DNA from: a bacterium
GTDB taxonomy: Bacteria > Electryoneota > RPQS01
Direction: 5' to 3'
Length of the DNA: 64,000 nt
Assembly (NCBI GenBank): GCA_023382385.1
Contig: JAHDVH010000002.1
Coordinates: forward strand, 510,219-574,218
In this document: positions 1 through 64,000 of the stretch, piece by piece
Layout: the number at the start of each line of letters is the position of its first letter
How positions within the stretch are numbered: the stretch's first letter is position 1
The notes under the pieces: model-generated
What the model was told of the DNA's origin: nothing
The model's database searches: none
Seen by the model: only the letters and a program-made list of their open reading frames with translations
Made by a program: the position numbers and the translations under genes

Positions 1-42
1 CCATTCACAGGCTGGCCAGCCGATGACAAAGGGAGGTTCCAA

Positions 43-171
43 ATGGAACAGCCGCCGAAAGCCGGATATGTACTGATCTACTGTCGCTACATTGTCCGGA
101 AGGGTAGAAGAATCTACCCGAAGAATGCGCGTTTTTTCCGTTTCTGGGTCAAGCCCAAGAAGCAGAAGTAG
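43..171 (+). CDS. Small basic protein, or C-terminal end of a longer gene
   Basis: This is a 42-residue reading frame starting MEQPPKAGYVLIYC and ending in a lysine-rich tail (KPKKQK). A GGGAGG Shine-Dalgarno sequence lies 7 bases before the ATG, which is why I chose this start. The frame stays open upstream to base 1, so it may be the end of a longer protein that begins outside the window. The protein is rich in Lys, Arg and aromatic residues and has no membrane segment or signal peptide. I do not recognise the family. It lies next to the truncated trpF-like remnant and upstream of the phage-like module on the same strand, so a mobile origin is possible but unproven. Confidence 0.5.
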   Translation: MEQPPKAGYVLIYCRYIVRKGRRIYPKNARFFRFWVKPKKQK

Positions 172-269
172 CGTAGTGGTCGTGCGCCCACCTTGGTTTT
201 TTCAATGAACTCAGAGCAACTTCATTCTAAGTGCTTAGAACAAGTATCTGCATTAGATACGAGACAAAA

Positions 270-464
270 TCATGTTGCGGCCCAACTGCTGCAGTCTCCC
301 AGAATAACAATCTCCGCAATCAACTCGTCCGCAATCGGCCCCGGTCCAGAGGGCATCTTCGCCACCAGCCCAATCGCCCACGCGCCATGCGCAATCGCAA
401 GCTCCGCTTCCTCAACCGATGCAATGCAGCAAATCTTGACGCGCGTCACGCGGCTACTTTCCAA
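270..464 (-). pseudogene. Truncated phosphoribosylanthranilate isomerase-like (TrpF) N-terminus
   Basis: The first 53 codons match the start of the TrpF (beta/alpha)8 barrel: a VKICCIAS first strand, the first helix (VEEAELAIAHGAWAIGLV) and the MPSGPG loop. A full enzyme of about 200 residues would catalyse the third step of tryptophan synthesis. Here homology stops near position 306 and the frame ends after 11 unrelated residues, so more than 70 percent of the protein is missing. The start is TTG and overlaps the end of the upstream gene by 11 bp, as in a translationally coupled operon. The break is followed by unrelated sequence that leads to the small plus-strand gene at 43-171. I read it as a dead 5' fragment left by a deletion or insertion. 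Confidence 0.65.
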
Positions 465-1269
465 ACATCGTCCCCGGATTCAATTCCGCCAGCGCATCCC
501 AATACGGACTCTTGCGCAATTGCGCGTGCAGATCCGCCAGATACTGCTCTTTCCCCAGAATAAACGGCGGCCAGCCCGTGTCCAGCAGTTCCAATCCGAG
601 CCTTGCGTTCCCCGTGTAAATCATCTCCACAAAGTAACGATGAATCACCGCCATCGACGCGGGCATGAACTCCTGATCGATATGCGGCCCGTAATCTTTC
701 CACGCCTTGCCATCCCGCGTCTCCCGCAGCATCCGTAGCACTTCGGATGCGTCAGGCTCCGGCGCGCGCATCAATTCCGGTGCGGCCTTGAATCCCGTGC
801 GCGACGCTTCCAGCACCACCGCCGGAATCGGCGACTCACTGTGCGGCAGCTTCCAATAGTCGAGCGTCAAATCCCCTGCCGTCACGTCCCACTGCCGGTC
901 TCCGTCGCGGTCGCCCCACGCGCCCGGATGATCGATCGTGTCAATCACCTCAAAATTGAATCCAAGCGACAGCACGTAGTGCGCCAGACAGCAATGCGCA
1001 CCGCCCGAATACGTCTCGACGATCACATCCTGAATCTTATCTCCCGTCAGGTCTTTCGGCATCTTCAGCGAGTCCTGATCGAGCACGCGCACGATGTAGT
1101 CGCTGATACTCCACACGCTCTTCTCCCGCTTCGTCACGGTAAGCTCTTTCATCACTCCGTCGGCAGCCGGCGCAATCGTGAAGGTGTGGTCGCCAATCGT
1201 CCTCACCATCAGCGGCTCGGCGGCGAGTACGTGCGCGCTGATCAGGCAACACACTAAAACTATGAGCAT
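454..1269 (-). CDS. Exported hypothetical protein with VCBS-like segment
   Basis: The product is 271 residues with a short signal peptide (MLIVLVCCLISAHVLAA, cleavage probably near residue 17). Around residues 73-95 the sequence DLTGDKIQDVIVETYSGGA followed by HCC resembles calcium-binding VCBS/FG-GAP-like repeats found in small periplasmic proteins. The rest is unrecognised, with a helical C-terminal half. The ATG is preceded by AAGGATC at a good distance and overlaps the upstream gene (1260-1487) by 10 bp. Its own end overlaps the trpF-like remnant. The three form one minus-strand transcription unit from the promoter near 1565-1593. The function is unknown. Confidence 0.75.
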   Translation of the reverse strand: MLIVLVCCLISAHVLAAEPLMVRTIGDHTFTIAPAADGVMKELTVTKREKSVWSISDYIVRVLDQDSLKMPKDLTGDKIQDVIVETYSGGAHCCLAHYVLSLGFNFEVIDTIDHPGAWGDRDGDRQWDVTAGDLTLDYWKLPHSESPIPAVVLEASRTGFKAAPELMRAPEPDASEVLRMLRETRDGKAWKDYGPHIDQEFMPASMAVIHRYFVEMIYTGNARLGLELLDTGWPPFILGKEQYLADLHAQLRKSPYWDALAELNPGTMFGK

Positions 1270-1487
1270 GGTTCAGATCCTTTCGGTCCAAAACTCGCAT
1301 ACACGAGGCCGTCCTTGCCCGTCACGTCCGTCGTTTCCCACTTCGCTCGTGCCGCCCACTCGCGCACCACGATATTGCGCTCCGTCTGCGAAAGCGCATA
1401 GAGCTCTTCCAATGCGGCGCGCGTCGGCTTTGCGCCGAACGCAGCCTCATACAAATCCGCAAAGCTATACTGACAATGTGAAGACAT
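1260..1487 (-). CDS. Small conserved hypothetical protein
   Basis: The product is 75 residues beginning MSSHCQYSFADLYEAAFG and containing ELYALSQTERNIVVREWA and a terminal GKDGLVYASFGPKG segment. It looks like a small cytoplasmic helical protein with no signal peptide or membrane segment. A TTG five codons further upstream could also serve as start; I prefer the ATG, although neither has a clear Shine-Dalgarno sequence. It is the first gene of the minus-strand unit, with a good promoter about 80 bp upstream, and its stop overlaps the next gene. I do not recognise a function. Confidence 0.65.
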   Translation of the reverse strand: MSSHCQYSFADLYEAAFGAKPTRAALEELYALSQTERNIVVREWAARAKWETTDVTGKDGLVYASFGPKGSEPCS

Positions 1488-1564
1488 AAGGGGTGAGGGC
1501 AACTACTGGAGACCGGAACCGCACGCTGGACAATCCCTTAAATACCTTATCTCCATAGCCTAAA

Positions 1565-1593
1565 AAAATACAAATTTGTCCGCCTATAGTCAA
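1565..1593 (-). promoter_or_regulatory. Sigma-70-type promoter for the 1487-270 unit
   Basis: Read on the minus strand this is TTGACT, 17 bases, TATTTT. It ends about 78 bp before the ATG of the first gene. The spacing matches the other promoters in the window. Confidence 0.6.
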
Positions 1594-2015
1594 TCAAATC
1601 GCTATGCTAAATTACAGCGCAAAGAGAAGTTTACGTCTCCCCGGAACACCCTTCGCACATGCAGCCTGACTCAAATCCGCCCCCGATTCGCTATCCTCAA
1701 ATCCTTGCTTGAGCAGTTTCAGGATTCTCTCTTTTTCAAGTATATCCTAAATACAACAAACTAACTATCTCCAGCAATTTCAACCGCAACCAGCTTAATA
1801 ACAAAAATATAAGTAGTTATCTCTAAACACCTGTTTTCCTATAAGCCTCAAGAAGAGGCATACCGCCTCTCTTTCGCCTCCAAATTCGTAAATTCAATAT
1901 AATATAAATGAAATATTTTCAAAAAATAAAATATCAATCTGGTACTTGATAATTGAACAAACGGGCAAATAAGCCCCGTTGAAACAATGACTTGTGCTTT
2001 TTATGCGGAATCCTC
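1594..2015. other. AT-rich intergenic stretch with hairpins
   Basis: I see no convincing gene between the minus-strand promoter and the promoter of the capsid module. The stretch is much more AT-rich than its surroundings. It contains two overlapping, mutually exclusive hairpins that share one arm (GCCTC 1845-1849 with GAGGC 1855-1859, or AGAGGC 1854-1859 with GCCTCT 1865-1870). An AACGGGC/GCCCCGTT hairpin lies just before position 1980. These may be transcription stops that insulate the two divergent units. Confidence 0.4.
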
Positions 2016-2044
2016 TTGACAACAGGCACTTTTTATCATACATT
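2016..2044 (+). promoter_or_regulatory. Strong promoter of the phage-like head module
   Basis: This is TTGACA at 2016-2021, 17 bases, TACATT at 2039-2044. Transcription would start near 2051, giving a short leader before the ATG at 2074. The same two hexamers and spacing precede two of the exported-protein genes (12374-12402 and 15086-15114), so the host polymerase should read it. Confidence 0.75.
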
Positions 2045-2073
2045 ATTGCCGTCCTCAACAACGGAGCCTCTCC

Positions 2074-2460
2074 ATGACCCCTCTTTCCGATTCCCCCCTT
2101 TCCCAAGCCCTCGAACTCCTCTCCAACCCCACCACTCTCGATCTCGATGAAGTCGCCCGTCAACTTGAACTCGCTACTCTCGAAAACGCCGCCCTGCGCG
2201 GACTCCTCAGCCTCTATGAAGATGAACTCCGCCGCGAACTAAGCGGCAAACTCGAACTCGCCGGCTTCCTGCCTGCCTGTCCCGACCCGCAAACCGCCCT
2301 CACCTTGAGCGGCGAGCAGCTTCTGTCCGCCCGCCGCCACGCTTCCCTCCTCTTTAACCAAGTCTTTCAACTTGCCCCCATCGCCCGGAGCGCTACTCCT
2401 TCCAAAACTCCCCGCGTGCCCACCGACCTGCTGCTCCGGTCAGGCCTCGGCACAACCTAA
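2074..2460 (+). CDS. Unknown first gene of the head module
   Basis: The product is 128 residues: a helical, leucine- and glutamate-rich N-terminal two thirds (LDEVARQLELATLENAALRG looks coiled-coil-like) and a Pro/Ser/Arg-rich tail. There is no signal peptide. GGAG lies 9 bases before the ATG. It is the first gene after the module promoter, ahead of the decoration and capsid genes, a place where phages often keep a scaffold or small assembly protein. That role is only an inference from position and helical content. I do not recognise the family. Confidence 0.6.
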   Translation: MTPLSDSPLSQALELLSNPTTLDLDEVARQLELATLENAALRGLLSLYEDELRRELSGKLELAGFLPACPDPQTALTLSGEQLLSARRHASLLFNQVFQLAPIARSATPSKTPRVPTDLLLRSGLGTT

Positions 2461-2504
2461 CACTCCCTACTCTCTCGCTTGCAGTCTTGCCTCAACTGAC
2501 TTGC

Positions 2505-2540
2505 GTCGTCATCCTGAAGGCCGTCGCGGCCTGAAGGATC
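2505..2540. repeat. REP-like palindromic repeat, copy 1
   Basis: This is a 36-bp imperfect palindrome with outer arms ATCCT/AGGAT and inner arms GGCCG/CGGCC. A copy identical at 35 of 36 positions lies at 4277-4312 in the same orientation. Both sit in gaps of the head module, each shortly before a gene that has no Shine-Dalgarno sequence. Confidence 0.7.
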
Positions 2541-2588
2541 TCTCTGGCATCCATCCTCACACCTCACTCCTCCAACCCCACTCTCATT

Positions 2589-3032
2589 ATGCCCACTTCT
2601 TTCCGCATCGACAATGACGGTGCAGGATCCAATCTCCTGCTCACCTTCGAAGTAGACACCACCTCCAACAAAGACTTCACGTGGAGCGATTTGGACTCCA
2701 ATCTCACCGCCGCCGCGATGGCCGACCATAACAAAGTTGGAATGGGCGCCGCCGGATCTCGCTTGATTGGCAAAGTCATTTCCGTCTCTGAAGCCCTCGT
2801 CAGCGGCACCGCCGTTCCGCAACTCTGCACCGTGCAGGTCACCGGCGTCGCGCGCTTCCTCTATTCCGGCACAGCACCCGCCGTCGGACAAAAAGTCGAA
2901 TGCGACGGCACCGGCAAAGTCCGCCGCGCCACCACCTCCGCCGATGTTCCGACGGGCGGCACCACTCATCGCGGCCTCGTCATCGCTGTCGACACCACCG
3001 CCACCACCTGCGACGTCCTGCTCGACGCATAA
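2589..3032 (+). CDS. Phage capsid decoration/cement-like protein
   Basis: The product is 147 residues, small, beta-rich and soluble. The C-terminal half (VGQKVECDGTGKVRRA, then GLVIAVDTTATTCDVLL) follows the pattern of DUF2190-type capsid cement proteins, in which a short beta barrel stabilises the capsid surface. It directly precedes the major capsid gene, the usual place for this function. The ATG has no obvious Shine-Dalgarno sequence; its leader is pyrimidine-rich. The family call rests on pattern and context, so it is moderately sure. Confidence 0.6.
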   Translation: MPTSFRIDNDGAGSNLLLTFEVDTTSNKDFTWSDLDSNLTAAAMADHNKVGMGAAGSRLIGKVISVSEALVSGTAVPQLCTVQVTGVARFLYSGTAPAVGQKVECDGTGKVRRATTSADVPTGGTTHRGLVIAVDTTATTCDVLLDA

Positions 3033-3096
3033 CAACCCTTCCCCGCCGTTGTGCGTCTCCTGACCCGCAAAGGCAACCACTCCACAACAAGAAATT

Positions 3097-4167
3097 ATGA
3101 CCCTCGACTTTTCCCAAGCCTACTCTCTCCGCGACAAAGTGCAGGAACACTCCCGCAGCGGAAACCTCGCCCTCTATTCCGAAGCACAGGAACGCGGCAT
3201 GACCTTCTCCGAACTCCTTGAAGAGTTCGACCCCTCGCCGCGCAAACCCGACGGACAACTCGATACTCCGCTCGACGCCTTCGAACGTCAACTCTTTCTC
3301 GCCGACATCACCTTCACCGGCCGCAACGCCGCCACGCTCGAACAGTTTCTCTCCGGCCCCGGCATGATTCTCGCCCCCGAATACGTCTCGCGCGAAATCC
3401 GTCGCGGCTACAAAATGGTGCAGGACCCCGAAGAACTCGTCGCCGCAGTTGTTCCCGAGCGCGGCCCCACCGTCACACCTATCTACATCAAAACCGATTT
3501 TGCTAAAAAGCCGCAGCGGCGTCACGATCACGCCGCCTACCCTGTGGTCAAACTCGCCTACCGACAGAAAGAAACCGCGATGATTGACCGCGGGCGTCAG
3601 TTTGATTTCAGCTACCGCATTCTCAAAAACCAGAAGCTCGCCGAGTTCCGCGTCTTCCTCTGGTGGATCGGCGCGCAGCTTGCGGCGGATGAAGTCTCCG
3701 AAATCTACAACATCGTCGTCAACGGTGACGGCACCTCGCCCGCTCCCTCAAACTCCTTCAACGGCTCCGGCGGCACCTTCGCCTACACCGACCTCGTGCA
3801 TCTCGCAATGGCCTTCGATGGTCCCGCGCGCATGACGCACCTGCTCGGCGCGAAGTCCGACATCGAAGTCGTGTTGAAAATCAACGAGCTGCAGGACGCG
3901 CAGGCCTTTCAAGGCGGAGCCTTCGCCAACACCGGAGACTACCGCACCTTCCTTCCGCTCAACACACGCCTCGTCGCTGTCGAAGGAGCAACCGCCACGA
4001 AATTCGCCGCGCTCGACCATCGCTTCGCCGTCCGCGAGTCCGTCGCGCAACCGCTCCTGATTGAAGCCGAAAAAATCATCTCCCACAAACTCGAATCCGC
4101 CGTCGTCTCCAAAGAGTCCGTCTACACCATCATGGTGGACGAAGCCGTCGCCATGAGCGATTACTAA
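3097..4167 (+). CDS. Phage-like major capsid protein
   Basis: The product is 356 residues and is probably the HK97-fold shell protein of a tailed-phage-type head. The N-terminus is helical and charged (residues 1-70), followed by a region that could be the E-loop and P-domain (FAKKPQRRHDHAAYPVVKLA, then the helix around KNQKLAEFRVFLWWIGAQLA) and a C-terminal domain with regular beta strands. Length and gene order (decoration protein before, connector after, terminase downstream) fit a capsid gene. It is intact. It has only a weak AAGAAA before its ATG, odd for a protein needed in hundreds of copies. No signal peptide is present, so an encapsulin-like or phage particle would assemble in the cytoplasm. 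Confidence 0.75.
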   Translation: MTLDFSQAYSLRDKVQEHSRSGNLALYSEAQERGMTFSELLEEFDPSPRKPDGQLDTPLDAFERQLFLADITFTGRNAATLEQFLSGPGMILAPEYVSREIRRGYKMVQDPEELVAAVVPERGPTVTPIYIKTDFAKKPQRRHDHAAYPVVKLAYRQKETAMIDRGRQFDFSYRILKNQKLAEFRVFLWWIGAQLAADEVSEIYNIVVNGDGTSPAPSNSFNGSGGTFAYTDLVHLAMAFDGPARMTHLLGAKSDIEVVLKINELQDAQAFQGGAFANTGDYRTFLPLNTRLVAVEGATATKFAALDHRFAVRESVAQPLLIEAEKIISHKLESAVVSKESVYTIMVDEAVAMSDY

Positions 4168-4203
4168 ACTCTCCTCTGCGCGTCGTCATTCCATTCGAAT
4201 GTC

Positions 4204-4235
4204 GTCCCCCGCTTCCCTCTGCGGAGGCGGGGGAC
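4204..4235. repeat. GC-rich perfect hairpin after the capsid gene
   Basis: The arms GTCCCCCGC (4204-4212) and GCGGGGGAC (4227-4235) pair perfectly around a 14-base loop. The element is preceded by GTCGTCATT, the same lead-in as the REP-like copy 70 bp further on, so the two may belong to one repeat family. It could also slow or stop transcription after the capsid gene. Confidence 0.55.
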
Positions 4236-4276
4236 CCCACCCCGCATCAACGCGGCGACCAAAACCCTTTTTCTGT

Positions 4277-4312
4277 GTCGTCATCCTGAAGGCCGTTGCG
4301 GCCTGAAGGATC
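4277..4312. repeat. REP-like palindromic repeat, copy 2
   Basis: This differs from copy 1 (2505-2540) at one base in the loop. It lies 25 bp before the ATG of the next head-module gene. Confidence 0.7.
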
Positions 4313-4337
4313 CCTCCGGTCTTTCCAAACTCCCGCC

Positions 4338-4703
4338 ATGAAATCTAATCTCGCCATCGCCCTCGCCAGTCAACCGCTCCTCTGCTTCACCTTCAGCGGC
4401 ACGACCGGCTCCTCTTCTCAATATCTCCCCTCCGCAGGCGGCATCGCCGGCGACGGCCTGCCGCTTCCCTTGGACGGCACGCTGGTCAGCATCACCGTCT
4501 TTGACGGCTCCGACATCTACTCCGACATCGGTGACGTCACCTTTGCCGCGCACGACAGGCTCTCCGTCTACTGTCAGAATGACGGCGGTGTCTTCACCGT
4601 TCGTGTTCGCTTGAATGGCGTCTCCACCTCGCTTCGCGCCGAATCGGTCCCGCTAAGTTCCACACTGCAAGTCACCGTCGTCGTTGCCGTCAATCGCTTC
4701 TAA
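4338..4703 (+). CDS. Head-module hypothetical beta-rich protein
   Basis: The product is 121 residues starting MKSNLAIALASQPLLCFTFSG. The N-terminus is mildly hydrophobic but not a convincing signal peptide, because a beta-rich sequence follows without a cleavage pattern. Residues 40-120 alternate as in small beta-sandwich proteins (LVSITVFDGSDIYSDIGDV, TVRVRLNGVSTSL). It lies between the capsid and connector genes, where phages often carry a minor head or completion protein. I do not recognise it. The ATG was chosen because the upstream in-frame sequence lies in the palindromic repeat. Confidence 0.55.
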   Translation: MKSNLAIALASQPLLCFTFSGTTGSSSQYLPSAGGIAGDGLPLPLDGTLVSITVFDGSDIYSDIGDVTFAAHDRLSVYCQNDGGVFTVRVRLNGVSTSLRAESVPLSSTLQVTVVVAVNRF

Positions 4704-4712
4704 GGAGAACCC

Positions 4713-5534
4713 ATGCCCTTCACCGACCTTCTCACTGTTCGCAAACACCTCGTCGCTTCCAACACTCCCGCGCTTCCCTTTGAAAACATCCCCCTGACAC
4801 TCTCAGGCACAACACCCGTCCCCCTGCCGCAGGGAAATGTCCTCGCTTCGGTCAGCGTCAAGTGGCTCGCCTCCGAACTTCCCACGCTCGAACCCTCCGT
4901 CGTGCTCGTCAATGAAAACTGGGCCTCGCTTTCTTATGCGAACCTCGCGCGCGGCAGCGTCGTTGTCGCGAGCACCTTAAGTCTCGCGCAGGTCTTCACC
5001 GAAGAACACGACTACCGCGTCAATCATGAAGAAGGCAAGCTCAAACGCCTCGCTTCCGGTGCCATTCCCAATTCCTTCCCCGCCGTCGTCTGGTATGGCC
5101 GCTATCACCTCTTTGCGGAATCTTCAGACTTCGTTGTGGACTACGCCGCAGGCACCGTGCGCCGCGCCTCCGGCAGCACTATTCCCGACGGGGCGACCGT
5201 GCTCGTGGACTACATCGTCGCGCACGGCTCCGCCGAAGACGTGCTGATTGAACAGGCCATCGTCGAAGCCGAAGACGTCATCCTCCGCAGTTTGCGCGAA
5301 GGCTACTCCGCATCCTCCACCGACCAGGGCCTGCAATCAGGAGCCACCTACCTCGCGCTGCACATCGTCGCGCGCGGCATGGCCGCGCTGATGCTCACGC
5401 GCAATCTCGGCAGCGATGCCTACTCCCGCGCCCGCGAATGGCTTCAGCTTTCCGATAAATGGCACACCGCCGCGTGGAACGTGCTCGCACCCTTTGTCAC
5501 TCCTCACTCTCTCCGTTCAACCCTTGTCGAATAA
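4713..5534 (+). CDS. Head-tail connector-like protein
   Basis: The product is 273 residues. The N-terminal part is beta-rich and contains two similar strand segments (EEHDYRVNHEEGKLKRLASG and SSDFVVDYAAGTVRRASGST, each followed by an IP-containing loop). The C-terminal part from about residue 170 is helical (EDVLIEQAIVEAEDVILRSL, then HIVARGMAALMLTRNLGSDA), like gp6-type connectors that bind the portal. It has the best ribosome site of the module (AAGGAG, 5 bases before the ATG). It starts 9 bp after the previous gene and ends 1 bp before the next, so the genes are one operon. The connector role is inferred from position and the helical end. Confidence 0.5.
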   Translation: MPFTDLLTVRKHLVASNTPALPFENIPLTLSGTTPVPLPQGNVLASVSVKWLASELPTLEPSVVLVNENWASLSYANLARGSVVVASTLSLAQVFTEEHDYRVNHEEGKLKRLASGAIPNSFPAVVWYGRYHLFAESSDFVVDYAAGTVRRASGSTIPDGATVLVDYIVAHGSAEDVLIEQAIVEAEDVILRSLREGYSASSTDQGLQSGATYLALHIVARGMAALMLTRNLGSDAYSRAREWLQLSDKWHTAAWNVLAPFVTPHSLRSTLVE

Positions 5535-5535
5535 C

Positions 5536-5742
5536 ATGAATATCTTCACCGAAAAAGCCAAGCAGAAAGTGCTCGACACGCTTTACGATCTCGCCACCGA
5601 AGCCAAGAGCACCAACGTCTCCGCCATCAAACTCTATCTCGAACTCGCCGGCGACCAGTCTCCCGCCGAATCGCTCACCACCGAACAGGCTTTGGAAATC
5701 CTCCGTCAGGCCACGACACGCTTGGAGCCGGAACAGCAATGA
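5536..5742 (+). CDS. Small terminase-subunit-like protein
   Basis: The product is 68 residues, all helical, with the phrase AIKLYLELAGDQSP typical of the end of phage small terminase subunits, followed by an acidic tail. It lacks room for the usual N-terminal DNA-binding helix-turn-helix, so it may be a reduced or partial TerS. Its stop overlaps the start of the large terminase gene (ATGA), so translation is coupled. Small terminase subunits select DNA for packaging; loss of sequence-specific DNA binding would fit random packaging, but that is speculation here. Confidence 0.5.
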   Translation: MNIFTEKAKQKVLDTLYDLATEAKSTNVSAIKLYLELAGDQSPAESLTTEQALEILRQATTRLEPEQQ

Positions 5743-7109
5743 ACAAACATGACTTCAATGAATTGCTCCTCTGCTCGCGTTCGCCGTGGCGCTTCCTGAC
5801 CTCACACGTCCAGACGCAGGACCCTGCGCACGGCACCCGCGCCTTTCCCGACTTCGACTACCTGCGTGAGCTGATTCACGCCGCGCAGACGCATCGCTAT
5901 CTGCTGGTTCCCAAATCACGGCAGATGATGGTCACATGGAGCATGGTCGCGCTCTTTCTCTGGCGCGCGCTCTTCAAACAGCCCGGCGTCTATCTCTTCC
6001 TCTCGCGCAATGAACGCTGTGCCGAAGAGCTGCTCGAACGCGCGCGCTTCATCCTCAGTCATCTGCCCGCCGTGATGCGGCCCAAACTCGCCACCAACAA
6101 CAAGTCCGAACTCGAATTCGCGGGACTGCATTCGCGTCTGCTCTCGCTGCCCGCCACTCCCGACGGCCCGCGCATGTATTCGCCCACCGCCGTCTTCTGG
6201 GATGAAATGGCCTTCACGCCCTTCGATTCGCACATCTGGACAGCCCTGCAGCCTGCTCTGCAGAGCGGCGGCTCTTTCGTCGGAGTCTCTTCATCCGGCG
6301 GCGCGCACAATCTCTTCGCTCGCATGATTTCCGATTGCGCGGCGGTGCCCGAAGCGAAGACTTCGCAGAACTTTCACATTCACCGCATCCACTACTCCCT
6401 GCACCCGCAGCGCGATGCCCGATGGAAACGCGACGCCGCGCGCGGACTCTCGCAGGCCGCGTGGGAACGCGAACAGGAAATCTCCTTCGACTCATCGGAA
6501 GACCTTGTCTATTCCGAGTTCGACCCCGTCGTGCACATTCTCAAAGATGAGTTCCATCCGCGCAAGGATTGGCCGCTCTACCGCTCGATTGATTTCGGCT
6601 ATCGCAAACCATTCGTCCTCTGGCTGCAGCGCATCCCTTCCGGTGAATACATTGTCTTTTCCGAATGGGAAGGCCGCGACGCCACCACCGAAGCCATGCA
6701 CGCCGCGCTGCTCCGCACAGACTTGCTCTTCGGTCTGCACGAATATGATTTCACGTGGACTTCCTGCGATCCTTCCGGTGCCGCCGCGCAGGACAGCGGC
6801 ATCTCGCCTGTGGATTTTCTCGTTCGCAACGGCCTGAAGCTGCGTTTTCGCTCTTCCAAAATTCTCCCCGGTGTCGAACGCGTCAAATCCGCCCTGCGCG
6901 ACGCCTCCGGCAAAGTGTCGCTACTGATTTCGCCGCGCTGCGAAAAACTGATCCGCGACCTCGCCCGCTATCGCTGGGCCGCCAACAAAGAGGAGCCCCT
7001 GAAAGACGGCGACTCCGACCATTCTCTCGATGCGCTCCGCTACTTCTTTGTCAACCTCGATGCTGCCGAAGAGCACTACCCCGCAACTCCGCGCGTCGCC
7101 AGACTCTAA
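5739..7109 (+). CDS. terL: Phage terminase large subunit
   Basis: The product is 456 residues, a motor plus nuclease that packs DNA into phage heads. An atypical Walker A (VPKSRQMMVTW, residues 57-67, without the usual glycine) is followed by Walker B with its catalytic glutamate (AVFWDEMAF, 151-159) and an SSSGG coupling motif (184-188). The C-terminal RNase-H-like nuclease shows IDFGYRKP (Asp285), SCDPSG (Asp344) and a final acidic cluster DGDSDHSLDALRY (423-435), so all metal-binding acids appear present. The length is normal. The start is coupled to the small subunit gene. The gene is the last of the plus-strand module and ends 6 bp before a bidirectional terminator; the portal, normally next, lies 15 kb away. 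Confidence 0.88.
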   Translation: MNKHDFNELLLCSRSPWRFLTSHVQTQDPAHGTRAFPDFDYLRELIHAAQTHRYLLVPKSRQMMVTWSMVALFLWRALFKQPGVYLFLSRNERCAEELLERARFILSHLPAVMRPKLATNNKSELEFAGLHSRLLSLPATPDGPRMYSPTAVFWDEMAFTPFDSHIWTALQPALQSGGSFVGVSSSGGAHNLFARMISDCAAVPEAKTSQNFHIHRIHYSLHPQRDARWKRDAARGLSQAAWEREQEISFDSSEDLVYSEFDPVVHILKDEFHPRKDWPLYRSIDFGYRKPFVLWLQRIPSGEYIVFSEWEGRDATTEAMHAALLRTDLLFGLHEYDFTWTSCDPSGAAAQDSGISPVDFLVRNGLKLRFRSSKILPGVERVKSALRDASGKVSLLISPRCEKLIRDLARYRWAANKEEPLKDGDSDHSLDALRYFFVNLDAAEEHYPATPRVARL

Positions 7110-7114
7110 AACAA

Positions 7115-7140
7115 AAGCGGCGCAGTTGCCCGCGCCGCTT
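7115..7140. terminator. Bidirectional terminator between terL and an exported-protein gene
   Basis: The perfect 9-bp arms AAGCGGCGC (7115-7123) and GCGCCGCTT (7132-7140) enclose an 8-base loop. On the minus strand the stem is followed by TTTTGTTTT, so it best serves the gene at 7166-9751. Confidence 0.8.
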
Positions 7141-7165
7141 CGTCAGCGTTCGTGTTTGCTTTGCT

Positions 7166-9751
7166 TTATCTCTTCGGCACGGCCTTCGGCATCGGCTGTC
7201 CCGTCAGCGCACCCGAACAGTCGCGCACCACAACGAAGAACCGTTGATCCGTCATGATCGGAGCTTCGTAGAAATGCCGCCCGGGAGTCGGAAAACCGAT
7301 CCCCGTCAGATAACTATAACCGTCCGGATACACGGCGGATGCGTCGTCTGATGAAAAGATATACACGATTCCCGCTTCCGCCTGCCACCATTCGAGCCGG
7401 TAGCGCGGATACACGGCAAGCGTCCGCTGAATCGTCAGACTGTCCACACCCACACAGTAGCTGCCTAAACAGAACGCGCGTTCCTCCGCCGGATAGGTTC
7501 CGTATTCCTCTTCCCACGTCACACCCGGTATCCCGTCGCCCCACGGCGTCGAAATCCACGCGAAGTCGCACTCATTGCTTCCCGCTGTGGCAATCCGCAG
7601 CCAGCCTGTCGTCAGCGTGCAGATTGGTGAGAACTGCACGTCAAACTGCAGCAGCGGAAAAGTTCCGTTATATCGCAGACCGAGATCCGTTCCCAGCGCG
7701 CTCACGGTGTAAATCTGTTCCGCGCCCTGCGCACTGTCAATAAATGCAAGTTCGAACTCGATGGGGTCGTCTGCGCACTCTGTCAGCATCGGCGCTCCCC
7801 AATCCACCATCATGCCCCAGAAACGTATCTGGCCGATGGCTCCGCCCACCGAATAGTTGTCATACTGCTGGAATGGAGTCTCGTAATCCGAGACGCCGAT
7901 CACCCATTGCTCGTCCGGCAGGTGCGGAGCCTGAGCCGATAGTCCTCCCATCTCTCCGCACTCCGGCCTCGTGTAGCACGACACGACTCCGCACTGTGTC
8001 TGTTCGTAGAACGTGCCGCTGAGCGCCGTGCATTCCGAACGCGTCAGGACCTCGCACGTCCGCGCTTGTATCTCGCCATAACAGCACGCGCCGATGCAAT
8101 CCGAGACATACAGATACACCGGACCGATGTCATTCTGAGTCGCACCTTCGATCGTCAGATAATATGTTCCGGGCGTCAGCGGCACGCAATTCAACTCCGA
8201 CAAGCCCGGAGAGCCGCAGCCTCCGCCGCCTTCCGCAATCACCTCGCCGCAGCAGTCGTCCGTCAAATACAGGTAGCTGTCCCAATCCTCTCCCGACCCG
8301 CACAGCGAAAACGTCCAATCCGAGGCGTAGGGAATCGTAATGGAATAAGTTAGGTCGAGGCTGCTGCGCAAATTGCAATCATTGCCCGCATTGACGGTGC
8401 TACCGGAGATAGACTGCGGCGCGACCAGCCCGCCGTCCACCAGACAGCCGTTGCAGGGAATCGTCTCCAGCAGCACACGATACTCGCGCTTCTCGTTGAC
8501 GCCTGGCGCAAATGCCGACCCCACAAACAGCTCCATCTCGCCCGCCGGCATGCAGGGTGTGACGTAAGATATCGAGGTGCAAACGCTGTACGGGTACATG
8601 ATATAGTAATCGTCAACCACACACGGCGGGTAGAGCACACCTACCATGACTTGCAGCGGCGTCTCCGTTTCAATCGTCACGCGCAATGAGCACGGTTCAT
8701 TCAATGTGAAGCGGTAAAAATCCGTATCTCTGAAGGGAGCACCGGTCGCATCCAGATAGGTGAATGCCACGCCGCACACCGTTTGAAACGGCTGAACCGT
8801 CCCCCACAGGATGTTTCCGCTCTCGTTGTTGCAGGCTCCGTTACAGTCGTTCCACAGATTCTGTTCGCCCAGAACTTCCACACACTCCCGCGCATCCGCC
8901 GGCTGACACTCGACCACGCAGCTGTCCGAAATTTGCAGAGAATATGCACCCGCGTTTGTCGAGTAGCCGTCAATGATGATGTAGTACGTTTGGAACGCGT
9001 TCAGCGTCAAACCCAAATAGGATTGAAGCCCGAGGGCGTCGTCGTTGCAGCCGACCTGCGTCGAACCCGGACAGGTTTCGCCCGCGTTCACGTAGAGATA
9101 CGTATCGTAACTCGACCCCTCCAGCGAAATATGGTAGGTTTGTGTTGCCAGCGGAATAAACTTGTAAATCACATCCGGCGCGTTGGTCTGATTGCAGGGC
9201 TGCAGCGGTGCGAAATTGTTCACTCTGCCCATCGTCGTTCCCGAGTCGTAATACGGCACACCGGTGACGACCGTGGCGGGACACGCGTCGCTGCCCTGAT
9301 CGAGAGCGTTGCGTTCCCGATTCTCCGGACGCTGTGCGTAAAGCTCGTTTAACTGCTCTTTCAGATTCGCGCGCGTCACCTCATCCGGCAGCGACGTTCC
9401 CATTCCGCCGAGATATGCGAACTCCAGCGCGCTGATCTGCGCTTCGAGCGGGGTCACCTCTCGTGGGCGAATAATCCGCTCCGCGATAAACGGCTCACGT
9501 TCGAGAGGCGTGCTGAACTCAGCAGACTGCTTCGCCGATATATTACCGGATGCAGATACAAGCTCGTTCAGTCGCGTCACCCATCCCGCATCGGGAGTTT
9601 GACCTGCGGCGCGAGTCTCCGCGATGCTCTTTTCAAGTTCAGCAATTTCAATTTGGGTTGCAGAAAGACTCGCAGGCAACGTACCGGTTTTAGCGGCATA
9701 GACCCAGCACAAACACCCTAACACAACTAAGAATACATATATGTTTTTCAT
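7166..9751 (-). CDS. Large exported multidomain beta protein, paralogue A
   Basis: The product is 861 residues. A signal peptide (MKNIYVFLVVLGCLCWVYA) is followed by two short helical pairs (31-70 and 98-145), then three prepeptidase-C-like beta domains at about 150-275, 300-435 and 436-552. Next comes a cysteine-rich GACCYG segment (553-598), a lectin-like beta region to about 770, and a C-terminal Fn3-like domain starting VDSLTIQ. There is no YPNPFN sorting domain, so export beyond the periplasm is not explained. The start was chosen for its AAGGAG and signal peptide; an in-frame extension of 32 codons overlaps the promoter. It is monocistronic. Three close paralogues follow at 9889, 12478 and 15201. 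Adhesion or surface-layer roles are possible but not shown. Confidence 0.8.
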   Translation of the reverse strand: MKNIYVFLVVLGCLCWVYAAKTGTLPASLSATQIEIAELEKSIAETRAAGQTPDAGWVTRLNELVSASGNISAKQSAEFSTPLEREPFIAERIIRPREVTPLEAQISALEFAYLGGMGTSLPDEVTRANLKEQLNELYAQRPENRERNALDQGSDACPATVVTGVPYYDSGTTMGRVNNFAPLQPCNQTNAPDVIYKFIPLATQTYHISLEGSSYDTYLYVNAGETCPGSTQVGCNDDALGLQSYLGLTLNAFQTYYIIIDGYSTNAGAYSLQISDSCVVECQPADARECVEVLGEQNLWNDCNGACNNESGNILWGTVQPFQTVCGVAFTYLDATGAPFRDTDFYRFTLNEPCSLRVTIETETPLQVMVGVLYPPCVVDDYYIMYPYSVCTSISYVTPCMPAGEMELFVGSAFAPGVNEKREYRVLLETIPCNGCLVDGGLVAPQSISGSTVNAGNDCNLRSSLDLTYSITIPYASDWTFSLCGSGEDWDSYLYLTDDCCGEVIAEGGGGCGSPGLSELNCVPLTPGTYYLTIEGATQNDIGPVYLYVSDCIGACCYGEIQARTCEVLTRSECTALSGTFYEQTQCGVVSCYTRPECGEMGGLSAQAPHLPDEQWVIGVSDYETPFQQYDNYSVGGAIGQIRFWGMMVDWGAPMLTECADDPIEFELAFIDSAQGAEQIYTVSALGTDLGLRYNGTFPLLQFDVQFSPICTLTTGWLRIATAGSNECDFAWISTPWGDGIPGVTWEEEYGTYPAEERAFCLGSYCVGVDSLTIQRTLAVYPRYRLEWWQAEAGIVYIFSSDDASAVYPDGYSYLTGIGFPTPGRHFYEAPIMTDQRFFVVVRDCSGALTGQPMPKAVPKR

Positions 9752-9757
9752 TAGACA

Positions 9758-9808
9758 CTCCTTCAATACCTTGAAGTTCAAGTTAGTGCACAATTTCACA
9801 TTCTGCAA
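9758..9808 (-). promoter_or_regulatory. Promoter and ribosome-site hairpin of paralogue A
   Basis: On the minus strand TTGCAG (9803-9808), 17 bases and TAACTT (9780-9785) form a moderate promoter. The leader then folds into a perfect 6-bp hairpin (9761-9776, CTTCAA/TTGAAG) whose 3' arm runs into the AAGGAG site at 9758-9763. Folding could reduce translation. Confidence 0.5.
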
Positions 9809-9836
9809 ACCTCTGTGACATTCACACAAAATGAAA

Positions 9837-9860
9837 AGCGGCCCCATCGCTGGAGCCGCT
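9837..9860 (-). terminator. Terminator of paralogue B gene
   Basis: The arms AGCGGC and GCCGCT are followed on the minus strand by TTTTCATTTTG. It lies 29 bp after the stop at 9889. Confidence 0.65.
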
Positions 9861-9888
9861 CTGTATCAAGTCTTCGGTTTGAAAGAAA

Positions 9889-12345
9889 CTATTCGATGCG
9901 CCGGAACAGGCTTTCATCCTGCGGCGTGCCGGACACCGGCGGCGGGCCGCATTGATTGGTCAACACATAGCGCTCCTGCGGATCAATCGAGTTATGCTGA
10001 ATCAGATAGTAGCCGGGCGGCAGATAGGCCCCTCCCACGGCCGTGTAGGTTGCGGGAAAGACCGCGTCAATGTTGGTTGAGTGCCAGAGTGTCGCGTAGC
10101 CCTGTTCCACCTGCCGGAAGTGAATCGGATAGAAATTCACCTGAAACATGTTGATGAACACGCTGTCGGGAGCCGCGCAGCCGCGCCCCAGACAGAGCGA
10201 CACATCGCGCTGCAGTTCAATCGTTCCGCCCGAATTGACCAGCACGACCGAGTTGTTGCCCTGCGGCGACGTCGCCCAGTGAAAGACACAGCCGTCGTTG
10301 TCGTTGCCCACGATGCGAATGCGACCCGACAGAAGATTGCAGCTCGACGGCAGGTCCGCGTCATACATATACATCTGGTAATTCGCGCCGTAAAACAGCG
10401 GCACCGGATAACCCGTCACGGTCACATTGTAACTCTGCACCGCCGGACCGTTCGCGCTGTCAATGAACGTGATTTGGAAATTGTGCGGCTGGTCCGCCGA
10501 GCACGCCTGACCGGTGATGTAGTTGATATGCATTCCCCAGAAGCGCACCGAGTTAATGAGTCCCGGAGCGGAGTAGTCTTCGTAGAGCCGGTTGGGCAGC
10601 CAGTAGTCCGTCGCAAACGCGCTCCATGTCTCATCCGGCAGATGCGGCAGTTGCGAGAACTGCGAACCGTCTTCACACACTGGCCGTGTATAGCATAATC
10701 CCGGCGTGCACTGCTGTCCTTCCGTATATTGACCGCCCAGCGTCGCGCAGACGCTCGGCGTCGTGAATTGACAGGATGGATTGGACGGATCGCCATAGCA
10801 GCAGGAGCCGCGGCAGTTGGTTATGAGCAGTGTGTAGCTGCCGCAATCGCCCGCCGCATTGCCCTCAATGGTCAGGTAATAGTATCCTGCCTGCAGCGAC
10901 ACGCACTCCAGACTGGACAACCCCGTGCCTTCACAGCCGTCGTTGTTCTGCGCGATGATGTTACCACAGCAGGTTGATGTCAGATACATGTAGCTGTTCC
11001 ACGCGGGCGAAGAACCGCACAGCGAGAAGGTGTAGTCCGAAGTCTGCGGAATGGTGATGCAGTAGGTGCGGTCCGCACTCGGCCTGAGTCCGCAGTCATT
11101 GCCCGCTCCGCAGGTGGAGTCTTGAATTCCGACGGGCGAGGTGAAGACGACAATGCCCGCGTCGATTTTGCAGCCCGAGCAGGGGAAATGGTCCAGCGAG
11201 AAGAAATACTCGCGCGGCGCGGGCATCCCAGCGACAAACGCCGGCATCACACCGAGTGCATACGTCCCGGGCGGAAAACAGACCGTCATGAAGGAATAGG
11301 ACTGACAGGCCAGCGCCGACGCCGTGAAGTAGAAGTTGGGTTGACACGTCGAGACGTCCGAGATGAAAATGCCCGCGTTGAATTCCGCAACGAACCCGAT
11401 GCGCAGACTGCACGACTCAAAGAGCGTGAACCGATACCAATCCACATCGCGCAGGTTCTGTCCCTGCGGTCCCAAGTAGGTAAAACCGCGACCGAATACA
11501 AACTGACACGGGCTGATTTCCTGCCAGTTTACACTTCCGCCATAGTTGGTGTTGCCGCAGCCGCCGTTGCAGTCCTGACTGGCGTGTGCGGGTGAATTAG
11601 CCGTCTCGGCGCATTCCCCGAACGGAGCTGTGTTGCTCGTCCCGATATTGCAGTTGTTCTCAACATGCAGAACGTAGTTACCCGCGGAGGTTCCTGCTCC
11701 GTCCACGATAATGAAATACTCCTGCCCGACATTCAAACTTACCTGCAACCGCGACTGCAGAGTGAACCATGCGTCGTCGTTGCAGTCCACGTGCGTGTTG
11801 CCCGGACAGGCGCCGCCCGTACGAATATACAGGTAGGTGTCAAAGTCCGAGCCGAACGTGTCAATGAAATGAATGCCGGTGTAGGTGGGAATGTAGCGGT
11901 AGATTTTGTCGGGCGCGTTGGTCGTCCCACAGGGAGTCAAGGGAGAGAAGTTGTTCGTGGCGCCGAGCGTTGTGCCTGTGTCGGTATACGGCAGAAGCTG
12001 CGGAATCAGCGGAGCGGGACAGGTATTGGCCCCGTCATCGAGCGGCGTGCGCTCGCGCGGCCGCTGCTCATACAAGTCGGCCAACTGTGCCTTGACGATC
12101 GCAAAGGTCGCCTCGTCGAGCGGCTCGGGCTGGCCATTGTTTTGCAGCCTCCACTCCAGCTCCTGAATCTGCAGCTCCAGCGGAGACAGCTCCTGCTGCC
12201 GCACGACCTGCGCGGTGGCAAAGTCAATCGGCGATACAACCTCTGACTGAGTTGCATCCTCCCACATCGCCGGATTGTCCTGACCCACGGCAAGACCGTA
12301 AACCAGACTGCCCAGCATCATCATGATGATTCCGGTTCTTTTCAC
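9889..12345 (-). CDS. Large exported multidomain beta protein, paralogue B
   Basis: The product is 818 residues starting at GTG (VKRTGIIMMMLGSLVYGLAVG) with GAGGTG as ribosome site. The order matches paralogue A but the first helical pair is missing: helical segment 51-95, prepeptidase-C-like domains at about 102-232, 250-385 and 386-510, a SCCYGDPSNPSC cysteine segment near 515-560, a beta region, and a C-terminal domain starting APDSVFI. Acidic CNDDA-type loops in the first domain could bind calcium, as in related exported domains. There is no T9SS sorting domain. It is monocistronic, with its own strong promoter and terminator. Confidence 0.8.
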   Translation of the reverse strand: MKRTGIIMMMLGSLVYGLAVGQDNPAMWEDATQSEVVSPIDFATAQVVRQQELSPLELQIQELEWRLQNNGQPEPLDEATFAIVKAQLADLYEQRPRERTPLDDGANTCPAPLIPQLLPYTDTGTTLGATNNFSPLTPCGTTNAPDKIYRYIPTYTGIHFIDTFGSDFDTYLYIRTGGACPGNTHVDCNDDAWFTLQSRLQVSLNVGQEYFIIVDGAGTSAGNYVLHVENNCNIGTSNTAPFGECAETANSPAHASQDCNGGCGNTNYGGSVNWQEISPCQFVFGRGFTYLGPQGQNLRDVDWYRFTLFESCSLRIGFVAEFNAGIFISDVSTCQPNFYFTASALACQSYSFMTVCFPPGTYALGVMPAFVAGMPAPREYFFSLDHFPCSGCKIDAGIVVFTSPVGIQDSTCGAGNDCGLRPSADRTYCITIPQTSDYTFSLCGSSPAWNSYMYLTSTCCGNIIAQNNDGCEGTGLSSLECVSLQAGYYYLTIEGNAAGDCGSYTLLITNCRGSCCYGDPSNPSCQFTTPSVCATLGGQYTEGQQCTPGLCYTRPVCEDGSQFSQLPHLPDETWSAFATDYWLPNRLYEDYSAPGLINSVRFWGMHINYITGQACSADQPHNFQITFIDSANGPAVQSYNVTVTGYPVPLFYGANYQMYMYDADLPSSCNLLSGRIRIVGNDNDGCVFHWATSPQGNNSVVLVNSGGTIELQRDVSLCLGRGCAAPDSVFINMFQVNFYPIHFRQVEQGYATLWHSTNIDAVFPATYTAVGGAYLPPGYYLIQHNSIDPQERYVLTNQCGPPPVSGTPQDESLFRRIE

Positions 12346-12373
12346 GCGGCACCTCGGGTAAAATTGGACTCGT

Positions 12374-12402
12374 AATGTAAGCCAAAACCATCCTGCTGTC
12401 AA
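12374..12402 (-). promoter_or_regulatory. Promoter of paralogue B
   Basis: On the minus strand this is TTGACA, 17 bases, TACATT, identical in both hexamers to the head-module promoter at 2016-2044 and the paralogue C promoter. It lies 28 bp before the GTG start. Confidence 0.75.
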
Positions 12403-12427
12403 CGCTTTTCAGGTGTTCAGAAAAAAA

Positions 12428-12458
12428 GAGCGGCTCGGGTCCGTCACCCAAGCCGCTC
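12428..12458 (-). terminator. Terminator of paralogue C gene
   Basis: The long stem GAGCGGCT-GGGT / ACCC-AGCCGCTC has one internal mismatch and is followed on the minus strand by CTTTTTTT. Confidence 0.75.
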
Positions 12459-12477
12459 ACGAAACCTTGCACGAAGC

Positions 12478-15056
12478 TTACTGCTGTCCGACTCTGAGAA
12501 TCAATGGTCCTTGCTGCTGACCCGCAGCCGGCGGAGAGCAGTTGGCTTGTCCGAGGAAGGTCACAAAGTCAATTCCAATCGGAATAAAAACACTGCTTGC
12601 GTTGGGTCCGGCCCAAGCGGGAATGGTGCCTGCGGCTAAATAGTCCGCCGGGAATTGCGGATTGTTCACGAGCGAGTAGTAGAGCGTAAATGTTCCAGCA
12701 TGACTCTGCCACCAATGCAACGGGTAATTCAAACTCGGATCCCAGAGAATCGTCAGGCTGTCAATCTCACATCCGGAGCCGGCCATACAGAATGCCAGGT
12801 CCACAGTCAGCGGATACGGCTCCGCGCCTAAATACGAGATGGCAGAGAGATCTCCTTCCTGGGATGACGCCCATGCGAAACTGCAGCCGGTTGGATTTGT
12901 TCCGTATATGGACAACCAGCCTGTGGATATGGGACACGGCGGGACCAGCTGCAGGTTATACTCGTACATTTCGTAAACACCGGAGACGATTACTCCGGTC
13001 GGTGTGCCGATGAGTGCTGCGGTATAGGTCTGCGACTCGTTGCTGGCCGTATCCACGAACAAAACTTCAAACGACGCGGGTTGTTGCACACACACGTCTC
13101 CCCAGAAACCCCAGAACCGTAAAGCTTGAATGTTCCCGACGGTATTGTAGTTGTCGTAGCAGCGCCAGCCGGTTTCAATGTCGCTGTAGAGGCCGGTCAA
13201 GCCGTTTTCAACGGGCCGCGGACTGTGCGAAACTGATGAACCTGTAACACAAAGCAGAGACGGGCAGGCATCGGTTGAGCACGGTTCAAACATCCTGAAT
13301 CTGCCACCCAGCGCCTCACATTCTGCCTGACCGATATAGGCACAAGTAGGATCGTACGGATCCCCGTAGCAGCAGGCCCCTTGACACTCGCTCACGGTCA
13401 GCACATGCGGACCGCAGTGCGTGCTGTTGAATCCTTCGACGGTCAGGTAATACACTCCGCGAGTCAAACTTCTGCAGTTGATGGTGGACAGACCGATACC
13501 GCCGCAACCGTCGTCATCGAACGCAATCACTCCGCCGCAACAGGAGCTGGTCAGATAGATGAAGCTGTCCCAAATGACGTCCGGCCCGCAGAGCGAAAGA
13601 GTCCAGTCTCCGTCGTGGGGAATCGTCACACCATAGGTTACTTCCTGACTTCCGCGCAGATTACAATCATTGCCCGCATCGCACGTGTTCCGCGCGATGC
13701 TGCCCGGCGCATTAAGCGCGGCATCAATCCGGCAGCCATTGCACGGAATCAAATCCAGCCGCACGCGATACTCCCGCATGTCATTAATGCCAGTAACTGC
13801 GCGCGGCGTCACCACCAAGTCATAGGTCCCCGGCTGGAAGCAGGGGGAGATATAGGTTCCTGTTGAACAGGCAACATCCAACGTCTGGAACTGATACAGG
13901 GTAGACCACGGACAGGATGCAGATATAATGAACATGTTCACGACGAACTCGCTCGTGATTGTGACACTCAGCGAGCAGGCTTCCGTCAGCGTAAAGCGAT
14001 AGGCGTCCGTGTCGCGGAAATTGCCGCCGTTCGGTCCGATATAGGTGAAACCGCGTCCACAAATTGTTTGAAACGGCAGGATTTCCTGCGAAATCGGGTC
14101 ATTGCCGTAGACTTCGCGGAGGCAGCTGCCATTGCAATCGGTGGCGGGATGCAGAGAGTCGCGCACTTCGGGACACTCCATCACATCACCGGGCTGGCAG
14201 GTGATCTCGCAATTATCATAGATGTTCAAGACGTAGTCGCCGAAACTGCCCGTACCGTATCCGTCTACGATGATGAAATACGTTTGTCCGGCCAGAAGCG
14301 TCAACGTCACCTGAGACTGCAATCCGCCGAAGTCATCGTTGCAGGCCAACTGCAAGGCGCCCGGGCAAGCGCCGGCTGTGTTCACATACAGATAGGTATC
14401 GTAACTCGACCCGAGCAGGCTGATGGTATATTGCATCGTCACCGACGGCTCAAATCTGTACACAACGTCCGGCGAGGCCGTAGGAGCACAGGGCGCAATC
14501 GGATTGTAGTAATTCCCCATGCCTGCGGTAGTCCCGGTGTCGGTATAGGGAATTCCCGTCACCAGGGTCCCCGGGCAGAAATCGGCTCCCTGATCCAGTG
14601 GATTCGCATTCTCCCGAATGTTGCGCTGCATGTAGAGTTCATGAAGTTGTTCTTTCAGAGCCGCGCGGGTCACGGCGTCCGGCTCTTCACTGCCCAGCCC
14701 GCCACTGAACTGAAACTCCAGTTCTCGAATCTGCTGCTCCAGCGGGGTCAGTTGTTGTGGGCGAATCACCGCGCCGGGCGCGAAGCCTCCATCTCCTGAC
14801 TGGAGAGGATAGTCATACTGCACGTTTGCAGGGTGGTTCGAAACCAGCGGCAGCAGCTCCGCCAGCCGCGCAGTCCACTCAGGATTGATTGGGAAACCGG
14901 CTTCCTGGTCGACGCGATTCTTGCTTCAAGTTCTGCAATCTCAACCGCCGGACTTAGTCCAGAGACCAAACTCGACTGTTTCGCGGGGGTCATGATCGCG
15001 GCGACAACAACCCCTGCGAACAGGACAATGCCAGACAAACGTAGGAACAACCTCAT
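12478..15056 (-). pseudogene. Paralogue C with a one-base frameshift near 14904-14910
   Basis: The gene starts at 15056 with AAGGAG and a signal peptide (MRLFLRLSGIVLFAGVVVAA) and runs in frame to EIAELEARIASTR. There the paralogue reads TKEAGFPADPAWTARI, and this gene shows the matching EAGFPINPEWTARL in the next frame. One A appears missing in ACC-AGG-AAG. The second frame then stays open for about 800 residues with all the domains of paralogues A, B and D: three prepeptidase-C-like domains, GACCYGDPYDPTC, a beta region and a C-terminal domain starting IDSLTI. Everything but one base is conserved, so this may be a recent mutation, a sequencing error or frameshifting. Translation from an internal start at 14823 would lack a signal peptide. 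Confidence 0.75.
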
Positions 15057-15085
15057 CCAAGTCTCCTTATAGGTAGTATATGACC

Positions 15086-15114
15086 AATGTAGTCCTATTC
15101 GCATCACCTGTCAA
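15086..15114 (-). promoter_or_regulatory. Promoter of paralogue C
   Basis: On the minus strand this is TTGACA, 17 bases, TACATT, about 30 bp before the start at 15056. Confidence 0.75.
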
Positions 15115-15139
15115 CGTTATCCATATGTAAAAAAAGAAA

Positions 15140-15164
15140 AGAGCGGCCCACAAGGGGCCGCTCT
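15140..15164 (-). terminator. Terminator of paralogue D gene
   Basis: The perfect 10-bp arms AGAGCGGCCC and GGGCCGCTCT are followed on the minus strand by TTTTCTTTTTTT. Confidence 0.85.
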
Positions 15165-15200
15165 AAGGGAGCAGCATGAAGCACAATCATGGATAATAAA

Positions 15201-17750
15201 CTACTCGGTCTGCTTGACCAAAGTCAACCCAGTAGGCACACCGCTCAAACTGGAATATGTGCAGTCGTTCACCAGAATGAAGATTCGGTTCGGGTCAGGA
15301 ATGTTGACACTGTTCCACGTGAAGTGTCCGGCAGATAGTGCTCCTGACGCAAACAGGTCATAACCCGTCGGGAAGACTGCTTCCGGTGTCAATGTCGAAT
15401 ACACATAGACATAGGAAGTCTGCGGCATCCACCAGTCAAATTGAAACAGGTTTGTGCCTATCCACTTAATGGTGACACTATCCGGAGCGAAGCAGGGCGA
15501 ACCCAGACAGAAGGCGAAATCAAACTGAACCCCACCCGGCCATACTCCGTCACCGAACGGAGACGTGCACCAGTACCAAGTGCAACTTGGGTCGCCGACC
15601 TTGGCAACGCTGACAATCCCGGAAGCCAGAAAGCACGGCGGACTGATGGTTGCCGTATACTCAGATAGCGGATACACCCCGAAGTATGTGAGCGGCAGTT
15701 GGGTTCCCGTGGAACTCACGTTGTAAGTCTGTGTGTTTGAACCTGACGTAAATTGAACTTGGAAATTCTCCGCATACCCGTTGCAGGACACAGGGAAACC
15801 CCAGAAGCGGATTGAGCCGATTGGACCATCGGTTGCGTAGTTGTCGTATTGCATGTAACCGTAGTCGATGTGTGACCGATATCCGTTGCCCGCTTCGTCG
15901 GGAAGAAACGGCAGTTGACCGAACTCGGTTTGACCATCGCAATTCGGGCGCGTATAGCAGGCTCCCGTGGAGCACGGTTCAAACAAGGTGAAGACACCTC
16001 CATAGTCGGCGCAAACAGTCGACGATGTATACTCGCAGATCGGATCGACTGGATCTCCATAGCAGCAGGATCCAAAGCACTCCGTCACCGTCAGAGTGAA
16101 CGGTCCGCAATAGGTTGAGCTATACCCTTCGACAGTCAGATAGTAGACACCGCGATTCAAAGAAAGACAGTTAATGACGGACAGGCCGACACCGCCGCAG
16201 CCGTCGTCGTTGCTTGCAATCACTCCACTGCAGCAGGAACTGGTCAGATAGATATAGCTGTCCCAGACATTGTTTGGGCTACAGAGTGAGAACGTCCAAT
16301 CCCCCGCCCAAGGGATGGCAACGGCGATGGTCATATCTTCCGACGGCCGCAGCGAGCAGTTGTTCACCGAGCCGCAGGTTGTGCTGCTCACGGACGCCGG
16401 GGCTTGCACGCCCACGTCAATGCCACAACCGCTGCAGGGAATCAACTCCATCCTGACGCGGTATTCGCGGAAGTCTTCGATTCCCGTGAACACGTACGGA
16501 CCGACCCACAGAGCATAATCGCCCGGCTGAAAGCACTGTGTATAGTAAGTCGAAGTTGAGCAAGCATACATGGAAGCCGGAGGATCGTAGAGCGGCGACC
16601 ACGGGCAGCTGGAGGTCAAAACGAACAACTTGCTGACGAACTCGGCCGTCAAACGAATACGAAGCGAACAGGCCTCGGTCAGTGTGAAGCGGTATATGTC
16701 GGTATCTCGAGATTGCGAACCCGATGGTCCGAGGTAGGTGAATGCGCGGCCGCACACCGTTTGAAACGGAAGGATGTCCTGCCATGTCGCAGTTCCCCCG
16801 TGAGTGATGTTGTTGCACGCGCCGTTGCAATCCAGATACGCATGGGTCGAGTCATTCAGTGTTTCGGGACATTCTAACAAATCGGATGCTTCACAAGTGA
16901 TTGTGCAGATGTCGTAAATCGCCAGTGTGTAGGCTCCCGCGTTTGTTGAATAGCCGTCGATAATGATGTAGTAGGTCTGGTTGGCGTTCAACTGGAGCTG
17001 CAGATAAGACTGCAGGTTGCCGTAATCGTCGTTGCAGCCGACCTGAGTCGTGCCCGGGCAGGCTCCGCCTGTATTCACATAGAGATAGGTGTCGTATGAC
17101 GATCCCTGCAGAGATATCACATATTGATACGTAAACTGCGGAGTGAATTGATAGATGACGTCCGGTGCATTCGTCGGGTTGCACGGAGTGATTGGATTGT
17201 AATTGTTGACACGTCCGGTTGTGGTGCCGTTGTCGTAATACGGGATGCCGGAGACAACCGTCGCGGGACAGGCATCATTGCCCTGGTCGAGCGGATTGCG
17301 GAGTCTGTTGATTTCACGCTGGGCGTAGAGTCCGTTCAGCTGTTCTTTCAGGTCGGCAAATAAAGACGGGTCAGGCTCACTATTGCCTAACCCGCCGGTG
17401 ATTTCAAACTCGAGCCGTCGAATCTGCGCCTCGAGCGGTGATAGTGATTCGGGAAGTATCACGGCGCCGTCGCCAAAACCGTCATTCGGTTTCGCTTCGG
17501 GCGGGGGATACGAGGCATTCCCGGGGTGACCTTTGACCAACGGCAGCAGTTCGCGAATTCGGGCCGTCCACGCCGGGTCGGCGGGGAATCCGGCCTCTTT
17601 CGTGGCCGCGATCAAAGTTTCGAGTCGAGCAATTTCATCTTTGGCATCAGTCCAACCGGAGAGTTCCTTCAACCCTCCGCTGCTCTGCGCTGCGGCAAAC
17701 AAGGAAACCGTGCAGGCCAGCAGAAAACAAGCAATCAAGAGCTTTTTCAT
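15201..17750 (-). CDS. Large exported multidomain beta protein, paralogue D
   Basis: The product is 849 residues with a signal peptide (MKKLLIACFLLACTVSLFA), a helical repeat (DEIARLETLIAATKEAG, then PLEAQIRRLEFEITGGLG), three prepeptidase-C-like domains, a SCCYGDPVDPIC cysteine segment, a beta region and a C-terminal domain starting APDSVTIKW. It is closest to paralogue C, and its intact helical region shows where the frameshift in C lies. GGAGAAG precedes the chosen ATG; an in-frame upstream extension lacks a ribosome site and covers the promoter. It is monocistronic. No sorting domain is present. Confidence 0.8.
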   Translation of the reverse strand: MKKLLIACFLLACTVSLFAAAQSSGGLKELSGWTDAKDEIARLETLIAATKEAGFPADPAWTARIRELLPLVKGHPGNASYPPPEAKPNDGFGDGAVILPESLSPLEAQIRRLEFEITGGLGNSEPDPSLFADLKEQLNGLYAQREINRLRNPLDQGNDACPATVVSGIPYYDNGTTTGRVNNYNPITPCNPTNAPDVIYQFTPQFTYQYVISLQGSSYDTYLYVNTGGACPGTTQVGCNDDYGNLQSYLQLQLNANQTYYIIIDGYSTNAGAYTLAIYDICTITCEASDLLECPETLNDSTHAYLDCNGACNNITHGGTATWQDILPFQTVCGRAFTYLGPSGSQSRDTDIYRFTLTEACSLRIRLTAEFVSKLFVLTSSCPWSPLYDPPASMYACSTSTYYTQCFQPGDYALWVGPYVFTGIEDFREYRVRMELIPCSGCGIDVGVQAPASVSSTTCGSVNNCSLRPSEDMTIAVAIPWAGDWTFSLCSPNNVWDSYIYLTSSCCSGVIASNDDGCGGVGLSVINCLSLNRGVYYLTVEGYSSTYCGPFTLTVTECFGSCCYGDPVDPICEYTSSTVCADYGGVFTLFEPCSTGACYTRPNCDGQTEFGQLPFLPDEAGNGYRSHIDYGYMQYDNYATDGPIGSIRFWGFPVSCNGYAENFQVQFTSGSNTQTYNVSSTGTQLPLTYFGVYPLSEYTATISPPCFLASGIVSVAKVGDPSCTWYWCTSPFGDGVWPGGVQFDFAFCLGSPCFAPDSVTIKWIGTNLFQFDWWMPQTSYVYVYSTLTPEAVFPTGYDLFASGALSAGHFTWNSVNIPDPNRIFILVNDCTYSSLSGVPTGLTLVKQTE

Positions 17751-17777
17751 GGCCTTCTCCTTGAGGTGGATTGACGG

Positions 17778-17806
17778 AATATACCGCAGACTCTCTTGAG
17801 ATTCAA
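17778..17806 (-). promoter_or_regulatory. Promoter of paralogue D
   Basis: On the minus strand this is TTGAAT, 17 bases, TATATT. Just upstream, arms TGCACGATG (17813-17821) and CATCGTGCA (17848-17856) form a 9-bp inverted repeat that could be an operator or a leftover of an older terminator. Confidence 0.65.
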
Positions 17807-17916
17807 TACTTATGCACGATGTGATATGATAAAGAGCGGCGTGCATTCATCGTGCAAAATAGTCCGTCAACTTCATCTATAGAAAGCTATGTTGTGCTCC
17901 GTTCACCAAAACAAAA

Positions 17917-17941
17917 GAGAGTAGCTTTGACAGCTACTCTC
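17917..17941 (-). terminator. Terminator of the 17968 gene
   Basis: The perfect 10-bp arms GAGAGTAGCT and AGCTACTCTC with a 5-base loop are followed on the minus strand by TTTTGTTTTGG. Confidence 0.75.
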
Positions 17942-17967
17942 AGATGGAAACAACGCAAAACGAATCG

Positions 17968-19419
17968 TTACTTCAGCAGCACCGCTTTCTGAGCAACACT
18001 ATGGGAGGGCGTTTCGAGCCGGACGAAATACGTTCCGGTGGCCAAGCGGTCGGCATTCCATTGCATCCGATGATTCCCCGCCGCAAATGACCCTTCGAAG
18101 AGTGTCGCTGTCTGCCTGCCCAGTGCGTCATACACAACTAATCTGCCGGTGACATCGCGCGGCAAGTCAAACGAGATATTCGTGGTGTTGTTGAACGGGT
18201 TCGGGTAGATGGGGTGCAGGGAAAATTCCCGCGCGAGTGGAGTGAAACTGTTCACATCCAGCGCGGGGTCCGGCCCCGTTCTGACCAGCCACATATCCCA
18301 GTCCACCGCTCCGAAGGACATCGTTCTGCCGCCTATCACAAAGCCGCCGTCTGAAGTCACAGCAACGGATTCGCCGACCTCCGAGTTGGAGCCGCCGAAC
18401 GTACGGTTCCACAGCGAGTTTCCTGTTGAAGAGAGTCGCATAATCCAGAGGTCGCTTCCGCCCCAGCCGTACGAGTCCGACTTCCCGGCAATCACGTAGC
18501 CGCCATCAGAGGTTTGTCGAATGGAGTAGCAGATGTCATCGTACTGACCACCGAAGCTCTGAATCCACTGCACCGTGCCGTTGCCATCCGTCTTGACGAC
18601 ATACATGTCGCGCTCACCGTCACCGTCATTTTGTGTATACCCGGCCAGCGCGAAGCCACCATCAGACGTTTTGATCATATCATAGGCGACATCTTCGCCA
18701 GCGTAGCCATAGGTACGACTCCACAACACTTGACCAGTGGAGTTCGTTCTGACCAGCCATGCGTCAACCGAACCTGCACCAAACGATGACGTGTACCCTG
18801 CCAAGGCGTAGCCGCCGTCGGGAGTCTGCGTGATAGCATAGCATATATCGTATCCGGATCCGCCGTAATCCTGAGCCCATTGCAGCGCACCGGACGCATC
18901 ACACTTGACCAGCCACATATCGGACGCACCGCCGCCAAATGAGTTCGTCATGCCGCCGATGACAAACCCTCCGTCGGAAGTCTGCTCAAGCGAATAGCCG
19001 TTGTCGTTCATGCTGCCGCCCCAGTAGCTGATATTCTGCGGAACTCCTTCCGCTGAATAGGTGGCGAAATACACGTCGTCATTGCCTGCGCCGAACGAGT
19101 GCGTTTCACCGACCATGGCATAGCCGCCCTGCGAGCGAGTGACCACATCCCAGGCAACCTCGGTCATCGAGCCGCCCAGCATCCGTGTCCATTGAGCGTT
19201 TCCGTTGACATCCGTTTTGACGAGCCACGCATCCACGTCATTCGCGCTGAAATGTGTCCTGCCCGCCAGGATGAAACCGCCGTCACCCGTCTGCTTGACC
19301 GCATTGCAGTAATCTACTCCCGTCCCGCCGTACATGCGGCTCCACAGGCTGTCCGGAGGCTGCGCCCAGCAGCAGCAACTCCAGCCGGTCAGTGCGATAG
19401 TCCAGAGCAATGTTTTCAT
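17968..19419 (-). CDS. T9SS-sorted beta-propeller-like repeat protein
   Basis: The product is 483 residues with a signal peptide (MKTLLWTIALTGWSCCCWA). It is followed by about seven repeats of some 50 residues, each with a DGGF/Y-x-hydrophobic-AG segment and then a DxWLVKTD/RT segment and a W-strand. This is the repeat type found in Kelch- or PQQ-like propellers of FCB exported proteins. Residues about 400-483 are a type A sorting domain (YPNPFNNTTNISFDLP, then GTYFVRLET and a KAVLLK end), which directs export through the type IX system. GGGGAGG precedes the chosen ATG. The sorting domain is almost the same as that of 19809-21380. The promoter is weak or unclear. Confidence 0.8.
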   Translation of the reverse strand: MKTLLWTIALTGWSCCCWAQPPDSLWSRMYGGTGVDYCNAVKQTGDGGFILAGRTHFSANDVDAWLVKTDVNGNAQWTRMLGGSMTEVAWDVVTRSQGGYAMVGETHSFGAGNDDVYFATYSAEGVPQNISYWGGSMNDNGYSLEQTSDGGFVIGGMTNSFGGGASDMWLVKCDASGALQWAQDYGGSGYDICYAITQTPDGGYALAGYTSSFGAGSVDAWLVRTNSTGQVLWSRTYGYAGEDVAYDMIKTSDGGFALAGYTQNDGDGERDMYVVKTDGNGTVQWIQSFGGQYDDICYSIRQTSDGGYVIAGKSDSYGWGGSDLWIMRLSSTGNSLWNRTFGGSNSEVGESVAVTSDGGFVIGGRTMSFGAVDWDMWLVRTGPDPALDVNSFTPLAREFSLHPIYPNPFNNTTNISFDLPRDVTGRLVVYDALGRQTATLFEGSFAAGNHRMQWNADRLATGTYFVRLETPSHSVAQKAVLLK

Positions 19420-19547
19420 TTCGAAACCTCCCCAATGGTGAATCGGACAAAACACTCCACTATTGAATTTCGGGATTGCCCTTCCGAAAGTCAAGCCATT
19501 TCCCAAACAAACTCAAATTCCCTTTCACTCCAACCCCTATCCTCACT

Positions 19548-19629
19548 ATGTTCTCTTTTCTTCGCAAACGCACCCAAGACCTTCCCGCGCGCGTCAGCAC
19601 CCAGCGCGCCGCCAGCAGGCAACCTGTCG
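19548..19629 (+). pseudogene. Broken 5' end of a second portal gene
   Basis: The first 81 bases match the start of the portal gene at 22043 at 68 positions, giving MFSFLRKRTQDLPARVSTQ against MFSFLRKKTQDLPARVSTQ. The pyrimidine-rich leader ending in CACT before the ATG is also similar. Similarity then stops abruptly, and the frame runs into unrelated sequence antisense to the 19809 gene. The rest of the portal is absent. It is therefore a truncated copy that lies 2.5 kb before the intact gene in the same direction. Confidence 0.75.
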
Positions 19630-19732
19630 ACGTAGAGTCCGGCACCAAGAGGATAACCGATAGGGTCATCCTTGGGCACACCCTTGGGACGTTGAAGATT
19701 GAGTTCGTGCACCATTTCACACTCCGTAAATT
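19630..19732 (-). other. Decayed leader of a lost exported-protein gene
   Basis: On the minus strand 19690-19732 matches the promoter and leader of paralogue A (9766-9808 region) at 32 of 43 positions, but the -35 and -10 are spoiled (TTTACG, GAACTC). It leads to an AAGGATG that opens a short hydrophobic start (MTLSVILLVPDSTSTG), which then runs antisense into the portal fragment. I read it as the 5' end of a lost secreted gene, joined head to head with the broken portal copy. Confidence 0.5.
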
Positions 19733-19758
19733 TCTGGGATGGTCGCGCAATAAAAGAA

Positions 19759-19783
19759 CGGCCAGGGTCTATAACCCAAGCCG
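19759..19783 (-). terminator. Weak terminator of the 19809 gene
   Basis: The arms CGGC-GGGT and ACCC-GCCG with an internal loop are followed on the minus strand by TTCTTTTATT. It resembles a degraded form of the hairpin at 12428-12458. Confidence 0.5.
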
Positions 19784-19808
19784 CCGAGTGCAAGAGATCT
19801 ATTCCGCT

Positions 19809-21380
19809 TTACTTCAGCAGCACAGCCTTCTGCACGGCATTGCGTTCCGAAGATTCCAACTTGACGAAGTAGACACCGCTGGAAAGCCCGCCGCCGTCAA
19901 ACTGTTTCAGATGCGTTCCCGCAGAAAGCTTTCCGTCAAACAACGTCTGCACGGCACGTCCCAGCGCGTCATACACGACCAAACGTCCTGTCATTTCGCG
20001 CAGCACATCAAACGAGATATTCGTCGTGTTGTTGAACGGGTTCGGATAGACGTTCAAAACGTACTCGGTCGGAGTTTCAATTCTCAGTTCCACGGCATCG
20101 CTCAAGAACAACGTGTCCGTGTGCCACGGGACGAAGGTCACGTTTCCGCCGACTTCATCGCCACGACCGAGTGGATTGTTCACAGGATGAAAGGGGCCGG
20201 TCAAGTCACCCCACCAATTCAGGATTGCGTCTGCCCAGCCAATACCGTAGCCATCCAGAACGCGCTGGTTTCCGTAAAACAAATTGTCGCGAAAGATGCC
20301 CGCACTCTCATGAACTTCGATAACCGATCGCGTTCGGCCAATCATTTCTGTCACACGATTGTTGGAAAAGAGTGAAGGGCCTTGCATCTGCACCGCGAGG
20401 ATTCCATTCTCAATCTGTCCATCCCGAAAAGTGTTATGCTCAAGCAGGACACCCGGGCAATCGGGCGATCCTCCTTCAGAGTAAATATAGGCCACGCACT
20501 TCCCTTGAAAGAAGTTCCAATCTTCGGGTGTGTAGTTGCTTTCGAAGGTGCAGCCGCGTATGACAGCGGGCGAATCACAGGGACATTCCAGTCCCAGAAT
20601 AGAGTTGGTCGCTTCGTTGTCGCGAAAGACGCAATTTTCAATCACGCACGATTGACCGCGAATGTACAGATAGGAGGTTGTTCTTCTTCTAATCTGTTCG
20701 AACACGCAGCCGCGCAGAGTGACGTTGTGTGCGTTTACAAAGTAGATCGTATTCCCAAGTCCGTTATCGGAAACCGTGCAATCTTCAAGCAGAGTTTCGC
20801 TCCCCGCCTCAATCAATGCCCAGCCGCCGCCTCTTCCGCGAATGATACAGTTTCGCGCAATCAGCTCAGCCTGATCCAAATCAATGCAAGCGTATACGCC
20901 ATCTATGAAACGGCAGTTTTCCAAAATCGTCTTGACACCTGACTTGACGCCGATGTAGACTGAATCAAAAACACAGTTTCGAACTACCAATCCAACTGTA
21001 AAATTCTCCAACCCTCCTGTCATCCCCTGTTGCAGGCGAGGAAACATTTGCGGACCATTGCGAAACGAGATGTTCTCAATGACCGTGCCGATTTGATTGG
21101 ACACGACTGCAAGGCATCTTGCCGAGCGTGAATTGGGAAGAGTTGAAGGATCAATAATTGGAAGAGCAACGTCACCGGAATCCTGTCCTACTTCACCCAT
21201 CAGCACAAAGGGCCGTGACGGCCCGGTGAGGGCTTCCGCATAGACGCCGAGGCTCACCAACACCGTATCGTTCGCGTTTGTCGCGTCAAGTGCAGCTTGA
21301 ATCGTCGCAAATTCGGACGGTACCCGCAGGACCGCCCCGTGGCAGACGGTTGCAAAGAAAAAAATCAAAAGCCGTTTCAT
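19809..21380 (-). CDS. T9SS-sorted right-handed beta-helix protein
   Basis: The product is 523 residues with a signal peptide (MKRLLIFFFATVCHGA). It opens with VPSEFATIQAALDATNANDT, the standard start of pectin-lyase-like parallel beta-helix proteins, and continues with helix rungs such as VRNCVFDSV, LENCRFIDG, LEDCTVSDNG and LRGCVFEQI. Such folds often bind or cut polysaccharides, but no catalytic pattern is visible. The last 80 residues are a type A sorting domain (YPNPFNNTTNISFDV, ending KAVLLK). The start lies 6 bp after the stop of 21387-21884, so the two are an operon. The sorting domain is nearly identical to that of 17968-19419. Confidence 0.82.
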   Translation of the reverse strand: MKRLLIFFFATVCHGAVLRVPSEFATIQAALDATNANDTVLVSLGVYAEALTGPSRPFVLMGEVGQDSGDVALPIIDPSTLPNSRSARCLAVVSNQIGTVIENISFRNGPQMFPRLQQGMTGGLENFTVGLVVRNCVFDSVYIGVKSGVKTILENCRFIDGVYACIDLDQAELIARNCIIRGRGGGWALIEAGSETLLEDCTVSDNGLGNTIYFVNAHNVTLRGCVFEQIRRRTTSYLYIRGQSCVIENCVFRDNEATNSILGLECPCDSPAVIRGCTFESNYTPEDWNFFQGKCVAYIYSEGGSPDCPGVLLEHNTFRDGQIENGILAVQMQGPSLFSNNRVTEMIGRTRSVIEVHESAGIFRDNLFYGNQRVLDGYGIGWADAILNWWGDLTGPFHPVNNPLGRGDEVGGNVTFVPWHTDTLFLSDAVELRIETPTEYVLNVYPNPFNNTTNISFDVLREMTGRLVVYDALGRAVQTLFDGKLSAGTHLKQFDGGGLSSGVYFVKLESSERNAVQKAVLLK

Positions 21381-21386
21381 AACGGG

Positions 21387-21884
21387 CTACGGGTTGCAGG
21401 CAGGCATCGTATTGCAATCGTTCCAGTTGATGTACGCATATCCGCGAGCAGTGCACAGACAATTCTCGCAATACTCGTCCTCCGCTCCGCATGCGCGCAA
21501 ACAGGTTAGAAGCGTGTACGTGTGACCAACGACGAGCGCGTAGGCGGTTGGGTCGATTTGCACACAATCATCGGACTGGCAGGATGTGTGCGTGCTCCCA
21601 ATCAGCGTGCCATCATCGTAGAGCTGCACGCATGCGAAACAGAATTTGCAATTCTCCGTGCCATTTGCGCAGGTTAGTACCGCTCGCAAATGGTAGTTCG
21701 CCGAACACGATGCCGTAAAATTCACCGCGTTGCAATCCAGAGTTGTTGTCCCGTCGCATGTCCCCTCTTGAAACGAACAACTTCCGTCAGCGACGCATAC
21801 ACATTGTATGCAGCTTTCCGGTGATTCGCCTTGTGCCCAAAGAAGCGCGGGAAGGGCGAGCAGGGCAATGAATAATCTACGCAT
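21387..21884 (-). CDS. Small cysteine-rich exported protein
   Basis: The product is 165 residues with a signal peptide (MRRLFIALLALPALLWA) and about 21 cysteines in the mature part, many in CxxC pairs (CIQCVC, CKFCFAC, CENCLC). Disulphides or metal binding are likely. There is no sorting domain. AAGGAG precedes the ATG. It is the first gene of a two-gene unit with the beta-helix protein; the pairing suggests a partner or accessory of that protein, which is inference. The family is not recognised. Confidence 0.72.
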   Translation of the reverse strand: MRRLFIALLALPALLWAQGESPESCIQCVCVADGSCSFQEGTCDGTTTLDCNAVNFTASCSANYHLRAVLTCANGTENCKFCFACVQLYDDGTLIGSTHTSCQSDDCVQIDPTAYALVVGHTYTLLTCLRACGAEDEYCENCLCTARGYAYINWNDCNTMPACNP

Positions 21885-21980
21885 GCCAGACTCCTTGATG
21901 CTTCGGATTCCATCGGAGAACCGCTACGGCGCGCCTGCCGTCCCCACATCCCCGCTCAACGAAGAGAAGTTCTCTCTTCA

Positions 21981-22009
21981 AAGTTAACTCCAAATTCCTC
22001 GATTGTCAA
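21981..22009 (-). promoter_or_regulatory. Promoter of the 21884-19809 operon
   Basis: On the minus strand this is TTGACA, 17 bases, TAACTT. The roughly 90-base leader holds a GAAGAGA/TCTCTTC hairpin and an ACGGC/GCCGT hairpin. The -35 lies only 34 bp before the portal start on the other strand. Confidence 0.65.
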
Positions 22010-22042
22010 TGACTCCACTCCAACCCTCAGAAAGACCCCACT

Positions 22043-23332
22043 ATGTTCTCCTTCCTTCGCAAGAAAACACAAGACCTTCCCGCGCGCGTCAGCACGCAGC
22101 GCGCCACCAACACACAACCCGTCGTGATTGCCAACGACGCGATTGCTCCGCCGCGCAGCGTGACGGGCAATCTGTTCAGCGCGACGCTCGACGGCAACGA
22201 ATTCATCTGGACCGGCACCAATCGCAGCGAGTTTTATCGCTACCTGCGCGACCACGTGCCTATCATCTCCTCCGCCGTCTGGGCGTGGGTGCATCTGTGC
22301 GCGACGCCGCAGAGCTACTCTCTGTCCGGCAGCGAGCGCGAGAAGCGTCGAGCCGACGCAATTCTCTCCGCACTTGACAAACGCCTTCTCGAAAACCCGC
22401 TCGTCCGGCGGGACGGCATGGCACACCTGACGGAGCAGTTTTTTCTCGAACTGTTCACCACCGGAAGATTCTGCGGTGAACTGATTCCATTGCCCGACGG
22501 CAAGGGGATAGACTACTTTCACACGATTGACGCCGACCTGATTCAATGGGAACGCGACGGGCGATGGAAGGCATATCTCGAAGATGAAACGGGCCGGCGC
22601 ACGTATCTGAATCCGCAGCGCTTCTTCTACGCATCGCTCGGCACGGATATCACCAATCCGCGCGGCATCGAACCGCTCGCCTCCATTCCGTTTGTCGCGC
22701 AGATTCAGGAAGCGATGCTCTCGGATATGGCCAGAAGCGCGCGCATGGCCGGCACGCCGCGGCTGCAGATTAAAGTCTCGCCGCCGAAGACCTTTCCGCA
22801 TGAAACGGACCGTGAATATCAGGCGCGTGCCAACCGCTACTTTGACGATACCGTCGCACAGTTTCGCAAACTCGCTCCCGACGACAATGTTTTCACGTGG
22901 GACGACGTCGAGATTACGCTCATCGGCGGCGACACACACCGCAACTTCACATGGCGGCTGAATCGCGAGCAGGTGATTGAAGACGTGATCACAGGACTCA
23001 GACTTTATCCGTGGGTCGTGGGCCGTTCGCACGGCACAACCAAGAACTGGGTTGAAGCGCAATTCAATCTACTGATGCAGATTGTGGATTCGGTGCAGCA
23101 TCTCGGCAAAAGCCTGGGGAATTTCCTGCGCAACACGGAGCTGCGCATGCAGGGCAATCTCTGCGCATGCGAGCACGTCTTCGCGCCGAATCAGGACCCG
23201 TTTCAACTCTCCAGAATGCAGGCCCGCAATATCGAGTTTGACACGATTGACAAGAAGGTCAAGCGCGGCTATATCTCGAAGGACGACGGCGCGCGCGAGT
23301 TGGGTTATTCGCGCGCGTATGCTGCGGAATAA
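22043..23332 (+). CDS. Phage-like portal protein
   Basis: The product is 429 residues, the dodecameric ring protein through which DNA enters the head. The N-terminus is basic and disordered (1-30), followed by portal wing-like helices (RSEFYRYLRDHVPIISSAVWAW, residues about 62-83) and a beta clip region (FFYASLGTDITNPRGIEPLA). A long stem-like helical part contains WVVGRSHGTTKNWVEAQFNL near residues 325-344, the pattern in which portal proteins select the channel. The length is typical. It stands alone between minus-strand exported-protein genes, 15 kb from terL, with no clear Shine-Dalgarno sequence and no obvious own promoter. The frame is intact, which argues for selection. Confidence 0.78.
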   Translation: MFSFLRKKTQDLPARVSTQRATNTQPVVIANDAIAPPRSVTGNLFSATLDGNEFIWTGTNRSEFYRYLRDHVPIISSAVWAWVHLCATPQSYSLSGSEREKRRADAILSALDKRLLENPLVRRDGMAHLTEQFFLELFTTGRFCGELIPLPDGKGIDYFHTIDADLIQWERDGRWKAYLEDETGRRTYLNPQRFFYASLGTDITNPRGIEPLASIPFVAQIQEAMLSDMARSARMAGTPRLQIKVSPPKTFPHETDREYQARANRYFDDTVAQFRKLAPDDNVFTWDDVEITLIGGDTHRNFTWRLNREQVIEDVITGLRLYPWVVGRSHGTTKNWVEAQFNLLMQIVDSVQHLGKSLGNFLRNTELRMQGNLCACEHVFAPNQDPFQLSRMQARNIEFDTIDKKVKRGYISKDDGARELGYSRAYAAE

Positions 23333-23336
23333 AAGA

Positions 23337-23362
23337 AAAGGCGCCGCTTGCGCGACGCCTTT
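23337..23362. terminator. Bidirectional terminator after the portal gene
   Basis: The arms AAAGGCG-CGC and GCG-CGCCTTT lie 5 bp after the portal stop. Followed by TTTTCTTTT on the minus strand, it also ends the 23382-25880 gene. Confidence 0.7.
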
Positions 23363-23381
23363 CCGCTGAGTTCAACACACC

Positions 23382-25880
23382 TTACGGACAGGCTTTCAAG
23401 ACGACGTAGTTGCGGTATCCGTCCGCGACATTGCTGTCCGTCCACAGCGCCTGTCCCGCGGGGAAGTTGGCCGTGTGGCGCAAAGACCATTGCGGATCTC
23501 CGCCGCGCGGATCACCGTCGTTGTTGGAAACAGTCGTGCTGTAGATTTCGTACGTCCCGCCGTCGGAGACAAAGCGAATTTCTGCGGTGCTTGCGGTCGT
23601 CCATCTGATGGTCACACTGTCAGGCGGCAAGCACGGCTGGGTTGCCTCGCACTCGACCAGCAGATTCACGTCACCGCACGCACTGTTGGCCAGCGACACA
23701 TGCAGATAGTAGGTTCCCGGATCAAGGGCGACACTGCCGGTCTCCGTCCAGCGCGGTCCGGTGGGATTCTGCAGCCAGTAGTTCTGGTCCTGCGAGAACA
23801 CACAGGTCGTGCGCGGCAGAACACAGTCGGTGAAGATTGAGAACTGCACGTCGCTCGTCGTGTCCACAGCCGCCGCTGTAACTGTGTAGTCAGCAGCAGC
23901 CGGCACGACCAATTCAAAGAACTTCTGAGGGCCGGTGTAGCCTCGGTCTCCGGCGCAGCCGTCGCGATACGTCCGGCAAAGCGGCGACTGACAGCCATCA
24001 CAGGTGTTGACGAGTGTCGGCACGTTGCACTCAATCGGCGGGGCGGTCTGACAAGCGATCGGATCGCAGTCGTCTGTGGGAGCAGGCTGCACATCGATGA
24101 CAATTTGATAGGGACCGGTGTAACAGTCGCCCAATCCGCCCACACGAATACCTTGCGTCTCCGGTCCGCAGCCGATAATCCATCCGCAGCCGGCGCAGGG
24201 GCTGGTTTCTGCACAGCCGTCCGGATAGACGAAAGTATTCCCCAAGTCAAAGGCACCCGGCGAGCACTCCGGTCCGGCATTCACCCATGCGACATGCCAC
24301 ACATCTTCAGGCACGGTCACAAGAAAGTAGTCCGCATCGCCCGGTTCACAGATGTTACCGGCCAGTGTGTCACCGCCGGTCAGTGTGCGCACGTCGAACT
24401 GTCCGCACGAGTTATTCGGTTCGGTTTCCACGTTTGGCGCAGCACATATTTGATTGATGTCGCAGGCTTCGACCACGGTTTCGTACATTTCCAGCAGGAA
24501 CGGCCCGAAAGAATTGGCCCACGCGCCGTCCAAGACGATGCAGTAAGTATGTCCGACTTCAAATTCGACGCAATATAACGCGGCATTCCAATAGAACCCG
24601 TTGTAGAATGTATAGCAGGGCCGGCTGCTGCAGTTCACAAACGGCCACGGGTTGCCGTCGCGGAAGATGTAGAGATTGGATTCGAACTGCGTGCCGCCGC
24701 AGGTAAGAATGTCTGCGAGGTGTGTGTGAGTCGGCGTGTAGGAAAAGACGATATCCGGCGCACCCGTTTCATAGCCGCAGAAGTTGTAATTGTCGGCGTA
24801 GCCGGCCGTCGATGCGGAATAGGTGTAGGGCAGGGAGAGGATATCAATCGCGTCTTCGCAGGTTTCGCCGCTGCCTCCGCCGCCTTCGCACGGCGGGTAG
24901 AAACAGCCGCCGCCTTCATAGACATTCAGCGTGTAGGTTCCGTTGCCGCCGCACTCATGGCCGTCCACCAGAATGTAGTAACGGAAGCCGACATTGACGT
25001 TCACTCCGGTGATGCAGCTGTTGCCGAATTCGTGGACGGTCGCACAGGCATGCAGGTAGCGGCCCTCGCAATCGGTCCACGACTCCCAGACTTCAACGTG
25101 CGGCTGAAACTCCGTCGAGGTCACTGAGATTCCGAGGAAGCGGTTGGCCGTCGGCACATACTCATAAACCACGTCGCGCTCGCCGCAGGCAAAGCTGTTG
25201 CAATCGGGGAAGTAATCGTCCTGATAGCTCAAGGTGTTGCGGGTGTCGCAGTACGGCAATGCAGAAATTGTGAGCGGGTCATCGCAGGTTTCACCGCTGC
25301 CGCTGCCGCCGCAATCGGTGCTCAAGCAATTGTAACCGTGAACGACATTCAGCAGGTAATCCCCGCTCTCTCCGTCTACTCCGTCCACCACGATGATATA
25401 CGTGTAGCCGCTGTACAAGGTAACGCCTTCAATGCAGCTTTGGTTGCCCGAGAAGTCGTCACTGCACTCGTAGTACCAATAGCCATCGCAGCCGGAATCG
25501 GTTTCGTAGAGCGTCAACTGCGTGTTGTAGGACGAGCCGAGCAGGGAAATCGAGACAACCTGATCGAACGGAGGCGAATAGAGATAGACGACGTCCGGTG
25601 ACTCAAACGTCGCCGTGCACTCTTCGAAATAGTCGTCGCTGTAGAAGCTCGTCGAACCGGTATCGCAGAAAGGGAGCGAACTAATCAAAGTGGCATCCCA
25701 GCAATCCTCGCCGCCTTGATCGAGCGGGTTGCGCGGGCGCTCCTGCCGGGTCTCTTCAGTTTGCTGCGGGACGAGTGCCTGTGCGCCGTCTTTCTGCGCT
25801 CGCAGGGGCGGTCGCAACTGTTCCGCTGTCGCCAGAGAACAGGCCGCAAGTATCATCAGAAGTGTAAGTGTCTTTCGCAT
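23382..25880 (-). CDS. Exported protein with tandem prepeptidase-C-like domains
   Basis: The product is 832 residues with a signal peptide (MRKTLTLLMILAACSLATA). Three similar beta domains follow at about 56-185, 196-322 and 338-470, each starting with an (E)xC-x2-A/P-hydrophobic pattern and ending in a YxLNV/YE strand. Then comes a typical prepeptidase-C domain (ETEPNNSCGQFDVRTL, DADYFLVTVP), a further cysteine-rich beta domain and a C-terminal Fn3-like domain (LPPDSVTIRW). Two glycine- and serine-rich linkers (GGSGSGET, GGGGSGET) separate the repeats. There is no sorting domain. It is related to paralogues A-D but more divergent. The leader carries a terminator-like hairpin. Confidence 0.8.
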   Translation of the reverse strand: MRKTLTLLMILAACSLATAEQLRPPLRAQKDGAQALVPQQTEETRQERPRNPLDQGGEDCWDATLISSLPFCDTGSTSFYSDDYFEECTATFESPDVVYLYSPPFDQVVSISLLGSSYNTQLTLYETDSGCDGYWYYECSDDFSGNQSCIEGVTLYSGYTYIIVVDGVDGESGDYLLNVVHGYNCLSTDCGGSGSGETCDDPLTISALPYCDTRNTLSYQDDYFPDCNSFACGERDVVYEYVPTANRFLGISVTSTEFQPHVEVWESWTDCEGRYLHACATVHEFGNSCITGVNVNVGFRYYILVDGHECGGNGTYTLNVYEGGGCFYPPCEGGGGSGETCEDAIDILSLPYTYSASTAGYADNYNFCGYETGAPDIVFSYTPTHTHLADILTCGGTQFESNLYIFRDGNPWPFVNCSSRPCYTFYNGFYWNAALYCVEFEVGHTYCIVLDGAWANSFGPFLLEMYETVVEACDINQICAAPNVETEPNNSCGQFDVRTLTGGDTLAGNICEPGDADYFLVTVPEDVWHVAWVNAGPECSPGAFDLGNTFVYPDGCAETSPCAGCGWIIGCGPETQGIRVGGLGDCYTGPYQIVIDVQPAPTDDCDPIACQTAPPIECNVPTLVNTCDGCQSPLCRTYRDGCAGDRGYTGPQKFFELVVPAAADYTVTAAAVDTTSDVQFSIFTDCVLPRTTCVFSQDQNYWLQNPTGPRWTETGSVALDPGTYYLHVSLANSACGDVNLLVECEATQPCLPPDSVTIRWTTASTAEIRFVSDGGTYEIYSTTVSNNDGDPRGGDPQWSLRHTANFPAGQALWTDSNVADGYRNYVVLKACP

Positions 25881-25923
25881 GTCGTGTCCTCAGGTTATCC
25901 TATTCAACGTGTGGCAAATGAAA

Positions 25924-25950
25924 ACCGCGCGTCCACAAGGAACGTGCGGT
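25924..25950 (-). promoter_or_regulatory. Terminator-like hairpin in the leader of the 25880 gene
   Basis: On the minus strand ACCGCACGTTCC pairs with GGACGCGCGGT around a TTGT loop and is followed by TTTTCATTTG. It lies between the promoter (25996-26024) and the start codon, so it could act as an attenuator. It could also be the leftover terminator of a gene that once stood upstream. Confidence 0.45.
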
Positions 25951-25995
25951 CCCGACTCAATTTTGCAAACCCATCCATGAATTGACTCATTAAAC

Positions 25996-26024
25996 AATAT
26001 AATATGTTAGAATGCGTGCGTCAA
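25996..26024 (-). promoter_or_regulatory. Promoter of the 25880 gene
   Basis: On the minus strand this is TTGACG, 17 bases, TATATT. The leader would be about 110 bases long. Confidence 0.7.
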
Positions 26025-26099
26025 TAGAATCAGGCGATACAAATAAACTCTCGGCAGGTCGCCTATTATCGGGTTAGTTTCTATTGCCATAGAAAACAA

Positions 26100-26130
26100 A
26101 GCGGCTCGACGCTTAGAGCATCGAGCCGCT
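26100..26130 (-). terminator. Terminator of the 26154 gene
   Basis: The perfect 10-bp arms AGCGGCTCGA and TCGAGCCGCT are followed on the minus strand by TTGTTTTC. Confidence 0.8.
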
Positions 26131-26153
26131 GAACAGACGAGGAACGAGTGGCG

Positions 26154-27611
26154 TTACTTCAGCAACAGCATCTTCTGCGTAGAGCTGAAGGAACCGCTGC
26201 GCAACACGTAGAAGTAGATACCCGTCGGCAGACCGGCGGCGTCAAACTGCACAGTGTGCGAACCAGCTTCCACGCGGCCATTCACGAGCGTCGCAACGGT
26301 TGCGCCGAGGGCATTGGAAATGCTCAAGGTCACCTGCGCGGCTTCGGGCACGTCAAACTGAATGCTCGTGCTCGGGTTGAACGGATTCGGATAGTTCTGA
26401 TGGAGCGCGTATTCCGTGATGAGCGCGCTGTTGTTCAGACCCGCTTCGACCGTGCGCGTACCGTGACTGCGGCGGATCCCGTTGAGGTCTTCGGTGAACA
26501 GCTCGTAGCTGTAGGTGACTCCGGCAATCACGTCGCGATCGGTCCACGAATAGTTCGTGCGCGTCTCGCTGACTCCGGCACCGGCAATCTCAGCAACCTG
26601 CGAACCGTTGCGGAAGATTTCGAAGTGGTCGTTGCCGTTTTCAGTGGCGGTTGCCCACGCGAGCTGAATCGCGCCGTTGGTCGCACCGGCCGTGAAGCTC
26701 AACATCTCGACGGCGAGCTGACGCTCGAAGAAGACGCAGAAACAACCGTCTTCTTCGGCTTCAAAGATGGCGTGCCAGTAGCCGCCCGGAGCCTGACATT
26801 CGAGGCCCGTGGAGTCATAGCTTGCCACCCATGTCAAACCGGCGGGCATCAAAGCGCCCGGGCAATGATCCAGGACGAAGACCGGCTGTCCGTCCAGCGG
26901 GCAGCACCAGTAGACTTCGATGGGCGTGCCGCAATACTCGAGACAGAACGTGGAACCGATTTCCACCCACGTTGGCGGCATCGGCGGGCAGGGCTGCGTA
27001 ACTTCGCAATCCGGAGGAATGACCAGCACGCCCTGGTTGGTGGTGCCGTCCACGAAGTTCTGATTGATGTTATCCACGACTTCGTTCAGATCGCTGACGC
27101 TCTTTCCCGGAGGCAGAGCACCCAAGTTACCGCCTAAAACGGCATTCGCCATCGTGAGAATTTCGGCTACGGTGTAACCAGTGAACGGTCCGGCGCCGAC
27201 TTCCAACCAGCTGAAGTCACCAAAGCCCGGAACACCAGCAAGCCCAAAACCCACACTGATTGACAGCGCGGTGACCTGGCCCGCAAACACACCTGCACTC
27301 GTGGAAGAGGGATCAGTATAGTTCTGCGTCAGGACGCCCGGCGTGCTGCCTGCCGGCAAGAAGGTGCGGACAGCGTTTGCACTGGTGAAGTGAATAGTGA
27401 AGCCGCCGCCAATCGTCAGGCCTGCCGGAAATACTGATGGAAACCAGGCGTCGCGAATACAGCCGGGATTGCCGCCATTGCAATTGTTTCCCCAGCCGCC
27501 TTGAGTCTGAGTCCGGTATTCACCGGGATCAATGGTGCAATCGCCGGGCTGTGCGCCCGCAACCGCAGCGAGCAAAAAGATTCCGCAAAAAAGTGTCAGG
27601 AGTTTCTTCAT
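26154..27611 (-). CDS. T9SS-sorted exported protein with RTQTQGGWG domain
   Basis: The product is 485 residues with a signal peptide (MKKLLTLFCGIFLLAAVAGA). Residues 30-200 form a conserved domain of unknown role with RTQTQGGWG, NPGCIRDAWF, a VRTFLPAG segment and TSAGVFAGQVTAL. A cysteine-rich insert follows (200-290), then an Fn3-like domain (IQLAWATATENGNDHFEIFR) and a type A sorting domain (LHQNYPNPFNPSTSIQFDV, end KMLLLK). A paralogue lies at 61363-62565. The domain is common in exported proteins of FCB and neighbouring phyla; I know of no assigned activity. It is monocistronic with a strong promoter, and GGGGAG is its ribosome site. Confidence 0.82.
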   Translation of the reverse strand: MKKLLTLFCGIFLLAAVAGAQPGDCTIDPGEYRTQTQGGWGNNCNGGNPGCIRDAWFPSVFPAGLTIGGGFTIHFTSANAVRTFLPAGSTPGVLTQNYTDPSSTSAGVFAGQVTALSISVGFGLAGVPGFGDFSWLEVGAGPFTGYTVAEILTMANAVLGGNLGALPPGKSVSDLNEVVDNINQNFVDGTTNQGVLVIPPDCEVTQPCPPMPPTWVEIGSTFCLEYCGTPIEVYWCCPLDGQPVFVLDHCPGALMPAGLTWVASYDSTGLECQAPGGYWHAIFEAEEDGCFCVFFERQLAVEMLSFTAGATNGAIQLAWATATENGNDHFEIFRNGSQVAEIAGAGVSETRTNYSWTDRDVIAGVTYSYELFTEDLNGIRRSHGTRTVEAGLNNSALITEYALHQNYPNPFNPSTSIQFDVPEAAQVTLSISNALGATVATLVNGRVEAGSHTVQFDAAGLPTGIYFYVLRSGSFSSTQKMLLLK

Positions 27612-27682
27612 GTGTTCGTGCTCCCCAAGAGAGTTTTTTATCCAGAATTAGATGTGAATTGTCATATTTTCGTGCGCTGAGC

Positions 27683-27711
27683 AATATACGACACGTTCAG
27701 GCGCAAGTCAA
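27683..27711 (-). promoter_or_regulatory. Promoter of the 27611 gene
   Basis: On the minus strand this is TTGACT, 17 bases, TATATT, about 72 bp before the ATG. Confidence 0.75.
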
Positions 27712-27743
27712 CTCTCTATGTTACTATTTCATTATAACTTAAA

Positions 27744-27863
27744 GGGTCAGTTCTTTTCGTAAATTGAAACAGGATTTCGGCTTAGGTTGCCAATCAGCAA
27801 CCTTTCAGGTGTTCAGACTTGAGAGATGATATATCTATGCCTCTTGACTAATTCAACTGACCC
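27744..27863. repeat. Inverted repeat flanking an AT-rich spacer
   Basis: GGGTCAGTT (27744-27752) and AACTGACCC (27855-27863) are 9-bp inverted ends around about 100 bp that also hold an AGGTTGC/GCAACCT hairpin. No target-site duplication is clear, so a small mobile repeat is only a possibility. No gene is seen between 27612 and 27923. Confidence 0.3.
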
Positions 27864-27870
27864 AAATGGC

Positions 27871-27895
27871 GACGGCCCTCACAAAGAGGGCCGTC
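27871..27895 (-). terminator. Terminator of the 27924 gene
   Basis: The perfect 10-bp arms GACGGCCCTC and GAGGGCCGTC enclose an ACAAA loop. The T-run on the minus strand is poor (GCCATTTGG). Confidence 0.65.
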
Positions 27896-27923
27896 TGAGA
27901 GCGATAATGAAAGTTGGTGAAGT

Positions 27924-30900
27924 CTACTTGTTCGGAGCGGCTTGCTCAACAATTTCGTTGGTCATCAGGAACGCTGGATTCTCGAGTATCGCGCCTTGCA
28001 CGGCAGCATCCTTGGGCTGCAGGACGGCCAATTCAACCTCGTCCTGCGATGCAAGGTCGCTGGCCACCGCAAGCACGGCCTCTGCGGTCACGGCAAAGAA
28101 CATCTGTGCGGCAGGTTCATTGATGCATCCGGAGCAGTCGAAGAAGTTCGCGCCCACCGTGGCAATCAGATTGGCGGGATTCACGATGTTGTTCTGATCG
28201 ATTGAACGATACACGTAATATGTGTTGGCGTTCTGAACGGCGGACCAGCGCAGCTCGGCGGAGTCGGTAGTCGGCTCGATGCGAATGGTCAAGCTTTCGG
28301 GCGCAACCACCACCGGAGGCGGGCAGGGAACACCAGTCATATTGAGCGCATAGTTTCCGCAGTTCGTGCCGAAGCCGTGTATGAGAATCTGATAGTTGGT
28401 ATTCGCTTCGGCAATGAAACTCGCGGTGCTTTGCAGGGTGTAGTTTCCGCCGCAATAGTTATCGTCATTGCAGACAATCAGCGGGGCGATGTTCGGACAG
28501 GTTCCGCCGTAGATACCGAGGCCGGTGTCATAGCCCGAACCGCAGAGCGACACGGTGACGTTCTGACAGGAGGTCGAGTAGTAGTTATACACGACTTCGC
28601 GCGACGTCGAACCGACACACGGCAGATAGTTGTTCACCATACAACAGGTATTACCGAAATCGCTGAAGGGCAGCGAGGGAATTTGAAGTGCGGTGTTGCA
28701 GACATCGCCCGCGGGCGCGCCCTGCTGAGCGCCGCCGGAGAAATACACCATGAACTGTCCTTCACTCGTGCCGTAACCGCAGACAATGATGTAATAGGTG
28801 CGGTTGGCTTCGGCATTGAACAGCACGGAGCTTTTCAGGCCGTTATTGCCGCAGGCGTCATCGTTCCAGGCCACCACAGTAGAACCCGGGCAGGGCCCTC
28901 CGGTGCGCACTTCAAGTCCGGTATCATAGAGCGTCAGATTGTTATCGCAGGTGTGAACCTGAATCGTCTGGCAGACCGGCGACGTATACTGGAAGAAGAC
29001 TTCCTTGGAACTGGGACCGACGATGGTCGCAAAGTCGTCGCGAGCCGGGCGTGTGTCGCCCGAATAGTTGGCCGGAAGACTGGGGACGATAATCGGTGAC
29101 GAACAGTCGTCGTTGTAGACTTCCAATTCGAGCGAGGACATTCCCTGCGCGCCGTTGTAGCCGTCCATGTGGATATAGTAGGTCGCGTTGGCCGAAGCGT
29201 TGAAGACAACCGTGCTGGCCAAGGCATCGCTGCCGCAGAAATAGTCGTCGTTGCAGCCCGCGCTGAACGAACCCGGACAGGCTCCGCCGTAGCGCACTTC
29301 GAGAATCGTGTCGAAATTGATGAAGCAGGTCTTGGCACGCATGGCCTGATTGTAGGGCGACACCCAATACCAGTGCACATCCTGCCCGTCATTGGGTTGA
29401 CAAGTGGGATTCACGTCGTCGTTGCCGCAGTAGTTCGCGCCGTAGGTGAAATACGGGACTTCGGTGATTTGATAGCCCGGACACTGCGCGTTGCCCTGCG
29501 CACCCGCTGCAACGCCGGTGACGTTCAGCACGAAGTTGCCCCACGCCGTGGCGTAGCCTTCGAGCACGATGACGTATTGCACGCCGCCCTGCGCGTTGAA
29601 CGTGACCTGGCTTTGCGTGCCGCAGAAGTCGTCGTTACAGCCGGCGGTCGTAAACCACTGATTGCAGTTGCCCTGAAAGACAAACAGCTCGGTGTCGAAA
29701 TTTGAACCGCACGTCGAAACCGTGACCTGATGGTCGCAAGGCAGTGTCAAGGTGTAGATGACTTCCGGCGAGTTGTTTGGGTAGTTGCAGGCGACTGTGT
29801 TGAAGTTGTTCGAAGCGAACAGCGTGCTTCCCGAAGCGGAAAACGGCAACGTGGTGATGTGCGTGAAGCCGGGTTGACCGCAGGAATCATTGGGCGGACC
29901 TTGCGGCTGCCAATAGCCGGCGAAGTTTGCGCCGCTGTTGTTGGGATCAAGCCAATCGCGCAGGCGGCCGCTCTGAGTTCCGTCACCTTCCCATGCGACA
30001 GAGAGCTTGCCGTATTTGGCGATATTGTTGGTGTTGGGATCGCAATCCCAATTTCCGCCGTGCAGCGGACCGACCACGAAGCCGCCGGAGTTAATCATCG
30101 GCGAGCCGGACGACCCCGGTTCCATTTGTCCATTGTCGAGAATCGTCTGCCAATGGGTGTTCGGCCCCTGACCGTTCCAATCGGTGCTGGTCGCTGGGTG
30201 ATAGTCTTCATGCGCCTTCTTCACGTCGGCGCGCGGGTGATGAATTCCATAGGAGCTTGAGGCCGCAATGTCTGGACGATACCAGCCCATGTAGGCGGGA
30301 ATATACGGGGTGTTAGGCCGTGGTCGCGATAACCGCAGCAGAGCATGGTCCGTCGGCGCGTGCGACATCAGCAGCGTCGCATTGCTAATGACGAACGACG
30401 TGTTTCCGTCTGTGTTCGGTGAGCAGTTGGGGCTTTCGTAGTTGAAGAAGAAGAGCCAGTTATTCTGGTTACCGTTCAGGCAGTGGTTGGCAGTCAGAAA
30501 GAGCGGATCGCCGTTCTGCAATGTGTTGTTCAGCATCGTTCCTGAACAACTTCCGCCCATCGGATCGATGATCATGGCGACGGCGCGCTTTTCTTCCTGC
30601 ATATAGGCGAAGCAGTTGACGTTGATGTGGCAGGCCATCGCGTCTCCGAAGTTATCCAGCGCATCACGGTCGCGGGCTTCGCGGTCGTAGAAGTGGCGGT
30701 AGCCATGCAGCACACGCATGACGGACAGTTCGCCGATGTCCTGCTGGTCGGCGGGAACGAAATACTCAAGCGTGACGGCTTCACCGGAAGTTATCGGCGT
30801 AACGTTGGTACCATCCCAATTGTCAATGTAGGTATAGGGGCCGAAGACCATCGAGCGGTCGTCGTTATACAAGTACAATTCGCAGGGTTTGACGATGCGC

Positions 30901-31268
30901 CACTGGTCGTAGATCAGCCAGAGGTCTGTGGCATTAGGCGACACGATACGCAGCCGCCAGATGCGCGAGCCGTCGGGCAGGATTTCCCACGTGCCTGAAT
31001 TATTCAGGTTGAAACTGACTTCCTGCGGGCGGGCGACCTGTGCGGGCGGGACAAGCTCCTGCTCAAGGGCGAGTTCGTAGTTAACTTCATCTTCCAGCAG
31101 GAAGCTGCGATTGTCCAGCGCGGGCAGCGTCACTGTGGCAGGCGCGGACACGGCGAACTGCGAGCTGGGCGGTAGCGGCGCCGAAACGGATTGGAATTGG
31201 GCCAAGGCGGCCGAGTTGCAGCACCATAGAAGCACAAGCACACATAGCAACACATTCGTTCTGTACAT
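27924..31268 (-). CDS. Exported trypsin-like serine protease with repeat tail
   Basis: The product is 1114 residues with a signal peptide (MYRTNVLLCVLVLLWCCNSAALA). After a propeptide-like beta region (40-200) comes an S1 serine protease domain with the full triad: His262 in TANHC, Asp307 in APTDHALL, Ser387 in GSSGSP, with the order and spacing of lysyl-endopeptidase-like enzymes. Four prepeptidase-C-like domains follow (about 460-930), each with a CNDDxC or WNDDAC loop, then an Fn3-like domain (APESLTIRI) and an unusual helical tail without a sorting domain. It probably acts outside the cell or at the surface and may process other exported proteins. The leader has a terminator-like hairpin. 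Confidence 0.85.
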   Translation of the reverse strand: MYRTNVLLCVLVLLWCCNSAALAQFQSVSAPLPPSSQFAVSAPATVTLPALDNRSFLLEDEVNYELALEQELVPPAQVARPQEVSFNLNNSGTWEILPDGSRIWRLRIVSPNATDLWLIYDQWRIVKPCELYLYNDDRSMVFGPYTYIDNWDGTNVTPITSGEAVTLEYFVPADQQDIGELSVMRVLHGYRHFYDREARDRDALDNFGDAMACHINVNCFAYMQEEKRAVAMIIDPMGGSCSGTMLNNTLQNGDPLFLTANHCLNGNQNNWLFFFNYESPNCSPNTDGNTSFVISNATLLMSHAPTDHALLRLSRPRPNTPYIPAYMGWYRPDIAASSSYGIHHPRADVKKAHEDYHPATSTDWNGQGPNTHWQTILDNGQMEPGSSGSPMINSGGFVVGPLHGGNWDCDPNTNNIAKYGKLSVAWEGDGTQSGRLRDWLDPNNSGANFAGYWQPQGPPNDSCGQPGFTHITTLPFSASGSTLFASNNFNTVACNYPNNSPEVIYTLTLPCDHQVTVSTCGSNFDTELFVFQGNCNQWFTTAGCNDDFCGTQSQVTFNAQGGVQYVIVLEGYATAWGNFVLNVTGVAAGAQGNAQCPGYQITEVPYFTYGANYCGNDDVNPTCQPNDGQDVHWYWVSPYNQAMRAKTCFINFDTILEVRYGGACPGSFSAGCNDDYFCGSDALASTVVFNASANATYYIHMDGYNGAQGMSSLELEVYNDDCSSPIIVPSLPANYSGDTRPARDDFATIVGPSSKEVFFQYTSPVCQTIQVHTCDNNLTLYDTGLEVRTGGPCPGSTVVAWNDDACGNNGLKSSVLFNAEANRTYYIIVCGYGTSEGQFMVYFSGGAQQGAPAGDVCNTALQIPSLPFSDFGNTCCMVNNYLPCVGSTSREVVYNYYSTSCQNVTVSLCGSGYDTGLGIYGGTCPNIAPLIVCNDDNYCGGNYTLQSTASFIAEANTNYQILIHGFGTNCGNYALNMTGVPCPPPVVVAPESLTIRIEPTTDSAELRWSAVQNANTYYVYRSIDQNNIVNPANLIATVGANFFDCSGCINEPAAQMFFAVTAEAVLAVASDLASQDEVELAVLQPKDAAVQGAILENPAFLMTNEIVEQAAPNK

Positions 31269-31300
31269 ATCTGCTCCCTCTTTCCAAGTGGACGAACAAA

Positions 31301-31326
31301 CGCGTCGCCTGCAAAGAAACGACGCG
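31301..31326 (-). promoter_or_regulatory. Terminator-like hairpin in the protease leader
   Basis: The arms CGCGTCG (31301-31307) and CGACGCG (31320-31326) are followed on the minus strand by TTTGTTCG. They lie between the promoter and the start codon at 31268, the same arrangement as at 25924-25950. Confidence 0.45.
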
Positions 31327-31355
31327 CCAACAGTGAGAACAACCGAAACATCATC

Positions 31356-31384
31356 ATATTAGGATATTAAATTCCACAACACAA
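31356..31384 (-). promoter_or_regulatory. Promoter of the protease gene
   Basis: On the minus strand this is TTGTGT, 17 bases, TAATAT. The leader would be about 80 bases. Confidence 0.55.
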
Positions 31385-31467
31385 GCGTTGAACAACCCGA
31401 ATAAAAATAACAGGCCAGAAAGCCTCCTCATTAACCTCTTGAAATTCATACTTTGGAGTCCCACCTC

Positions 31468-32139
31468 ATGATCCTGCAATCCCGATCCCACCCCATCTCC
31501 CTCTTAAGCAGTCCAGAGCCTGCTGCACAACTCGACGAAATTAACGGACTGATTAATCCACCATTGGTTCCGTTATCAGCCGAAGATATTCACGTGCGCC
31601 GCTGCCGCTTAGCAGGAGATGCGATCGACAGCCACTTCGGCTGCTTTCGCACAGGCGATTTAGCGCGTCTGCTTGCGCTCACACACGGCGCACCGGCTTT
31701 AATTGGCCATAACCGTTACTCGACGGCAGTCGCACGGTTTTTTGGCGGCACGCTTGAATCTCATTTGAATCACCGCTACATCGTGCCGAATTTTTATTGG
31801 CCGAAAGCGCACAGCGGAGCCGAAGATTTCCGTGTGCTGTTGGACTGCGGGATTATCACGGAAGCATCGATAGCATTCACGTTTGAAAAACCTGCCTGTT
31901 CGGTCTGTGGCCACGACATTCGCGACTGCGAACACGACCCGGGCGTGCAATACGGCAAGCGGCTTTGCCATTACTGGTATGACGGAGTGGACCGCGTGCT
32001 GGAAGGGAGCTTTGTCTATCGCGGGAGCGAACCGGGAACGGGGATACTGGCGGAGATGAAGAACGTCAGGCGCGGCGTGAAGCAGAAGCGGATGACGATG
32101 CGATTTCGCGGGAGGGTGTATGAAGTGATGGTATCGTGA
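31468..32139 (+). CDS. Probable phage head-maturation protease
   Basis: The product is 223 residues. The segment DCGIITEASIAFTFEKPACS followed by VCGHDIRDCEH and then VDRVLEGSFVYRGSEPGTG resembles prohead proteases in which a CxxC...CxH insert precedes the Ser-containing strand; IGHNRY near residues 79-84 could give the catalytic histidine. Such enzymes cut the scaffold and capsid N-terminus during head assembly. I chose the ATG at 31468 because GGAG lies 9 bases upstream; a TTG five codons earlier would bury that site. It stands alone between two minus-strand exported genes, 8 kb after the portal. No promoter is evident. The call fits the missing member of the head set, but the family match is from memory of the pattern. 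Confidence 0.55.
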   Translation: MILQSRSHPISLLSSPEPAAQLDEINGLINPPLVPLSAEDIHVRRCRLAGDAIDSHFGCFRTGDLARLLALTHGAPALIGHNRYSTAVARFFGGTLESHLNHRYIVPNFYWPKAHSGAEDFRVLLDCGIITEASIAFTFEKPACSVCGHDIRDCEHDPGVQYGKRLCHYWYDGVDRVLEGSFVYRGSEPGTGILAEMKNVRRGVKQKRMTMRFRGRVYEVMVS

Positions 32140-32144
32140 ATAAA

Positions 32145-32166
32145 GGGCCGGTCTGTTGACCGGCCC
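32145..32166. terminator. Bidirectional terminator
   Basis: The perfect 9-bp arms GGGCCGGTC and GACCGGCCC enclose a TGTT loop, 5 bp after the plus-strand protease gene. On the minus strand it ends the 32191 gene with TTTATT. Confidence 0.8.
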
Positions 32167-32190
32167 GCTGCAATAGGAAGTCAGTTATGC

Positions 32191-34332
32191 CTATTCAACG
32201 CACTCGCAGTGATCCACAAACAGGTAACGGAAGAACCGCGACACATCCCCAAGCACGAGATACTCCTGGCAGACGCTTTCGGCTGGACAGGTTGTGTGAA
32301 GCGTGCACAGGTTGTGAAACGGTGCTTTAAAGCAGCGTTCGCTATTGGGCAGATCGCAGCCGACCCCTCCTGCACCTTGACAAACACAGTTTTCTCCAGA
32401 TTGCACGCAAGCTGAGGCTGCACACTCTGGCGAGGGATCAAAGGGCGGGGAAGGAGGCGGACAGTCGGGAACTCGGCCATTGCCATAGTCTTTGTTCTTG
32501 GGTTCGCACCTCCAGCCCTTGCGGTCTTTGCAGCCGGAGCCACCGGCGACTCCCGCAAGGACACAATAGGAAGGATTAAGCGGCTGGTGCGCAATCAAAG
32601 GCGCAAGCGAGGCATATGTGCCAAGTGTGGAGACGCGGGCAAAGTCAATAATGTGCGGGACACCTCCGATATTCATCTTCATCCCGTCGAGCGACAAGAC
32701 ATTGCGCGATCCGTCAGCGAACAAGTCGAGACGGTCATCCCAGCGCACCGTCACAGAGGAGAAGTCAGGCGCGATGGCACCTGTGAACTCTCCGACAAAA
32801 TAGGCGATCTGCAGGAAACTGTCCGGCGACGCGGTCATCATGATACTATCCACGCGAATTGGATATTGTCCGAGCGTATCATCAGGTGGATAGAGCAGCG
32901 ATCCCACGTAGTCTTGAATGTGATTATGCCGGTTAAGCGGTGCATTTGCAATGACACGAAAGAAGCCCACGTCGCCGGTGGTATCAAACGGCAAGGTAAC
33001 GGAGTTGGAAGTAGTAAAAGCAATGCTTTGCCAGACGCCGTTTAAGTCAGGGGTATGCTCGAGAGTGTAAGACTCAGCGAGGGGACCTGGATCCCAACGG
33101 AAGATGAGGCTGTCCGGCTCTGCGGGAGGGGGCGATTGTGCCGCCTTGCGCGACTGGATGGTGAGATTACCGAAGCCAAAACCGATTGGCGGGTGTTCAA
33201 TCAGTTGATACACTTCCAAGTCCAGGACCCACGGGCCCACCGTGGACGAGCCGGAGTCACTGCCAACCGCGATGAAATACTCCCCCGGGTCCAGAACTAT
33301 TGAGGAGAAGAGTCGGGGATCATCGCCAATGTGTCCGGAAGAGGCCGCTTGCAGGAAGAATGCCTGACTGTTGCGAACCACTTGCAGACCTACCGCGGAG
33401 TTGAGGCCGCCTTGATAGGCACATGTCCCAGGATCGTCGTTGGAGCGAACAACCGCCGTAATCCGCGAAGGAAAAGCAAGATGAAAGGAGAAGACGTCCA
33501 GTTCATTCGGGTCTTCGATTGTGCCCCGAATACATGCCACATTGCCTACTAATGGCAAGGGATTCGCAGAGAAATGCGCGTTGTTCGGTTCTGTTTCCTG
33601 ATTAGGGCACACGCAGGGAATGCAGGGATTTGCTGCGCAGTTCAGAGTCGCGCTCCACGCGCCGCCTAACTGCGTGCAGTTGAATTCTGTGATGTCTGCG
33701 CAGTCAATGCCGAGCTCCCCGTAACAACAACGACCAAGCGCAGCGCAGGGGCTGTTTGGCATGCCGGGTGTACAGAAGCGAAAACGGCCTGTTGGCGAGA
33801 AGGGAAAGGTGGATTCGTGCCAAGCGGAAGGGTTGCTGGTCCACGGCTGAAACTGATCGCACTTTTCAAGAGAGTTGCCGAGGTTCGCACCCGACAAGTC
33901 AGGGAAGTTATCTGTCAGAGACCCGTCTATAAGCAGGGAAGCAGGGAGATTTCCGTCATACAGCGCGAGGTTGTCCCCATTATTGTTGAGCGTCCAAGCA
34001 GCATCAATTTCCGCGCAGATGATGCTTGGAATGCCTGGCGTAGCAGTTTTGCTTATGACGAGATAGCCGTGCGCGCTGATAATTGTGCCGGGGGGTATCT
34101 GGATGGCTCCTTCCGTAGACGGCGGCGGCCAGACGTTACCGTCGGTTAAAACCCAATTGCCAATGGGAATCGGAAAGGGCGTCGTATTGAAGAGTTCCAC
34201 CCATTCGATGTCTGTAGTGGCCGTATCATCGTACATGATCTCGTTGATCAGAACGGACCCGGGCTGTGCCATAGCAACCATAACAGTTTGGCATAGTGCG
34301 AATGCCAGGCAAATATTGGTTCCCTTTTTCAT
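32191..34332 (-). CDS. Exported lamin-tail domain protein
   Basis: The product is 713 residues with a signal peptide (MKKGTNICLAFALCQTVMVAMA). Residues 26-150 form a lamin-tail domain (VLINEIMYDDTATTDIEWVE, GNWVLTD, NNNGDNLALYDG). A RCCYGELGIDC cysteine segment follows near 205-245, then a prepeptidase-C domain (PNQETEPNNAHFSANPL), an Fn3-like domain (PDSLIFRWDPGPLAESYTLE), a less clear region, and a cysteine-rich C-terminus (about 16 Cys in the last 110 residues). There is no sorting domain. Lamin-tail domains occur in exported nucleases and surface proteins, but no catalytic domain is seen. Promoter and terminator are its own. Confidence 0.78.
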   Translation of the reverse strand: MKKGTNICLAFALCQTVMVAMAQPGSVLINEIMYDDTATTDIEWVELFNTTPFPIPIGNWVLTDGNVWPPPSTEGAIQIPPGTIISAHGYLVISKTATPGIPSIICAEIDAAWTLNNNGDNLALYDGNLPASLLIDGSLTDNFPDLSGANLGNSLEKCDQFQPWTSNPSAWHESTFPFSPTGRFRFCTPGMPNSPCAALGRCCYGELGIDCADITEFNCTQLGGAWSATLNCAANPCIPCVCPNQETEPNNAHFSANPLPLVGNVACIRGTIEDPNELDVFSFHLAFPSRITAVVRSNDDPGTCAYQGGLNSAVGLQVVRNSQAFFLQAASSGHIGDDPRLFSSIVLDPGEYFIAVGSDSGSSTVGPWVLDLEVYQLIEHPPIGFGFGNLTIQSRKAAQSPPPAEPDSLIFRWDPGPLAESYTLEHTPDLNGVWQSIAFTTSNSVTLPFDTTGDVGFFRVIANAPLNRHNHIQDYVGSLLYPPDDTLGQYPIRVDSIMMTASPDSFLQIAYFVGEFTGAIAPDFSSVTVRWDDRLDLFADGSRNVLSLDGMKMNIGGVPHIIDFARVSTLGTYASLAPLIAHQPLNPSYCVLAGVAGGSGCKDRKGWRCEPKNKDYGNGRVPDCPPPSPPFDPSPECAASACVQSGENCVCQGAGGVGCDLPNSERCFKAPFHNLCTLHTTCPAESVCQEYLVLGDVSRFFRYLFVDHCECVE

Positions 34333-34399
34333 TTGCCAGCCTTATCTGTGTTATACAGAAATCATCGACTTTGCTGCAAGATTCTTGGCCTTTGCAAAG

Positions 34400-34428
34400 A
34401 ATCTATCCGAATGCTCAAGGATTGTCAA
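34400..34428 (-). promoter_or_regulatory. Promoter of the 34332 gene
   Basis: On the minus strand this is TTGACA, 17 bases, TAGATT. An 8-bp hairpin (AGATTCTT/AAGAATCT) begins at the -10 and continues into the leader. The rest of 34333-34586 shows nothing else. Confidence 0.7.
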
Positions 34429-34586
34429 TGAATTTCCATGGCGACAGAAAAAATTGGGATAGCAGTGACCTCTGTAACTGGTTGATATTGCGATGTGACC
34501 ACGGCGATACAAGACGAACTAAACGAAAAGAGAGGCGTGACCGATAAAAAGACAAGTCTGTCTACAATACGAAATGCGGCCGAGGG

Positions 34587-34907
34587 TCACTTCTTCCATC
34601 CGAACCTTTTGAAATCGACTTTGTCGTTTTTCGAGAATTCGACGCCTTCCTGTTCGAGGAGTTTGCGCTGAATTTTTGCGGCGAGCGGATTACTGCGAAT
34701 CGAGATGTAACCCTGTGCATTGATGACTCGATGCCAGGGGACACTCTCGACGTCGTCTTCGCTGAGCGCGTGCAGGGCATAGCCGACCATGCGGGCGTGG
34801 CGCTCGAGTCCGGCAATCCGCGCAATTTGTCCGTAGCTTGCGACTTTGCCGCGCGGCACGCGCTTGACAACGGCATAGATACGTTTGTAGAGCGACTCAG
34901 ACGTCAT
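34587..34907 (-). CDS. Alkyltransferase-like protein (ATL)
   Basis: The product is 106 residues with the DNA-binding fold of O6-alkylguanine transferases: a helix-turn-helix (GKVASYGQIARIAGLERHAR, residues 20-39) and the active-site loop in which PCHRV is replaced by PWHRVI (58-63). With Trp in place of the acceptor Cys it cannot remove alkyl groups itself; ATL proteins bind O6-alkylguanine and hand the lesion to nucleotide excision repair. The length is normal. Its start overlaps the end of the upstream gene by 11 bp, suggesting coupled translation. Confidence 0.88.
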   Translation of the reverse strand: MTSESLYKRIYAVVKRVPRGKVASYGQIARIAGLERHARMVGYALHALSEDDVESVPWHRVINAQGYISIRSNPLAAKIQRKLLEQEGVEFSKNDKVDFKRFGWKK

Positions 34908-35793
34908 AGTTCAGAAGTTTGTAAATCATCAGCGCGCGGACGGTGAGTTCGCGGTCCTGAGCATTTTCTTCGAGCGGATAATACCACGAAAGGTAAGCAG
35001 GTGCTTCTTCGAGCGTGAAGTGCCACAGGCCGTCGGCGTCCTGCGCGACTTCCAGTTCATCATAAAGCCACTGCAGATGAGAGACATTACCGACGACTCC
35101 GGCGCGCGCGCCGAGTTCGAGGTCGTGCAGCATGCGCACAGGTTCGGCAAGATAAGTTTGCTTGTCGGGAATCAACAGCCGCGACGCATCGGGCAGGAGA
35201 ACTTCCGGCTGCAGTTCGACTTCGTTCAAGAGCGCGGACAGCAAGTCGCGTTTGGCCAACTGCTGTTCAGCGGGTGGCTGCCACCAGACCATCGCGGAAT
35301 AGGCGGGGATTGTGGGCGGAGCGGCACTGTGGTCGGCCAGCCAGCGCTGCCACTCGTTCTTGATAATTTCGAGATAGCTTTCGAGCAGCAGATGTGTGCC
35401 GCGCGTGGCACGTGCGAGCAGATGGAGACAAACATCGCGCACGAGCGGACGCTGCTGCGGGGAAAGCTCCCACGTGACATCTTCCTGAGCGAGCGTGGGC
35501 AGCACGACGAAGTCAAGCACACGTTCAACGGCAGGATGGTCTTCCGCGCCGGCTTCACACAGCCAGAGCACGGCGGCGGCGGTGGAGCCGAGCTTATTTC
35601 CAAAGGAGCCGTTTTCGAGCTGTTGCACGGCGAGTTGCTGAACACGCGGATGTTTGAGAACCGCAACTTTGGCGTTCGCGGTTTCGATCCACGATTCATC
35701 GCGGCCCAGCACGTCGCGCAGAATACGGAAACGCAGAATGGGGCCGCTCTGTTTGTAGAGTTCCTGAAACGAAGGTGGCAGGTCGGGAATCAC
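34897..35793 (-). CDS. Conserved hypothetical, alpha-alpha toroid-like
   Basis: The product is 298 residues from GTG (VIPDLPPSFQELYKQSGPIL). Repeated helix pairs (KHPRVQQLAVQQLENGSFGN, then a STAAAVLWLCEAGAEDHP segment) recall the (alpha/alpha) barrels of prenyltransferase- or squalene-cyclase-like proteins, without the catalytic aspartate cluster. The frame is open 69 codons further upstream, but that part is strongly basic, lacks a ribosome site and collides with the divergent gene at 35999, so I start at GTG 35793. It overlaps the ATL gene. Its role is unknown. Confidence 0.65.
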   Translation of the reverse strand: MIPDLPPSFQELYKQSGPILRFRILRDVLGRDESWIETANAKVAVLKHPRVQQLAVQQLENGSFGNKLGSTAAAVLWLCEAGAEDHPAVERVLDFVVLPTLAQEDVTWELSPQQRPLVRDVCLHLLARATRGTHLLLESYLEIIKNEWQRWLADHSAAPPTIPAYSAMVWWQPPAEQQLAKRDLLSALLNEVELQPEVLLPDASRLLIPDKQTYLAEPVRMLHDLELGARAGVVGNVSHLQWLYDELEVAQDADGLWHFTLEEAPAYLSWYYPLEENAQDRELTVRALMIYKLLNYDV

Positions 35794-35998
35794 GGAGATA
35801 ATGAATTTGAAGTAGAGACTGCGAATGAGCGACAGCGCGCGCGGCACAAACGGCAAGACACGAATTAATATGCAAACTGCGGGTCGAAAAAGCAAACGGC
35901 ATGTTTTAGCAGAAGACAAGTCAACTTCGCGGAGCGGTTCAGCGCGGCGTGTTTCTTGCAGCGGCGGCATGACTGCATCTAACACGAAACGGAGTAGC

Positions 35999-36406
35999 AT
36001 GGAAACCGGGCAAAGGCAACCCTACAAGGTCTGCACAAAGTGCGCATACGAATGGAACACACTGGAAGACCTGGTGGCCGACTTGAGCTTGCGGGTTGAC
36101 GGCTATCAGGTGTGCTTTGAGCGGGCCGAGGACGGTCTGTTCATGCTCACGCACGAGTGTCCGAACTGTCAGACGACACTGTCTATTCCGGCGGCGGAAT
36201 TCGCACATTGGAAAACCGGACCGGATTATTATGCGCTGAAGCTGTTGACCGACGAGTGTGCGGGTCATTGTCTGAATCCGACGAACCTGGAGCCGTGCAG
36301 CGCGCAATGTTTTGTGCGATGGGTGCGGGACGTTTTGCAGTTTCTCAAGACACATCAGGTCCCGCAGCACGTAGAGAAATCCGAAAACACGGCCGTGCAA
36401 TCTTAG
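35999..36406 (+). CDS. Conserved hypothetical with Cys pairs
   Basis: The product is 135 residues. CTKCAYEW (about 11-18) and HECPNCQTTLSIP (about 50-62) form a zinc-ribbon-like set of two CxxC pairs. A second cysteine group follows (DECAGHC, PCSAQC) with a helical C-terminus. A cytoplasmic metal-binding protein is likely. GGAG lies 5 bases before the chosen ATG. It is divergent from the 34897-35793 gene and ends in a strong terminator. The function is unknown. Confidence 0.7.
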   Translation: METGQRQPYKVCTKCAYEWNTLEDLVADLSLRVDGYQVCFERAEDGLFMLTHECPNCQTTLSIPAAEFAHWKTGPDYYALKLLTDECAGHCLNPTNLEPCSAQCFVRWVRDVLQFLKTHQVPQHVEKSENTAVQS

Positions 36407-36432
36407 CGGCCATATCAGGACTGTATGACAGC

Positions 36433-36460
36433 AAACAGCCGCCTGAGTGGGCGGCTGTTT
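36433..36460. terminator. Bidirectional terminator
   Basis: The perfect 11-bp arms AAACAGCCGCC and GGCGGCTGTTT lie between convergent genes and serve both. Confidence 0.85.
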
Positions 36461-36482
36461 ACGTGAGCGAAGAGAGTGAAGC

Positions 36483-37175
36483 TTAGACGCCAGCTTGCGA
36501 GCGCGGGACGATACGGACGGACTTCATCACGACTTTGGACGTCGGCGTGGAACCTTGAACTGGAGTTTCAGCAATCTTGTTGATGATGTCCATACCCTTG
36601 ATGGTCTTGCCGAAAACGGTATACTGGTTGTCCAGATGCGGAGTGGCCACGTGGCAGATAAAGAACTGTGAGCCTGCGCTGTTGGGGTCGGGCGTGCGGG
36701 CCATCGAGAGCGTGCCGGGTTCGTGCTTGCGGTCATTGAATTCCGCGTTGACCGTCCAGCCCGGGCCACCTGTTCCGGTGCCGGTGGGGTCGCCGCCCTG
36801 AATCATGAAGTTCTTAATGACACGATGGAAGATGGTGCCGTCGTAGAACTTATTGTTCGCGAGGTATTTGAAGTTTCGCACATGATTAGGTGCTTTGTCA
36901 GGATAAAACTCGACGACGATGGTTCCCTTGATGGCACCACCCTCCTGCTCAATTTCCACAACGGCGACGCTATCTCCGTCCACCGGATAATCGGCAGGCC
37001 ACTTTTCGAGTTTGGGTGTATTATTAGACACTGGTTTCGCTTGCTCCTGTTCGTTCTTGACTTCGGTCTTTTTCTCTTCCTGCTTGGCGGCGGCTTTGTC
37101 GTCCGCCTTTTCCGCCTTGCCGCATCCGGCCAAGACGAGGCCTGCGCAGGTCAGCAGAATCCAAAAAGCTTTCAT
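36483..37175 (-). CDS. Peptidyl-prolyl isomerase lipoprotein (cyclophilin)
   Basis: The product is 230 residues. A lipoprotein signal (MKAFWILLTCAGLVLAGC) places Cys18 as the lipidated residue; a charged Lys/Glu linker (20-50) follows. The cyclophilin domain contains FYDGTIFHRVIKNFMIQGGD, GTLSMARTPDPNSAGSQFFI and LDNQYTVFG, with the catalytic Arg in FHRV. It should help proline isomerisation in proteins crossing the periplasm, which suits a host with many exported proteins. AAGGAG before the second in-frame start decides the ATG at 37175. Confidence 0.92.
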   Translation of the reverse strand: MKAFWILLTCAGLVLAGCGKAEKADDKAAAKQEEKKTEVKNEQEQAKPVSNNTPKLEKWPADYPVDGDSVAVVEIEQEGGAIKGTIVVEFYPDKAPNHVRNFKYLANNKFYDGTIFHRVIKNFMIQGGDPTGTGTGGPGWTVNAEFNDRKHEPGTLSMARTPDPNSAGSQFFICHVATPHLDNQYTVFGKTIKGMDIINKIAETPVQGSTPTSKVVMKSVRIVPRSQAGV

Positions 37176-37253
37176 GGGCACTCCTTTGGGGGTTATCTTG
37201 AAAAATGAGTTTTGGTATTACGCGCGCGATAGACCTTCACGTCACGCTTTCGA

Positions 37254-38015
37254 TTACAGCGTCAGCAGAGGTCCGAAGGTTCTTTGCGCCGTGAGATGCA
37301 CGGCAATTTCGGGATTGTCGAGCGCCGTGCGTGCGCTGTCACGGGCGAGGTCGGGATGATTGTTTTCCTCGGACAGGTGAGCGAGCACGACGTGCTTCAG
37401 AGAATTATTCCGGCAATCACAGAGCACATCGGCGGTCTGGCGGTTGGACAGATGTCCGGTGCTGGATGCGATGCGCTGTTTCAGAACTTCAGGATACGAG
37501 CCGGTGCGGAGCAGTTCTTCGTCGTGATTGCTTTCGATAACGGCGACCGTAGACTCGCAGAAGGCTTCGTGCAGCTTGGGCGAAACTTCGCCGAGGTCGG
37601 TCGCGACGGTCACCATCTCCTGTCCGCAGTGAATCTGGTAAGCGACGGGTTCGGCAGCGTCATGCGAGATATCGAGCGCGCGGACGGTGAACGGGCCGAC
37701 GTCGACGGCGACGCCGTTCATCGGGAAGGCTTTTTGTTTGCGCATGAAGCCCGGGGAGATTGCGGCAAGCGTTCCGGCCGTCGCGTACACGGGAATCGAA
37801 ACTTTCTTCAGCAGACCGTCCAATCCGCGTGTGTGGTCGCTATGCTCGTGCGTGAGAAAGACCGCGTTGATGTTCTGCGGGTATTCTCCGGCGTGCTGCA
37901 GCGCGGCGAGCAAGCCGCGAATGCCGAGACCGGCATCGACGAGAATCCGTGTGCCGTTGTCACGCAGGAGCAGGGCGTTGGCTTTGGAGCCGGAAGCGAG
38001 GACGATGACTTGCAA
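37254..38015 (-). CDS. MBL-fold metal-dependent hydrolase (WalJ/YycJ-like)
   Basis: The product is 253 residues. The metal site is complete: THEHSDH (56-62 region), a later SHDAAEPVAY, TDLGEVS, ESNHDEELL and the final HLSEENNH. The opening VIVLASGSKANALLL and the ESNHD motif are characteristic of the YycJ/WalJ group, probably exonucleases or phosphodiesterases. It lies 12 bp after the RDD gene, in one minus-strand row with the pyr genes. Confidence 0.85.
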   Translation of the reverse strand: MQVIVLASGSKANALLLRDNGTRILVDAGLGIRGLLAALQHAGEYPQNINAVFLTHEHSDHTRGLDGLLKKVSIPVYATAGTLAAISPGFMRKQKAFPMNGVAVDVGPFTVRALDISHDAAEPVAYQIHCGQEMVTVATDLGEVSPKLHEAFCESTVAVIESNHDEELLRTGSYPEVLKQRIASSTGHLSNRQTADVLCDCRNNSLKHVVLAHLSEENNHPDLARDSARTALDNPEIAVHLTAQRTFGPLLTL

Positions 38016-38027
38016 ATCTAAGATAGG

Positions 38028-38534
38028 TTACTTTTGCACGACTATCGTGTCGGCGAGGATGTCGTGCAGACCTTGTTTCTTTTGAGTGAAAGCGGCCATC
38101 AGGAATCCGATACCCAGAATAACCGCCGAAAGATACTTCCCAAAGTAGCGGCCCGTAGCGCGGGCGAAGCTGATGCGGCGCAGCTGTTCATCGGTGACGA
38201 CGATGCCGATAATCATTTTGCCGACGGTGGCTTGACGATATGAACTCTCCAGCAGGGTGAAATAGAGCCAAGGGACAATCAGGCCGAGCGCATTGCTGAA
38301 GGTGAAATCAAAGGGGTCGATATCCCACGAGAACGGCACGCTGACGATGGCGAGCAGAATGCTGTCAATGGCAACGGCGATGACGCGCCGCCAGAAGCCG
38401 GCATACTGCACAGGCATGACGTTGAGGGATCCGGACGCAGTTGCCTGAGTTTGCGGAGTAATAATCTCTCTGCCGCAGCTGGTGCAGAATTTGGCGCCGT
38501 CAGGATTCTCTCTCGAGCAGTTCGGACAGAACAT
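38028..38534 (-). CDS. RDD-family membrane protein with zinc ribbon, copy 1
   Basis: The product is 168 residues. An N-terminal zinc ribbon (MFCPNCSRENPDGAKFCTSC) is followed by an RDD domain with three membrane segments (AGFWRRVIAVAIDSILLAIV, GLIVPWLYFTLLESS, LSAVILGIGFLMAAF) and the ATVGKMIIGI motif. RDD proteins are often transporters of ions or small solutes, or envelope helpers; the substrate is unknown. AAGGAG precedes the ATG. A paralogue lies at 39111-39707, on the other side of pyrE. Confidence 0.85.
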   Translation of the reverse strand: MFCPNCSRENPDGAKFCTSCGREIITPQTQATASGSLNVMPVQYAGFWRRVIAVAIDSILLAIVSVPFSWDIDPFDFTFSNALGLIVPWLYFTLLESSYRQATVGKMIIGIVVTDEQLRRISFARATGRYFGKYLSAVILGIGFLMAAFTQKKQGLHDILADTIVVQK

Positions 38535-38553
38535 GTAGGACTCCTTCTGGAGT

Positions 38554-39114
38554 TTAGCGGCTTCCCCGCTTGGCAAGAGGCACACCCTTGCTGCAGAGGG
38601 GACAGTCGGCGGGTTCCCAGGAATCGAGCGTAAGTCTGACGACCGCGCAGGGAGACGGAGACAGCGTGGTTTCGCCGCGCTGGATGAGCGCCGCAATGCC
38701 GACGACGATACCTTCTTCGCGTTCGACAGCTTCCTTGACTTCACCTATGGAGAGTCCGGTGGTGAGCACGTCTTCGCAGAGCAGAACGCGTTGCCCGGGG
38801 ACAATTTTGAATCCGCGCCGCCACTCCATTTTTCCGTCAACGCGCTCGGGGAAAGCCAGCGGCACACCGAGCGCTTTGGCGACTTCGTGTGCGACGAGCA
38901 CGCCACCGGTCAAGGGTCCGACAACGAGATTGGGTGTGGCGATGCGGAATTGCTCGACCATCGCACGGGCAAACTGCTCAGTCAGTTCCGGTCGTTCAAG
39001 CAGGCGGAATTTTTCGATATAGACGTCGCTGTGACGGCCGCTGGAGAGCAGAAAATGTCCTTCGAGAAAGGCCCCGCAGTTGCGCAACAGTTGTAAAGCG
39101 ATGTCTTTGTTCAT
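38554..39114 (-). CDS. pyrE: Orotate phosphoribosyltransferase
   Basis: The product is 186 residues and catalyses orotate plus PRPP to OMP in pyrimidine synthesis. The PRPP loop VLLCEDVLTTGLS lies at 110-122, and the N-terminal FLLSSGRHSDVYIEKF segment is the substrate-binding part. A C-terminal extension has a CPLC pair. The start overlaps the end of the second RDD gene by 4 bp; the RDD copy 1 gene follows 19 bp later. The pyrF gene is at the head of the same row, so the two pyrimidine steps are probably co-transcribed. Confidence 0.93.
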   Translation of the reverse strand: MNKDIALQLLRNCGAFLEGHFLLSSGRHSDVYIEKFRLLERPELTEQFARAMVEQFRIATPNLVVGPLTGGVLVAHEVAKALGVPLAFPERVDGKMEWRRGFKIVPGQRVLLCEDVLTTGLSIGEVKEAVEREEGIVVGIAALIQRGETTLSPSPCAVVRLTLDSWEPADCPLCSKGVPLAKRGSR

Positions 39115-39707
39115 ATCGAATATTCGTTGGATCGGCCTCTGACGACTAAGGTGCCGGCGAGCAGATCGTGAAGCGCCTGTTTGTTTTGGGTGAAGCCTGC
39201 CATAATGTAGCCAATCATCAGAAGCATGCCTGAAAGAATTTTGCCGAAGTGACGTCCGGTCGCGCGGGCGAAAGAGATTTGCTCTCCCTGCAGGTCGGTC
39301 ACGCGCAGACTCAAGGCAAGTTTACCGAGCGTGGCCTGTTGCGACGAGCTTTCCATGAGAGCATAATACAGCCACTGCGCCACGACGAGGATGATGGTGA
39401 TAATCACCCAGCCGCCGACAAGTCCGGCCAGGACGGCGGGGTCGGGGTCATCGAGATCCGGCATGGCGGCGAGACCTCCGACACTGAATACCAGCCCGAT
39501 GAGAAAGAGCACGACGCTGACCATTGAGATGACGAGCTGGTCAATCATGTGGGCAACAAAGCGCAGCCAGAAGCCCGCAAACCTGCGCGTACCGACGGTG
39601 GCCGCAGAGGGCGAGGTTGCGGGTGTGGAGGGTTTCAGGGGGACGCCGCACTGACTGCAAAATAGAGCGTCGTCGTCATTGGGTTGACCGCATTTCCAAC
39701 AGAACAT
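39111..39707 (-). CDS. RDD-family membrane protein with zinc ribbon, copy 2
   Basis: The product is 198 residues. A zinc ribbon (MFCWKCGQPNDDDALFCSQC) is followed by an RDD domain (AGFWLRFVAHMIDQLVISMV, then a long hydrophobic stretch and SQQATLGKLALSLRV, and FARATGRHFGKILSGML). It has the same layout as the protein at 38028-38534 and an insertion between the first two membrane segments. Its 4-bp overlap with pyrE couples the two genes. Confidence 0.85.
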   Translation of the reverse strand: MFCWKCGQPNDDDALFCSQCGVPLKPSTPATSPSAATVGTRRFAGFWLRFVAHMIDQLVISMVSVVLFLIGLVFSVGGLAAMPDLDDPDPAVLAGLVGGWVIITIILVVAQWLYYALMESSSQQATLGKLALSLRVTDLQGEQISFARATGRHFGKILSGMLLMIGYIMAGFTQNKQALHDLLAGTLVVRGRSNEYSI

Positions 39708-39749
39708 TTTCTTGCCTCCGTAGAAAGGTGGCGAAATTACTTTTTGTGG

Positions 39750-40550
39750 CTAAGCGGCGCTGGCGGCGGCTCGCAGTTTGTCAACTTCCTTGACTGCGGC
39801 CTCGATACAATCGTCGCCGCGCGACGCATAGAGCACTGAGCGGGAGACGTTAAGCAGGGCGGCGCCGTTGTGCTCGCGGACTTTGTTTAGAACCTCAAGG
39901 CTTCCTCCCTGCGCGCCGCTTCCCGGGAGAAGCAGGGGAAGTTCGGGAGCGATTTTCAGCACACTGTCCAGCGCGTCGGGTTTGGTGGTGCCGACGACCA
40001 GCCCCATATTACCGTTCTGATTCGCGGCTTTGACCTGCTGCGCAATTTCCTGATAGAGGGTGCGTTCACCGATGCTCAGTCCTTGAATTAGAGACGCGCT
40101 CGCGTTGGAAGTTGCGCAGAGCACGAACACGCCTTTGGCCTTGTGCCTCCAGAAGGGTTCGAGGGCTGCCATCCCGAGATAGGGCTGGACGGTAACCGCG
40201 TCCGCTCCAAGCACGTCGAAGAGCGCCCGCGCGTAGGCTTCATTGGTGTGTTCAATATCGCCGCGCTTGGCATCAATGAGGAAAAGGACTTCTTGCGGGC
40301 AGGCGATGCGGAGGCGTTCAAGGGCCAGCCAACCGCCGGAGCCGTAGGCTTCAAAGAAGGCGGTGTTGGGCTTGAAGGCCGCAACTTTCTCCCACAGCGC
40401 AATGATAATCTCTTCGAGGAACTTCTGGGCGGCCTCCGCTCCATAGCCGAATTTAGCCGGAATTTGAGCCGGGTCGGGGTCAAGCCCCACACAGAGCGGG
40501 GAACCGGCACGGTCAATCGAGGCTTTAAGGCGAGAGAGGAAGGGAGACAC
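39750..40550 (-). CDS. pyrF: Orotidine 5'-phosphate decarboxylase
   Basis: The product is 266 residues and converts OMP to UMP. The catalytic LIDAKRGDIEHTN motif is intact (Asp93, Lys95, Asp98); CVGLDPDP (20-27) and the phosphate-gripping LLLPGSGAQGG are clear. Length and motifs are those of the type 2 (long) family. It is the first gene of the pyrF-RDD-pyrE-RDD-MBL row, with its own promoter. Confidence 0.95.
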   Translation of the reverse strand: MSPFLSRLKASIDRAGSPLCVGLDPDPAQIPAKFGYGAEAAQKFLEEIIIALWEKVAAFKPNTAFFEAYGSGGWLALERLRIACPQEVLFLIDAKRGDIEHTNEAYARALFDVLGADAVTVQPYLGMAALEPFWRHKAKGVFVLCATSNASASLIQGLSIGERTLYQEIAQQVKAANQNGNMGLVVGTTKPDALDSVLKIAPELPLLLPGSGAQGGSLEVLNKVREHNGAALLNVSRSVLYASRGDDCIEAAVKEVDKLRAAASAA

Positions 40551-40582
40551 TTGCGGGGTTCGGTTTTATGGAATATCCATAA

Positions 40583-40611
40583 AATATACTGATTTCTTGC
40601 CTGAAGTGCAA
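40583..40611 (-). promoter_or_regulatory. Promoter of the pyrF operon
   Basis: On the minus strand this is TTGCAC, 17 bases, TATATT, some 33 bp before the pyrF start. No pyrimidine-linked attenuator is visible in the short leader. Confidence 0.65.
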
Positions 40612-40641
40612 CCCTGATGACCTGCAAGTAATTGGCAGGTG

Positions 40642-40670
40642 TTGAATTTACGCAGGGTGTTTACTACCTT
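40642..40670 (+). promoter_or_regulatory. Promoter of the metal permease gene
   Basis: This is TTGAAT, 17 bases, TACCTT. It is divergent from the pyrF promoter, about 67 bp before the GTG start. Confidence 0.5.
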
Positions 40671-40736
40671 GCAAGGTGTGTCCGGCTACAGAATCGATAG
40701 CCGACAAGCACAATTTAGACAAGATGGGGAGATCGA

Positions 40737-41990
40737 GTGATTACTGACTACTTCGGTGAAACATGGTTGCTGTATCTGGAAATGGCGCCCTACCTGCTAC
40801 TGGGGTTTACGCTGGCGGGGGTGCTGCACGCATTCGTGCCGCGGAAATCGGTGGGCAAACATCTCGGCGGCGAGAATCTGATATCGTCGTTCAAGGCGGC
40901 GGTGCTGGGTGTGCCGATGCCGCTCTGTTCATGCGGAGTGATTCCGACGGGCGTAGGACTGCGGAAGCGCGGCGCCTCACGGGCGGCAACGGTCTCGTTT
41001 CTGATTTCCACGCCGCAGACGGGGGTGGATTCGATACTGGTGACGTATGGATTTTTCGGGTGGGCTTTGGCGATTTTTCGACCGCTGGCGGCTTTTATCA
41101 GCGGCGTGCTGGGCGGGCTGGCTGTGATGCTGGTGAAACCCGGAGCACGGGAAGAAGAGTGGATGAAGCATCATCTGCACAGCGATGATGCGCTGGCCGA
41201 AGCGGAAGCGCAGAAGAGCACGAGCGAGAAGCTGCGCGATTCCTATCACTTCGCGTTTAAGGAACTACTGGGAGATATCGCTTTCTGGCTGATTATCGGG
41301 ATTCTGGTTGCGGGAGCGATTTCGCTGGCGGTACCGGACGATTTTTTTGCCGGAAGTTTGGGAAACGGTATCAGCGCGATGCTGATTATGATGCTGTTCG
41401 GACTGCCGCTGTATGTGTGCTCGACGGCCAGCGTGCCGATTGCTGCGGTGCTGATGACTAAAGGAATTTCGGCGGGAGCGGCCTTCGTGTTCTTAATGGT
41501 GGGTCCGGCAACAAACGCGGCAACGATGCTGGTGATAGCGCGGGCATTAGGTTCAAAGGTGCTGGGTGTGTATCTGGCGGCCATTGCGGGATTCGCGCTG
41601 TTGTTTGGGCTGGGACTCGACTTTTTGCTGGCGAACACGCCGCTGACGGTGACGCTGCCGCATCATCTGCACGAGCACGGGACGGCGTGGTGGCAGCTCG
41701 GTTCAGGACTGCTGCTCGGATACTTCCTGTTAAGACATTTCTATTATAAACTCAGAAGGCGGTGGGGAGCCGCACCGGTGACTATGAGCGACAAATTACA
41801 TTTGCAGATTGAAGGCATGAACTGCTCGCATTGCGTGAAGAACGTGAAGGACTCGCTGGAGAAAGTGGCGGGTGTGACGAGCGCGGAAGTAAATCTCGAT
41901 GCGGGAACCGCGACGGTGGACGGCGACAAACTGGATCGCGCTCAATTGGCGGCGGCGGTGGAGAGTGCGGGCTACAAGGTGAAGGGATAG
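40737..41990 (+). CDS. Metal-efflux permease with C-terminal HMA domain
   Basis: The product is 417 residues, an SO_0444-type copper/zinc permease of the DUF318 group. About eight membrane segments surround the conserved VPMPLCSCGVIPTGVGLRKR and STPQTGVDS motifs, with the second set LPLYVCSTASVPIAAVLM and GPATNAATM in the C-terminal half. Residues from about 350 form a heavy-metal-associated domain with GMNCSHC, which would deliver or sense Cu or Zn. The start is GTG with GGGGAG upstream. It is first in a three-gene plus-strand row. Confidence 0.88.
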   Translation: MITDYFGETWLLYLEMAPYLLLGFTLAGVLHAFVPRKSVGKHLGGENLISSFKAAVLGVPMPLCSCGVIPTGVGLRKRGASRAATVSFLISTPQTGVDSILVTYGFFGWALAIFRPLAAFISGVLGGLAVMLVKPGAREEEWMKHHLHSDDALAEAEAQKSTSEKLRDSYHFAFKELLGDIAFWLIIGILVAGAISLAVPDDFFAGSLGNGISAMLIMMLFGLPLYVCSTASVPIAAVLMTKGISAGAAFVFLMVGPATNAATMLVIARALGSKVLGVYLAAIAGFALLFGLGLDFLLANTPLTVTLPHHLHEHGTAWWQLGSGLLLGYFLLRHFYYKLRRRWGAAPVTMSDKLHLQIEGMNCSHCVKNVKDSLEKVAGVTSAEVNLDAGTATVDGDKLDRAQLAAAVESAGYKVKG

Positions 41991-42008
41991 AGAAACCGCT
42001 TGGCAAAC

Positions 42009-42437
42009 ATGCTGCTCCTCTATCTGTCGTCGTCACTATACATGGTGGGGTTAATCTGGTTTGTGCAGATTGTCCACTATCCGTTGTTCGAGGCGGTGAA
42101 GGATGGAAGTGGAGAGTATTACCGGATGCACGCGGCAAAGACGGGGCTGGTCGTGGCACTGCCGATGCTGGTGCAGATGGGGTGTGCAATTTTTTTCGCA
42201 CTCAAGCCCGGAGCGGGAAATGCGTGGATGATGCGGGGCTTGCTGGTGGTGCTGGCGGCGGTCTGGCTGACGACGTTTCTGCTCTCCGTTCCGCAACATA
42301 CCATTCTGGCGAACGGCTACGACGCACACGCGGTGCGCAGACTGGTGAACACGAATTGGATACGGACGGTATTATGGAGTGCGCACGCGGCGGGGCTGCT
42401 GTGGATTTGGGCGGAGTGCATGAAGGATAAGCTATGA
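42009..42437 (+). CDS. Small integral membrane protein
   Basis: The product is 142 residues with four likely membrane helices (MLLLYLSSSLYMVGLIWFVQ, LVVALPMLVQMGCAIFFAL, GLLVVLAAVWLTTFLLSV and a C-terminal one near RTVLWSAHAAGLLWIW). The phrase FVQIVHYPLF and the polar VNTNWIRT loop occur in a family of small conserved membrane proteins without known role. A TTG three codons upstream is an alternative start; neither has a good ribosome site. The stop overlaps the next start (ATGA). Confidence 0.75.
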   Translation: MLLLYLSSSLYMVGLIWFVQIVHYPLFEAVKDGSGEYYRMHAAKTGLVVALPMLVQMGCAIFFALKPGAGNAWMMRGLLVVLAAVWLTTFLLSVPQHTILANGYDAHAVRRLVNTNWIRTVLWSAHAAGLLWIWAECMKDKL

Positions 42438-43570
42438 TCAGGCTTTTTATCGTCGGTTTATTTCTGTTTACGGTCAGCCTCTGGGCACAACCGTATGCCA
42501 TCGGACATCGCGACATTTCCTTCGTGGATTCGGCACGCGGCGCGCGGAATATCCCGACAGATGTTTACTATCCCGCGACCACCGCAGGCGACAACACTCC
42601 GGTGGCGACGGCTCCTGCAGGCGGATTTCCTGTCATTAGTTTTGGTCACGGATTTTTGCTGCCGGTCAGTGCCTATCAGTATTTGTGGCAGGCTCTTGTT
42701 CCGGAGGGCTACATTGTAGCCTTGCCACGCACGGAGGGGAACTTCTCACCGCAGCATTTGCAGCTTGGATACGACTTGGCGTTCCTGATCCGCAGACTTC
42801 AGCAGGAGGGAATGACACCGGCCTCGCCGTTTTTTGGAGCCATCGGGAGCACGTCGTGCGTGATGGGACACTCCATGGGAGGAGGGGCGAGTTTTCTGGC
42901 GGCGCAATCCGCCTCAGAGATAACGGCGCTGGCGAATCTGGCTGCGGCGGAGACCTCTCCCTCGGCGATAGATGCGGCGGAGACCTCTCCCTCGGCGATA
43001 GATGCGGCGGAGGAGATTACCATTCCTGCGCTCGTGTTTGCGGCTTCTGACGATTGCGTGACACCGCCTGCTGCACATCAGATACCCATGTATTCCGCGC
43101 TGGCGAGCGACTGCAAGACCTACGTGAACATCACGGGCGGGAGTCACTGCAAGTTCGGGGAGAATAACTTCACCTGCAATTTAGGGGAGTTGACGTGCAC
43201 GGGCAGCATTTCGCGTGCGACGCAGCATCAGTTGGTGCTGTTTTATCTGCTTCCATTTTTGAATTACTATCTCAAGGGCAGCGCGACGGAGAATTGTCTG
43301 TTTCAGGAGCGGCTGGCAGCCGGCAACGGCATTACCTACACGCGTGCGTGCGCATTGCCCGCGCCGCAGAATCTGTCTATCAGCACCAATGGAACGATGG
43401 TGACTTTGCGCTGGATGCCGGTGGCAGGCGCCTGCGGCTATGAGTTGCTGCGCGGCACGGAGGCAGGGTTCAATTACGACGTTAGTTTGCGCATCTATGA
43501 AGGAGTGGCGACAAGCTATACAGAAACACCGCCAGTTGAGCAGGCGGTGTATCAGGTGTGGGCGAAGTAG
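42434..43570 (+). CDS. Exported alpha/beta hydrolase
   Basis: The product is 378 residues with a signal peptide (MIRLFIVGLFLFTVSLWA). The hydrolase core resembles chlorophyllase/PETase-type esterases: FPVISFGHGF oxyanion strand, GHSMGGG nucleophile elbow, an acid in ASDDCVTP and the histidine in GGSHCKF. A C-terminal Fn3-like domain (PQNLSISTNGTMVTLRWMPV) follows from about residue 305, as in the exported proteins of the window, but there is no sorting domain. A 10-residue exact repeat (AAETSPSAID, twice) is inserted after the first core half. Its start overlaps the membrane protein gene. Confidence 0.83.
   Translation: MIRLFIVGLFLFTVSLWAQPYAIGHRDISFVDSARGARNIPTDVYYPATTAGDNTPVATAPAGGFPVISFGHGFLLPVSAYQYLWQALVPEGYIVALPRTEGNFSPQHLQLGYDLAFLIRRLQQEGMTPASPFFGAIGSTSCVMGHSMGGGASFLAAQSASEITALANLAAAETSPSAIDAAETSPSAIDAAEEITIPALVFAASDDCVTPPAAHQIPMYSALASDCKTYVNITGGSHCKFGENNFTCNLGELTCTGSISRATQHQLVLFYLLPFLNYYLKGSATENCLFQERLAAGNGITYTRACALPAPQNLSISTNGTMVTLRWMPVAGACGYELLRGTEAGFNYDVSLRIYEGVATSYTETPPVEQAVYQVWAK
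42944..43012 (+). repeat. 30-bp tandem duplication inside the hydrolase gene
   Basis: Two perfect copies (42944-42973, 42974-43003) are followed by the first bases of a third. The unit is in frame and adds 10 residues. Perfect identity points to a recent slippage or to an assembly artefact. Confidence 0.9.
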
Positions 43571-43582
43571 AAGACGCGGGCA

Positions 43583-44686
43583 TCAGAGGTTCGAGAAACT
43601 CCGTTCCACTTTCGGACTCAGCCACGTGGTCAATTCATAGGGGAGCGCTTCGATGAGGGGCGAGAGTTCGTGAAGATAGATGGTTTCCCTGTCTTGTCTG
43701 CCCCAGTAGACGGTTTCCTCGCCGACAGAAGGTTTGTCACCTGAGATGAAGGCGTAGGAGCGGTCACGGGCCATGATACCAATCAGGGGAACTCTGCGGC
43801 CGTTATAGAGGACATGAGCATGGCCGACCATCGTGCGGGGATAGCCTGTGCTGAAACCTAAATCTATTTCCGCACCCCAGCCGTCAAAGGGGGCCTGCCA
43901 GAAATGCGGCGAAGGGAATCCATGGCCGCGTTTCAGCTTGCGCACAGCGATGATTCTTCCGGAAAGCGTCATGACCGGTTCGAGCGGAAGCAGATCGGCG
44001 ACGGTGGGCGAGGGAGGCTGGCCGTAGAGTGCGATACCTGTACGGACGAGGTCGCCCGGCACTTCGGGTAAGGCGAGCGCGGCGGCGGAATTTGCGAGAT
44101 GTGTCACCGCCGGATTCAGTCCGGCGGTTTTTGCGTTTTGAATAATCTCGGAGAAGACGTTGATTTGCTGCAAACCACGTTCGCGATCCTGCGGCCCGGC
44201 ATAGGCGAGATGTGAATAGATAGCGTCAAGCTTCAGGTGTTTCAGTTTGGCGAGTTTCGCAAGCGTGTCTTTGTGCCGCGAGTGATGAATTCCGACGCGG
44301 CCCAAACCCGTGTCGAATTTCAAGTGAGTGGAAATCGCGCAGCCGCTGGATTTTGAGAGCGACTCGAGATATTCTACTTTATACCAAGAGGTCGCGGCGA
44401 AGGACAACTCGTAGTCTGTGAAATAGCGAGCGGGTTTCCCGACCCAATCGGTCATGACGAGAATCGGTTTAGTAATGCCTGCCTTGCGCAGCTTCACGCC
44501 GTCGGCAGGCGAACTGACTCCGAAGCCCCATGCACCGGCTTGATTCAGCACGCGGGCGCATTCGAGCAAACCGTGACCGTAGGCGTCCCACTTCACCACA
44601 GCGAGCACACCTTTGGGGGCGACACGCGCGGCCAGAGCCGAAAAGTTGCCGCTCAGAGCGGATAAGTTAATGCGAGCGAGGGGCAC
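43583..44686 (-). CDS. Alanine-racemase-like PLP enzyme with altered active site
   Basis: The product is 367 residues with the alanine racemase layout: PLP lysine in VVKWDAYGHG (Lys32), an HLKFDTGLGRVG strand (121-132), HLANSAAA, and GIALYG (217-222). The usual GYADGYPR motif reads GFSTGYPR here (277-284), so the second catalytic base Tyr is Phe. The MD of the other subunit-facing motif reads MARDR. Normal length. It may still be the cell-wall racemase with changed chemistry or act on another amino acid. It is convergent with the hydrolase gene. Confidence 0.8.
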   Translation of the reverse strand: MPLARINLSALSGNFSALAARVAPKGVLAVVKWDAYGHGLLECARVLNQAGAWGFGVSSPADGVKLRKAGITKPILVMTDWVGKPARYFTDYELSFAATSWYKVEYLESLSKSSGCAISTHLKFDTGLGRVGIHHSRHKDTLAKLAKLKHLKLDAIYSHLAYAGPQDRERGLQQINVFSEIIQNAKTAGLNPAVTHLANSAAALALPEVPGDLVRTGIALYGQPPSPTVADLLPLEPVMTLSGRIIAVRKLKRGHGFPSPHFWQAPFDGWGAEIDLGFSTGYPRTMVGHAHVLYNGRRVPLIGIMARDRSYAFISGDKPSVGEETVYWGRQDRETIYLHELSPLIEALPYELTTWLSPKVERSFSNL

Positions 44687-44742
44687 GAGGAAGCAGTCGG
44701 GAGTGTTTCGTCATGAGTCGGGAGGCAATGGGCATTTGAAAA

Positions 44743-44768
44743 AAAGGCGACCCGCAGAGGTCGCCTTT
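44743..44768 (-). terminator. Terminator of the lipoprotein pair
   Basis: The perfect 10-bp arms AAAGGCGACC and GGTCGCCTTT are followed by TTTT on the minus strand, 20 bp after the stop at 44788. Confidence 0.85.
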
Positions 44769-44787
44769 GTAGTGTCGTGAAACTTCC

Positions 44788-45393
44788 TCAGTAGTTGCCG
44801 GGAATGGCAAGTCCGTCAAGCTTGGCCAGTTCGGTCTGGGCGTTGATGTGCGCGGAGGTGCCGGTAAACATCGGATTAACGATGAAGCCTTCGAGCAGCT
44901 TACGGCGCTCGTTCTTGTCTTTGAAAGTCTGGATGCGGTCGAATTCTGCCCGGGCGAGTTCATTGCGCGCCGTTTGTCCGGCGGCGGTCTGCGGATAGTC
45001 GCGCGCGGCTTCGGTCACGCGGCCGGCATCATAGAGCATTTGAGCGGCCCGTTCGCGGGCGCGCATGGCGGCGGGAGTGTCCGCATAGTTGTTGAGAATG
45101 TCGTCAATCTTGTCCTCTTCAAGCAGTTGCTCGGCCATGCGGACACGAGCCTCGTGAAACATCGGCGTGTCCTGAAACTCGGCGATGACGCGCTGCAGAT
45201 TGCCTTCCTTCATGAGTCGTGCGGCGAGAGCTTCCTTGGCTTTGATCGCAGCCGGTTCGTTCGGATAGCGTTCCAGAACTTCTTCATATTGTCCGTCTTT
45301 GTAGAGCGACTCGGCGCGGTCGGCGGGTGAAGCGCAGCCGAGCGACCAGAGCAGCACGAAAGAGACGGAGAGAATGGTAAGGCAGCGAATCAT
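44788..45393 (-). CDS. Repeat lipoprotein 2
   Basis: The product is 201 residues. The lipobox is near SLGCAS (Cys20). The mature part is made of short helical repeats of about 30 residues (SLYKDGQYEEVLERYPNEPA, LMKEGNLQRVIAEFQDTPM, LLEEDKIDDILNNYADTPAA) of the TPR/Sel1-like kind found in outer-membrane assembly lipoproteins. It lies 18 bp after its paralogue at 45412-46005, so the pair is an operon and a tandem duplication. The partner is unknown. Confidence 0.78.
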   Translation of the reverse strand: MIRCLTILSVSFVLLWSLGCASPADRAESLYKDGQYEEVLERYPNEPAAIKAKEALAARLMKEGNLQRVIAEFQDTPMFHEARVRMAEQLLEEDKIDDILNNYADTPAAMRARERAAQMLYDAGRVTEAARDYPQTAAGQTARNELARAEFDRIQTFKDKNERRKLLEGFIVNPMFTGTSAHINAQTELAKLDGLAIPGNY

Positions 45394-45411
45394 GTGAAAC
45401 GCCTTCCGATG

Positions 45412-46005
45412 CTATTTCTTCTTATTCCGCGCTTCGCTAAGCATTGTTGCGGCTTCTTTATAGGCCGCAGTCTGATTATAGGAGCGGGCGATCTCCTCGA
45501 GCTTGTCAATCCGTTTCTGACCGGAAAGTTTTTTGGCTTCATTGAGGAGCGCAACCGCACGGGTTTCTTTGACCTCTTTGGCGCGCGCGGCATTGGGATA
45601 GGTCGTAATCAGGGAATCAAACAGGCCCTGATTGTAGAGCTCATCGGCAAGGATGCGCTCGGCATCGGCGGCCAAGGGCGAGTGCGGGTATTGTCGGATG
45701 ACTTCCCGATACTGTTTGTCATCGAACAGCGTTTTCGCCTTGGCCTGCAGGGCAAGATAAGCCGCACGGGTTTTGGGGTATTTCTCGATGACTTCGTCGT
45801 GCTTGCCGGCCTCAAGGAGGTCTTCGGCCATCAGCGCTTCGGCCCTACGGGCGAATTGGGTGTCTGGGAATTTCTGAATGACCTCTTGATACTTGCGGTC
45901 TGCAAGGAGTTTCTGCGCGGAGGCTGCTTCGCTTTGGCATCCTGCGAGGATCCCGAGCAAGAGGGCAGCGGTCAGCATGGGGAGCACAATTTTCCGAAAA
46001 TTCAT
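45412..46005 (-). CDS. Repeat lipoprotein 1
   Basis: The product is 197 residues. The signal ends in a lipobox (LGILAGC, Cys23). Helical repeats (LLADRKYQEVIQKFPDTQFA, LLEAGKHDEVIEKYPKTRAA, LFDDKQYREVIRQYPHSPLA) match those of the downstream lipoprotein. The C-terminal third is charged and helical. A role in envelope protein assembly similar to BamD is possible from the repeat type, but length and sequence do not settle it. Confidence 0.78.
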   Translation of the reverse strand: MNFRKIVLPMLTAALLLGILAGCQSEAASAQKLLADRKYQEVIQKFPDTQFARRAEALMAEDLLEAGKHDEVIEKYPKTRAAYLALQAKAKTLFDDKQYREVIRQYPHSPLAADAERILADELYNQGLFDSLITTYPNAARAKEVKETRAVALLNEAKKLSGQKRIDKLEEIARSYNQTAAYKEAATMLSEARNKKK

Positions 46006-46194
46006 CGTTCTGGCGCGGTTTTGTTGGAGCTTTGTCTTTTGAACTCAGGAAGTTAAGGATTCCCTTAGCGATTGTCAAGCAGATTTGGTCATTGTAGTGC
46101 GAAGATTAAGCCATAACAAGAGGTTGCGAGTCTGCAACGCGGGGAGGCGCGGCACGACACCTGCTCAGAGAGTGCAATTAGGCTCTTCAAATTG

Positions 46195-46223
46195 TTGACA
46201 GTTCCTCGATTGGGTGCTATATT
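46195..46223 (+). promoter_or_regulatory. Promoter of the exbB-exbD operon
   Basis: This is TTGACA, 17 bases, TATATT, about 60 bp before the ATG at 46284. The rest of 46006-46283 shows nothing else. Confidence 0.8.
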
Positions 46224-46283
46224 ACTTGTTATATCAAAGATTTACCCTACTCCACCTCCACCAACCTTTTCAGGAAGAAACGG

Positions 46284-46892
46284 ATGAAAACCTTGCACCG
46301 GATGAATAAGCCCGTCCTCGGCTCCGTGTTGTTGGCCGCACTGGTAATGACGGCAGTCTACTCCATGCTCGCCTATGGCCAGCCGATCAGTGAACGGGAA
46401 GTGACGATGAGTGAGAAGATTGGCGCCATAGTAGTATTATATCGGGCATTCGACAGCCTAATCTACTTTTTGCAGGGGTTACTGCTGTTTATCGGCCTCG
46501 GGATCACGATTTACTATTACATGAAGTTCAAGCGCGGCGGGTTCCAGACGGATCTGAAAAAGCGCGTGCACGAGATGGCCGAAGAGGTGCCGCTGCAGAC
46601 GGCCATTGACTTTGAGATCGAGAGTTTGCAGAACAAGTATATTTTTCTGGACTTGATGATCGCCGCCGCGCCGATGTCGGGACTGCTGGGCACGGTAGTA
46701 GGTCTGGTTCACGTATTCAGCGAGCAGACGTTCGTGCAGCAGATATCAATGCAGACGATCGCCGGCGGCATGTACGTGGCGATGGTGACGACCGTTTGCG
46801 GGCTGATCGTCGCACTGATCGGCGTAATCGGTCGGCACATGCTGAACAGCGTGCTGGCACAGATGCGCGAGTCGCTGGCGGGAGGCAAGTGA
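46284..46892 (+). CDS. ExbB/TolQ-type proton channel protein
   Basis: The product is 202 residues in the inner membrane. An N-terminal segment (VLGSVLLAALVMTAVYSMLA) is followed by a membrane helix at about 55-76 and the conserved pair of helices around MIAAAPMSGLLGTVVGLVHV and IAGGMYVAMVTTVCGLIVAL, the MotA/TolQ/ExbB motif. It forms the stator channel with the ExbD-type protein encoded next, using the proton gradient to energise a periplasmic partner. GGAAGAAACGG precedes the ATG. First gene of a five-gene operon. Confidence 0.9.
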   Translation: MKTLHRMNKPVLGSVLLAALVMTAVYSMLAYGQPISEREVTMSEKIGAIVVLYRAFDSLIYFLQGLLLFIGLGITIYYYMKFKRGGFQTDLKKRVHEMAEEVPLQTAIDFEIESLQNKYIFLDLMIAAAPMSGLLGTVVGLVHVFSEQTFVQQISMQTIAGGMYVAMVTTVCGLIVALIGVIGRHMLNSVLAQMRESLAGGK

Positions 46893-46893
46893 G

Positions 46894-47337
46894 ATGCGCA
46901 AAAAAGATCCGTTTGCCGAGGCGACCACGTCGCTCATTGATATTGCGTTTATCGTCATTTTGTTCCTGATCATCACGACGGTAATCGCGCCGGAGGACGT
47001 GGTTCCGCTGAAGCTGCCGAACAATTTTGACGACGGTTCGCCGTATTTACAGATTGAGAAGGAACTGATTATCCATGTGAAGCGTTCGGGCGTGGTGGAG
47101 GTATCGGGCGAGTTGCTGGCGGATTCGCTGGAAGCGGATTCGACGCTGTTTCGTTTGACGGACGCATTCATCGAGCGTTACATCGCGGCCCAGCCGGACG
47201 GGAAGGTAATCTTGCGCGCGGACAGCGGAGCGGTATGGGATCGTCCGGTGCAGATCATGCAGGCGTGCGGGAAGCACGGAGTGCCATTGTCGATCGCGCT
47301 GGAACCCGCGCAACTCGCGGAGGACGTTCTGCCGTGA
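46894..47337 (+). CDS. ExbD/TolR-type protein
   Basis: The product is 147 residues. A single N-terminal membrane helix carries the proton-binding aspartate (TTSLIDIAFIVILFLIITTV, Asp16), and the periplasmic domain ends with ...VPLSIALEP as in ExbD/TolR proteins. It starts 1 bp after the ExbB stop, and its stop overlaps the GTG of the next gene. Confidence 0.9.
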   Translation: MRKKDPFAEATTSLIDIAFIVILFLIITTVIAPEDVVPLKLPNNFDDGSPYLQIEKELIIHVKRSGVVEVSGELLADSLEADSTLFRLTDAFIERYIAAQPDGKVILRADSGAVWDRPVQIMQACGKHGVPLSIALEPAQLAEDVLP

Positions 47338-48431
47338 CGGAGCGCCAAGTTCACATAGGCATACGTGCGCTGGCGTTCGTGCTGACGAGCGTGGTTCTGT
47401 TGAATCTGCCGGGTGTGCCGCTGCGCGCGTTGGCGGAACGGTTCGACTGGCTGATGTATATCGATCTCGAAGAGATCCTAATCATGCGCGAACCGCCGAA
47501 GCCGAAACCGATTCCGATCCCGATCTCGCAGGCGAAGATTGCACCTCGGGCGACGCCTTCGCCGGTGGTTGCGCCGACGGAAGTGACTTCGAAACCGTCG
47601 CAGATCGTGGTGGAAGAGCCGTCGCTCGAGAAGCCTGTCTTTGGAATGGTGCACGAGCTGTTCGACACGCCGCCGGAAGATCGTCCGCAGACAAAGCTGT
47701 CGCCGAACGCTTCGCCGCTGCCGGACATAATCACGCAACGCGCCGATGCGGGAGAGTCACGTCCGCAAGCCGCGATGCCCGCACCGATTGAACAGAGCGG
47801 AAGGGTCTATAAGGGCGCGGGTGCGCCGAATCTCGAACCGGCAATCACGCCCGGCTATACCGGACCGAGTCTGGATTTACCGCAGGCGACGCAGCCGACG
47901 GTGGGCTTGTCGCGCGGGGACGAACTGGCTGTTTCGAAAACTCCAGGGATTGCGCGCGGGGAGATGGATTATCAATCGTCGGTAGGCAAGCAGGCGGGAC
48001 CGGGGAACAGCGAATCGATATCGTTGGGAACGGACCTGATCGGCGAGAGTGAACTTTCGGGATTGCTGGACTGGCTAAGAGCGAATCCCGGGTCATTCTC
48101 TCCGGTGTTGATGGCCTACATGGAAACGGGGGGAGGCGATCTGAAAGGAGTCACAAGCTACGGCGGCTGGGACATCTTCATTCAGTTTTCACCGGACGAC
48201 GGGCAGTTGAAGATATTTCTGTCGCGCGGTGATCAGGGAATTTTGCTGGCGGATTCCGACTTCAAGCGGCGGTCGCAGATGTTCGGCTTGGGCAGCGTCT
48301 CACGGACCGGTCGGGATGTGACTTCGATCACGGCACAGCGCGAGCGTCCCACAGTTCAGAATACGACTGAGTTTTACTCAGTGTTTCAGGGGTGGATGCA
48401 GAGCAAGGGGATTCAGTTGGCTGGAAGGTGA
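47334..48431 (+). CDS. TonB/TolA-like energy transducer with unusual C-terminus
   Basis: The product is 365 residues from GTG. A membrane anchor (about 10-28) is followed by a proline-rich stalk (REPPKPKPIPIPISQ, residues 52-66) and a long low-complexity Pro/Ser/Thr region, the layout of TonB and TolA. The C-terminal domain from about 260 (LLDWLRANPGSFSPVLMAYM, then SYGGWDIFIQFSPDDGQLKI) is not a normal TonB or TolA end. It overlaps exbD by 4 bp, so it should be the partner of that channel. Its outer-membrane target is probably encoded downstream. The C-terminal domain may be new. Confidence 0.72.
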   Translation: MTERQVHIGIRALAFVLTSVVLLNLPGVPLRALAERFDWLMYIDLEEILIMREPPKPKPIPIPISQAKIAPRATPSPVVAPTEVTSKPSQIVVEEPSLEKPVFGMVHELFDTPPEDRPQTKLSPNASPLPDIITQRADAGESRPQAAMPAPIEQSGRVYKGAGAPNLEPAITPGYTGPSLDLPQATQPTVGLSRGDELAVSKTPGIARGEMDYQSSVGKQAGPGNSESISLGTDLIGESELSGLLDWLRANPGSFSPVLMAYMETGGGDLKGVTSYGGWDIFIQFSPDDGQLKIFLSRGDQGILLADSDFKRRSQMFGLGSVSRTGRDVTSITAQRERPTVQNTTEFYSVFQGWMQSKGIQLAGR

Positions 48432-48553
48432 TCCTTCTCCAATTGGGGCAGTACCGCGAAGATCGAGTCATCGCACGATGAGTTCTTGCGCCAGCACTGT
48501 CTACTTATTGGAATTCGCGGGATCAAGATGTGGAAATCAGATAATGTACACAC

Positions 48554-49891
48554 ATGACTATGATTAGAGGAATGATGGTTTTCATATGGCTCGCGGTCCT
48601 TCTGCCGAGCACATGCTCGTTCGCTCAGTCGCAGACGCAGCAGGAGGCGGATTCGCTGGCGAAGCTGTTGTTCGGCGAGGAGAAGACCGAAGAGCAGGCG
48701 ACGACACTATTCGAGCGCGGCAAGGAGGAGTTTAACGCGGGCGAAGGGTTCTTGAAGGAAGCCAACGCGATGCGGGCCAGCGGTCAGGATACGACGTTGC
48801 GGTCGCGCGGCGGAGTGTTCGGATTGCTTGGTCAGGCGATTGGGGACACGACCAAGAGCTCTAAGGAGCTGGATACGCGCAAGCGCGCGGCGGCGGCATT
48901 CAAGAACGCGGCCAAGAATTTCGAGAAAGCGCTGGCGAAGCAGCCCGCGATGAAGGAGATTCAGCTCTGGCTGGTGGCAACATACGACCGGCTGGAAAAC
49001 TGGGAGAAGTCGCTGCCACTCTATCGGGAGATACTTAACGAGCGGCAGGGCGAGGACAATCTGTGGTTCGCGTATGGTTATGCGGCTTATCGTGCGAAGC
49101 AATACGATAAGGCCGTGACGGGATTCGATCAAGCGATGCGCATCCGCGAGCTGGTGACAGGCACGCAGGATTCGGTGCCGAACAGCTATCGGTTGTATCT
49201 GGGTGAAGCATACCTGAAGACCTATCAGGACCAGAACGCGTTGAAGATGTATACCGCGGCGATGCGCTACGCGACACCCGAGGACTCCGCCGAGATTCAG
49301 AAGACCATTGACTGGATCAACTGGGACAGCGGTGGCATTGCGGCGGCAGAATATCGCGATGCGGCCTATCAGGCGGAGCACGAGGAACGCTGGAACGATG
49401 CGCGCGAGGCCTATCTGGGCGGTATAGGTTCGGCACGCACGATCAAGGCGAGAGACTTTCTGACGTGGCGGCTCGCGCTGGTAACCTTCAATCACGGCAA
49501 CAAGACTGAAGGAATCGCGCGGCTGGGTGAAGTGATTAACCGTTTAGGCGAGGAATGCCCGAAGGATTACAGCGAGAGCTACGGGCGCATGCTGTATGCT
49601 TATGGACAGGAGCTTGTGGCGAACGGGGACCGGCGCGGTGCGCTCGAGTATTTTTTGAACAGCACCAAAGTCGCCTGGGAAGGTCAAGGCGGGGGGTATG
49701 TGGCGATTGCGCAGATTGCCTCGAACGATCTCGGGCAGTCCATCGAGAACGCCGAGCGTGCACTACGCTATCCACTGACGGCTGACCAGCGCAAGATTGC
49801 CTACGAGATGTTAGTGAACTCCTACCGCTCGAAGGGGCAGTGGGACGAGATGAAGAAATACCAAGCCCTTTTGCAAGGGGAGACTCCGTGA
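48554..49891 (+). CDS. Exported TPR protein
   Basis: The product is 445 residues with a signal peptide (MTMIRGMMVFIWLAVLLPSTCSFA). Helical repeats cover residues about 110-440 (AAFKNAAKNFEKALAKQPAM, WEKSLPLYREILNERQGEDN, AYRAKQYDKAVTGFDQAMRI), of the TPR type that scaffolds protein complexes. It lies 122 bp after the TonB-like gene and its stop overlaps the start of the next gene (GTGA). It is probably the periplasmic scaffold of the ExbB/ExbD-linked system. Confidence 0.8.
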   Translation: MTMIRGMMVFIWLAVLLPSTCSFAQSQTQQEADSLAKLLFGEEKTEEQATTLFERGKEEFNAGEGFLKEANAMRASGQDTTLRSRGGVFGLLGQAIGDTTKSSKELDTRKRAAAAFKNAAKNFEKALAKQPAMKEIQLWLVATYDRLENWEKSLPLYREILNERQGEDNLWFAYGYAAYRAKQYDKAVTGFDQAMRIRELVTGTQDSVPNSYRLYLGEAYLKTYQDQNALKMYTAAMRYATPEDSAEIQKTIDWINWDSGGIAAAEYRDAAYQAEHEERWNDAREAYLGGIGSARTIKARDFLTWRLALVTFNHGNKTEGIARLGEVINRLGEECPKDYSESYGRMLYAYGQELVANGDRRGALEYFLNSTKVAWEGQGGGYVAIAQIASNDLGQSIENAERALRYPLTADQRKIAYEMLVNSYRSKGQWDEMKKYQALLQGETP

Positions 49892-51600
49892 AGCAAATGA
49901 GATGGTTTATCGCCGCAGGTGCGGCACTGATGATGACGATGGCTGTGTATGCCGACGTGGACTTCAAACTGGTGACGCAGCAAAGCGTCACGGACGCGCG
50001 CCAGATTCAGGTTCTGCGCGAAGAGCTGTTTTTGGGTAACGAGACTATCGAGCGGGTGTTGATCAGCGATCTGCTGAACGACGGTTTCGATCAGAACGAT
50101 GCGGTAGTGCTTTATCCGACGGGGCGGGTGCTGCGGCTGGAGCCAATCAGCGATCGGCTGGATTCGCTGCTGCGCTCATTCAAGCTACCTCCCAACGTGG
50201 AAATCTATGAGAGCCGTCAGTATCACAGCGTGTTTGACTCGGTATCGATTATCAGTCGGGGCGGAAAAGCGCTGGGCTACGGACTGCTTGGCGGCCTGCA
50301 GGAGCGGCTTGCGCGCGGCTATCGCGGCAACGAAATCGAAGGGTATTTCAAGTTCAGCGGGAGCGGAGCGCAAATCAGAGTGTGGAATTTTGACTCGACG
50401 CGAGTGAGTTTCCCGCGTCCCGAACCATCGAGCTATGATACGGTGGTGATTTACTTGCGCGACACGGTGTACGTGCCGGAGATTGTGACGGTGGAAAAGG
50501 ATCCGGTGGTGATTCGCGACACGGTGTATTTGCCAAGCGAGCTATTGCGTGCGCCGCGCGGATTGTATTATCGGGAAGCGCTCGGCATGCTGGGGGGCGG
50601 GTATTCGATGTCGAAGCGGGAATCGTCGCGTGGACATTTAGCCTTTGCGGCTGGCAACGAGTGGGAGTTCGGCGTCTGGGACCGCTGGATAGCCGGCAGG
50701 CAGGAGATCAATTCGCGGATTGGATTGCGTTTCGCCGCCGAGCTTGCGCCGTGGAAGAGCGATACCCTCTCGGCGCGATTCTTGAGCACGGCGGGTGAAA
50801 TCATGTATATTCCCGCGTGGGACAGATCGTTGTTCGCGTTCGCGGGAATCCGCACCTATTTTCAGGATAATCTCTTCTGGGATCGCGTGCGAGCGGGATG
50901 GGAAGATGATTTATATGAAGAGCCGTCTGAGCAGGAATTAGGGCACTATGAGCTTGCGGTGAAAGCGGGACTCGACAAACTTGCTCCTTACGGAGCGGCC
51001 AAGCGAATCGGTCTGTGGATGCGTGCGGCGGCCACATGGCCGGGTTCGGACAACTCGCGCTACGTGTTCTGGCAGGACGTGCTCTCGCAGAGCGGGCAGG
51101 CGAGGCGAGAAGAGTGGGCGTGGACCATGAAGTCCATCTACGACCTTGACGGAAACCTGAACATCAAGATTACAGAACAGACGCAGTTGACGGCGGGAGC
51201 GGGAATGCAGATTCTTCCCGAACTGGTTGCCAACTATCAGACGCAAGCGGGGACGGCAGGAGGAGACAACAATACGTTCAGTGCGAACGTGTTTCATCAG
51301 TCGGTTGCCTTGCGCTGGACGCTGCTGAGTGCTCCGACGTATCGAATGAGAATCGAAGGCGGCGCGCGGAACAACATCTTAAGCACATCATTTGACGCGC
51401 CGAAGAACGCCGAAGAACGTGCGCTGCAGGATTTGATTGAAGAGCAGTTCTTTCCATTCATGGAAGCGCCGCAACTCGACGGTTCATTGCAGCTCGACAT
51501 TGACATCGTGCAGGTGAGTCTGGGAGTGAAGGCCTATTTACCGGAAGGTGAAGACGCGCAGATCAGGCCATGGGGCGGACTCTACTTCCTGTTCAAGTAG
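49888..51600 (+). CDS. Outer-membrane beta-barrel candidate
   Basis: The product is 570 residues from GTG (ATG three codons later is also possible) with GGGGAG upstream and a signal peptide (GAALMMTMAVYA). The N-terminal 190 residues look like a periplasmic module. Two similar strands follow (YLRDTVYVPEIVTVE and IRDTVYLPSELL), then about 330 residues of alternating beta strands ending in GGLYFLFK, a typical barrel end with a C-terminal aromatic. It is coupled to the TPR gene and last in the exbB operon, so it may be the outer-membrane client of the energised complex. The family is not recognised. Confidence 0.7.
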   Translation: MKQMRWFIAAGAALMMTMAVYADVDFKLVTQQSVTDARQIQVLREELFLGNETIERVLISDLLNDGFDQNDAVVLYPTGRVLRLEPISDRLDSLLRSFKLPPNVEIYESRQYHSVFDSVSIISRGGKALGYGLLGGLQERLARGYRGNEIEGYFKFSGSGAQIRVWNFDSTRVSFPRPEPSSYDTVVIYLRDTVYVPEIVTVEKDPVVIRDTVYLPSELLRAPRGLYYREALGMLGGGYSMSKRESSRGHLAFAAGNEWEFGVWDRWIAGRQEINSRIGLRFAAELAPWKSDTLSARFLSTAGEIMYIPAWDRSLFAFAGIRTYFQDNLFWDRVRAGWEDDLYEEPSEQELGHYELAVKAGLDKLAPYGAAKRIGLWMRAAATWPGSDNSRYVFWQDVLSQSGQARREEWAWTMKSIYDLDGNLNIKITEQTQLTAGAGMQILPELVANYQTQAGTAGGDNNTFSANVFHQSVALRWTLLSAPTYRMRIEGGARNNILSTSFDAPKNAEERALQDLIEEQFFPFMEAPQLDGSLQLDIDIVQVSLGVKAYLPEGEDAQIRPWGGLYFLFK

Positions 51601-51619
51601 GAAGGTATAATTAGACGAG

Positions 51620-51650
51620 GAAACGGGCGGCCCCATAGGCCGCCCGTTTC
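51620..51650. terminator. Bidirectional terminator
   Basis: The perfect 13-bp arms GAAACGGGCGGCC and GGCCGCCCGTTTC enclose a CCATA loop between the barrel gene and the convergent pgl gene. Confidence 0.9.
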
Positions 51651-51677
51651 CGTATTGTTCGACTTGAGCTTTCGAGG

Positions 51678-52400
51678 CTACTCACTCAGCTCGCTGGCCG
51701 CTTCTTCATCAAGAATCCAAATCAAACGACCTTCGTGCGGATTGACCCGCGTAGCCGGAAGGCGGTGATCCAAATCCACCAGAACTTCGCGGACGCGCAT
51801 GGCCTTTGCGGCTCCGGTGACGAGAAAAATCACGGCGTGAGCGTTGTTGAGGACGCGCAATGTCAACGTCAGACGCTTCGGAATCGGGTTGTTCTTAGCC
51901 TCCACCGCTTCCACCAGCGCGCCGGATTCGATGGCGGATGAGTTGGGAAATAACGACGCGGTGTGTCCGTCTTCGCCCATTCCGAGCAGGATAGCATCGA
52001 ATGCAACCGACTCCGGCATGAAACGACCCTTGAGTGTGCGCGCGTAGGCGTCGGCTGCTTCGGAGTTGTTTGCATGTTCACCACACATGCGAAAGACTTC
52101 ACCGATCTGAACACGACTCAGGAAGTGATCAAAGGCCAGACGGAAGTTTGACTCCGAATGGGAAGGGTCCACGCAGCGCTCGTCGGCCCAGAAGACCTCC
52201 CACTTGTCATACTCCATCTCCTGCCTCCATTCGTCTGTGGCGAGCAGCGAAAAGAGCAGTTTTGGCGTGGAACCTCCGGAGAGCGCGATACGAAAAACAT
52301 CACGTGCGGCGATTGCTTCATCCTGAAGTTCTTTCAGGAGGGCAGCAGCGGCTTCCGCGACGTCGTCGGGGTATTCACAGTAGATGACTTCGGGATTCAT
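51678..52400 (-). CDS. pgl: 6-phosphogluconolactonase
   Basis: The product is 240 residues and hydrolyses 6-phosphogluconolactone, the second step of the oxidative pentose-phosphate pathway. ALSGGSTPK (39-47), the VFWADERCVDPSHSESNFR stretch, and LLGMGEDGHTASLFP are the family motifs. Its start overlaps the opcA stop by 4 bp. Last gene of the gnd-zwf-opcA-pgl operon. Confidence 0.94.
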   Translation of the reverse strand: MNPEVIYCEYPDDVAEAAAALLKELQDEAIAARDVFRIALSGGSTPKLLFSLLATDEWRQEMEYDKWEVFWADERCVDPSHSESNFRLAFDHFLSRVQIGEVFRMCGEHANNSEAADAYARTLKGRFMPESVAFDAILLGMGEDGHTASLFPNSSAIESGALVEAVEAKNNPIPKRLTLTLRVLNNAHAVIFLVTGAAKAMRVREVLVDLDHRLPATRVNPHEGRLIWILDEEAASELSE

Positions 52401-53461
52401 GCGAAAAGTAACTCCGGCAGCCAGTCATGGGCCATGCGCACGCTTTTGTCCATGCGCGGATCACGGCCCCAGGCATGCAGTTCGTGAGTGAGTAAGCTGA
52501 GCATATCGGCATGCCGGACGTGTCCGACGTGCGAATGTGCGCCACAGGTAAGCGTGTAGTGTTCTCCGTTGCGGATGGCGGCGGCGGCGAAATCATGGTC
52601 AAAGAGAAACTCTATGCCGGGCGGTGCGGAGGAGCCCTCAGGGTAGAAGATGATGCGGCGATTGTCCGTGCAGTCTATCGCGGGTCGGCGACCGTGCAAC
52701 GAGACGCTTTGCAACTTCCAGTCGAGGGTCGAGGCGACCCATGCCGCGACGAGCAAAGCACCGCAGGTGAGCTTATCGCCTTGCGAGTGAATCCGGACTT
52801 CGCGAAGCTGCTCAGCGGGAGGGCACTCGTCAAAAAGCTCCGCGACCGCGCCGCGAAATCCTGATAGCTCGGCCCACAGCAAATCAGTTACCACGCATTC
52901 CGGCGGAACGCTCTCATACAACTCAAACCACGGCTTCAGCGTGGACGCCGGAGCAAGATGGTCGGTAGCGCAGGTGATGACTCTTTCACAAGTTCTGGCC
53001 AGCGCGCGCAACAGCGGATGAGCGAGCGGCAGGGAATCATGCCAGATGACGGCGGTTGCCAGACTGCCTAAGGAGAGCGAGTGAATAAGCGAGAGCGTGC
53101 GCAGTTCAGATTCACCGTCAATTTCAAGCATGATGGCTTCGGAACAGATTTGACGATTTTCGCCCTCGAGTTTGCGGCAGTGTGCCGTGACCCAAGCGCG
53201 CTGAGCGGCAGGGGCGGATTCGTTGAGTACGACGAGAATCGTGCGAGTGGGATGAACGAGCGCGAGTTCCGGAATCAATTCGCGCGCAGAGTTTTGAGCA
53301 TCGTGCCTGCAAATCAGGACAAGGTTGAACGCAGTTGCGCGCGTCAGCAGCTGATTTTCGGACTCCGCATTGCGCCACAGGGTTTCAAGTTCCTGCTCGA
53401 TTTTGGAGACATCAACTTCCTGCGGCGGAGCCAGCGGAGCTAAACTATGGTCGGGACTCAC
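52397..53461 (-). CDS. opcA: Glucose-6-phosphate dehydrogenase assembly protein OpcA-like
   Basis: The product is 354 residues from GTG (the frame continues upstream inside zwf, so this coupled start is preferred). It resembles OpcA, a non-catalytic partner that activates Zwf in cyanobacteria and actinobacteria: an N-terminal PPQEVDVSKIEQELETLW, a central strand-helix region with SLGSLATAVIWHDSLPLA, and a C-terminal DKLTCGALLVAAWVASTL segment. The position between zwf and pgl supports the call. No metabolite-binding motif is visible. Confidence 0.82.
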   Translation of the reverse strand: MSPDHSLAPLAPPQEVDVSKIEQELETLWRNAESENQLLTRATAFNLVLICRHDAQNSARELIPELALVHPTRTILVVLNESAPAAQRAWVTAHCRKLEGENRQICSEAIMLEIDGESELRTLSLIHSLSLGSLATAVIWHDSLPLAHPLLRALARTCERVITCATDHLAPASTLKPWFELYESVPPECVVTDLLWAELSGFRGAVAELFDECPPAEQLREVRIHSQGDKLTCGALLVAAWVASTLDWKLQSVSLHGRRPAIDCTDNRRIIFYPEGSSAPPGIEFLFDHDFAAAAIRNGEHYTLTCGAHSHVGHVRHADMLSLLTHELHAWGRDPRMDKSVRMAHDWLPELLFA

Positions 53462-54984
53462 AGCTTTCTCCAGCGATGATTTTCGGCCGCGAGCAAGACG
53501 TCGGCCTCTGCGGGTCCCCAAGAACCTGCCACATACTGCGGCAAGGACTCTGAGGTGTCTTTGGCCCATGCGTCCAGCACGGGCTGCACAATGCGCCAGC
53601 CTTCTTCGACGGAATCACGCCTTGCAAACAGCGTTTGGTCACCCACCATCGCGTCCAGCAGGAGCCGCTCGTAGGCATCTGAAAGGCGTTCGCCGAACGA
53701 CGTTCCATAGCGAAAATCCATTTCGACAGGCCGCACGTGCAGCGCATGTCCGGGGAGTTTGGCTTCAAACTTCAAGCTGATGCCTTCGTTGGGCTGAATA
53801 CGAATGGCCAGCACGTTTTGTTCAAGACGGTCGACAGGGGATTGCGAGAACACCATGAGCGGCACTTTGCGAAAGACGATTGCCACTTCGGTGACACGCT
53901 TTGCCAATCGTTTTCCGGTCCGCAGATAGAACGGCACTCCGCTCCAGCGCCAGTTGTCAATATAGAGCTTCAATGCGGCATAGGTATCGGTGCGGGAGGT
54001 GGATTTGACTCCTTTTTCATCGAGATACCCCGGCACGGCTTTTCCGGCGACAGCACCGGCAGCATATTGCGCACGCACGGCGACATTGGCGACATCCTGC
54101 TGAGTGATTGGCCGCACGGCTTCGAGCACTTTGCGCTTCTCGTCGCGGATAGCCTCCGCAGCCAAACTCGCGGGGCGCTCCATGGCAACCATCGAAAGAA
54201 TCTGCAACAAGTGGTTCTGGATCATATCGCGCAGCGCACCGGACTCTTCGTAGTATTCCGCGCGTTCTTCGACTCCCAGCGCTTCCGCGGCGGTGATTTG
54301 AACGTGGTCTACGTAGCGCAGGTTCCAGATAGGTTCAAAGAGCGTATTGGCGAGTCGCAGCACCAGAATATTCTGAACCGTTTCTTTGCCGAGATAGTGG
54401 TCGATGCGGTAGATTTGCTCTTCACGAAAAACTTGGGCGGCGGCATGATTCAAGTCCCGCGCGCTTGCCAAATCGCGGCCAAAGGGTTTCTCGATGATGA
54501 TTCGGCTCCACGCACCGTGTTCCGGATTGGAAATGCCGACCGCACCCAGCTTGGCAATCGTCGGCTGATAACCCGTGGGGGGGATAGAGAGGTAGATGAG
54601 ATGATTGTGCGGTCCGCCCGCTCCGGCCATTTCCCCTAAGCGCCAGCGCAGCTTGTCGAATCGTCCGCCTTCGCCGGCGTCAGAAACCACAAAGATACGC
54701 TCGGCGAATCTTCGCGCGAACTCTTCATCGGGAATGGAGTGAGGCGCAAGCGTGCGCGCATTGTCAATCACCGTCTGGCGGAAAGTGGACTCATCAAGAT
54801 CGCCGCGCGAAACACACAGAAACTGCGTTTGCTCGGAAATCCGGCCTTCGCGCACGAGATGAGCCAGAGAGGGAAAGAGTTTTCGCTGCGCGAGATCGCC
54901 TGTCGCGCCGAAAATGATAAGGACGCACGGGTCAGCGGGCCGTTCGCTGAGCATCCCGCTGCGGAAAGGATTGGGATCGCTCAT
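53458..54984 (-). CDS. zwf: Glucose-6-phosphate 1-dehydrogenase
   Basis: The product is 508 residues and oxidises glucose 6-phosphate with NADP, feeding NADPH and pentoses. The nucleotide-binding FGATGDLAQRKL lies at 25-36, IEKPFG at 164-169 and the catalytic RIDHYLGKE at 193-201. The C-terminal domain carries the family sequence DAYERLLLDAMVGDQTLFAR. Length is normal. Its start overlaps the gnd stop by 4 bp and its stop overlaps the opcA GTG. Confidence 0.95.
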   Translation of the reverse strand: MSDPNPFRSGMLSERPADPCVLIIFGATGDLAQRKLFPSLAHLVREGRISEQTQFLCVSRGDLDESTFRQTVIDNARTLAPHSIPDEEFARRFAERIFVVSDAGEGGRFDKLRWRLGEMAGAGGPHNHLIYLSIPPTGYQPTIAKLGAVGISNPEHGAWSRIIIEKPFGRDLASARDLNHAAAQVFREEQIYRIDHYLGKETVQNILVLRLANTLFEPIWNLRYVDHVQITAAEALGVEERAEYYEESGALRDMIQNHLLQILSMVAMERPASLAAEAIRDEKRKVLEAVRPITQQDVANVAVRAQYAAGAVAGKAVPGYLDEKGVKSTSRTDTYAALKLYIDNWRWSGVPFYLRTGKRLAKRVTEVAIVFRKVPLMVFSQSPVDRLEQNVLAIRIQPNEGISLKFEAKLPGHALHVRPVEMDFRYGTSFGERLSDAYERLLLDAMVGDQTLFARRDSVEEGWRIVQPVLDAWAKDTSESLPQYVAGSWGPAEADVLLAAENHRWRKL

Positions 54985-55880
54985 TGATCTGTCTTAATCG
55001 CGTGACCGCCAAACTGATTACGCAGCGCGGCAAGCAGGCGCAACCCGAAGCCCTGCTCATCACGTGAGGCGAATCTGGCAAACAGCGCGGCGGCAATTGT
55101 GGGTGCTGGCACCGCGTAGTCCACACATTCGTGTACCGTCCAGCGTCCCTCACCGGAATCGGCGACCCACGGCTTGACTTTGTCGAGCTTGGGATCATCC
55201 TGCAAGGCGCGCGTGGCAAGTTCCAGCAGCCAAGAACGCACCACACTGCCATTCTCCCAGAGCGCGGAAATCGCGGGCAGGTTCAAGTCGAAGGGTCCGC
55301 GATGCATGAGCTCGAAGCCTTCGGCGTAAGCCTGCATCATAGCGTATTCCACACCGTTGTGCACCATCTTCACGAAGTGTCCTGAGCCGGTCGGACCGCA
55401 ATGCAGGTAACCGTTTTCCGGTGCAAGAGTTTTTAGTGCGGGTTCAAGCAGCTTAAAGGCATCTTCACTTCCACCGACCATCAGACAGTAGCCGACCTGC
55501 AATCCCCACACACCGCCGGAGGTTCCTGCGTCTACGAAATGTATTCCGCTGGAGGCGAGATCGGCACCGCGCCGCATGGAGTCTCGGAAATTGGAATTAC
55601 CGCCATCCACGATGACATCGCCGCGACTCAGCAACGGCTTCAACATTGCAATCGTGTCGTCGACCGGAGGTCCCGCCGGAATCATCAACCAGACTACTTT
55701 CCTGCCGTCAAGCTTGGCCACAACATCGGCAACACTTGCGGCACCAATAGCTCCTTTGGCAACAGCAACCGCCACTGGTTCTGGTGACCGATTTGTGACC
55801 ACACACTGATGACCGCCGCGTAACAGCCGCTCGACCATATTCGCGCCCATTTTGCCCAGTCCGACAAACCCGAGTTTCAT
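54981..55880 (-). CDS. gnd: 6-phosphogluconate dehydrogenase, short type
   Basis: The product is 299 residues and decarboxylates 6-phosphogluconate to ribulose 5-phosphate. The Rossmann start MKLGFVGLGKMGANMVERLL, DGGNSNFRDSMRR, the substrate motif DAGTSGGVWGLQVGYCLMVGG and HFVKMVHNGVEYAMM are clear. It is of the short YqeC/GndA-like class (about 300 residues), which often prefers NAD. The chosen ATG opens the Rossmann fold; it has only a weak AGGAT site. First gene of the operon; a TATAAT-like -10 lies near 55894-55899, with no clear -35. Confidence 0.92.
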   Translation of the reverse strand: MKLGFVGLGKMGANMVERLLRGGHQCVVTNRSPEPVAVAVAKGAIGAASVADVVAKLDGRKVVWLMIPAGPPVDDTIAMLKPLLSRGDVIVDGGNSNFRDSMRRGADLASSGIHFVDAGTSGGVWGLQVGYCLMVGGSEDAFKLLEPALKTLAPENGYLHCGPTGSGHFVKMVHNGVEYAMMQAYAEGFELMHRGPFDLNLPAISALWENGSVVRSWLLELATRALQDDPKLDKVKPWVADSGEGRWTVHECVDYAVPAPTIAAALFARFASRDEQGFGLRLLAALRNQFGGHAIKTDQ

Positions 55881-55997
55881 ATTAATCCTATAAATTATAA
55901 ACGTTTGTGCGTCGATACACCGCAAATCACGTAAGACCTTCAGACAAGACAATTAACCAATTTTCTATTGGGATTGCAATTTAACTCAGCACTGTCC

Positions 55998-56026
55998 TTG
56001 AGATTCTGCGCTGTAACATGTATTAT
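55998..56026 (+). promoter_or_regulatory. Promoter of the glycosyltransferase operon
   Basis: This is TTGAGA, 17 bases, TATTAT. Transcription would start near 56033, which leaves too little leader for the GTG at 56037 and supports the start at 56073. Confidence 0.7.
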
Positions 56027-56072
56027 GAACTAATATGTGGCAAAAGCGATTCAGACAGCTTGGGGAGAGGTC

Positions 56073-57563
56073 GTGCTGAGGGCTGACGCACAGCGTTCGC
56101 GCTGGATTTGGCTAATCGCATTGTTGGGATTCGCGCTTAGAATCTACGGTCTGGGTGACGAAAGCTTTTGGCTTGACGAAGTGACCACGGCTAACCGCGT
56201 GTATGAGCCGCTCGGGCAACTTTTGTTCGGGTGGGACTCGGAGACGCAGGGGCCGCTTTACTACGTATTCATCAAAGGCTGGGGGTTATTGTTCGGCAAC
56301 GGGGAGTGGACGCTGCGAATATGGTCGGTGATTTTCGGAACATTGACCATCCCTGCGGTCTACTATCTTGGGCGACACTTGTTCAGCGGCACAGGGGCAA
56401 TGCTGGCGGCGTTGTTCACGGCGGTGCATCCGTTTGCCATCCACTATTCACAGGAAGCTCGGCCTTACGCACTCTTCTTGTTGCTGGCGACGGTTTCCTT
56501 CTATTTGGTGATGAAACTGCTTCGGCAGTTTCGCTGGCCTATCGCGTGGTCATACCTGCTGATCACAAGTGCCGCATTTTACACCCATGCGTTCGGTGCC
56601 TTTCTGATTCTCAGCCACGTCCTCATGTTTCTGTGGTTCAGGCGGGCAGATCGATTCCGGGGTGCGGCACGTTATCCCCGCCCGTTTGTCTACACGTTGC
56701 TGCTGCTTTCGCTGTTCTGTCTGCCCGAGCTTGCGCAGAATGTACTGGCCGCCGTTTCGAAACTGAATGGCACCAGTCCGGCAGGCTGGATTCCGAAGCC
56801 CACTGTATGGGATTTGTTCAAGCTGCCCGCGGAGTATTTCATGGATGCCCGCGTCGGTTATGTTATCCTGCCCATAGTGTTTCTACTGGCCGCATTTAGG
56901 GCACTAAGCGAGCCGCAGTTACGATTTGGTATTCAATGGCTCGTGCTCATGGCCATCAGTTTCTGGGTGCTGCCGTGGTTGATCTCGGTCACGGTTACTC
57001 CGCTTTTTGTCCTCCGCTATGCGTCGCCGGGATTGCTGATTATTCTGTGTCTGATGGCTACGGCTTCCGCGAGTCTGCAAGCGCTGCCGCGCAGGATGTT
57101 TGTGGTTGCTCTACTGATTTTGACGATGTCGCCGCTGTTGAATTATTATACGAAGGTGGACAAAGATCCATGGCGGCAGACGGCGGAGCACCTGAGTGCC
57201 CGCGTAAAACCCGGCGACGTTGTGCTAACCTATCCCGGATTTACGACCGCCGCCTGTCTGTTCTACTTGCCCGAGTCGGTCAAAAGTCAAGTTCTTCAAG
57301 TGGACGATTTGCCGACGTTTGCCAAAGCTCTGTCCGGCGCGGAACGCATCTGGCGGGTGGAGTCTTATGACGTAAAGAGACCTCACGACATTTCACAATT
57401 GGAATACCTGAAACGCTGGAGCACCGAAATCCGGCGGGTCGGGATGAACGACATACTGCCAATGAACCCGCATCGATTCTGGAGCGCACCCATTAAGATC
57501 ACACTAAGTGCGCACAACAGACCTGTTTTCGGGCCTCCTCTTCCACTCACTCCCAATTCATGA
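56073..57563 (+). CDS. GT39-like membrane glycosyltransferase
   Basis: The product is 496 residues with about ten membrane helices. The first periplasmic loop carries the acidic ESFWLDEVTTANRVYE motif, typical of GT-C enzymes related to ArnT and protein mannosyltransferases, which use polyprenyl-phosphate sugar donors. HPFAIHYSQEARPYALFLLL is the second family motif. I chose GTG 56073 because GGGGAG lies upstream and because the promoter is so near. It could glycosylate lipids, O-antigen or exported proteins. First of three overlapping genes. Confidence 0.85.
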   Translation: MLRADAQRSRWIWLIALLGFALRIYGLGDESFWLDEVTTANRVYEPLGQLLFGWDSETQGPLYYVFIKGWGLLFGNGEWTLRIWSVIFGTLTIPAVYYLGRHLFSGTGAMLAALFTAVHPFAIHYSQEARPYALFLLLATVSFYLVMKLLRQFRWPIAWSYLLITSAAFYTHAFGAFLILSHVLMFLWFRRADRFRGAARYPRPFVYTLLLLSLFCLPELAQNVLAAVSKLNGTSPAGWIPKPTVWDLFKLPAEYFMDARVGYVILPIVFLLAAFRALSEPQLRFGIQWLVLMAISFWVLPWLISVTVTPLFVLRYASPGLLIILCLMATASASLQALPRRMFVVALLILTMSPLLNYYTKVDKDPWRQTAEHLSARVKPGDVVLTYPGFTTAACLFYLPESVKSQVLQVDDLPTFAKALSGAERIWRVESYDVKRPHDISQLEYLKRWSTEIRRVGMNDILPMNPHRFWSAPIKITLSAHNRPVFGPPLPLTPNS

Positions 57564-59329
57564 TCTTCTCGATCGGCCTGTATGCTGCGATCGTGCTGCT
57601 CACGCTCGCCGCGTTGATACTATTGGGTTACAAACCGCGCGCGGAGATAAATGCGGTGTTTGACAAGTACCTGCGGACACCGGCGTTGCGCCGCACCGTC
57701 ACGGCTTGGTTTTTCGTCATGGCGTTGGTCTTTCTGTTTGTGCAGGGGCTGCGAATCCCGTTCGTCAAGTATGTGATGACCAAAGTTGCAGAGACTGCGA
57801 CGCTTAACGCAACAGGCTGGGAGCCGGTCCACGCAATCGGCATGTTGCTGCTGCTGACGTGCGAACTATTGATTCTCTCGCATTGGATGATCTACATTTA
57901 CTACTGCTGGCGGGCGACGCATCACTATAAGCTGCCGCGGACTTTGCCTCTGGGCGAGACTCCTCCGGAAGTCTTAGTGCTGGTGGTATGCTGTGACGAA
58001 GACCCGGAGATTCTTGAACGCAGCGTTTCCACGGTTACGAAGCTTGACTATCCGAACTACCGCGCCGTTTTGGTGGAAAACTCGCGCTCGCCGGAGAAGA
58101 AGGTCATTTGCACGGAAGTGGCGGAACGTTACGGAATGCAGGTGCATCACGTGCCGAATCGTGGCCACAAGGCAGGGGCAATGAATGACGCGTTGCCCGC
58201 ACTAAAGGGGGATGCGAAGTATTTGTGCGTCATTGACGTGGACCACGCGGTTGTTCCCGAGATGTTGCGTGAGTTGGTTCCGCTATTGGAAGCGGACGCC
58301 AAGCTTGCATTCGTGCAGACTCCGCAGCTATATGCGAACGCCGAGCGAACATGGACAACGCGGGCGGCGGCAATGCAGGAAATGCTGTTGTATGACTCCG
58401 TGATGGAAGCCAAGGGCGCAAGTGAGAAGGCGCTCTGCTGCGGCTCCAACTATGTGATGCGTCTGCAGGCGCTCGAGAGTGTCGGAGGATGGGACGAGCG
58501 CTCGGTATCCGAGGACCTGCTGACTTCATTCTGGCTGCACGCGAAGGGCTGGACATCGCTCTATTTCCGAAAGACATTTGCGGTCGGGATGGGTCCCGTA
58601 ACGGTTTACGGCTACTGGAAGCAGCAGCGACGTTGGGCAATGGGCAACACTTCAGTAGCAAAAATCGTCTGGCGCGCGATGTGGGGACGCGATCGTGTAC
58701 CTTTCAGGCTGGGCATAGATTATCTGTGGTCGTCCGGTTACTACATCATCACGCTCGCGCTTGCGTATCTTGCCACCGTGCCGATGCTGCTGTTGTTGTT
58801 TGTCCGGTTTGGCGCGGGGGGTGCGGATTGGTATTTACAGCAAACCATGCGGCCGATTGATTACGTCTACGTCTCGGTCTATCCGCTGTATGTCGCCGTC
58901 GCGCTGTTTCCCTATGTGCACATGCGGTTACGCGGCTACTCGCTGCGCAATCTGGTGCTGTTGCAGGGCCTGCTTGCCAACACGATTCCGGTGTATGTCG
59001 TTTCAGTGATTAAGGGCCTATGGAAGGATTTGCGCATTTTTGAAATTGCTCCGAAGAAGGCGATGAACATTCATCGGGCCTTCTGGAAGACGCCGCAATC
59101 TTACATCTTCGCGGCACTGATTGCCGCAGGCGGCTTGCTGTTTCACATGGCCCGAACTGAGTCCGTTGCTCTTTTTGTGTACATTTTGCTGTTCTGGACA
59201 TTTATGTACACGCTTTCGTTTGCGCACTTTTTCATATTCACAATTGAGAGCCGCCGCGTCGTGCAACAGGAGTTGCGCGAAGCCGATGAGCAGTTGAAAC
59301 ATGTCCAAGCGCAGCGCGCGAAGAGCTGA
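57560..59329 (+). CDS. Cellulose-synthase-like GT2 glycosyltransferase
   Basis: The product is 589 residues with membrane helices at both ends and a cytoplasmic GT2 domain from about 135 to 370. The catalytic set is complete: DVDH at 226-229, SED at 317-319 and QQRRW at 355-359 (the D,D,D,QxxRW signature of processive synthases). No PilZ domain is seen. It should polymerise a polysaccharide or lengthen a lipid-linked sugar. Its start overlaps the GT39 stop (ATGA). Confidence 0.88.
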   Translation: MIFSIGLYAAIVLLTLAALILLGYKPRAEINAVFDKYLRTPALRRTVTAWFFVMALVFLFVQGLRIPFVKYVMTKVAETATLNATGWEPVHAIGMLLLLTCELLILSHWMIYIYYCWRATHHYKLPRTLPLGETPPEVLVLVVCCDEDPEILERSVSTVTKLDYPNYRAVLVENSRSPEKKVICTEVAERYGMQVHHVPNRGHKAGAMNDALPALKGDAKYLCVIDVDHAVVPEMLRELVPLLEADAKLAFVQTPQLYANAERTWTTRAAAMQEMLLYDSVMEAKGASEKALCCGSNYVMRLQALESVGGWDERSVSEDLLTSFWLHAKGWTSLYFRKTFAVGMGPVTVYGYWKQQRRWAMGNTSVAKIVWRAMWGRDRVPFRLGIDYLWSSGYYIITLALAYLATVPMLLLLFVRFGAGGADWYLQQTMRPIDYVYVSVYPLYVAVALFPYVHMRLRGYSLRNLVLLQGLLANTIPVYVVSVIKGLWKDLRIFEIAPKKAMNIHRAFWKTPQSYIFAALIAAGGLLFHMARTESVALFVYILLFWTFMYTLSFAHFFIFTIESRRVVQQELREADEQLKHVQAQRAKS

Positions 59330-61286
59330 GTCCCCGCAGCAAAAGCCGGAACCGAAAGAGAGAGTTCCGGGTGGCAACGCAATTGCAGCCGGACTCTGGT
59401 GGCTGGCTGCGGCAACGCTCGCGCTCTCGGTTGCCGGCATGGTCGTTCCCGAACAGAGACTTTGGGCGGTGCATCAGTTCGCATTTCTCGAACTTGTCGT
59501 AGCGATTCCCCTACTGCTCGTGGCGGGACTACTGCTGACACCGACCGGAGTCAGACTTTCCGACAAACTGTTCGCGAGAATTCCGAAGTTCCCTGCCATT
59601 GGTTGGGCGGGCGCCGCTTTTGCCATTTTTATGCTGTTCAGCGTTTATGGCTCTCTGCTGGGTGACGGGCAACTTTCGATTACGCGGCTTGCGCATGTCG
59701 GGGACATGCTTGAATCCGGCAAACCCATTCCACGTGGGAGATTCCTGTCGCAGAAAGAACCGGGCACGATGATCCTGCATGAAGGCGCATTCCGCGTGGC
59801 AATGAAAATCGCGGGACCTGACATGCACGTTGCGCCGGGTATCGGGGGACAACAGGCACGCGTCGAGCGGCAGTTAATCTATCGCGGGTTGGCGCAATGG
59901 TGCTATCGGATTCTCTCTGCGCTGGCAGGCGCGCTGCTCGTGCTGCTGCTGCTCCGATTCATTCGCACGCGGGAAGACGTTGATGCGACTCTGTTTTGGG
60001 TAGTAATGCTCAGCAGCGGTGCGTGGCTGACATTCTTCGGCTATGTGGAGAATTACGCGTGGGTGACGCTCTGCATACTGTCATTCCTGATTGCAGGACT
60101 CAAGGCTGCTGAACCACCGCGCAAACTCCCGATTTTGCCGATTGCCTTGTTTGCTCTGGCCTGTGCGATGCACTTCATGGCCATCACTTTGCTTCCTGCC
60201 TTGATATTCCTGCTTTGGACATTGCATTTCGAGCCGCGTGATCGGGAGCGGAGCGACTCGGCTGCTCCATTGCGGCGCGGGAAACTGCTGATTGCGGTGT
60301 TTGTCGCGCTCGGTTCAGCCGGCTACGTATTTGTGAAGGGGTGGAAAGGCTGGGTGTCAGTGATTCCGCTGCTGCCACAGTGGGTAAAGGATGGTTATGC
60401 GCTGCTCTCGTGGAAGCACGGTGCGGACTTGCTTAATCTACTGTTGTGGGCCGGCTCTGCGGCGTTGCTTGTGCTATTGCTGACCAAACGTATTGGCCAG
60501 GAAGTTCGCGCAAGAAATCAAGAGATGTTTTTACTCATCGCGGCGGGAGCCAGCGCGTTTTTTGCAGGCGTGTTCAGCCCGAACCTCGGTATGGCGCGAG
60601 ACTGGGACATTGTGACGACCGCATTGTGGCCGCTGTTGTTCTGGGGGGCGTTTCGTTTGTCGCGACTTGATTTTTCGGAAGCACAACGCGCGAATATGCG
60701 GGCACGGTGTCTTGCACTGACGATTCTGATTTTAGTTCCCGCCGTATTGGTACAGACAAGCGAAGCAAGCACTATCGAACGCTTCAAGACACTTCTGAAA
60801 TTGGACCGCTCGCGTTCCGCATACGGCTGGGAGAATCTGGCGTTGTATTACCAGCGCACAGGGGAGTTGCAGAAGCGGATTGAGGCGTGGCGAGAAGCTG
60901 TGGCCGTTGAGCGAAATCCACGCTATCTGTTCAATCTGGCCGAAGCGCTTCGGCTGAACGAACAGATAAGCGAAGCGGACACTCTTGCGATCACAGCAGC
61001 CAGCCTGAAGACGGACTTTGTTCCCAATCTGTTTTTTTACGCGGCGGCGCAAGCAAAGGCGGGCCGCTACGACCGCGCAAAGGTTTTGGTGGACACCGCG
61101 CTGGCGTTGAAGCCGGACGTGCAGTACGGCAAAGGAATGCAGACTTGGGTGAATCGACTCGTCTTTGCGGACTCGATTGCCGCAAGCGGTGACACGATGC
61201 TGGCACTGGAGTATGTAAGTGAGTTCATGCGGGCGGACACCTCCAATACTTTCTGGTTGGAGTACATACAGCGGTTGAAGAATTAG
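59301..61286 (+). CDS. Multispanning membrane protein with TPR tail
   Basis: The product is 661 residues with a cytoplasmic basic start (MSKRSARRAESPQQKPEPKE), about eleven membrane helices from residue 30 to 490, and a soluble C-terminal part with TPR-like helices (GWENLALYYQRTGELQKRIE, FFYAAAQAKAGRYDRAKVLV). A GYVENYAW motif on a loop and PNLGMARDWDIV recall GT-C-like proteins that act on polysaccharides. It overlaps the GT2 gene by 29 bp, so the three genes are one unit. A polymerase or flippase role is plausible, not proved. Confidence 0.75.
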   Translation: MSKRSARRAESPQQKPEPKERVPGGNAIAAGLWWLAAATLALSVAGMVVPEQRLWAVHQFAFLELVVAIPLLLVAGLLLTPTGVRLSDKLFARIPKFPAIGWAGAAFAIFMLFSVYGSLLGDGQLSITRLAHVGDMLESGKPIPRGRFLSQKEPGTMILHEGAFRVAMKIAGPDMHVAPGIGGQQARVERQLIYRGLAQWCYRILSALAGALLVLLLLRFIRTREDVDATLFWVVMLSSGAWLTFFGYVENYAWVTLCILSFLIAGLKAAEPPRKLPILPIALFALACAMHFMAITLLPALIFLLWTLHFEPRDRERSDSAAPLRRGKLLIAVFVALGSAGYVFVKGWKGWVSVIPLLPQWVKDGYALLSWKHGADLLNLLLWAGSAALLVLLLTKRIGQEVRARNQEMFLLIAAGASAFFAGVFSPNLGMARDWDIVTTALWPLLFWGAFRLSRLDFSEAQRANMRARCLALTILILVPAVLVQTSEASTIERFKTLLKLDRSRSAYGWENLALYYQRTGELQKRIEAWREAVAVERNPRYLFNLAEALRLNEQISEADTLAITAASLKTDFVPNLFFYAAAQAKAGRYDRAKVLVDTALALKPDVQYGKGMQTWVNRLVFADSIAASGDTMLALEYVSEFMRADTSNTFWLEYIQRLKN

Positions 61287-61310
61287 TCTGAGAATGAAGT
61301 GAGTGAGCAA

Positions 61311-61338
61311 AGCGCCCTTCCCGTCTGGGAAGGGCGCT
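61311..61338. terminator. Bidirectional terminator
   Basis: The perfect 12-bp arms AGCGCCCTTCCC and GGGAAGGGCGCT enclose a GTCT loop, between convergent genes. Confidence 0.85.
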
Positions 61339-61362
61339 CGCTGTTTGAGTGCCGAAGTTTAC

Positions 61363-62565
61363 TTACTTCAGCAGCATCATTTTACGGACGGCCGTAAATT
61401 CACCGGCCTTTAATTGATAGAAGTAGAGACCTGCGGAGAGATTGTCCGCACCGAAGGACACATCATGTGTGCCTGCGCCGAGGGTTCCGGTCATCAGCGT
61501 GGCCACTTGACGGCCCAGCGCATCAAAGACGACCAAAGAGACATCGGCGGCATCAGGCAACGAAAAGCTGATTGTTGTGCTGGGGTTGAAGGGGTTCGGG
61601 TAATTCTGCAGCAGTGCAAACTCCGTTGGCATGGCTGTCGGAGCGCCGGCTTCGACCGTCACGGTCTGTGCCAGTGCACGGCGTGAGCCATCCAGTGCGA
61701 CTTCAATGAGTCTATACACATACGTTTCGCCAGCGGACACTTGCGTGTCCACGAATCGATACGAATGACCGATCGGGCTGTCACCCAGACCATGCACGCT
61801 GCCGATGACTCCGTTTCCACTATTTGCGGAGCGTTCAATCTCAAAGCGCTCCACGTTGCTCTCGGATGCCGTCGTCCAGAACAGCTCAATCGTTCCGTTG
61901 CGGGCAACCCCGCTGAACGATGCGAGTTCAACGGGCAGACCGAAGTCGCAATCACCGGTCACCAAATTGCCGTGGTTCTGCGTGCCGTCGACAAAGTTCT
62001 CGTTTATGTCGGTAATCACGTCATTCAAGTCGGAGATTGCTGTGCCGAACGGCAAGCCGGAAACATCGCCGCCGAGCACATCGTTCGCCAGGGCAAACAG
62101 CTCTTGAACGGTCATTCCGGCGAATGGATTGTCATCCAAATGGTAGGCGCTTAGATAGTAAAGCGCACCGAGGTTACAGAATCCGGTGACTCCCGCATTG
62201 GAGAAGCCGAGCGACACAGCCAGCGCCGTCACCTGTCCGGCGAACACACCAGCGGAGGTGGACGTGGGATTGTTATAGTTCTGGGTCAGAACTCCGCCTG
62301 TACCTCCTGCAGGCAGGAAGTTACGGACAGCGGCAGACGTGGTAAACAAGATTGTATAGTCACCGCCCACCGTCAATCCATTGGGGAAAACAGCCGCGAA
62401 ATTCGCATCACGCACACAACCCGGGTTGTTGCCGTTGCAGTTACCACCCCAGCCACCTTGCGTCTGCGTGCGGCATCCTTCCGGCATACAGGGATCTCCG
62501 ATCTGCGCGTGTGCAAGCGAGGCTGCAGCCAACATCATCATCAAAATAATCCGAAACATCATCAT
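61363..62565 (-). CDS. T9SS-sorted exported protein with RTQTQGGWG domain, copy 2
   Basis: The product is 400 residues with a signal peptide (MMMFRIILMMMLAAASLAHA). It shares the domain of 26154-27611 (RTQTQGGWG, NPGCVRDANF, VRNFLPAG, TSAGVFAGQVTAL) but lacks the cysteine-rich insert. An Fn3-like domain (TIELFWTTASESNVERFEIE) and a type A sorting domain (LLQNYPNPFNPSTTISFSLP, end KMMLLK) follow. AAGGAG precedes the ATG. A possible promoter (TTGCTG, 18 bases, TATCTT) lies upstream. It is downstream of the candidate RNA at 62876-62972. Confidence 0.82.
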   Translation of the reverse strand: MMMFRIILMMMLAAASLAHAQIGDPCMPEGCRTQTQGGWGGNCNGNNPGCVRDANFAAVFPNGLTVGGDYTILFTTSAAVRNFLPAGGTGGVLTQNYNNPTSTSAGVFAGQVTALAVSLGFSNAGVTGFCNLGALYYLSAYHLDDNPFAGMTVQELFALANDVLGGDVSGLPFGTAISDLNDVITDINENFVDGTQNHGNLVTGDCDFGLPVELASFSGVARNGTIELFWTTASESNVERFEIERSANSGNGVIGSVHGLGDSPIGHSYRFVDTQVSAGETYVYRLIEVALDGSRRALAQTVTVEAGAPTAMPTEFALLQNYPNPFNPSTTISFSLPDAADVSLVVFDALGRQVATLMTGTLGAGTHDVSFGADNLSAGLYFYQLKAGEFTAVRKMMLLK

Positions 62566-62875
62566 TGTGCTCCTTTACGCTATTTCAATTCTTCGCATTC
62601 ATCCAATGAACTTCGCAACAAAGATAGCGCGCAGCCTTGGTCAGCAGCAATCTTCGTGACGGGTATGCTGTATTTTCTTGATGCTCGATGTATGGATAGG
62701 ATAGCGCATAGCAACGACAAGTTTCTCTATAAGTCACAACTTCCGTCAATACAGTCATTCAAGCTTGACAGGCAGCCAGAATGATGGAAATCGAAGTGCG
62801 AAGGTTGATCAATCGAGCAGGAAGCGGAACTGTCCGTTGGAGGAAAAGAGAGGAGTATGTTGCATTTTGCGAAGC
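62566..62875. other. Intergenic stretch without a gene
   Basis: I see no credible coding region here, only the possible promoter of the 62565 gene. It separates that gene from the candidate RNA. Confidence 0.5.
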
Positions 62876-62972
62876 AAAAAGCCCCCGCCGAAGCAGGGGC
62901 TAATTGAGCGCATCCGGCTGGGAGGTAACCGGATGACAGGGAGAAATCTTTCATGCGTTGCAAAGTCGCAAC
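62876..62972 (-). ncRNA. Candidate small RNA of about 97 nt
   Basis: On the minus strand a good promoter (62979-63007) is followed by three hairpins: GTTGC/GCAAC at the 5' end (62957-62972), CATCCGG/CCGGATG (62911-62935) with an 11-base loop TTACCTCCCAG, and a terminator with a TTCG tetraloop and a run of five T (62876-62901). The region between the first two hairpins holds CTCCC. The CCTCC in the loop could pair with ribosome-binding sites. I do not recognise an RNA family. It could instead be a regulated leader of the 62565 gene, 310 bp downstream. A short open frame crosses it but runs through the terminator. Confidence 0.55.
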
Positions 62973-62978
62973 AGGCTA

Positions 62979-63007
62979 AATATACACTCGGAATTTGCTG
63001 TCTGCAA
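62979..63007 (-). promoter_or_regulatory. Promoter of the candidate small RNA
   Basis: On the minus strand this is TTGCAG, 17 bases, TATATT, with transcription starting close to 62972. Confidence 0.65.
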
Positions 63008-63141
63008 GTTCAGGCTCAGTGTGAAGCTGAGCGATTCTTGTCATTAATGGATGATTTCGCACACTTTGATTAAGCCGAGTGAAATGCCGAGAGGCACAGA
63101 GGGTCAGTGTTGCTAAATTGTCCCAGCAGTTTAGACAAAGA

Positions 63142-63167
63142 AACGGCGGCTCTTTCGAGCCGCCGTT
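63142..63167 (-). terminator. Terminator of the 63222 gene
   Basis: The perfect 11-bp arms AACGGCGGCTC and GAGCCGCCGTT enclose a TTTC loop, followed on the minus strand by TCTTTGTC. Confidence 0.8.
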
Positions 63168-63221
63168 AGTCAACTGCTAAATCCGGCAGGACTGAAAATC
63201 CTGCTTGGAATTTCCTCGCTG

Positions 63222-64000
63222 TTACTTCATCAACACGAGCTTCTGAGTCGAAGTGAAGCTACCCGCGCGGAACTGCGCAAAGTAAAGACCTGAAGGCAGG
63301 TTATAAGCCGTGAAGTACACCGTGTGCATTCCGGCGACCACTTGACCATCAATCAACGTTGCAACTTCCTGACCGAGCGAATTGAAGATCTTCATCGTGG
63401 CATTCGTCGTATTCGGCACGCTGAAGCTGATTTGTGTGCTCGGGTTGAACGGATTCGGGTAAGCTACGCCGACGCTGAATTCGCTCGGGACACTGCCCGG
63501 CGCATCGCCCGCCGAGGTTCCGGCATGTGTGACGTGGATCGTGAAGTTATTGATCGTGCCGACGTCCGCCTGCTCATTGTCCACTGCGCGCAGTCCCCAC
63601 GTACCCATGGTTGTGAAACCATCGAACGCGCTCAACTGCTCGAAGGGACGGAAGCTGCCCGTATACGGCGCGCCGCTGCTGGAGTACGTGAACGGATTGG
63701 CGGCTTCGTCATCAAAGCGGGTGTTCGTCATATTTGCGCCCGGGGGGAAATCGGTCGGATCTTCGGCAAGCTGCACGGAATCGGCCCACGGAGCGACAAG
63801 GTAGAGATCGAGGTCAGAGACCCACGTGTGCGTGATGTTCACCGTCACGTCCACATCTTCGATCAGCACGTCGTCATTGATGACCAGCGTCTTGACTGCG
63901 CCGGCGGGATTCTGATCGGGGATGTTCACGACTCCGCCGGTTGACGCGTAGTCGGTGACGACGAGATTGAGGAAAATCATTTCGACATCCACGACCGTGG
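63222..64000 (-). CDS. T9SS-sorted protein with P-domain (5' end outside the window)
   Basis: At least 259 residues are visible; the frame is open to the right edge, so the start is missing. A proprotein convertase P-domain (TLVINDDVLIEDVDVTVNIT, TWVSDLDLYLVAPWADSVQL, GTWGLRAVDNEQADVG) is followed by a type A sorting domain (GVAYPNPFNPSTQISFSVP, end KLVLMK). P-domains usually follow a protease or peptidase domain, so the missing part may be enzymatic. It has its own terminator. Confidence 0.82.
   Translation of the reverse strand, partial: TVVDVEMIFLNLVVTDYASTGGVVNIPDQNPAGAVKTLVINDDVLIEDVDVTVNITHTWVSDLDLYLVAPWADSVQLAEDPTDFPPGANMTNTRFDDEAANPFTYSSSGAPYTGSFRPFEQLSAFDGFTTMGTWGLRAVDNEQADVGTINNFTIHVTHAGTSAGDAPGSVPSEFSVGVAYPNPFNPSTQISFSVPNTTNATMKIFNSLGQEVATLIDGQVVAGMHTVYFTAYNLPSGLYFAQFRAGSFTSTQKLVLMK

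Follow-up and report, generated by a model that had tools for sequence, protein, structure and literature searches.

Gene transfer agents (GTAs) have been recognised in few groups, namely alphaproteobacteria, a deltaproteobacterium, a spirochaete and a methanogen. Capsid-forming phage satellites encode heads and packaging functions but no tail. The criteria listed for GTAs are caudovirion-like particles of caudoviricete-derived proteins, which contain mostly random host DNA and deliver it to other cells, encoded by elements that are fully endogenised, mostly vertically inherited and unable to package their own genes whole; their genomes are often spread across several loci (PMC9662315). In RcGTA, the GTA of Rhodobacter capsulatus, gp1 has no DNA-binding domain at its N-terminus, and the authors of that work propose that packaging is unspecific for this reason (PMC6854486).

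We analysed a window of 64,000 nucleotides of bacterial DNA from the phylum Electryoneota, in which an earlier sequence-only reading had described phage-like head genes split into three islands. The open reading frame list and PHROG profiles agree with that description: nine intact head and packaging genes lie on the plus strand in three islands, with minus-strand exported-protein genes between them (Table 1). The two intervening blocks together make up 22.6 kb, close to the 23 kb claimed, and the left-to-right order TerS, TerL, portal, protease is as described, as is the lack of tail, lysis, replication and integration genes among the islands. Profile matches also support the identities given to the decoration protein, major capsid protein (MCP), TerL, portal and protease. 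The gene called a connector (con) is intact and belongs to the module, although its name is the least certain of the set; g1 and g4 are members of the module by conservation in relatives. Misassembly can be ruled out, since the same-genus genome G001, which was assembled independently, has the same three-island layout. We consider that the three islands probably constitute one host-owned, vertically inherited GTA-like viriform, predicted to make DNA-filled capsids under host control.

Table 1. Features of the head module and its surroundings, in window coordinates
Feature	Position	Strand	Basis
Hairpin then T-run, terminator-like, upstream of head promoter	1855..1874	+	position conserved, 7 species in two families
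Operator-like box TTGAACA-N3-G(T/G)(T/G)(T/C), about 61-63 nt upstream of -35	1953..1973	+	unique in window
Sigma70-type promoter TTGACA-N17-TACATT, head island 1	2016..2044	+	sequence alignment
g1, small protein at module start, families f1/f2	2074..2460	+	conservation
Capsid decoration/cement protein	2589..3032	+	phrog_4588 9e-11; 27 relatives
Major capsid protein (MCP)	3097..4167	+	phrog_3922 4e-36; 34/39 phylum genomes; dN/dS 0.10
g4, small beta-sandwich module protein	4338..4703	+	27 relatives; model pLDDT 91
con, probable neck/connector protein	4713..5534	+	model A6 pLDDT 86; also in Zixibacteria
Small terminase (TerS) core without N-terminal HTH	5536..5742	+	L071 and f7 homologues retain HTH
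Large terminase (TerL)	5739..7109	+	phrog_2 2e-26; T4 gp17 8e-20; alignment A2
Insertion block 1, exported-protein genes	7166..21884	-	varies even inside genus; outside ancestral module
Non-functional duplicate of portal 5' end	19541..19629	+	84% to 22036-22124
Portal protein	22043..23332	+	phrog_3753 9e-35; 33/39 genomes; dN/dS 0.087
Insertion block 2, exported-protein genes	23382..31268	-	ORF list, comparison with relatives
Head maturation protease	31468..32139	+	phrog_16951 6e-17; alignment A3; dN/dS 0.077

The family that the MCP matched is one of phage heads; it gave no match to any encapsulin family or to Pfam Phage_capsid (PF05065); neither the MCP nor the portal has a sequence match among solved structures. 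A search of phage databases, as the earlier reading had proposed, found that GenBank phages are distant (capsid at most about 30% identity, portal 22%). TerL matches large-terminase structures in addition to T4 gp17, and neither its Walker B residues nor its nuclease acidic residues vary (alignment A2). Its P-loop is deviant, being KSRQMMVTW in the window and KSRQM(M/L)(V/A)TW across relatives, without the canonical Gly-Lys of T4 gp17. We count this feature of the putative ATPase against the GTA-like reading. KSRQ-type deviant P-loops are found in functional phage terminases. The protease has invariant His and Ser positions and a C-x2-C..C-x-H zinc-type motif (alignment A3). We take phrog_16951 to be the head-maturation protease family of related phages, because L129 also matches the head maturation protease family phrog_80 and, weakly, Peptidase_S78. 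The predicted structure of con consists of a beta-repeat and a helical C-terminal domain, and its fold weakly matches chains from phage tails, necks and baseplates; the predicted fold of g4 is weakly lectin-like, again with weak fold-search matches.

The same single-copy head genes occur in the same order throughout the Electryoneota-type phylum, whose genomes bear the names Calditrichaeota, KSB1, LCP-89, Candidatus Electryonea and AABM5.125.24, and which we take to be GTDB Electryoneota. The MCP is present once per genome in 34 of the 39 MAGs; the portal is found in 33, among them three in which the capsid is missing, so that 37 of the 39 have one or both. G002, which is 97% complete, lacks both, and the element is therefore dispensable. 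MCP identity declines with kinship, from 89% within the genus to 73–78% within the family, 72–73% within the order and 53–62% within the phylum.

A genome scan returned 396 capsid relatives; among the best 80 of the 396, the distant ones are mostly from Zixibacteria, at about 35% identity. A related single-copy set is present in 112 of 133 Zixibacteria genomes, and a capsid relative in four of six genomes of the SM23_31-type phylum to which L071 belongs, the third group. The 29 Zixibacteria loci that were fetched have in common the order protease-decoration-MCP-X-con/g4. An exported protein usually comes next, and often a small membrane protein as well; where the contig extends far enough, the portal and a different, canonical TerL lie in front. 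Protein X has a weak BNR-type match. In a crude test for a Sec signal, 21 of 28 copies of the exported protein, sec2, pass, whereas MCP, con and protease score 0 of 29. Two phyla, and probably a third, have kept an ancient capsid/packaging machine by vertical inheritance, apparently with no tail. In the literature, we found no paper joining GTAs and Zixibacteria, and papers on Zixibacteria and prophages included none on the subject, judged by title.

We note that TerL type and gene order differ between Electryoneota and Zixibacteria, which bears on whether there was one domestication or two. Pieces of these loci are already listed as viruses in viral databases (L128, L274, L275).

Genome-wide, tail genes were sought with two hallmark profiles. 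The sheath profile has no match in the window's own genome or its closest relatives and matches 4 of 41 genomes overall, while the tape-measure profile matches 8 of 41 and is absent from G001. The sole tape-measure match in the window's genome lies in a separate prophage-like region (contig C1, L230/L231), which is missing from G001. The Zixibacteria loci contain no recognisable tail gene. A conventional tailed GTA, with tail genes elsewhere that the profiles used have missed, is made conceivable by the multi-locus genomes common among GTAs (PMC9662315), by the weak fold similarity of con to phage tail and neck chains, and by family f7, where the head genes have independently dispersed further (48 kb from MCP to portal in G017). 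The scarcity of sheath and tape-measure matches, together with the lack of a recognisable tail gene both in the Zixibacteria loci and in the free phage contig described below, nevertheless makes it unlikely.

Genes for lysis were found in sister families. In f3 the module is followed by two exported proteins, small membrane proteins and an amidase (phrog_822 7e-38), and in G008 an amidase follows the protease. Amidase_2 is absent from the window's own genome, which we count against the GTA-like reading with respect to release.

A 31.3 kb contig from IMG/VR (IMGVR_UViG_3300028837_001967; L279-L281), read from position 1433 to 31147, contains the whole module in the Electryoneota order, as decoration-MCP-...-con-TerS-TerL-portal-protease-small membrane protein-amidase. 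It also contains integrase (PF00589 4e-27), Sak4-like, helicase and topoisomerase-family genes, and there is no recognisable tail gene in the region read. Several Sec-type proteins, one of them with a Laminin_G_3 domain, are encoded within the structural block. In the MCP and portal trees the contig falls on the Electryoneota/SM23_31 side, on a long branch. The TerL-portal-protease part of the module is also present in L276/L277. Because this contig, the closest free phage, has no recognisable tail genes either, their lack may be ancestral, and the absence of tail genes from the host loci may not mean loss.

The same contig bears on whether the element is satellite-like, forming its own heads and borrowing tails from phages that infect the cell or reside in it. 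Such an element would be expected to have genes for heads and packaging but no tail, the window's genome has a separate tailed prophage-like region, and the free contig (L280/L281) combines integrase, recombination and helicase genes with the lack of a tail. The elements in host genomes, however, have no integrase, replication genes or mobility signal, and most relatives have no detected source of tails. Satellites are mobile, integrase-bearing islands with helper-derived tails, unlike the vertically inherited element here, and we regard this explanation as improbable.

The window TerS is 68 residues long and, like the proteins of f1, f2 and f8, holds the C-terminal core only. TerS of L071 (SM23_31 type) is 146 residues long and includes an HTH (phrog_24579 1e-7, Pfam HTH 1e-7), and f7 has an HTH form of 125–145 residues with weak Pfam HTH matches; in f3/f5 no TerS is evident between con and TerL. 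Alignments of the short TerS proteins are weak, and the assignment is by position and shared core. The HTH appears to have been lost from TerS in this clade, with distant homologues keeping it. TerS without an HTH in the window's clade, as in RcGTA, suggests packaging of unselected cell DNA, and of all the genes it gives the best indication of what would be packaged. Gene content makes DNA packaging by the head module likely, since the module has kept its genes for TerL, portal, protease and capsid. It is this retention that counts against a capsid exapted for some other job, for example as an encapsulin-like compartment or an exported shell. Such a role would suit the many exported-protein genes in and beside the module, and no delivery device was found; an enzyme compartment, however, needs neither a portal, nor a TerL with invariant nuclease residues, nor a protease, all of which are here under purifying selection. 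The locus differs from the lone HK97-type shell with a cargo enzyme, and without portal or terminase, that defines an encapsulin, and exaptation of this kind is distinctly improbable.

The genes decoration-MCP-g4-con-TerL-portal-protease are contiguous, or nearly so, on a single strand in G007, G013, G015, G029, G032, G035 and G037. Exported-gene insertions are present in G000, G001 and G008. In the window they encode large exported proteins, several of which are paralogues of one another, and the exported genes between the islands are 36–75% identical in G001 or have no full-length partner there. We conclude, from this comparison of layouts, that the split arose secondarily, when exported-protein genes were inserted in the sub-lineage of this host, because the block is contiguous in many relatives. 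The degenerate duplicate of the portal 5' end is likely to be a scar of insertion of the neighbouring genes. The module genes now span 30 kb in the window and at least 48 kb in G017.

Distances between head proteins were compared to those of rpoB, and are strongly correlated (Mantel r 0.935 for MCP, 0.936 for portal, 0.957 for protease and 0.861 for TerL; each p 0.001). The families form the same clades in the MCP tree as in the rpoB tree. In Zixibacteria the capsid is also correlated with rpoB (Mantel r 0.887, n = 29), with capsid distances of 0.01–0.47, near those of rpoB (0.05–0.38). The earlier reading had proposed measuring dN/dS in related genomes. Between G000 and G001, dN/dS calculated by NG86 is 0.08–0.22 for the core head genes (decoration 0.15, TerL 0.22, others in Table 1), indicating purifying selection, and 0.35–0.40 for the faster-evolving con, g4, TerS and g1; dS is high (0.7–2.1), making these values approximate. 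Integration and replication genes, a sporadic distribution and relaxed selection, the traits of an active or decaying prophage, were not found. Because of its congruence with rpoB and the strong purifying selection, we conclude that the head module is almost certainly domesticated and vertically inherited, rather than a decaying prophage. Of the three interpretations offered by the sequence-only reading, the first two, a domesticated capsid and a GTA-like element, are strongly favoured by single-copy occurrence, congruence with rpoB and purifying selection across the phylum and by the related single-copy sets of Zixibacteria, against a turnover of the interrupting exported genes even inside the genus. 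The third is rejected: a defective prophage being dismantled and broken by insertions would account for the three islands, the duplicated portal fragment and the lack of tail genes or integrase nearby, but phylum-wide single-copy occurrence, an rpoB-like tree, strong purifying selection and an intact, identical split layout in G001 leave it barely credible, and refuted already unless the conservation is a MAG binning artefact.

In seven f1/f2 species, a hairpin, a TTGAACA-N3-GTTT box and a TTGACA-N17-TATATT promoter precede the first head gene at nearly fixed spacing; the right half-site of the box is degenerate in the window's genome, and G008 has an imperfect -35. The position of the conserved box, far upstream of the -35, suggests that it is an activator site. 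The box resembles GAAC-N4-GTTY, but the recA genes of the clade have no such box upstream, and control by SOS/LexA is not supported. The conserved hairpin has no match in Rfam, which speaks against a known RNA gene. No common motif is evident by eye upstream of the portal and protease islands.

According to the GTA-like reading, an activator binding at the conserved upstream box would turn on transcription from the g1 promoter in a fraction of the cells. MCP, decoration protein and portal would then assemble into procapsids, to be matured by the protease, and TerL with the HTH-less TerS would fill the heads with unselected cell DNA by a headful mechanism. Release would be by lysis, for which sister families have linked amidase and holin-like genes, and delivery would be via the exported lectin-like proteins of the lineage, or via an unrecognised or borrowed tail. 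Particle formation, host-DNA packaging and induction are predictions from sequence; transfer to other cells is hypothesised. Counting against this reading are the lack of tail hallmarks, the dispensability seen in G002 and the faster evolution of con, g4 and TerS. More tentatively, the element could possibly be a tailless GTA, retained for as long as whole phyla have existed, descended from an unrecognised portal/terminase phage lineage that was never conventionally tailed, and attaching by Sec-exported lectin-like proteins. These proteins might join the capsid at or after lysis.

A GTA-like viriform would be new for these phyla. A capsid/packaging machine that most members of two uncultured phyla have kept as a single copy, its capsid diverging about as slowly as rpoB, would be one of the most ancient and widely distributed domesticated phage heads known. 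It would offer a new, independent lineage in which to test why genomes retain GTAs, and the lack of a tail makes it harder to explain how DNA could be delivered by such particles.

Compared to known systems, the element resembles encapsulins in being a domesticated capsid-type shell gene, but differs from them in retaining portal, TerL and protease. Like capsid-forming satellites it has heads and packaging without a tail, but satellites are mobile, with integrase and regulators, whereas the element here is single-copy, vertical and without mobility genes. The free contig L279-L281 has the same module order and exported proteins within its structural block, but its integrase and associated genes, its TerS with an HTH and its long MCP branch mark it as a mobile virus or satellite, not vertically inherited. 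The head proteins of the element here are similar to those of caudoviricetes, and tail genes were not found. We describe the element as GTA-like, not as a GTA, because packaging of random host DNA and its delivery are predicted or hypothesised and a tailed particle is doubtful. It differs from RcGTA and other recognised GTAs in its capsid and portal families (phrog_3922 and phrog_3753), its lack of tail genes, its occurrence in other phyla and its linked Sec-exported proteins. As expected of a fully endogenised element, its genes sit within contigs of the host in every relative, whether side by side or dispersed, with no integrase, and by distances and trees it has co-diversified with its hosts, mostly vertically. 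It shares with RcGTA and recognised GTAs caudoviricete-type head and packaging genes in the chromosome, dispersed loci and vertical descent (PMC6854486, PMC9662315), and with RcGTA a small terminase that lacks the DNA-reading domain (PMC6854486).

The same head module is carried, together with replication genes, by free contigs that are phage or satellite: loci L279, L280 and L281 (IMG/VR contig IMGVR_UViG_3300028837_001967), L276 and L277. An integrase is additionally present on L280/L281. No tail genes were recognisable on any of these contigs, and Sec-type exported proteins are abundant in their structural block. L128, L274 and L275 are also catalogued as viral contigs in IMG/VR; these pieces resemble the chromosomal element of the Electryoneota phylum.

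Within the window, the Cys-rich exported paralogues have diversified fast, as judged by comparing both species of the genus. The portal duplicate suggests a route by which the exported-gene cassettes were inserted, and both copies of the REP-like repeat sit in gaps separating head genes.

Repeated and duplicated features in the head-gene region
Feature	Position
Tandem array of paralogous Cys-rich exported proteins, 780-890 aa	7166-17846
Degenerate duplicate of portal 5' end	19541-19629 vs 22036-22124
REP-like palindromic repeat, 46 nt, 2 copies, 91%	2502-2547 and 4274-4319

Apart from the head module, the window's own genome has a prophage-like region (L230-L231, contig C1, about 5-45 kb). Its genes include one for a 1089 aa tape-measure protein, one resembling a DNA methyltransferase and one that probably encodes a tyrosine recombinase; a search of G001, a genome of the same genus, gave no tape-measure match.

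A Zixibacteria-type module occurs on L082, a contig labelled as a Thermoplasmata archaeon, which is probably mis-binned. In the Zixibacteria elements (L116, L103, L127), TerL has a canonical P-loop and Terminase_6N, and is undetected by the Electryoneota TerL profile. Despite this, capsid, con (probable neck/connector protein) and protease are homologous between the two groups; the unlike TerL would represent either a motor swap or a separate domestication.
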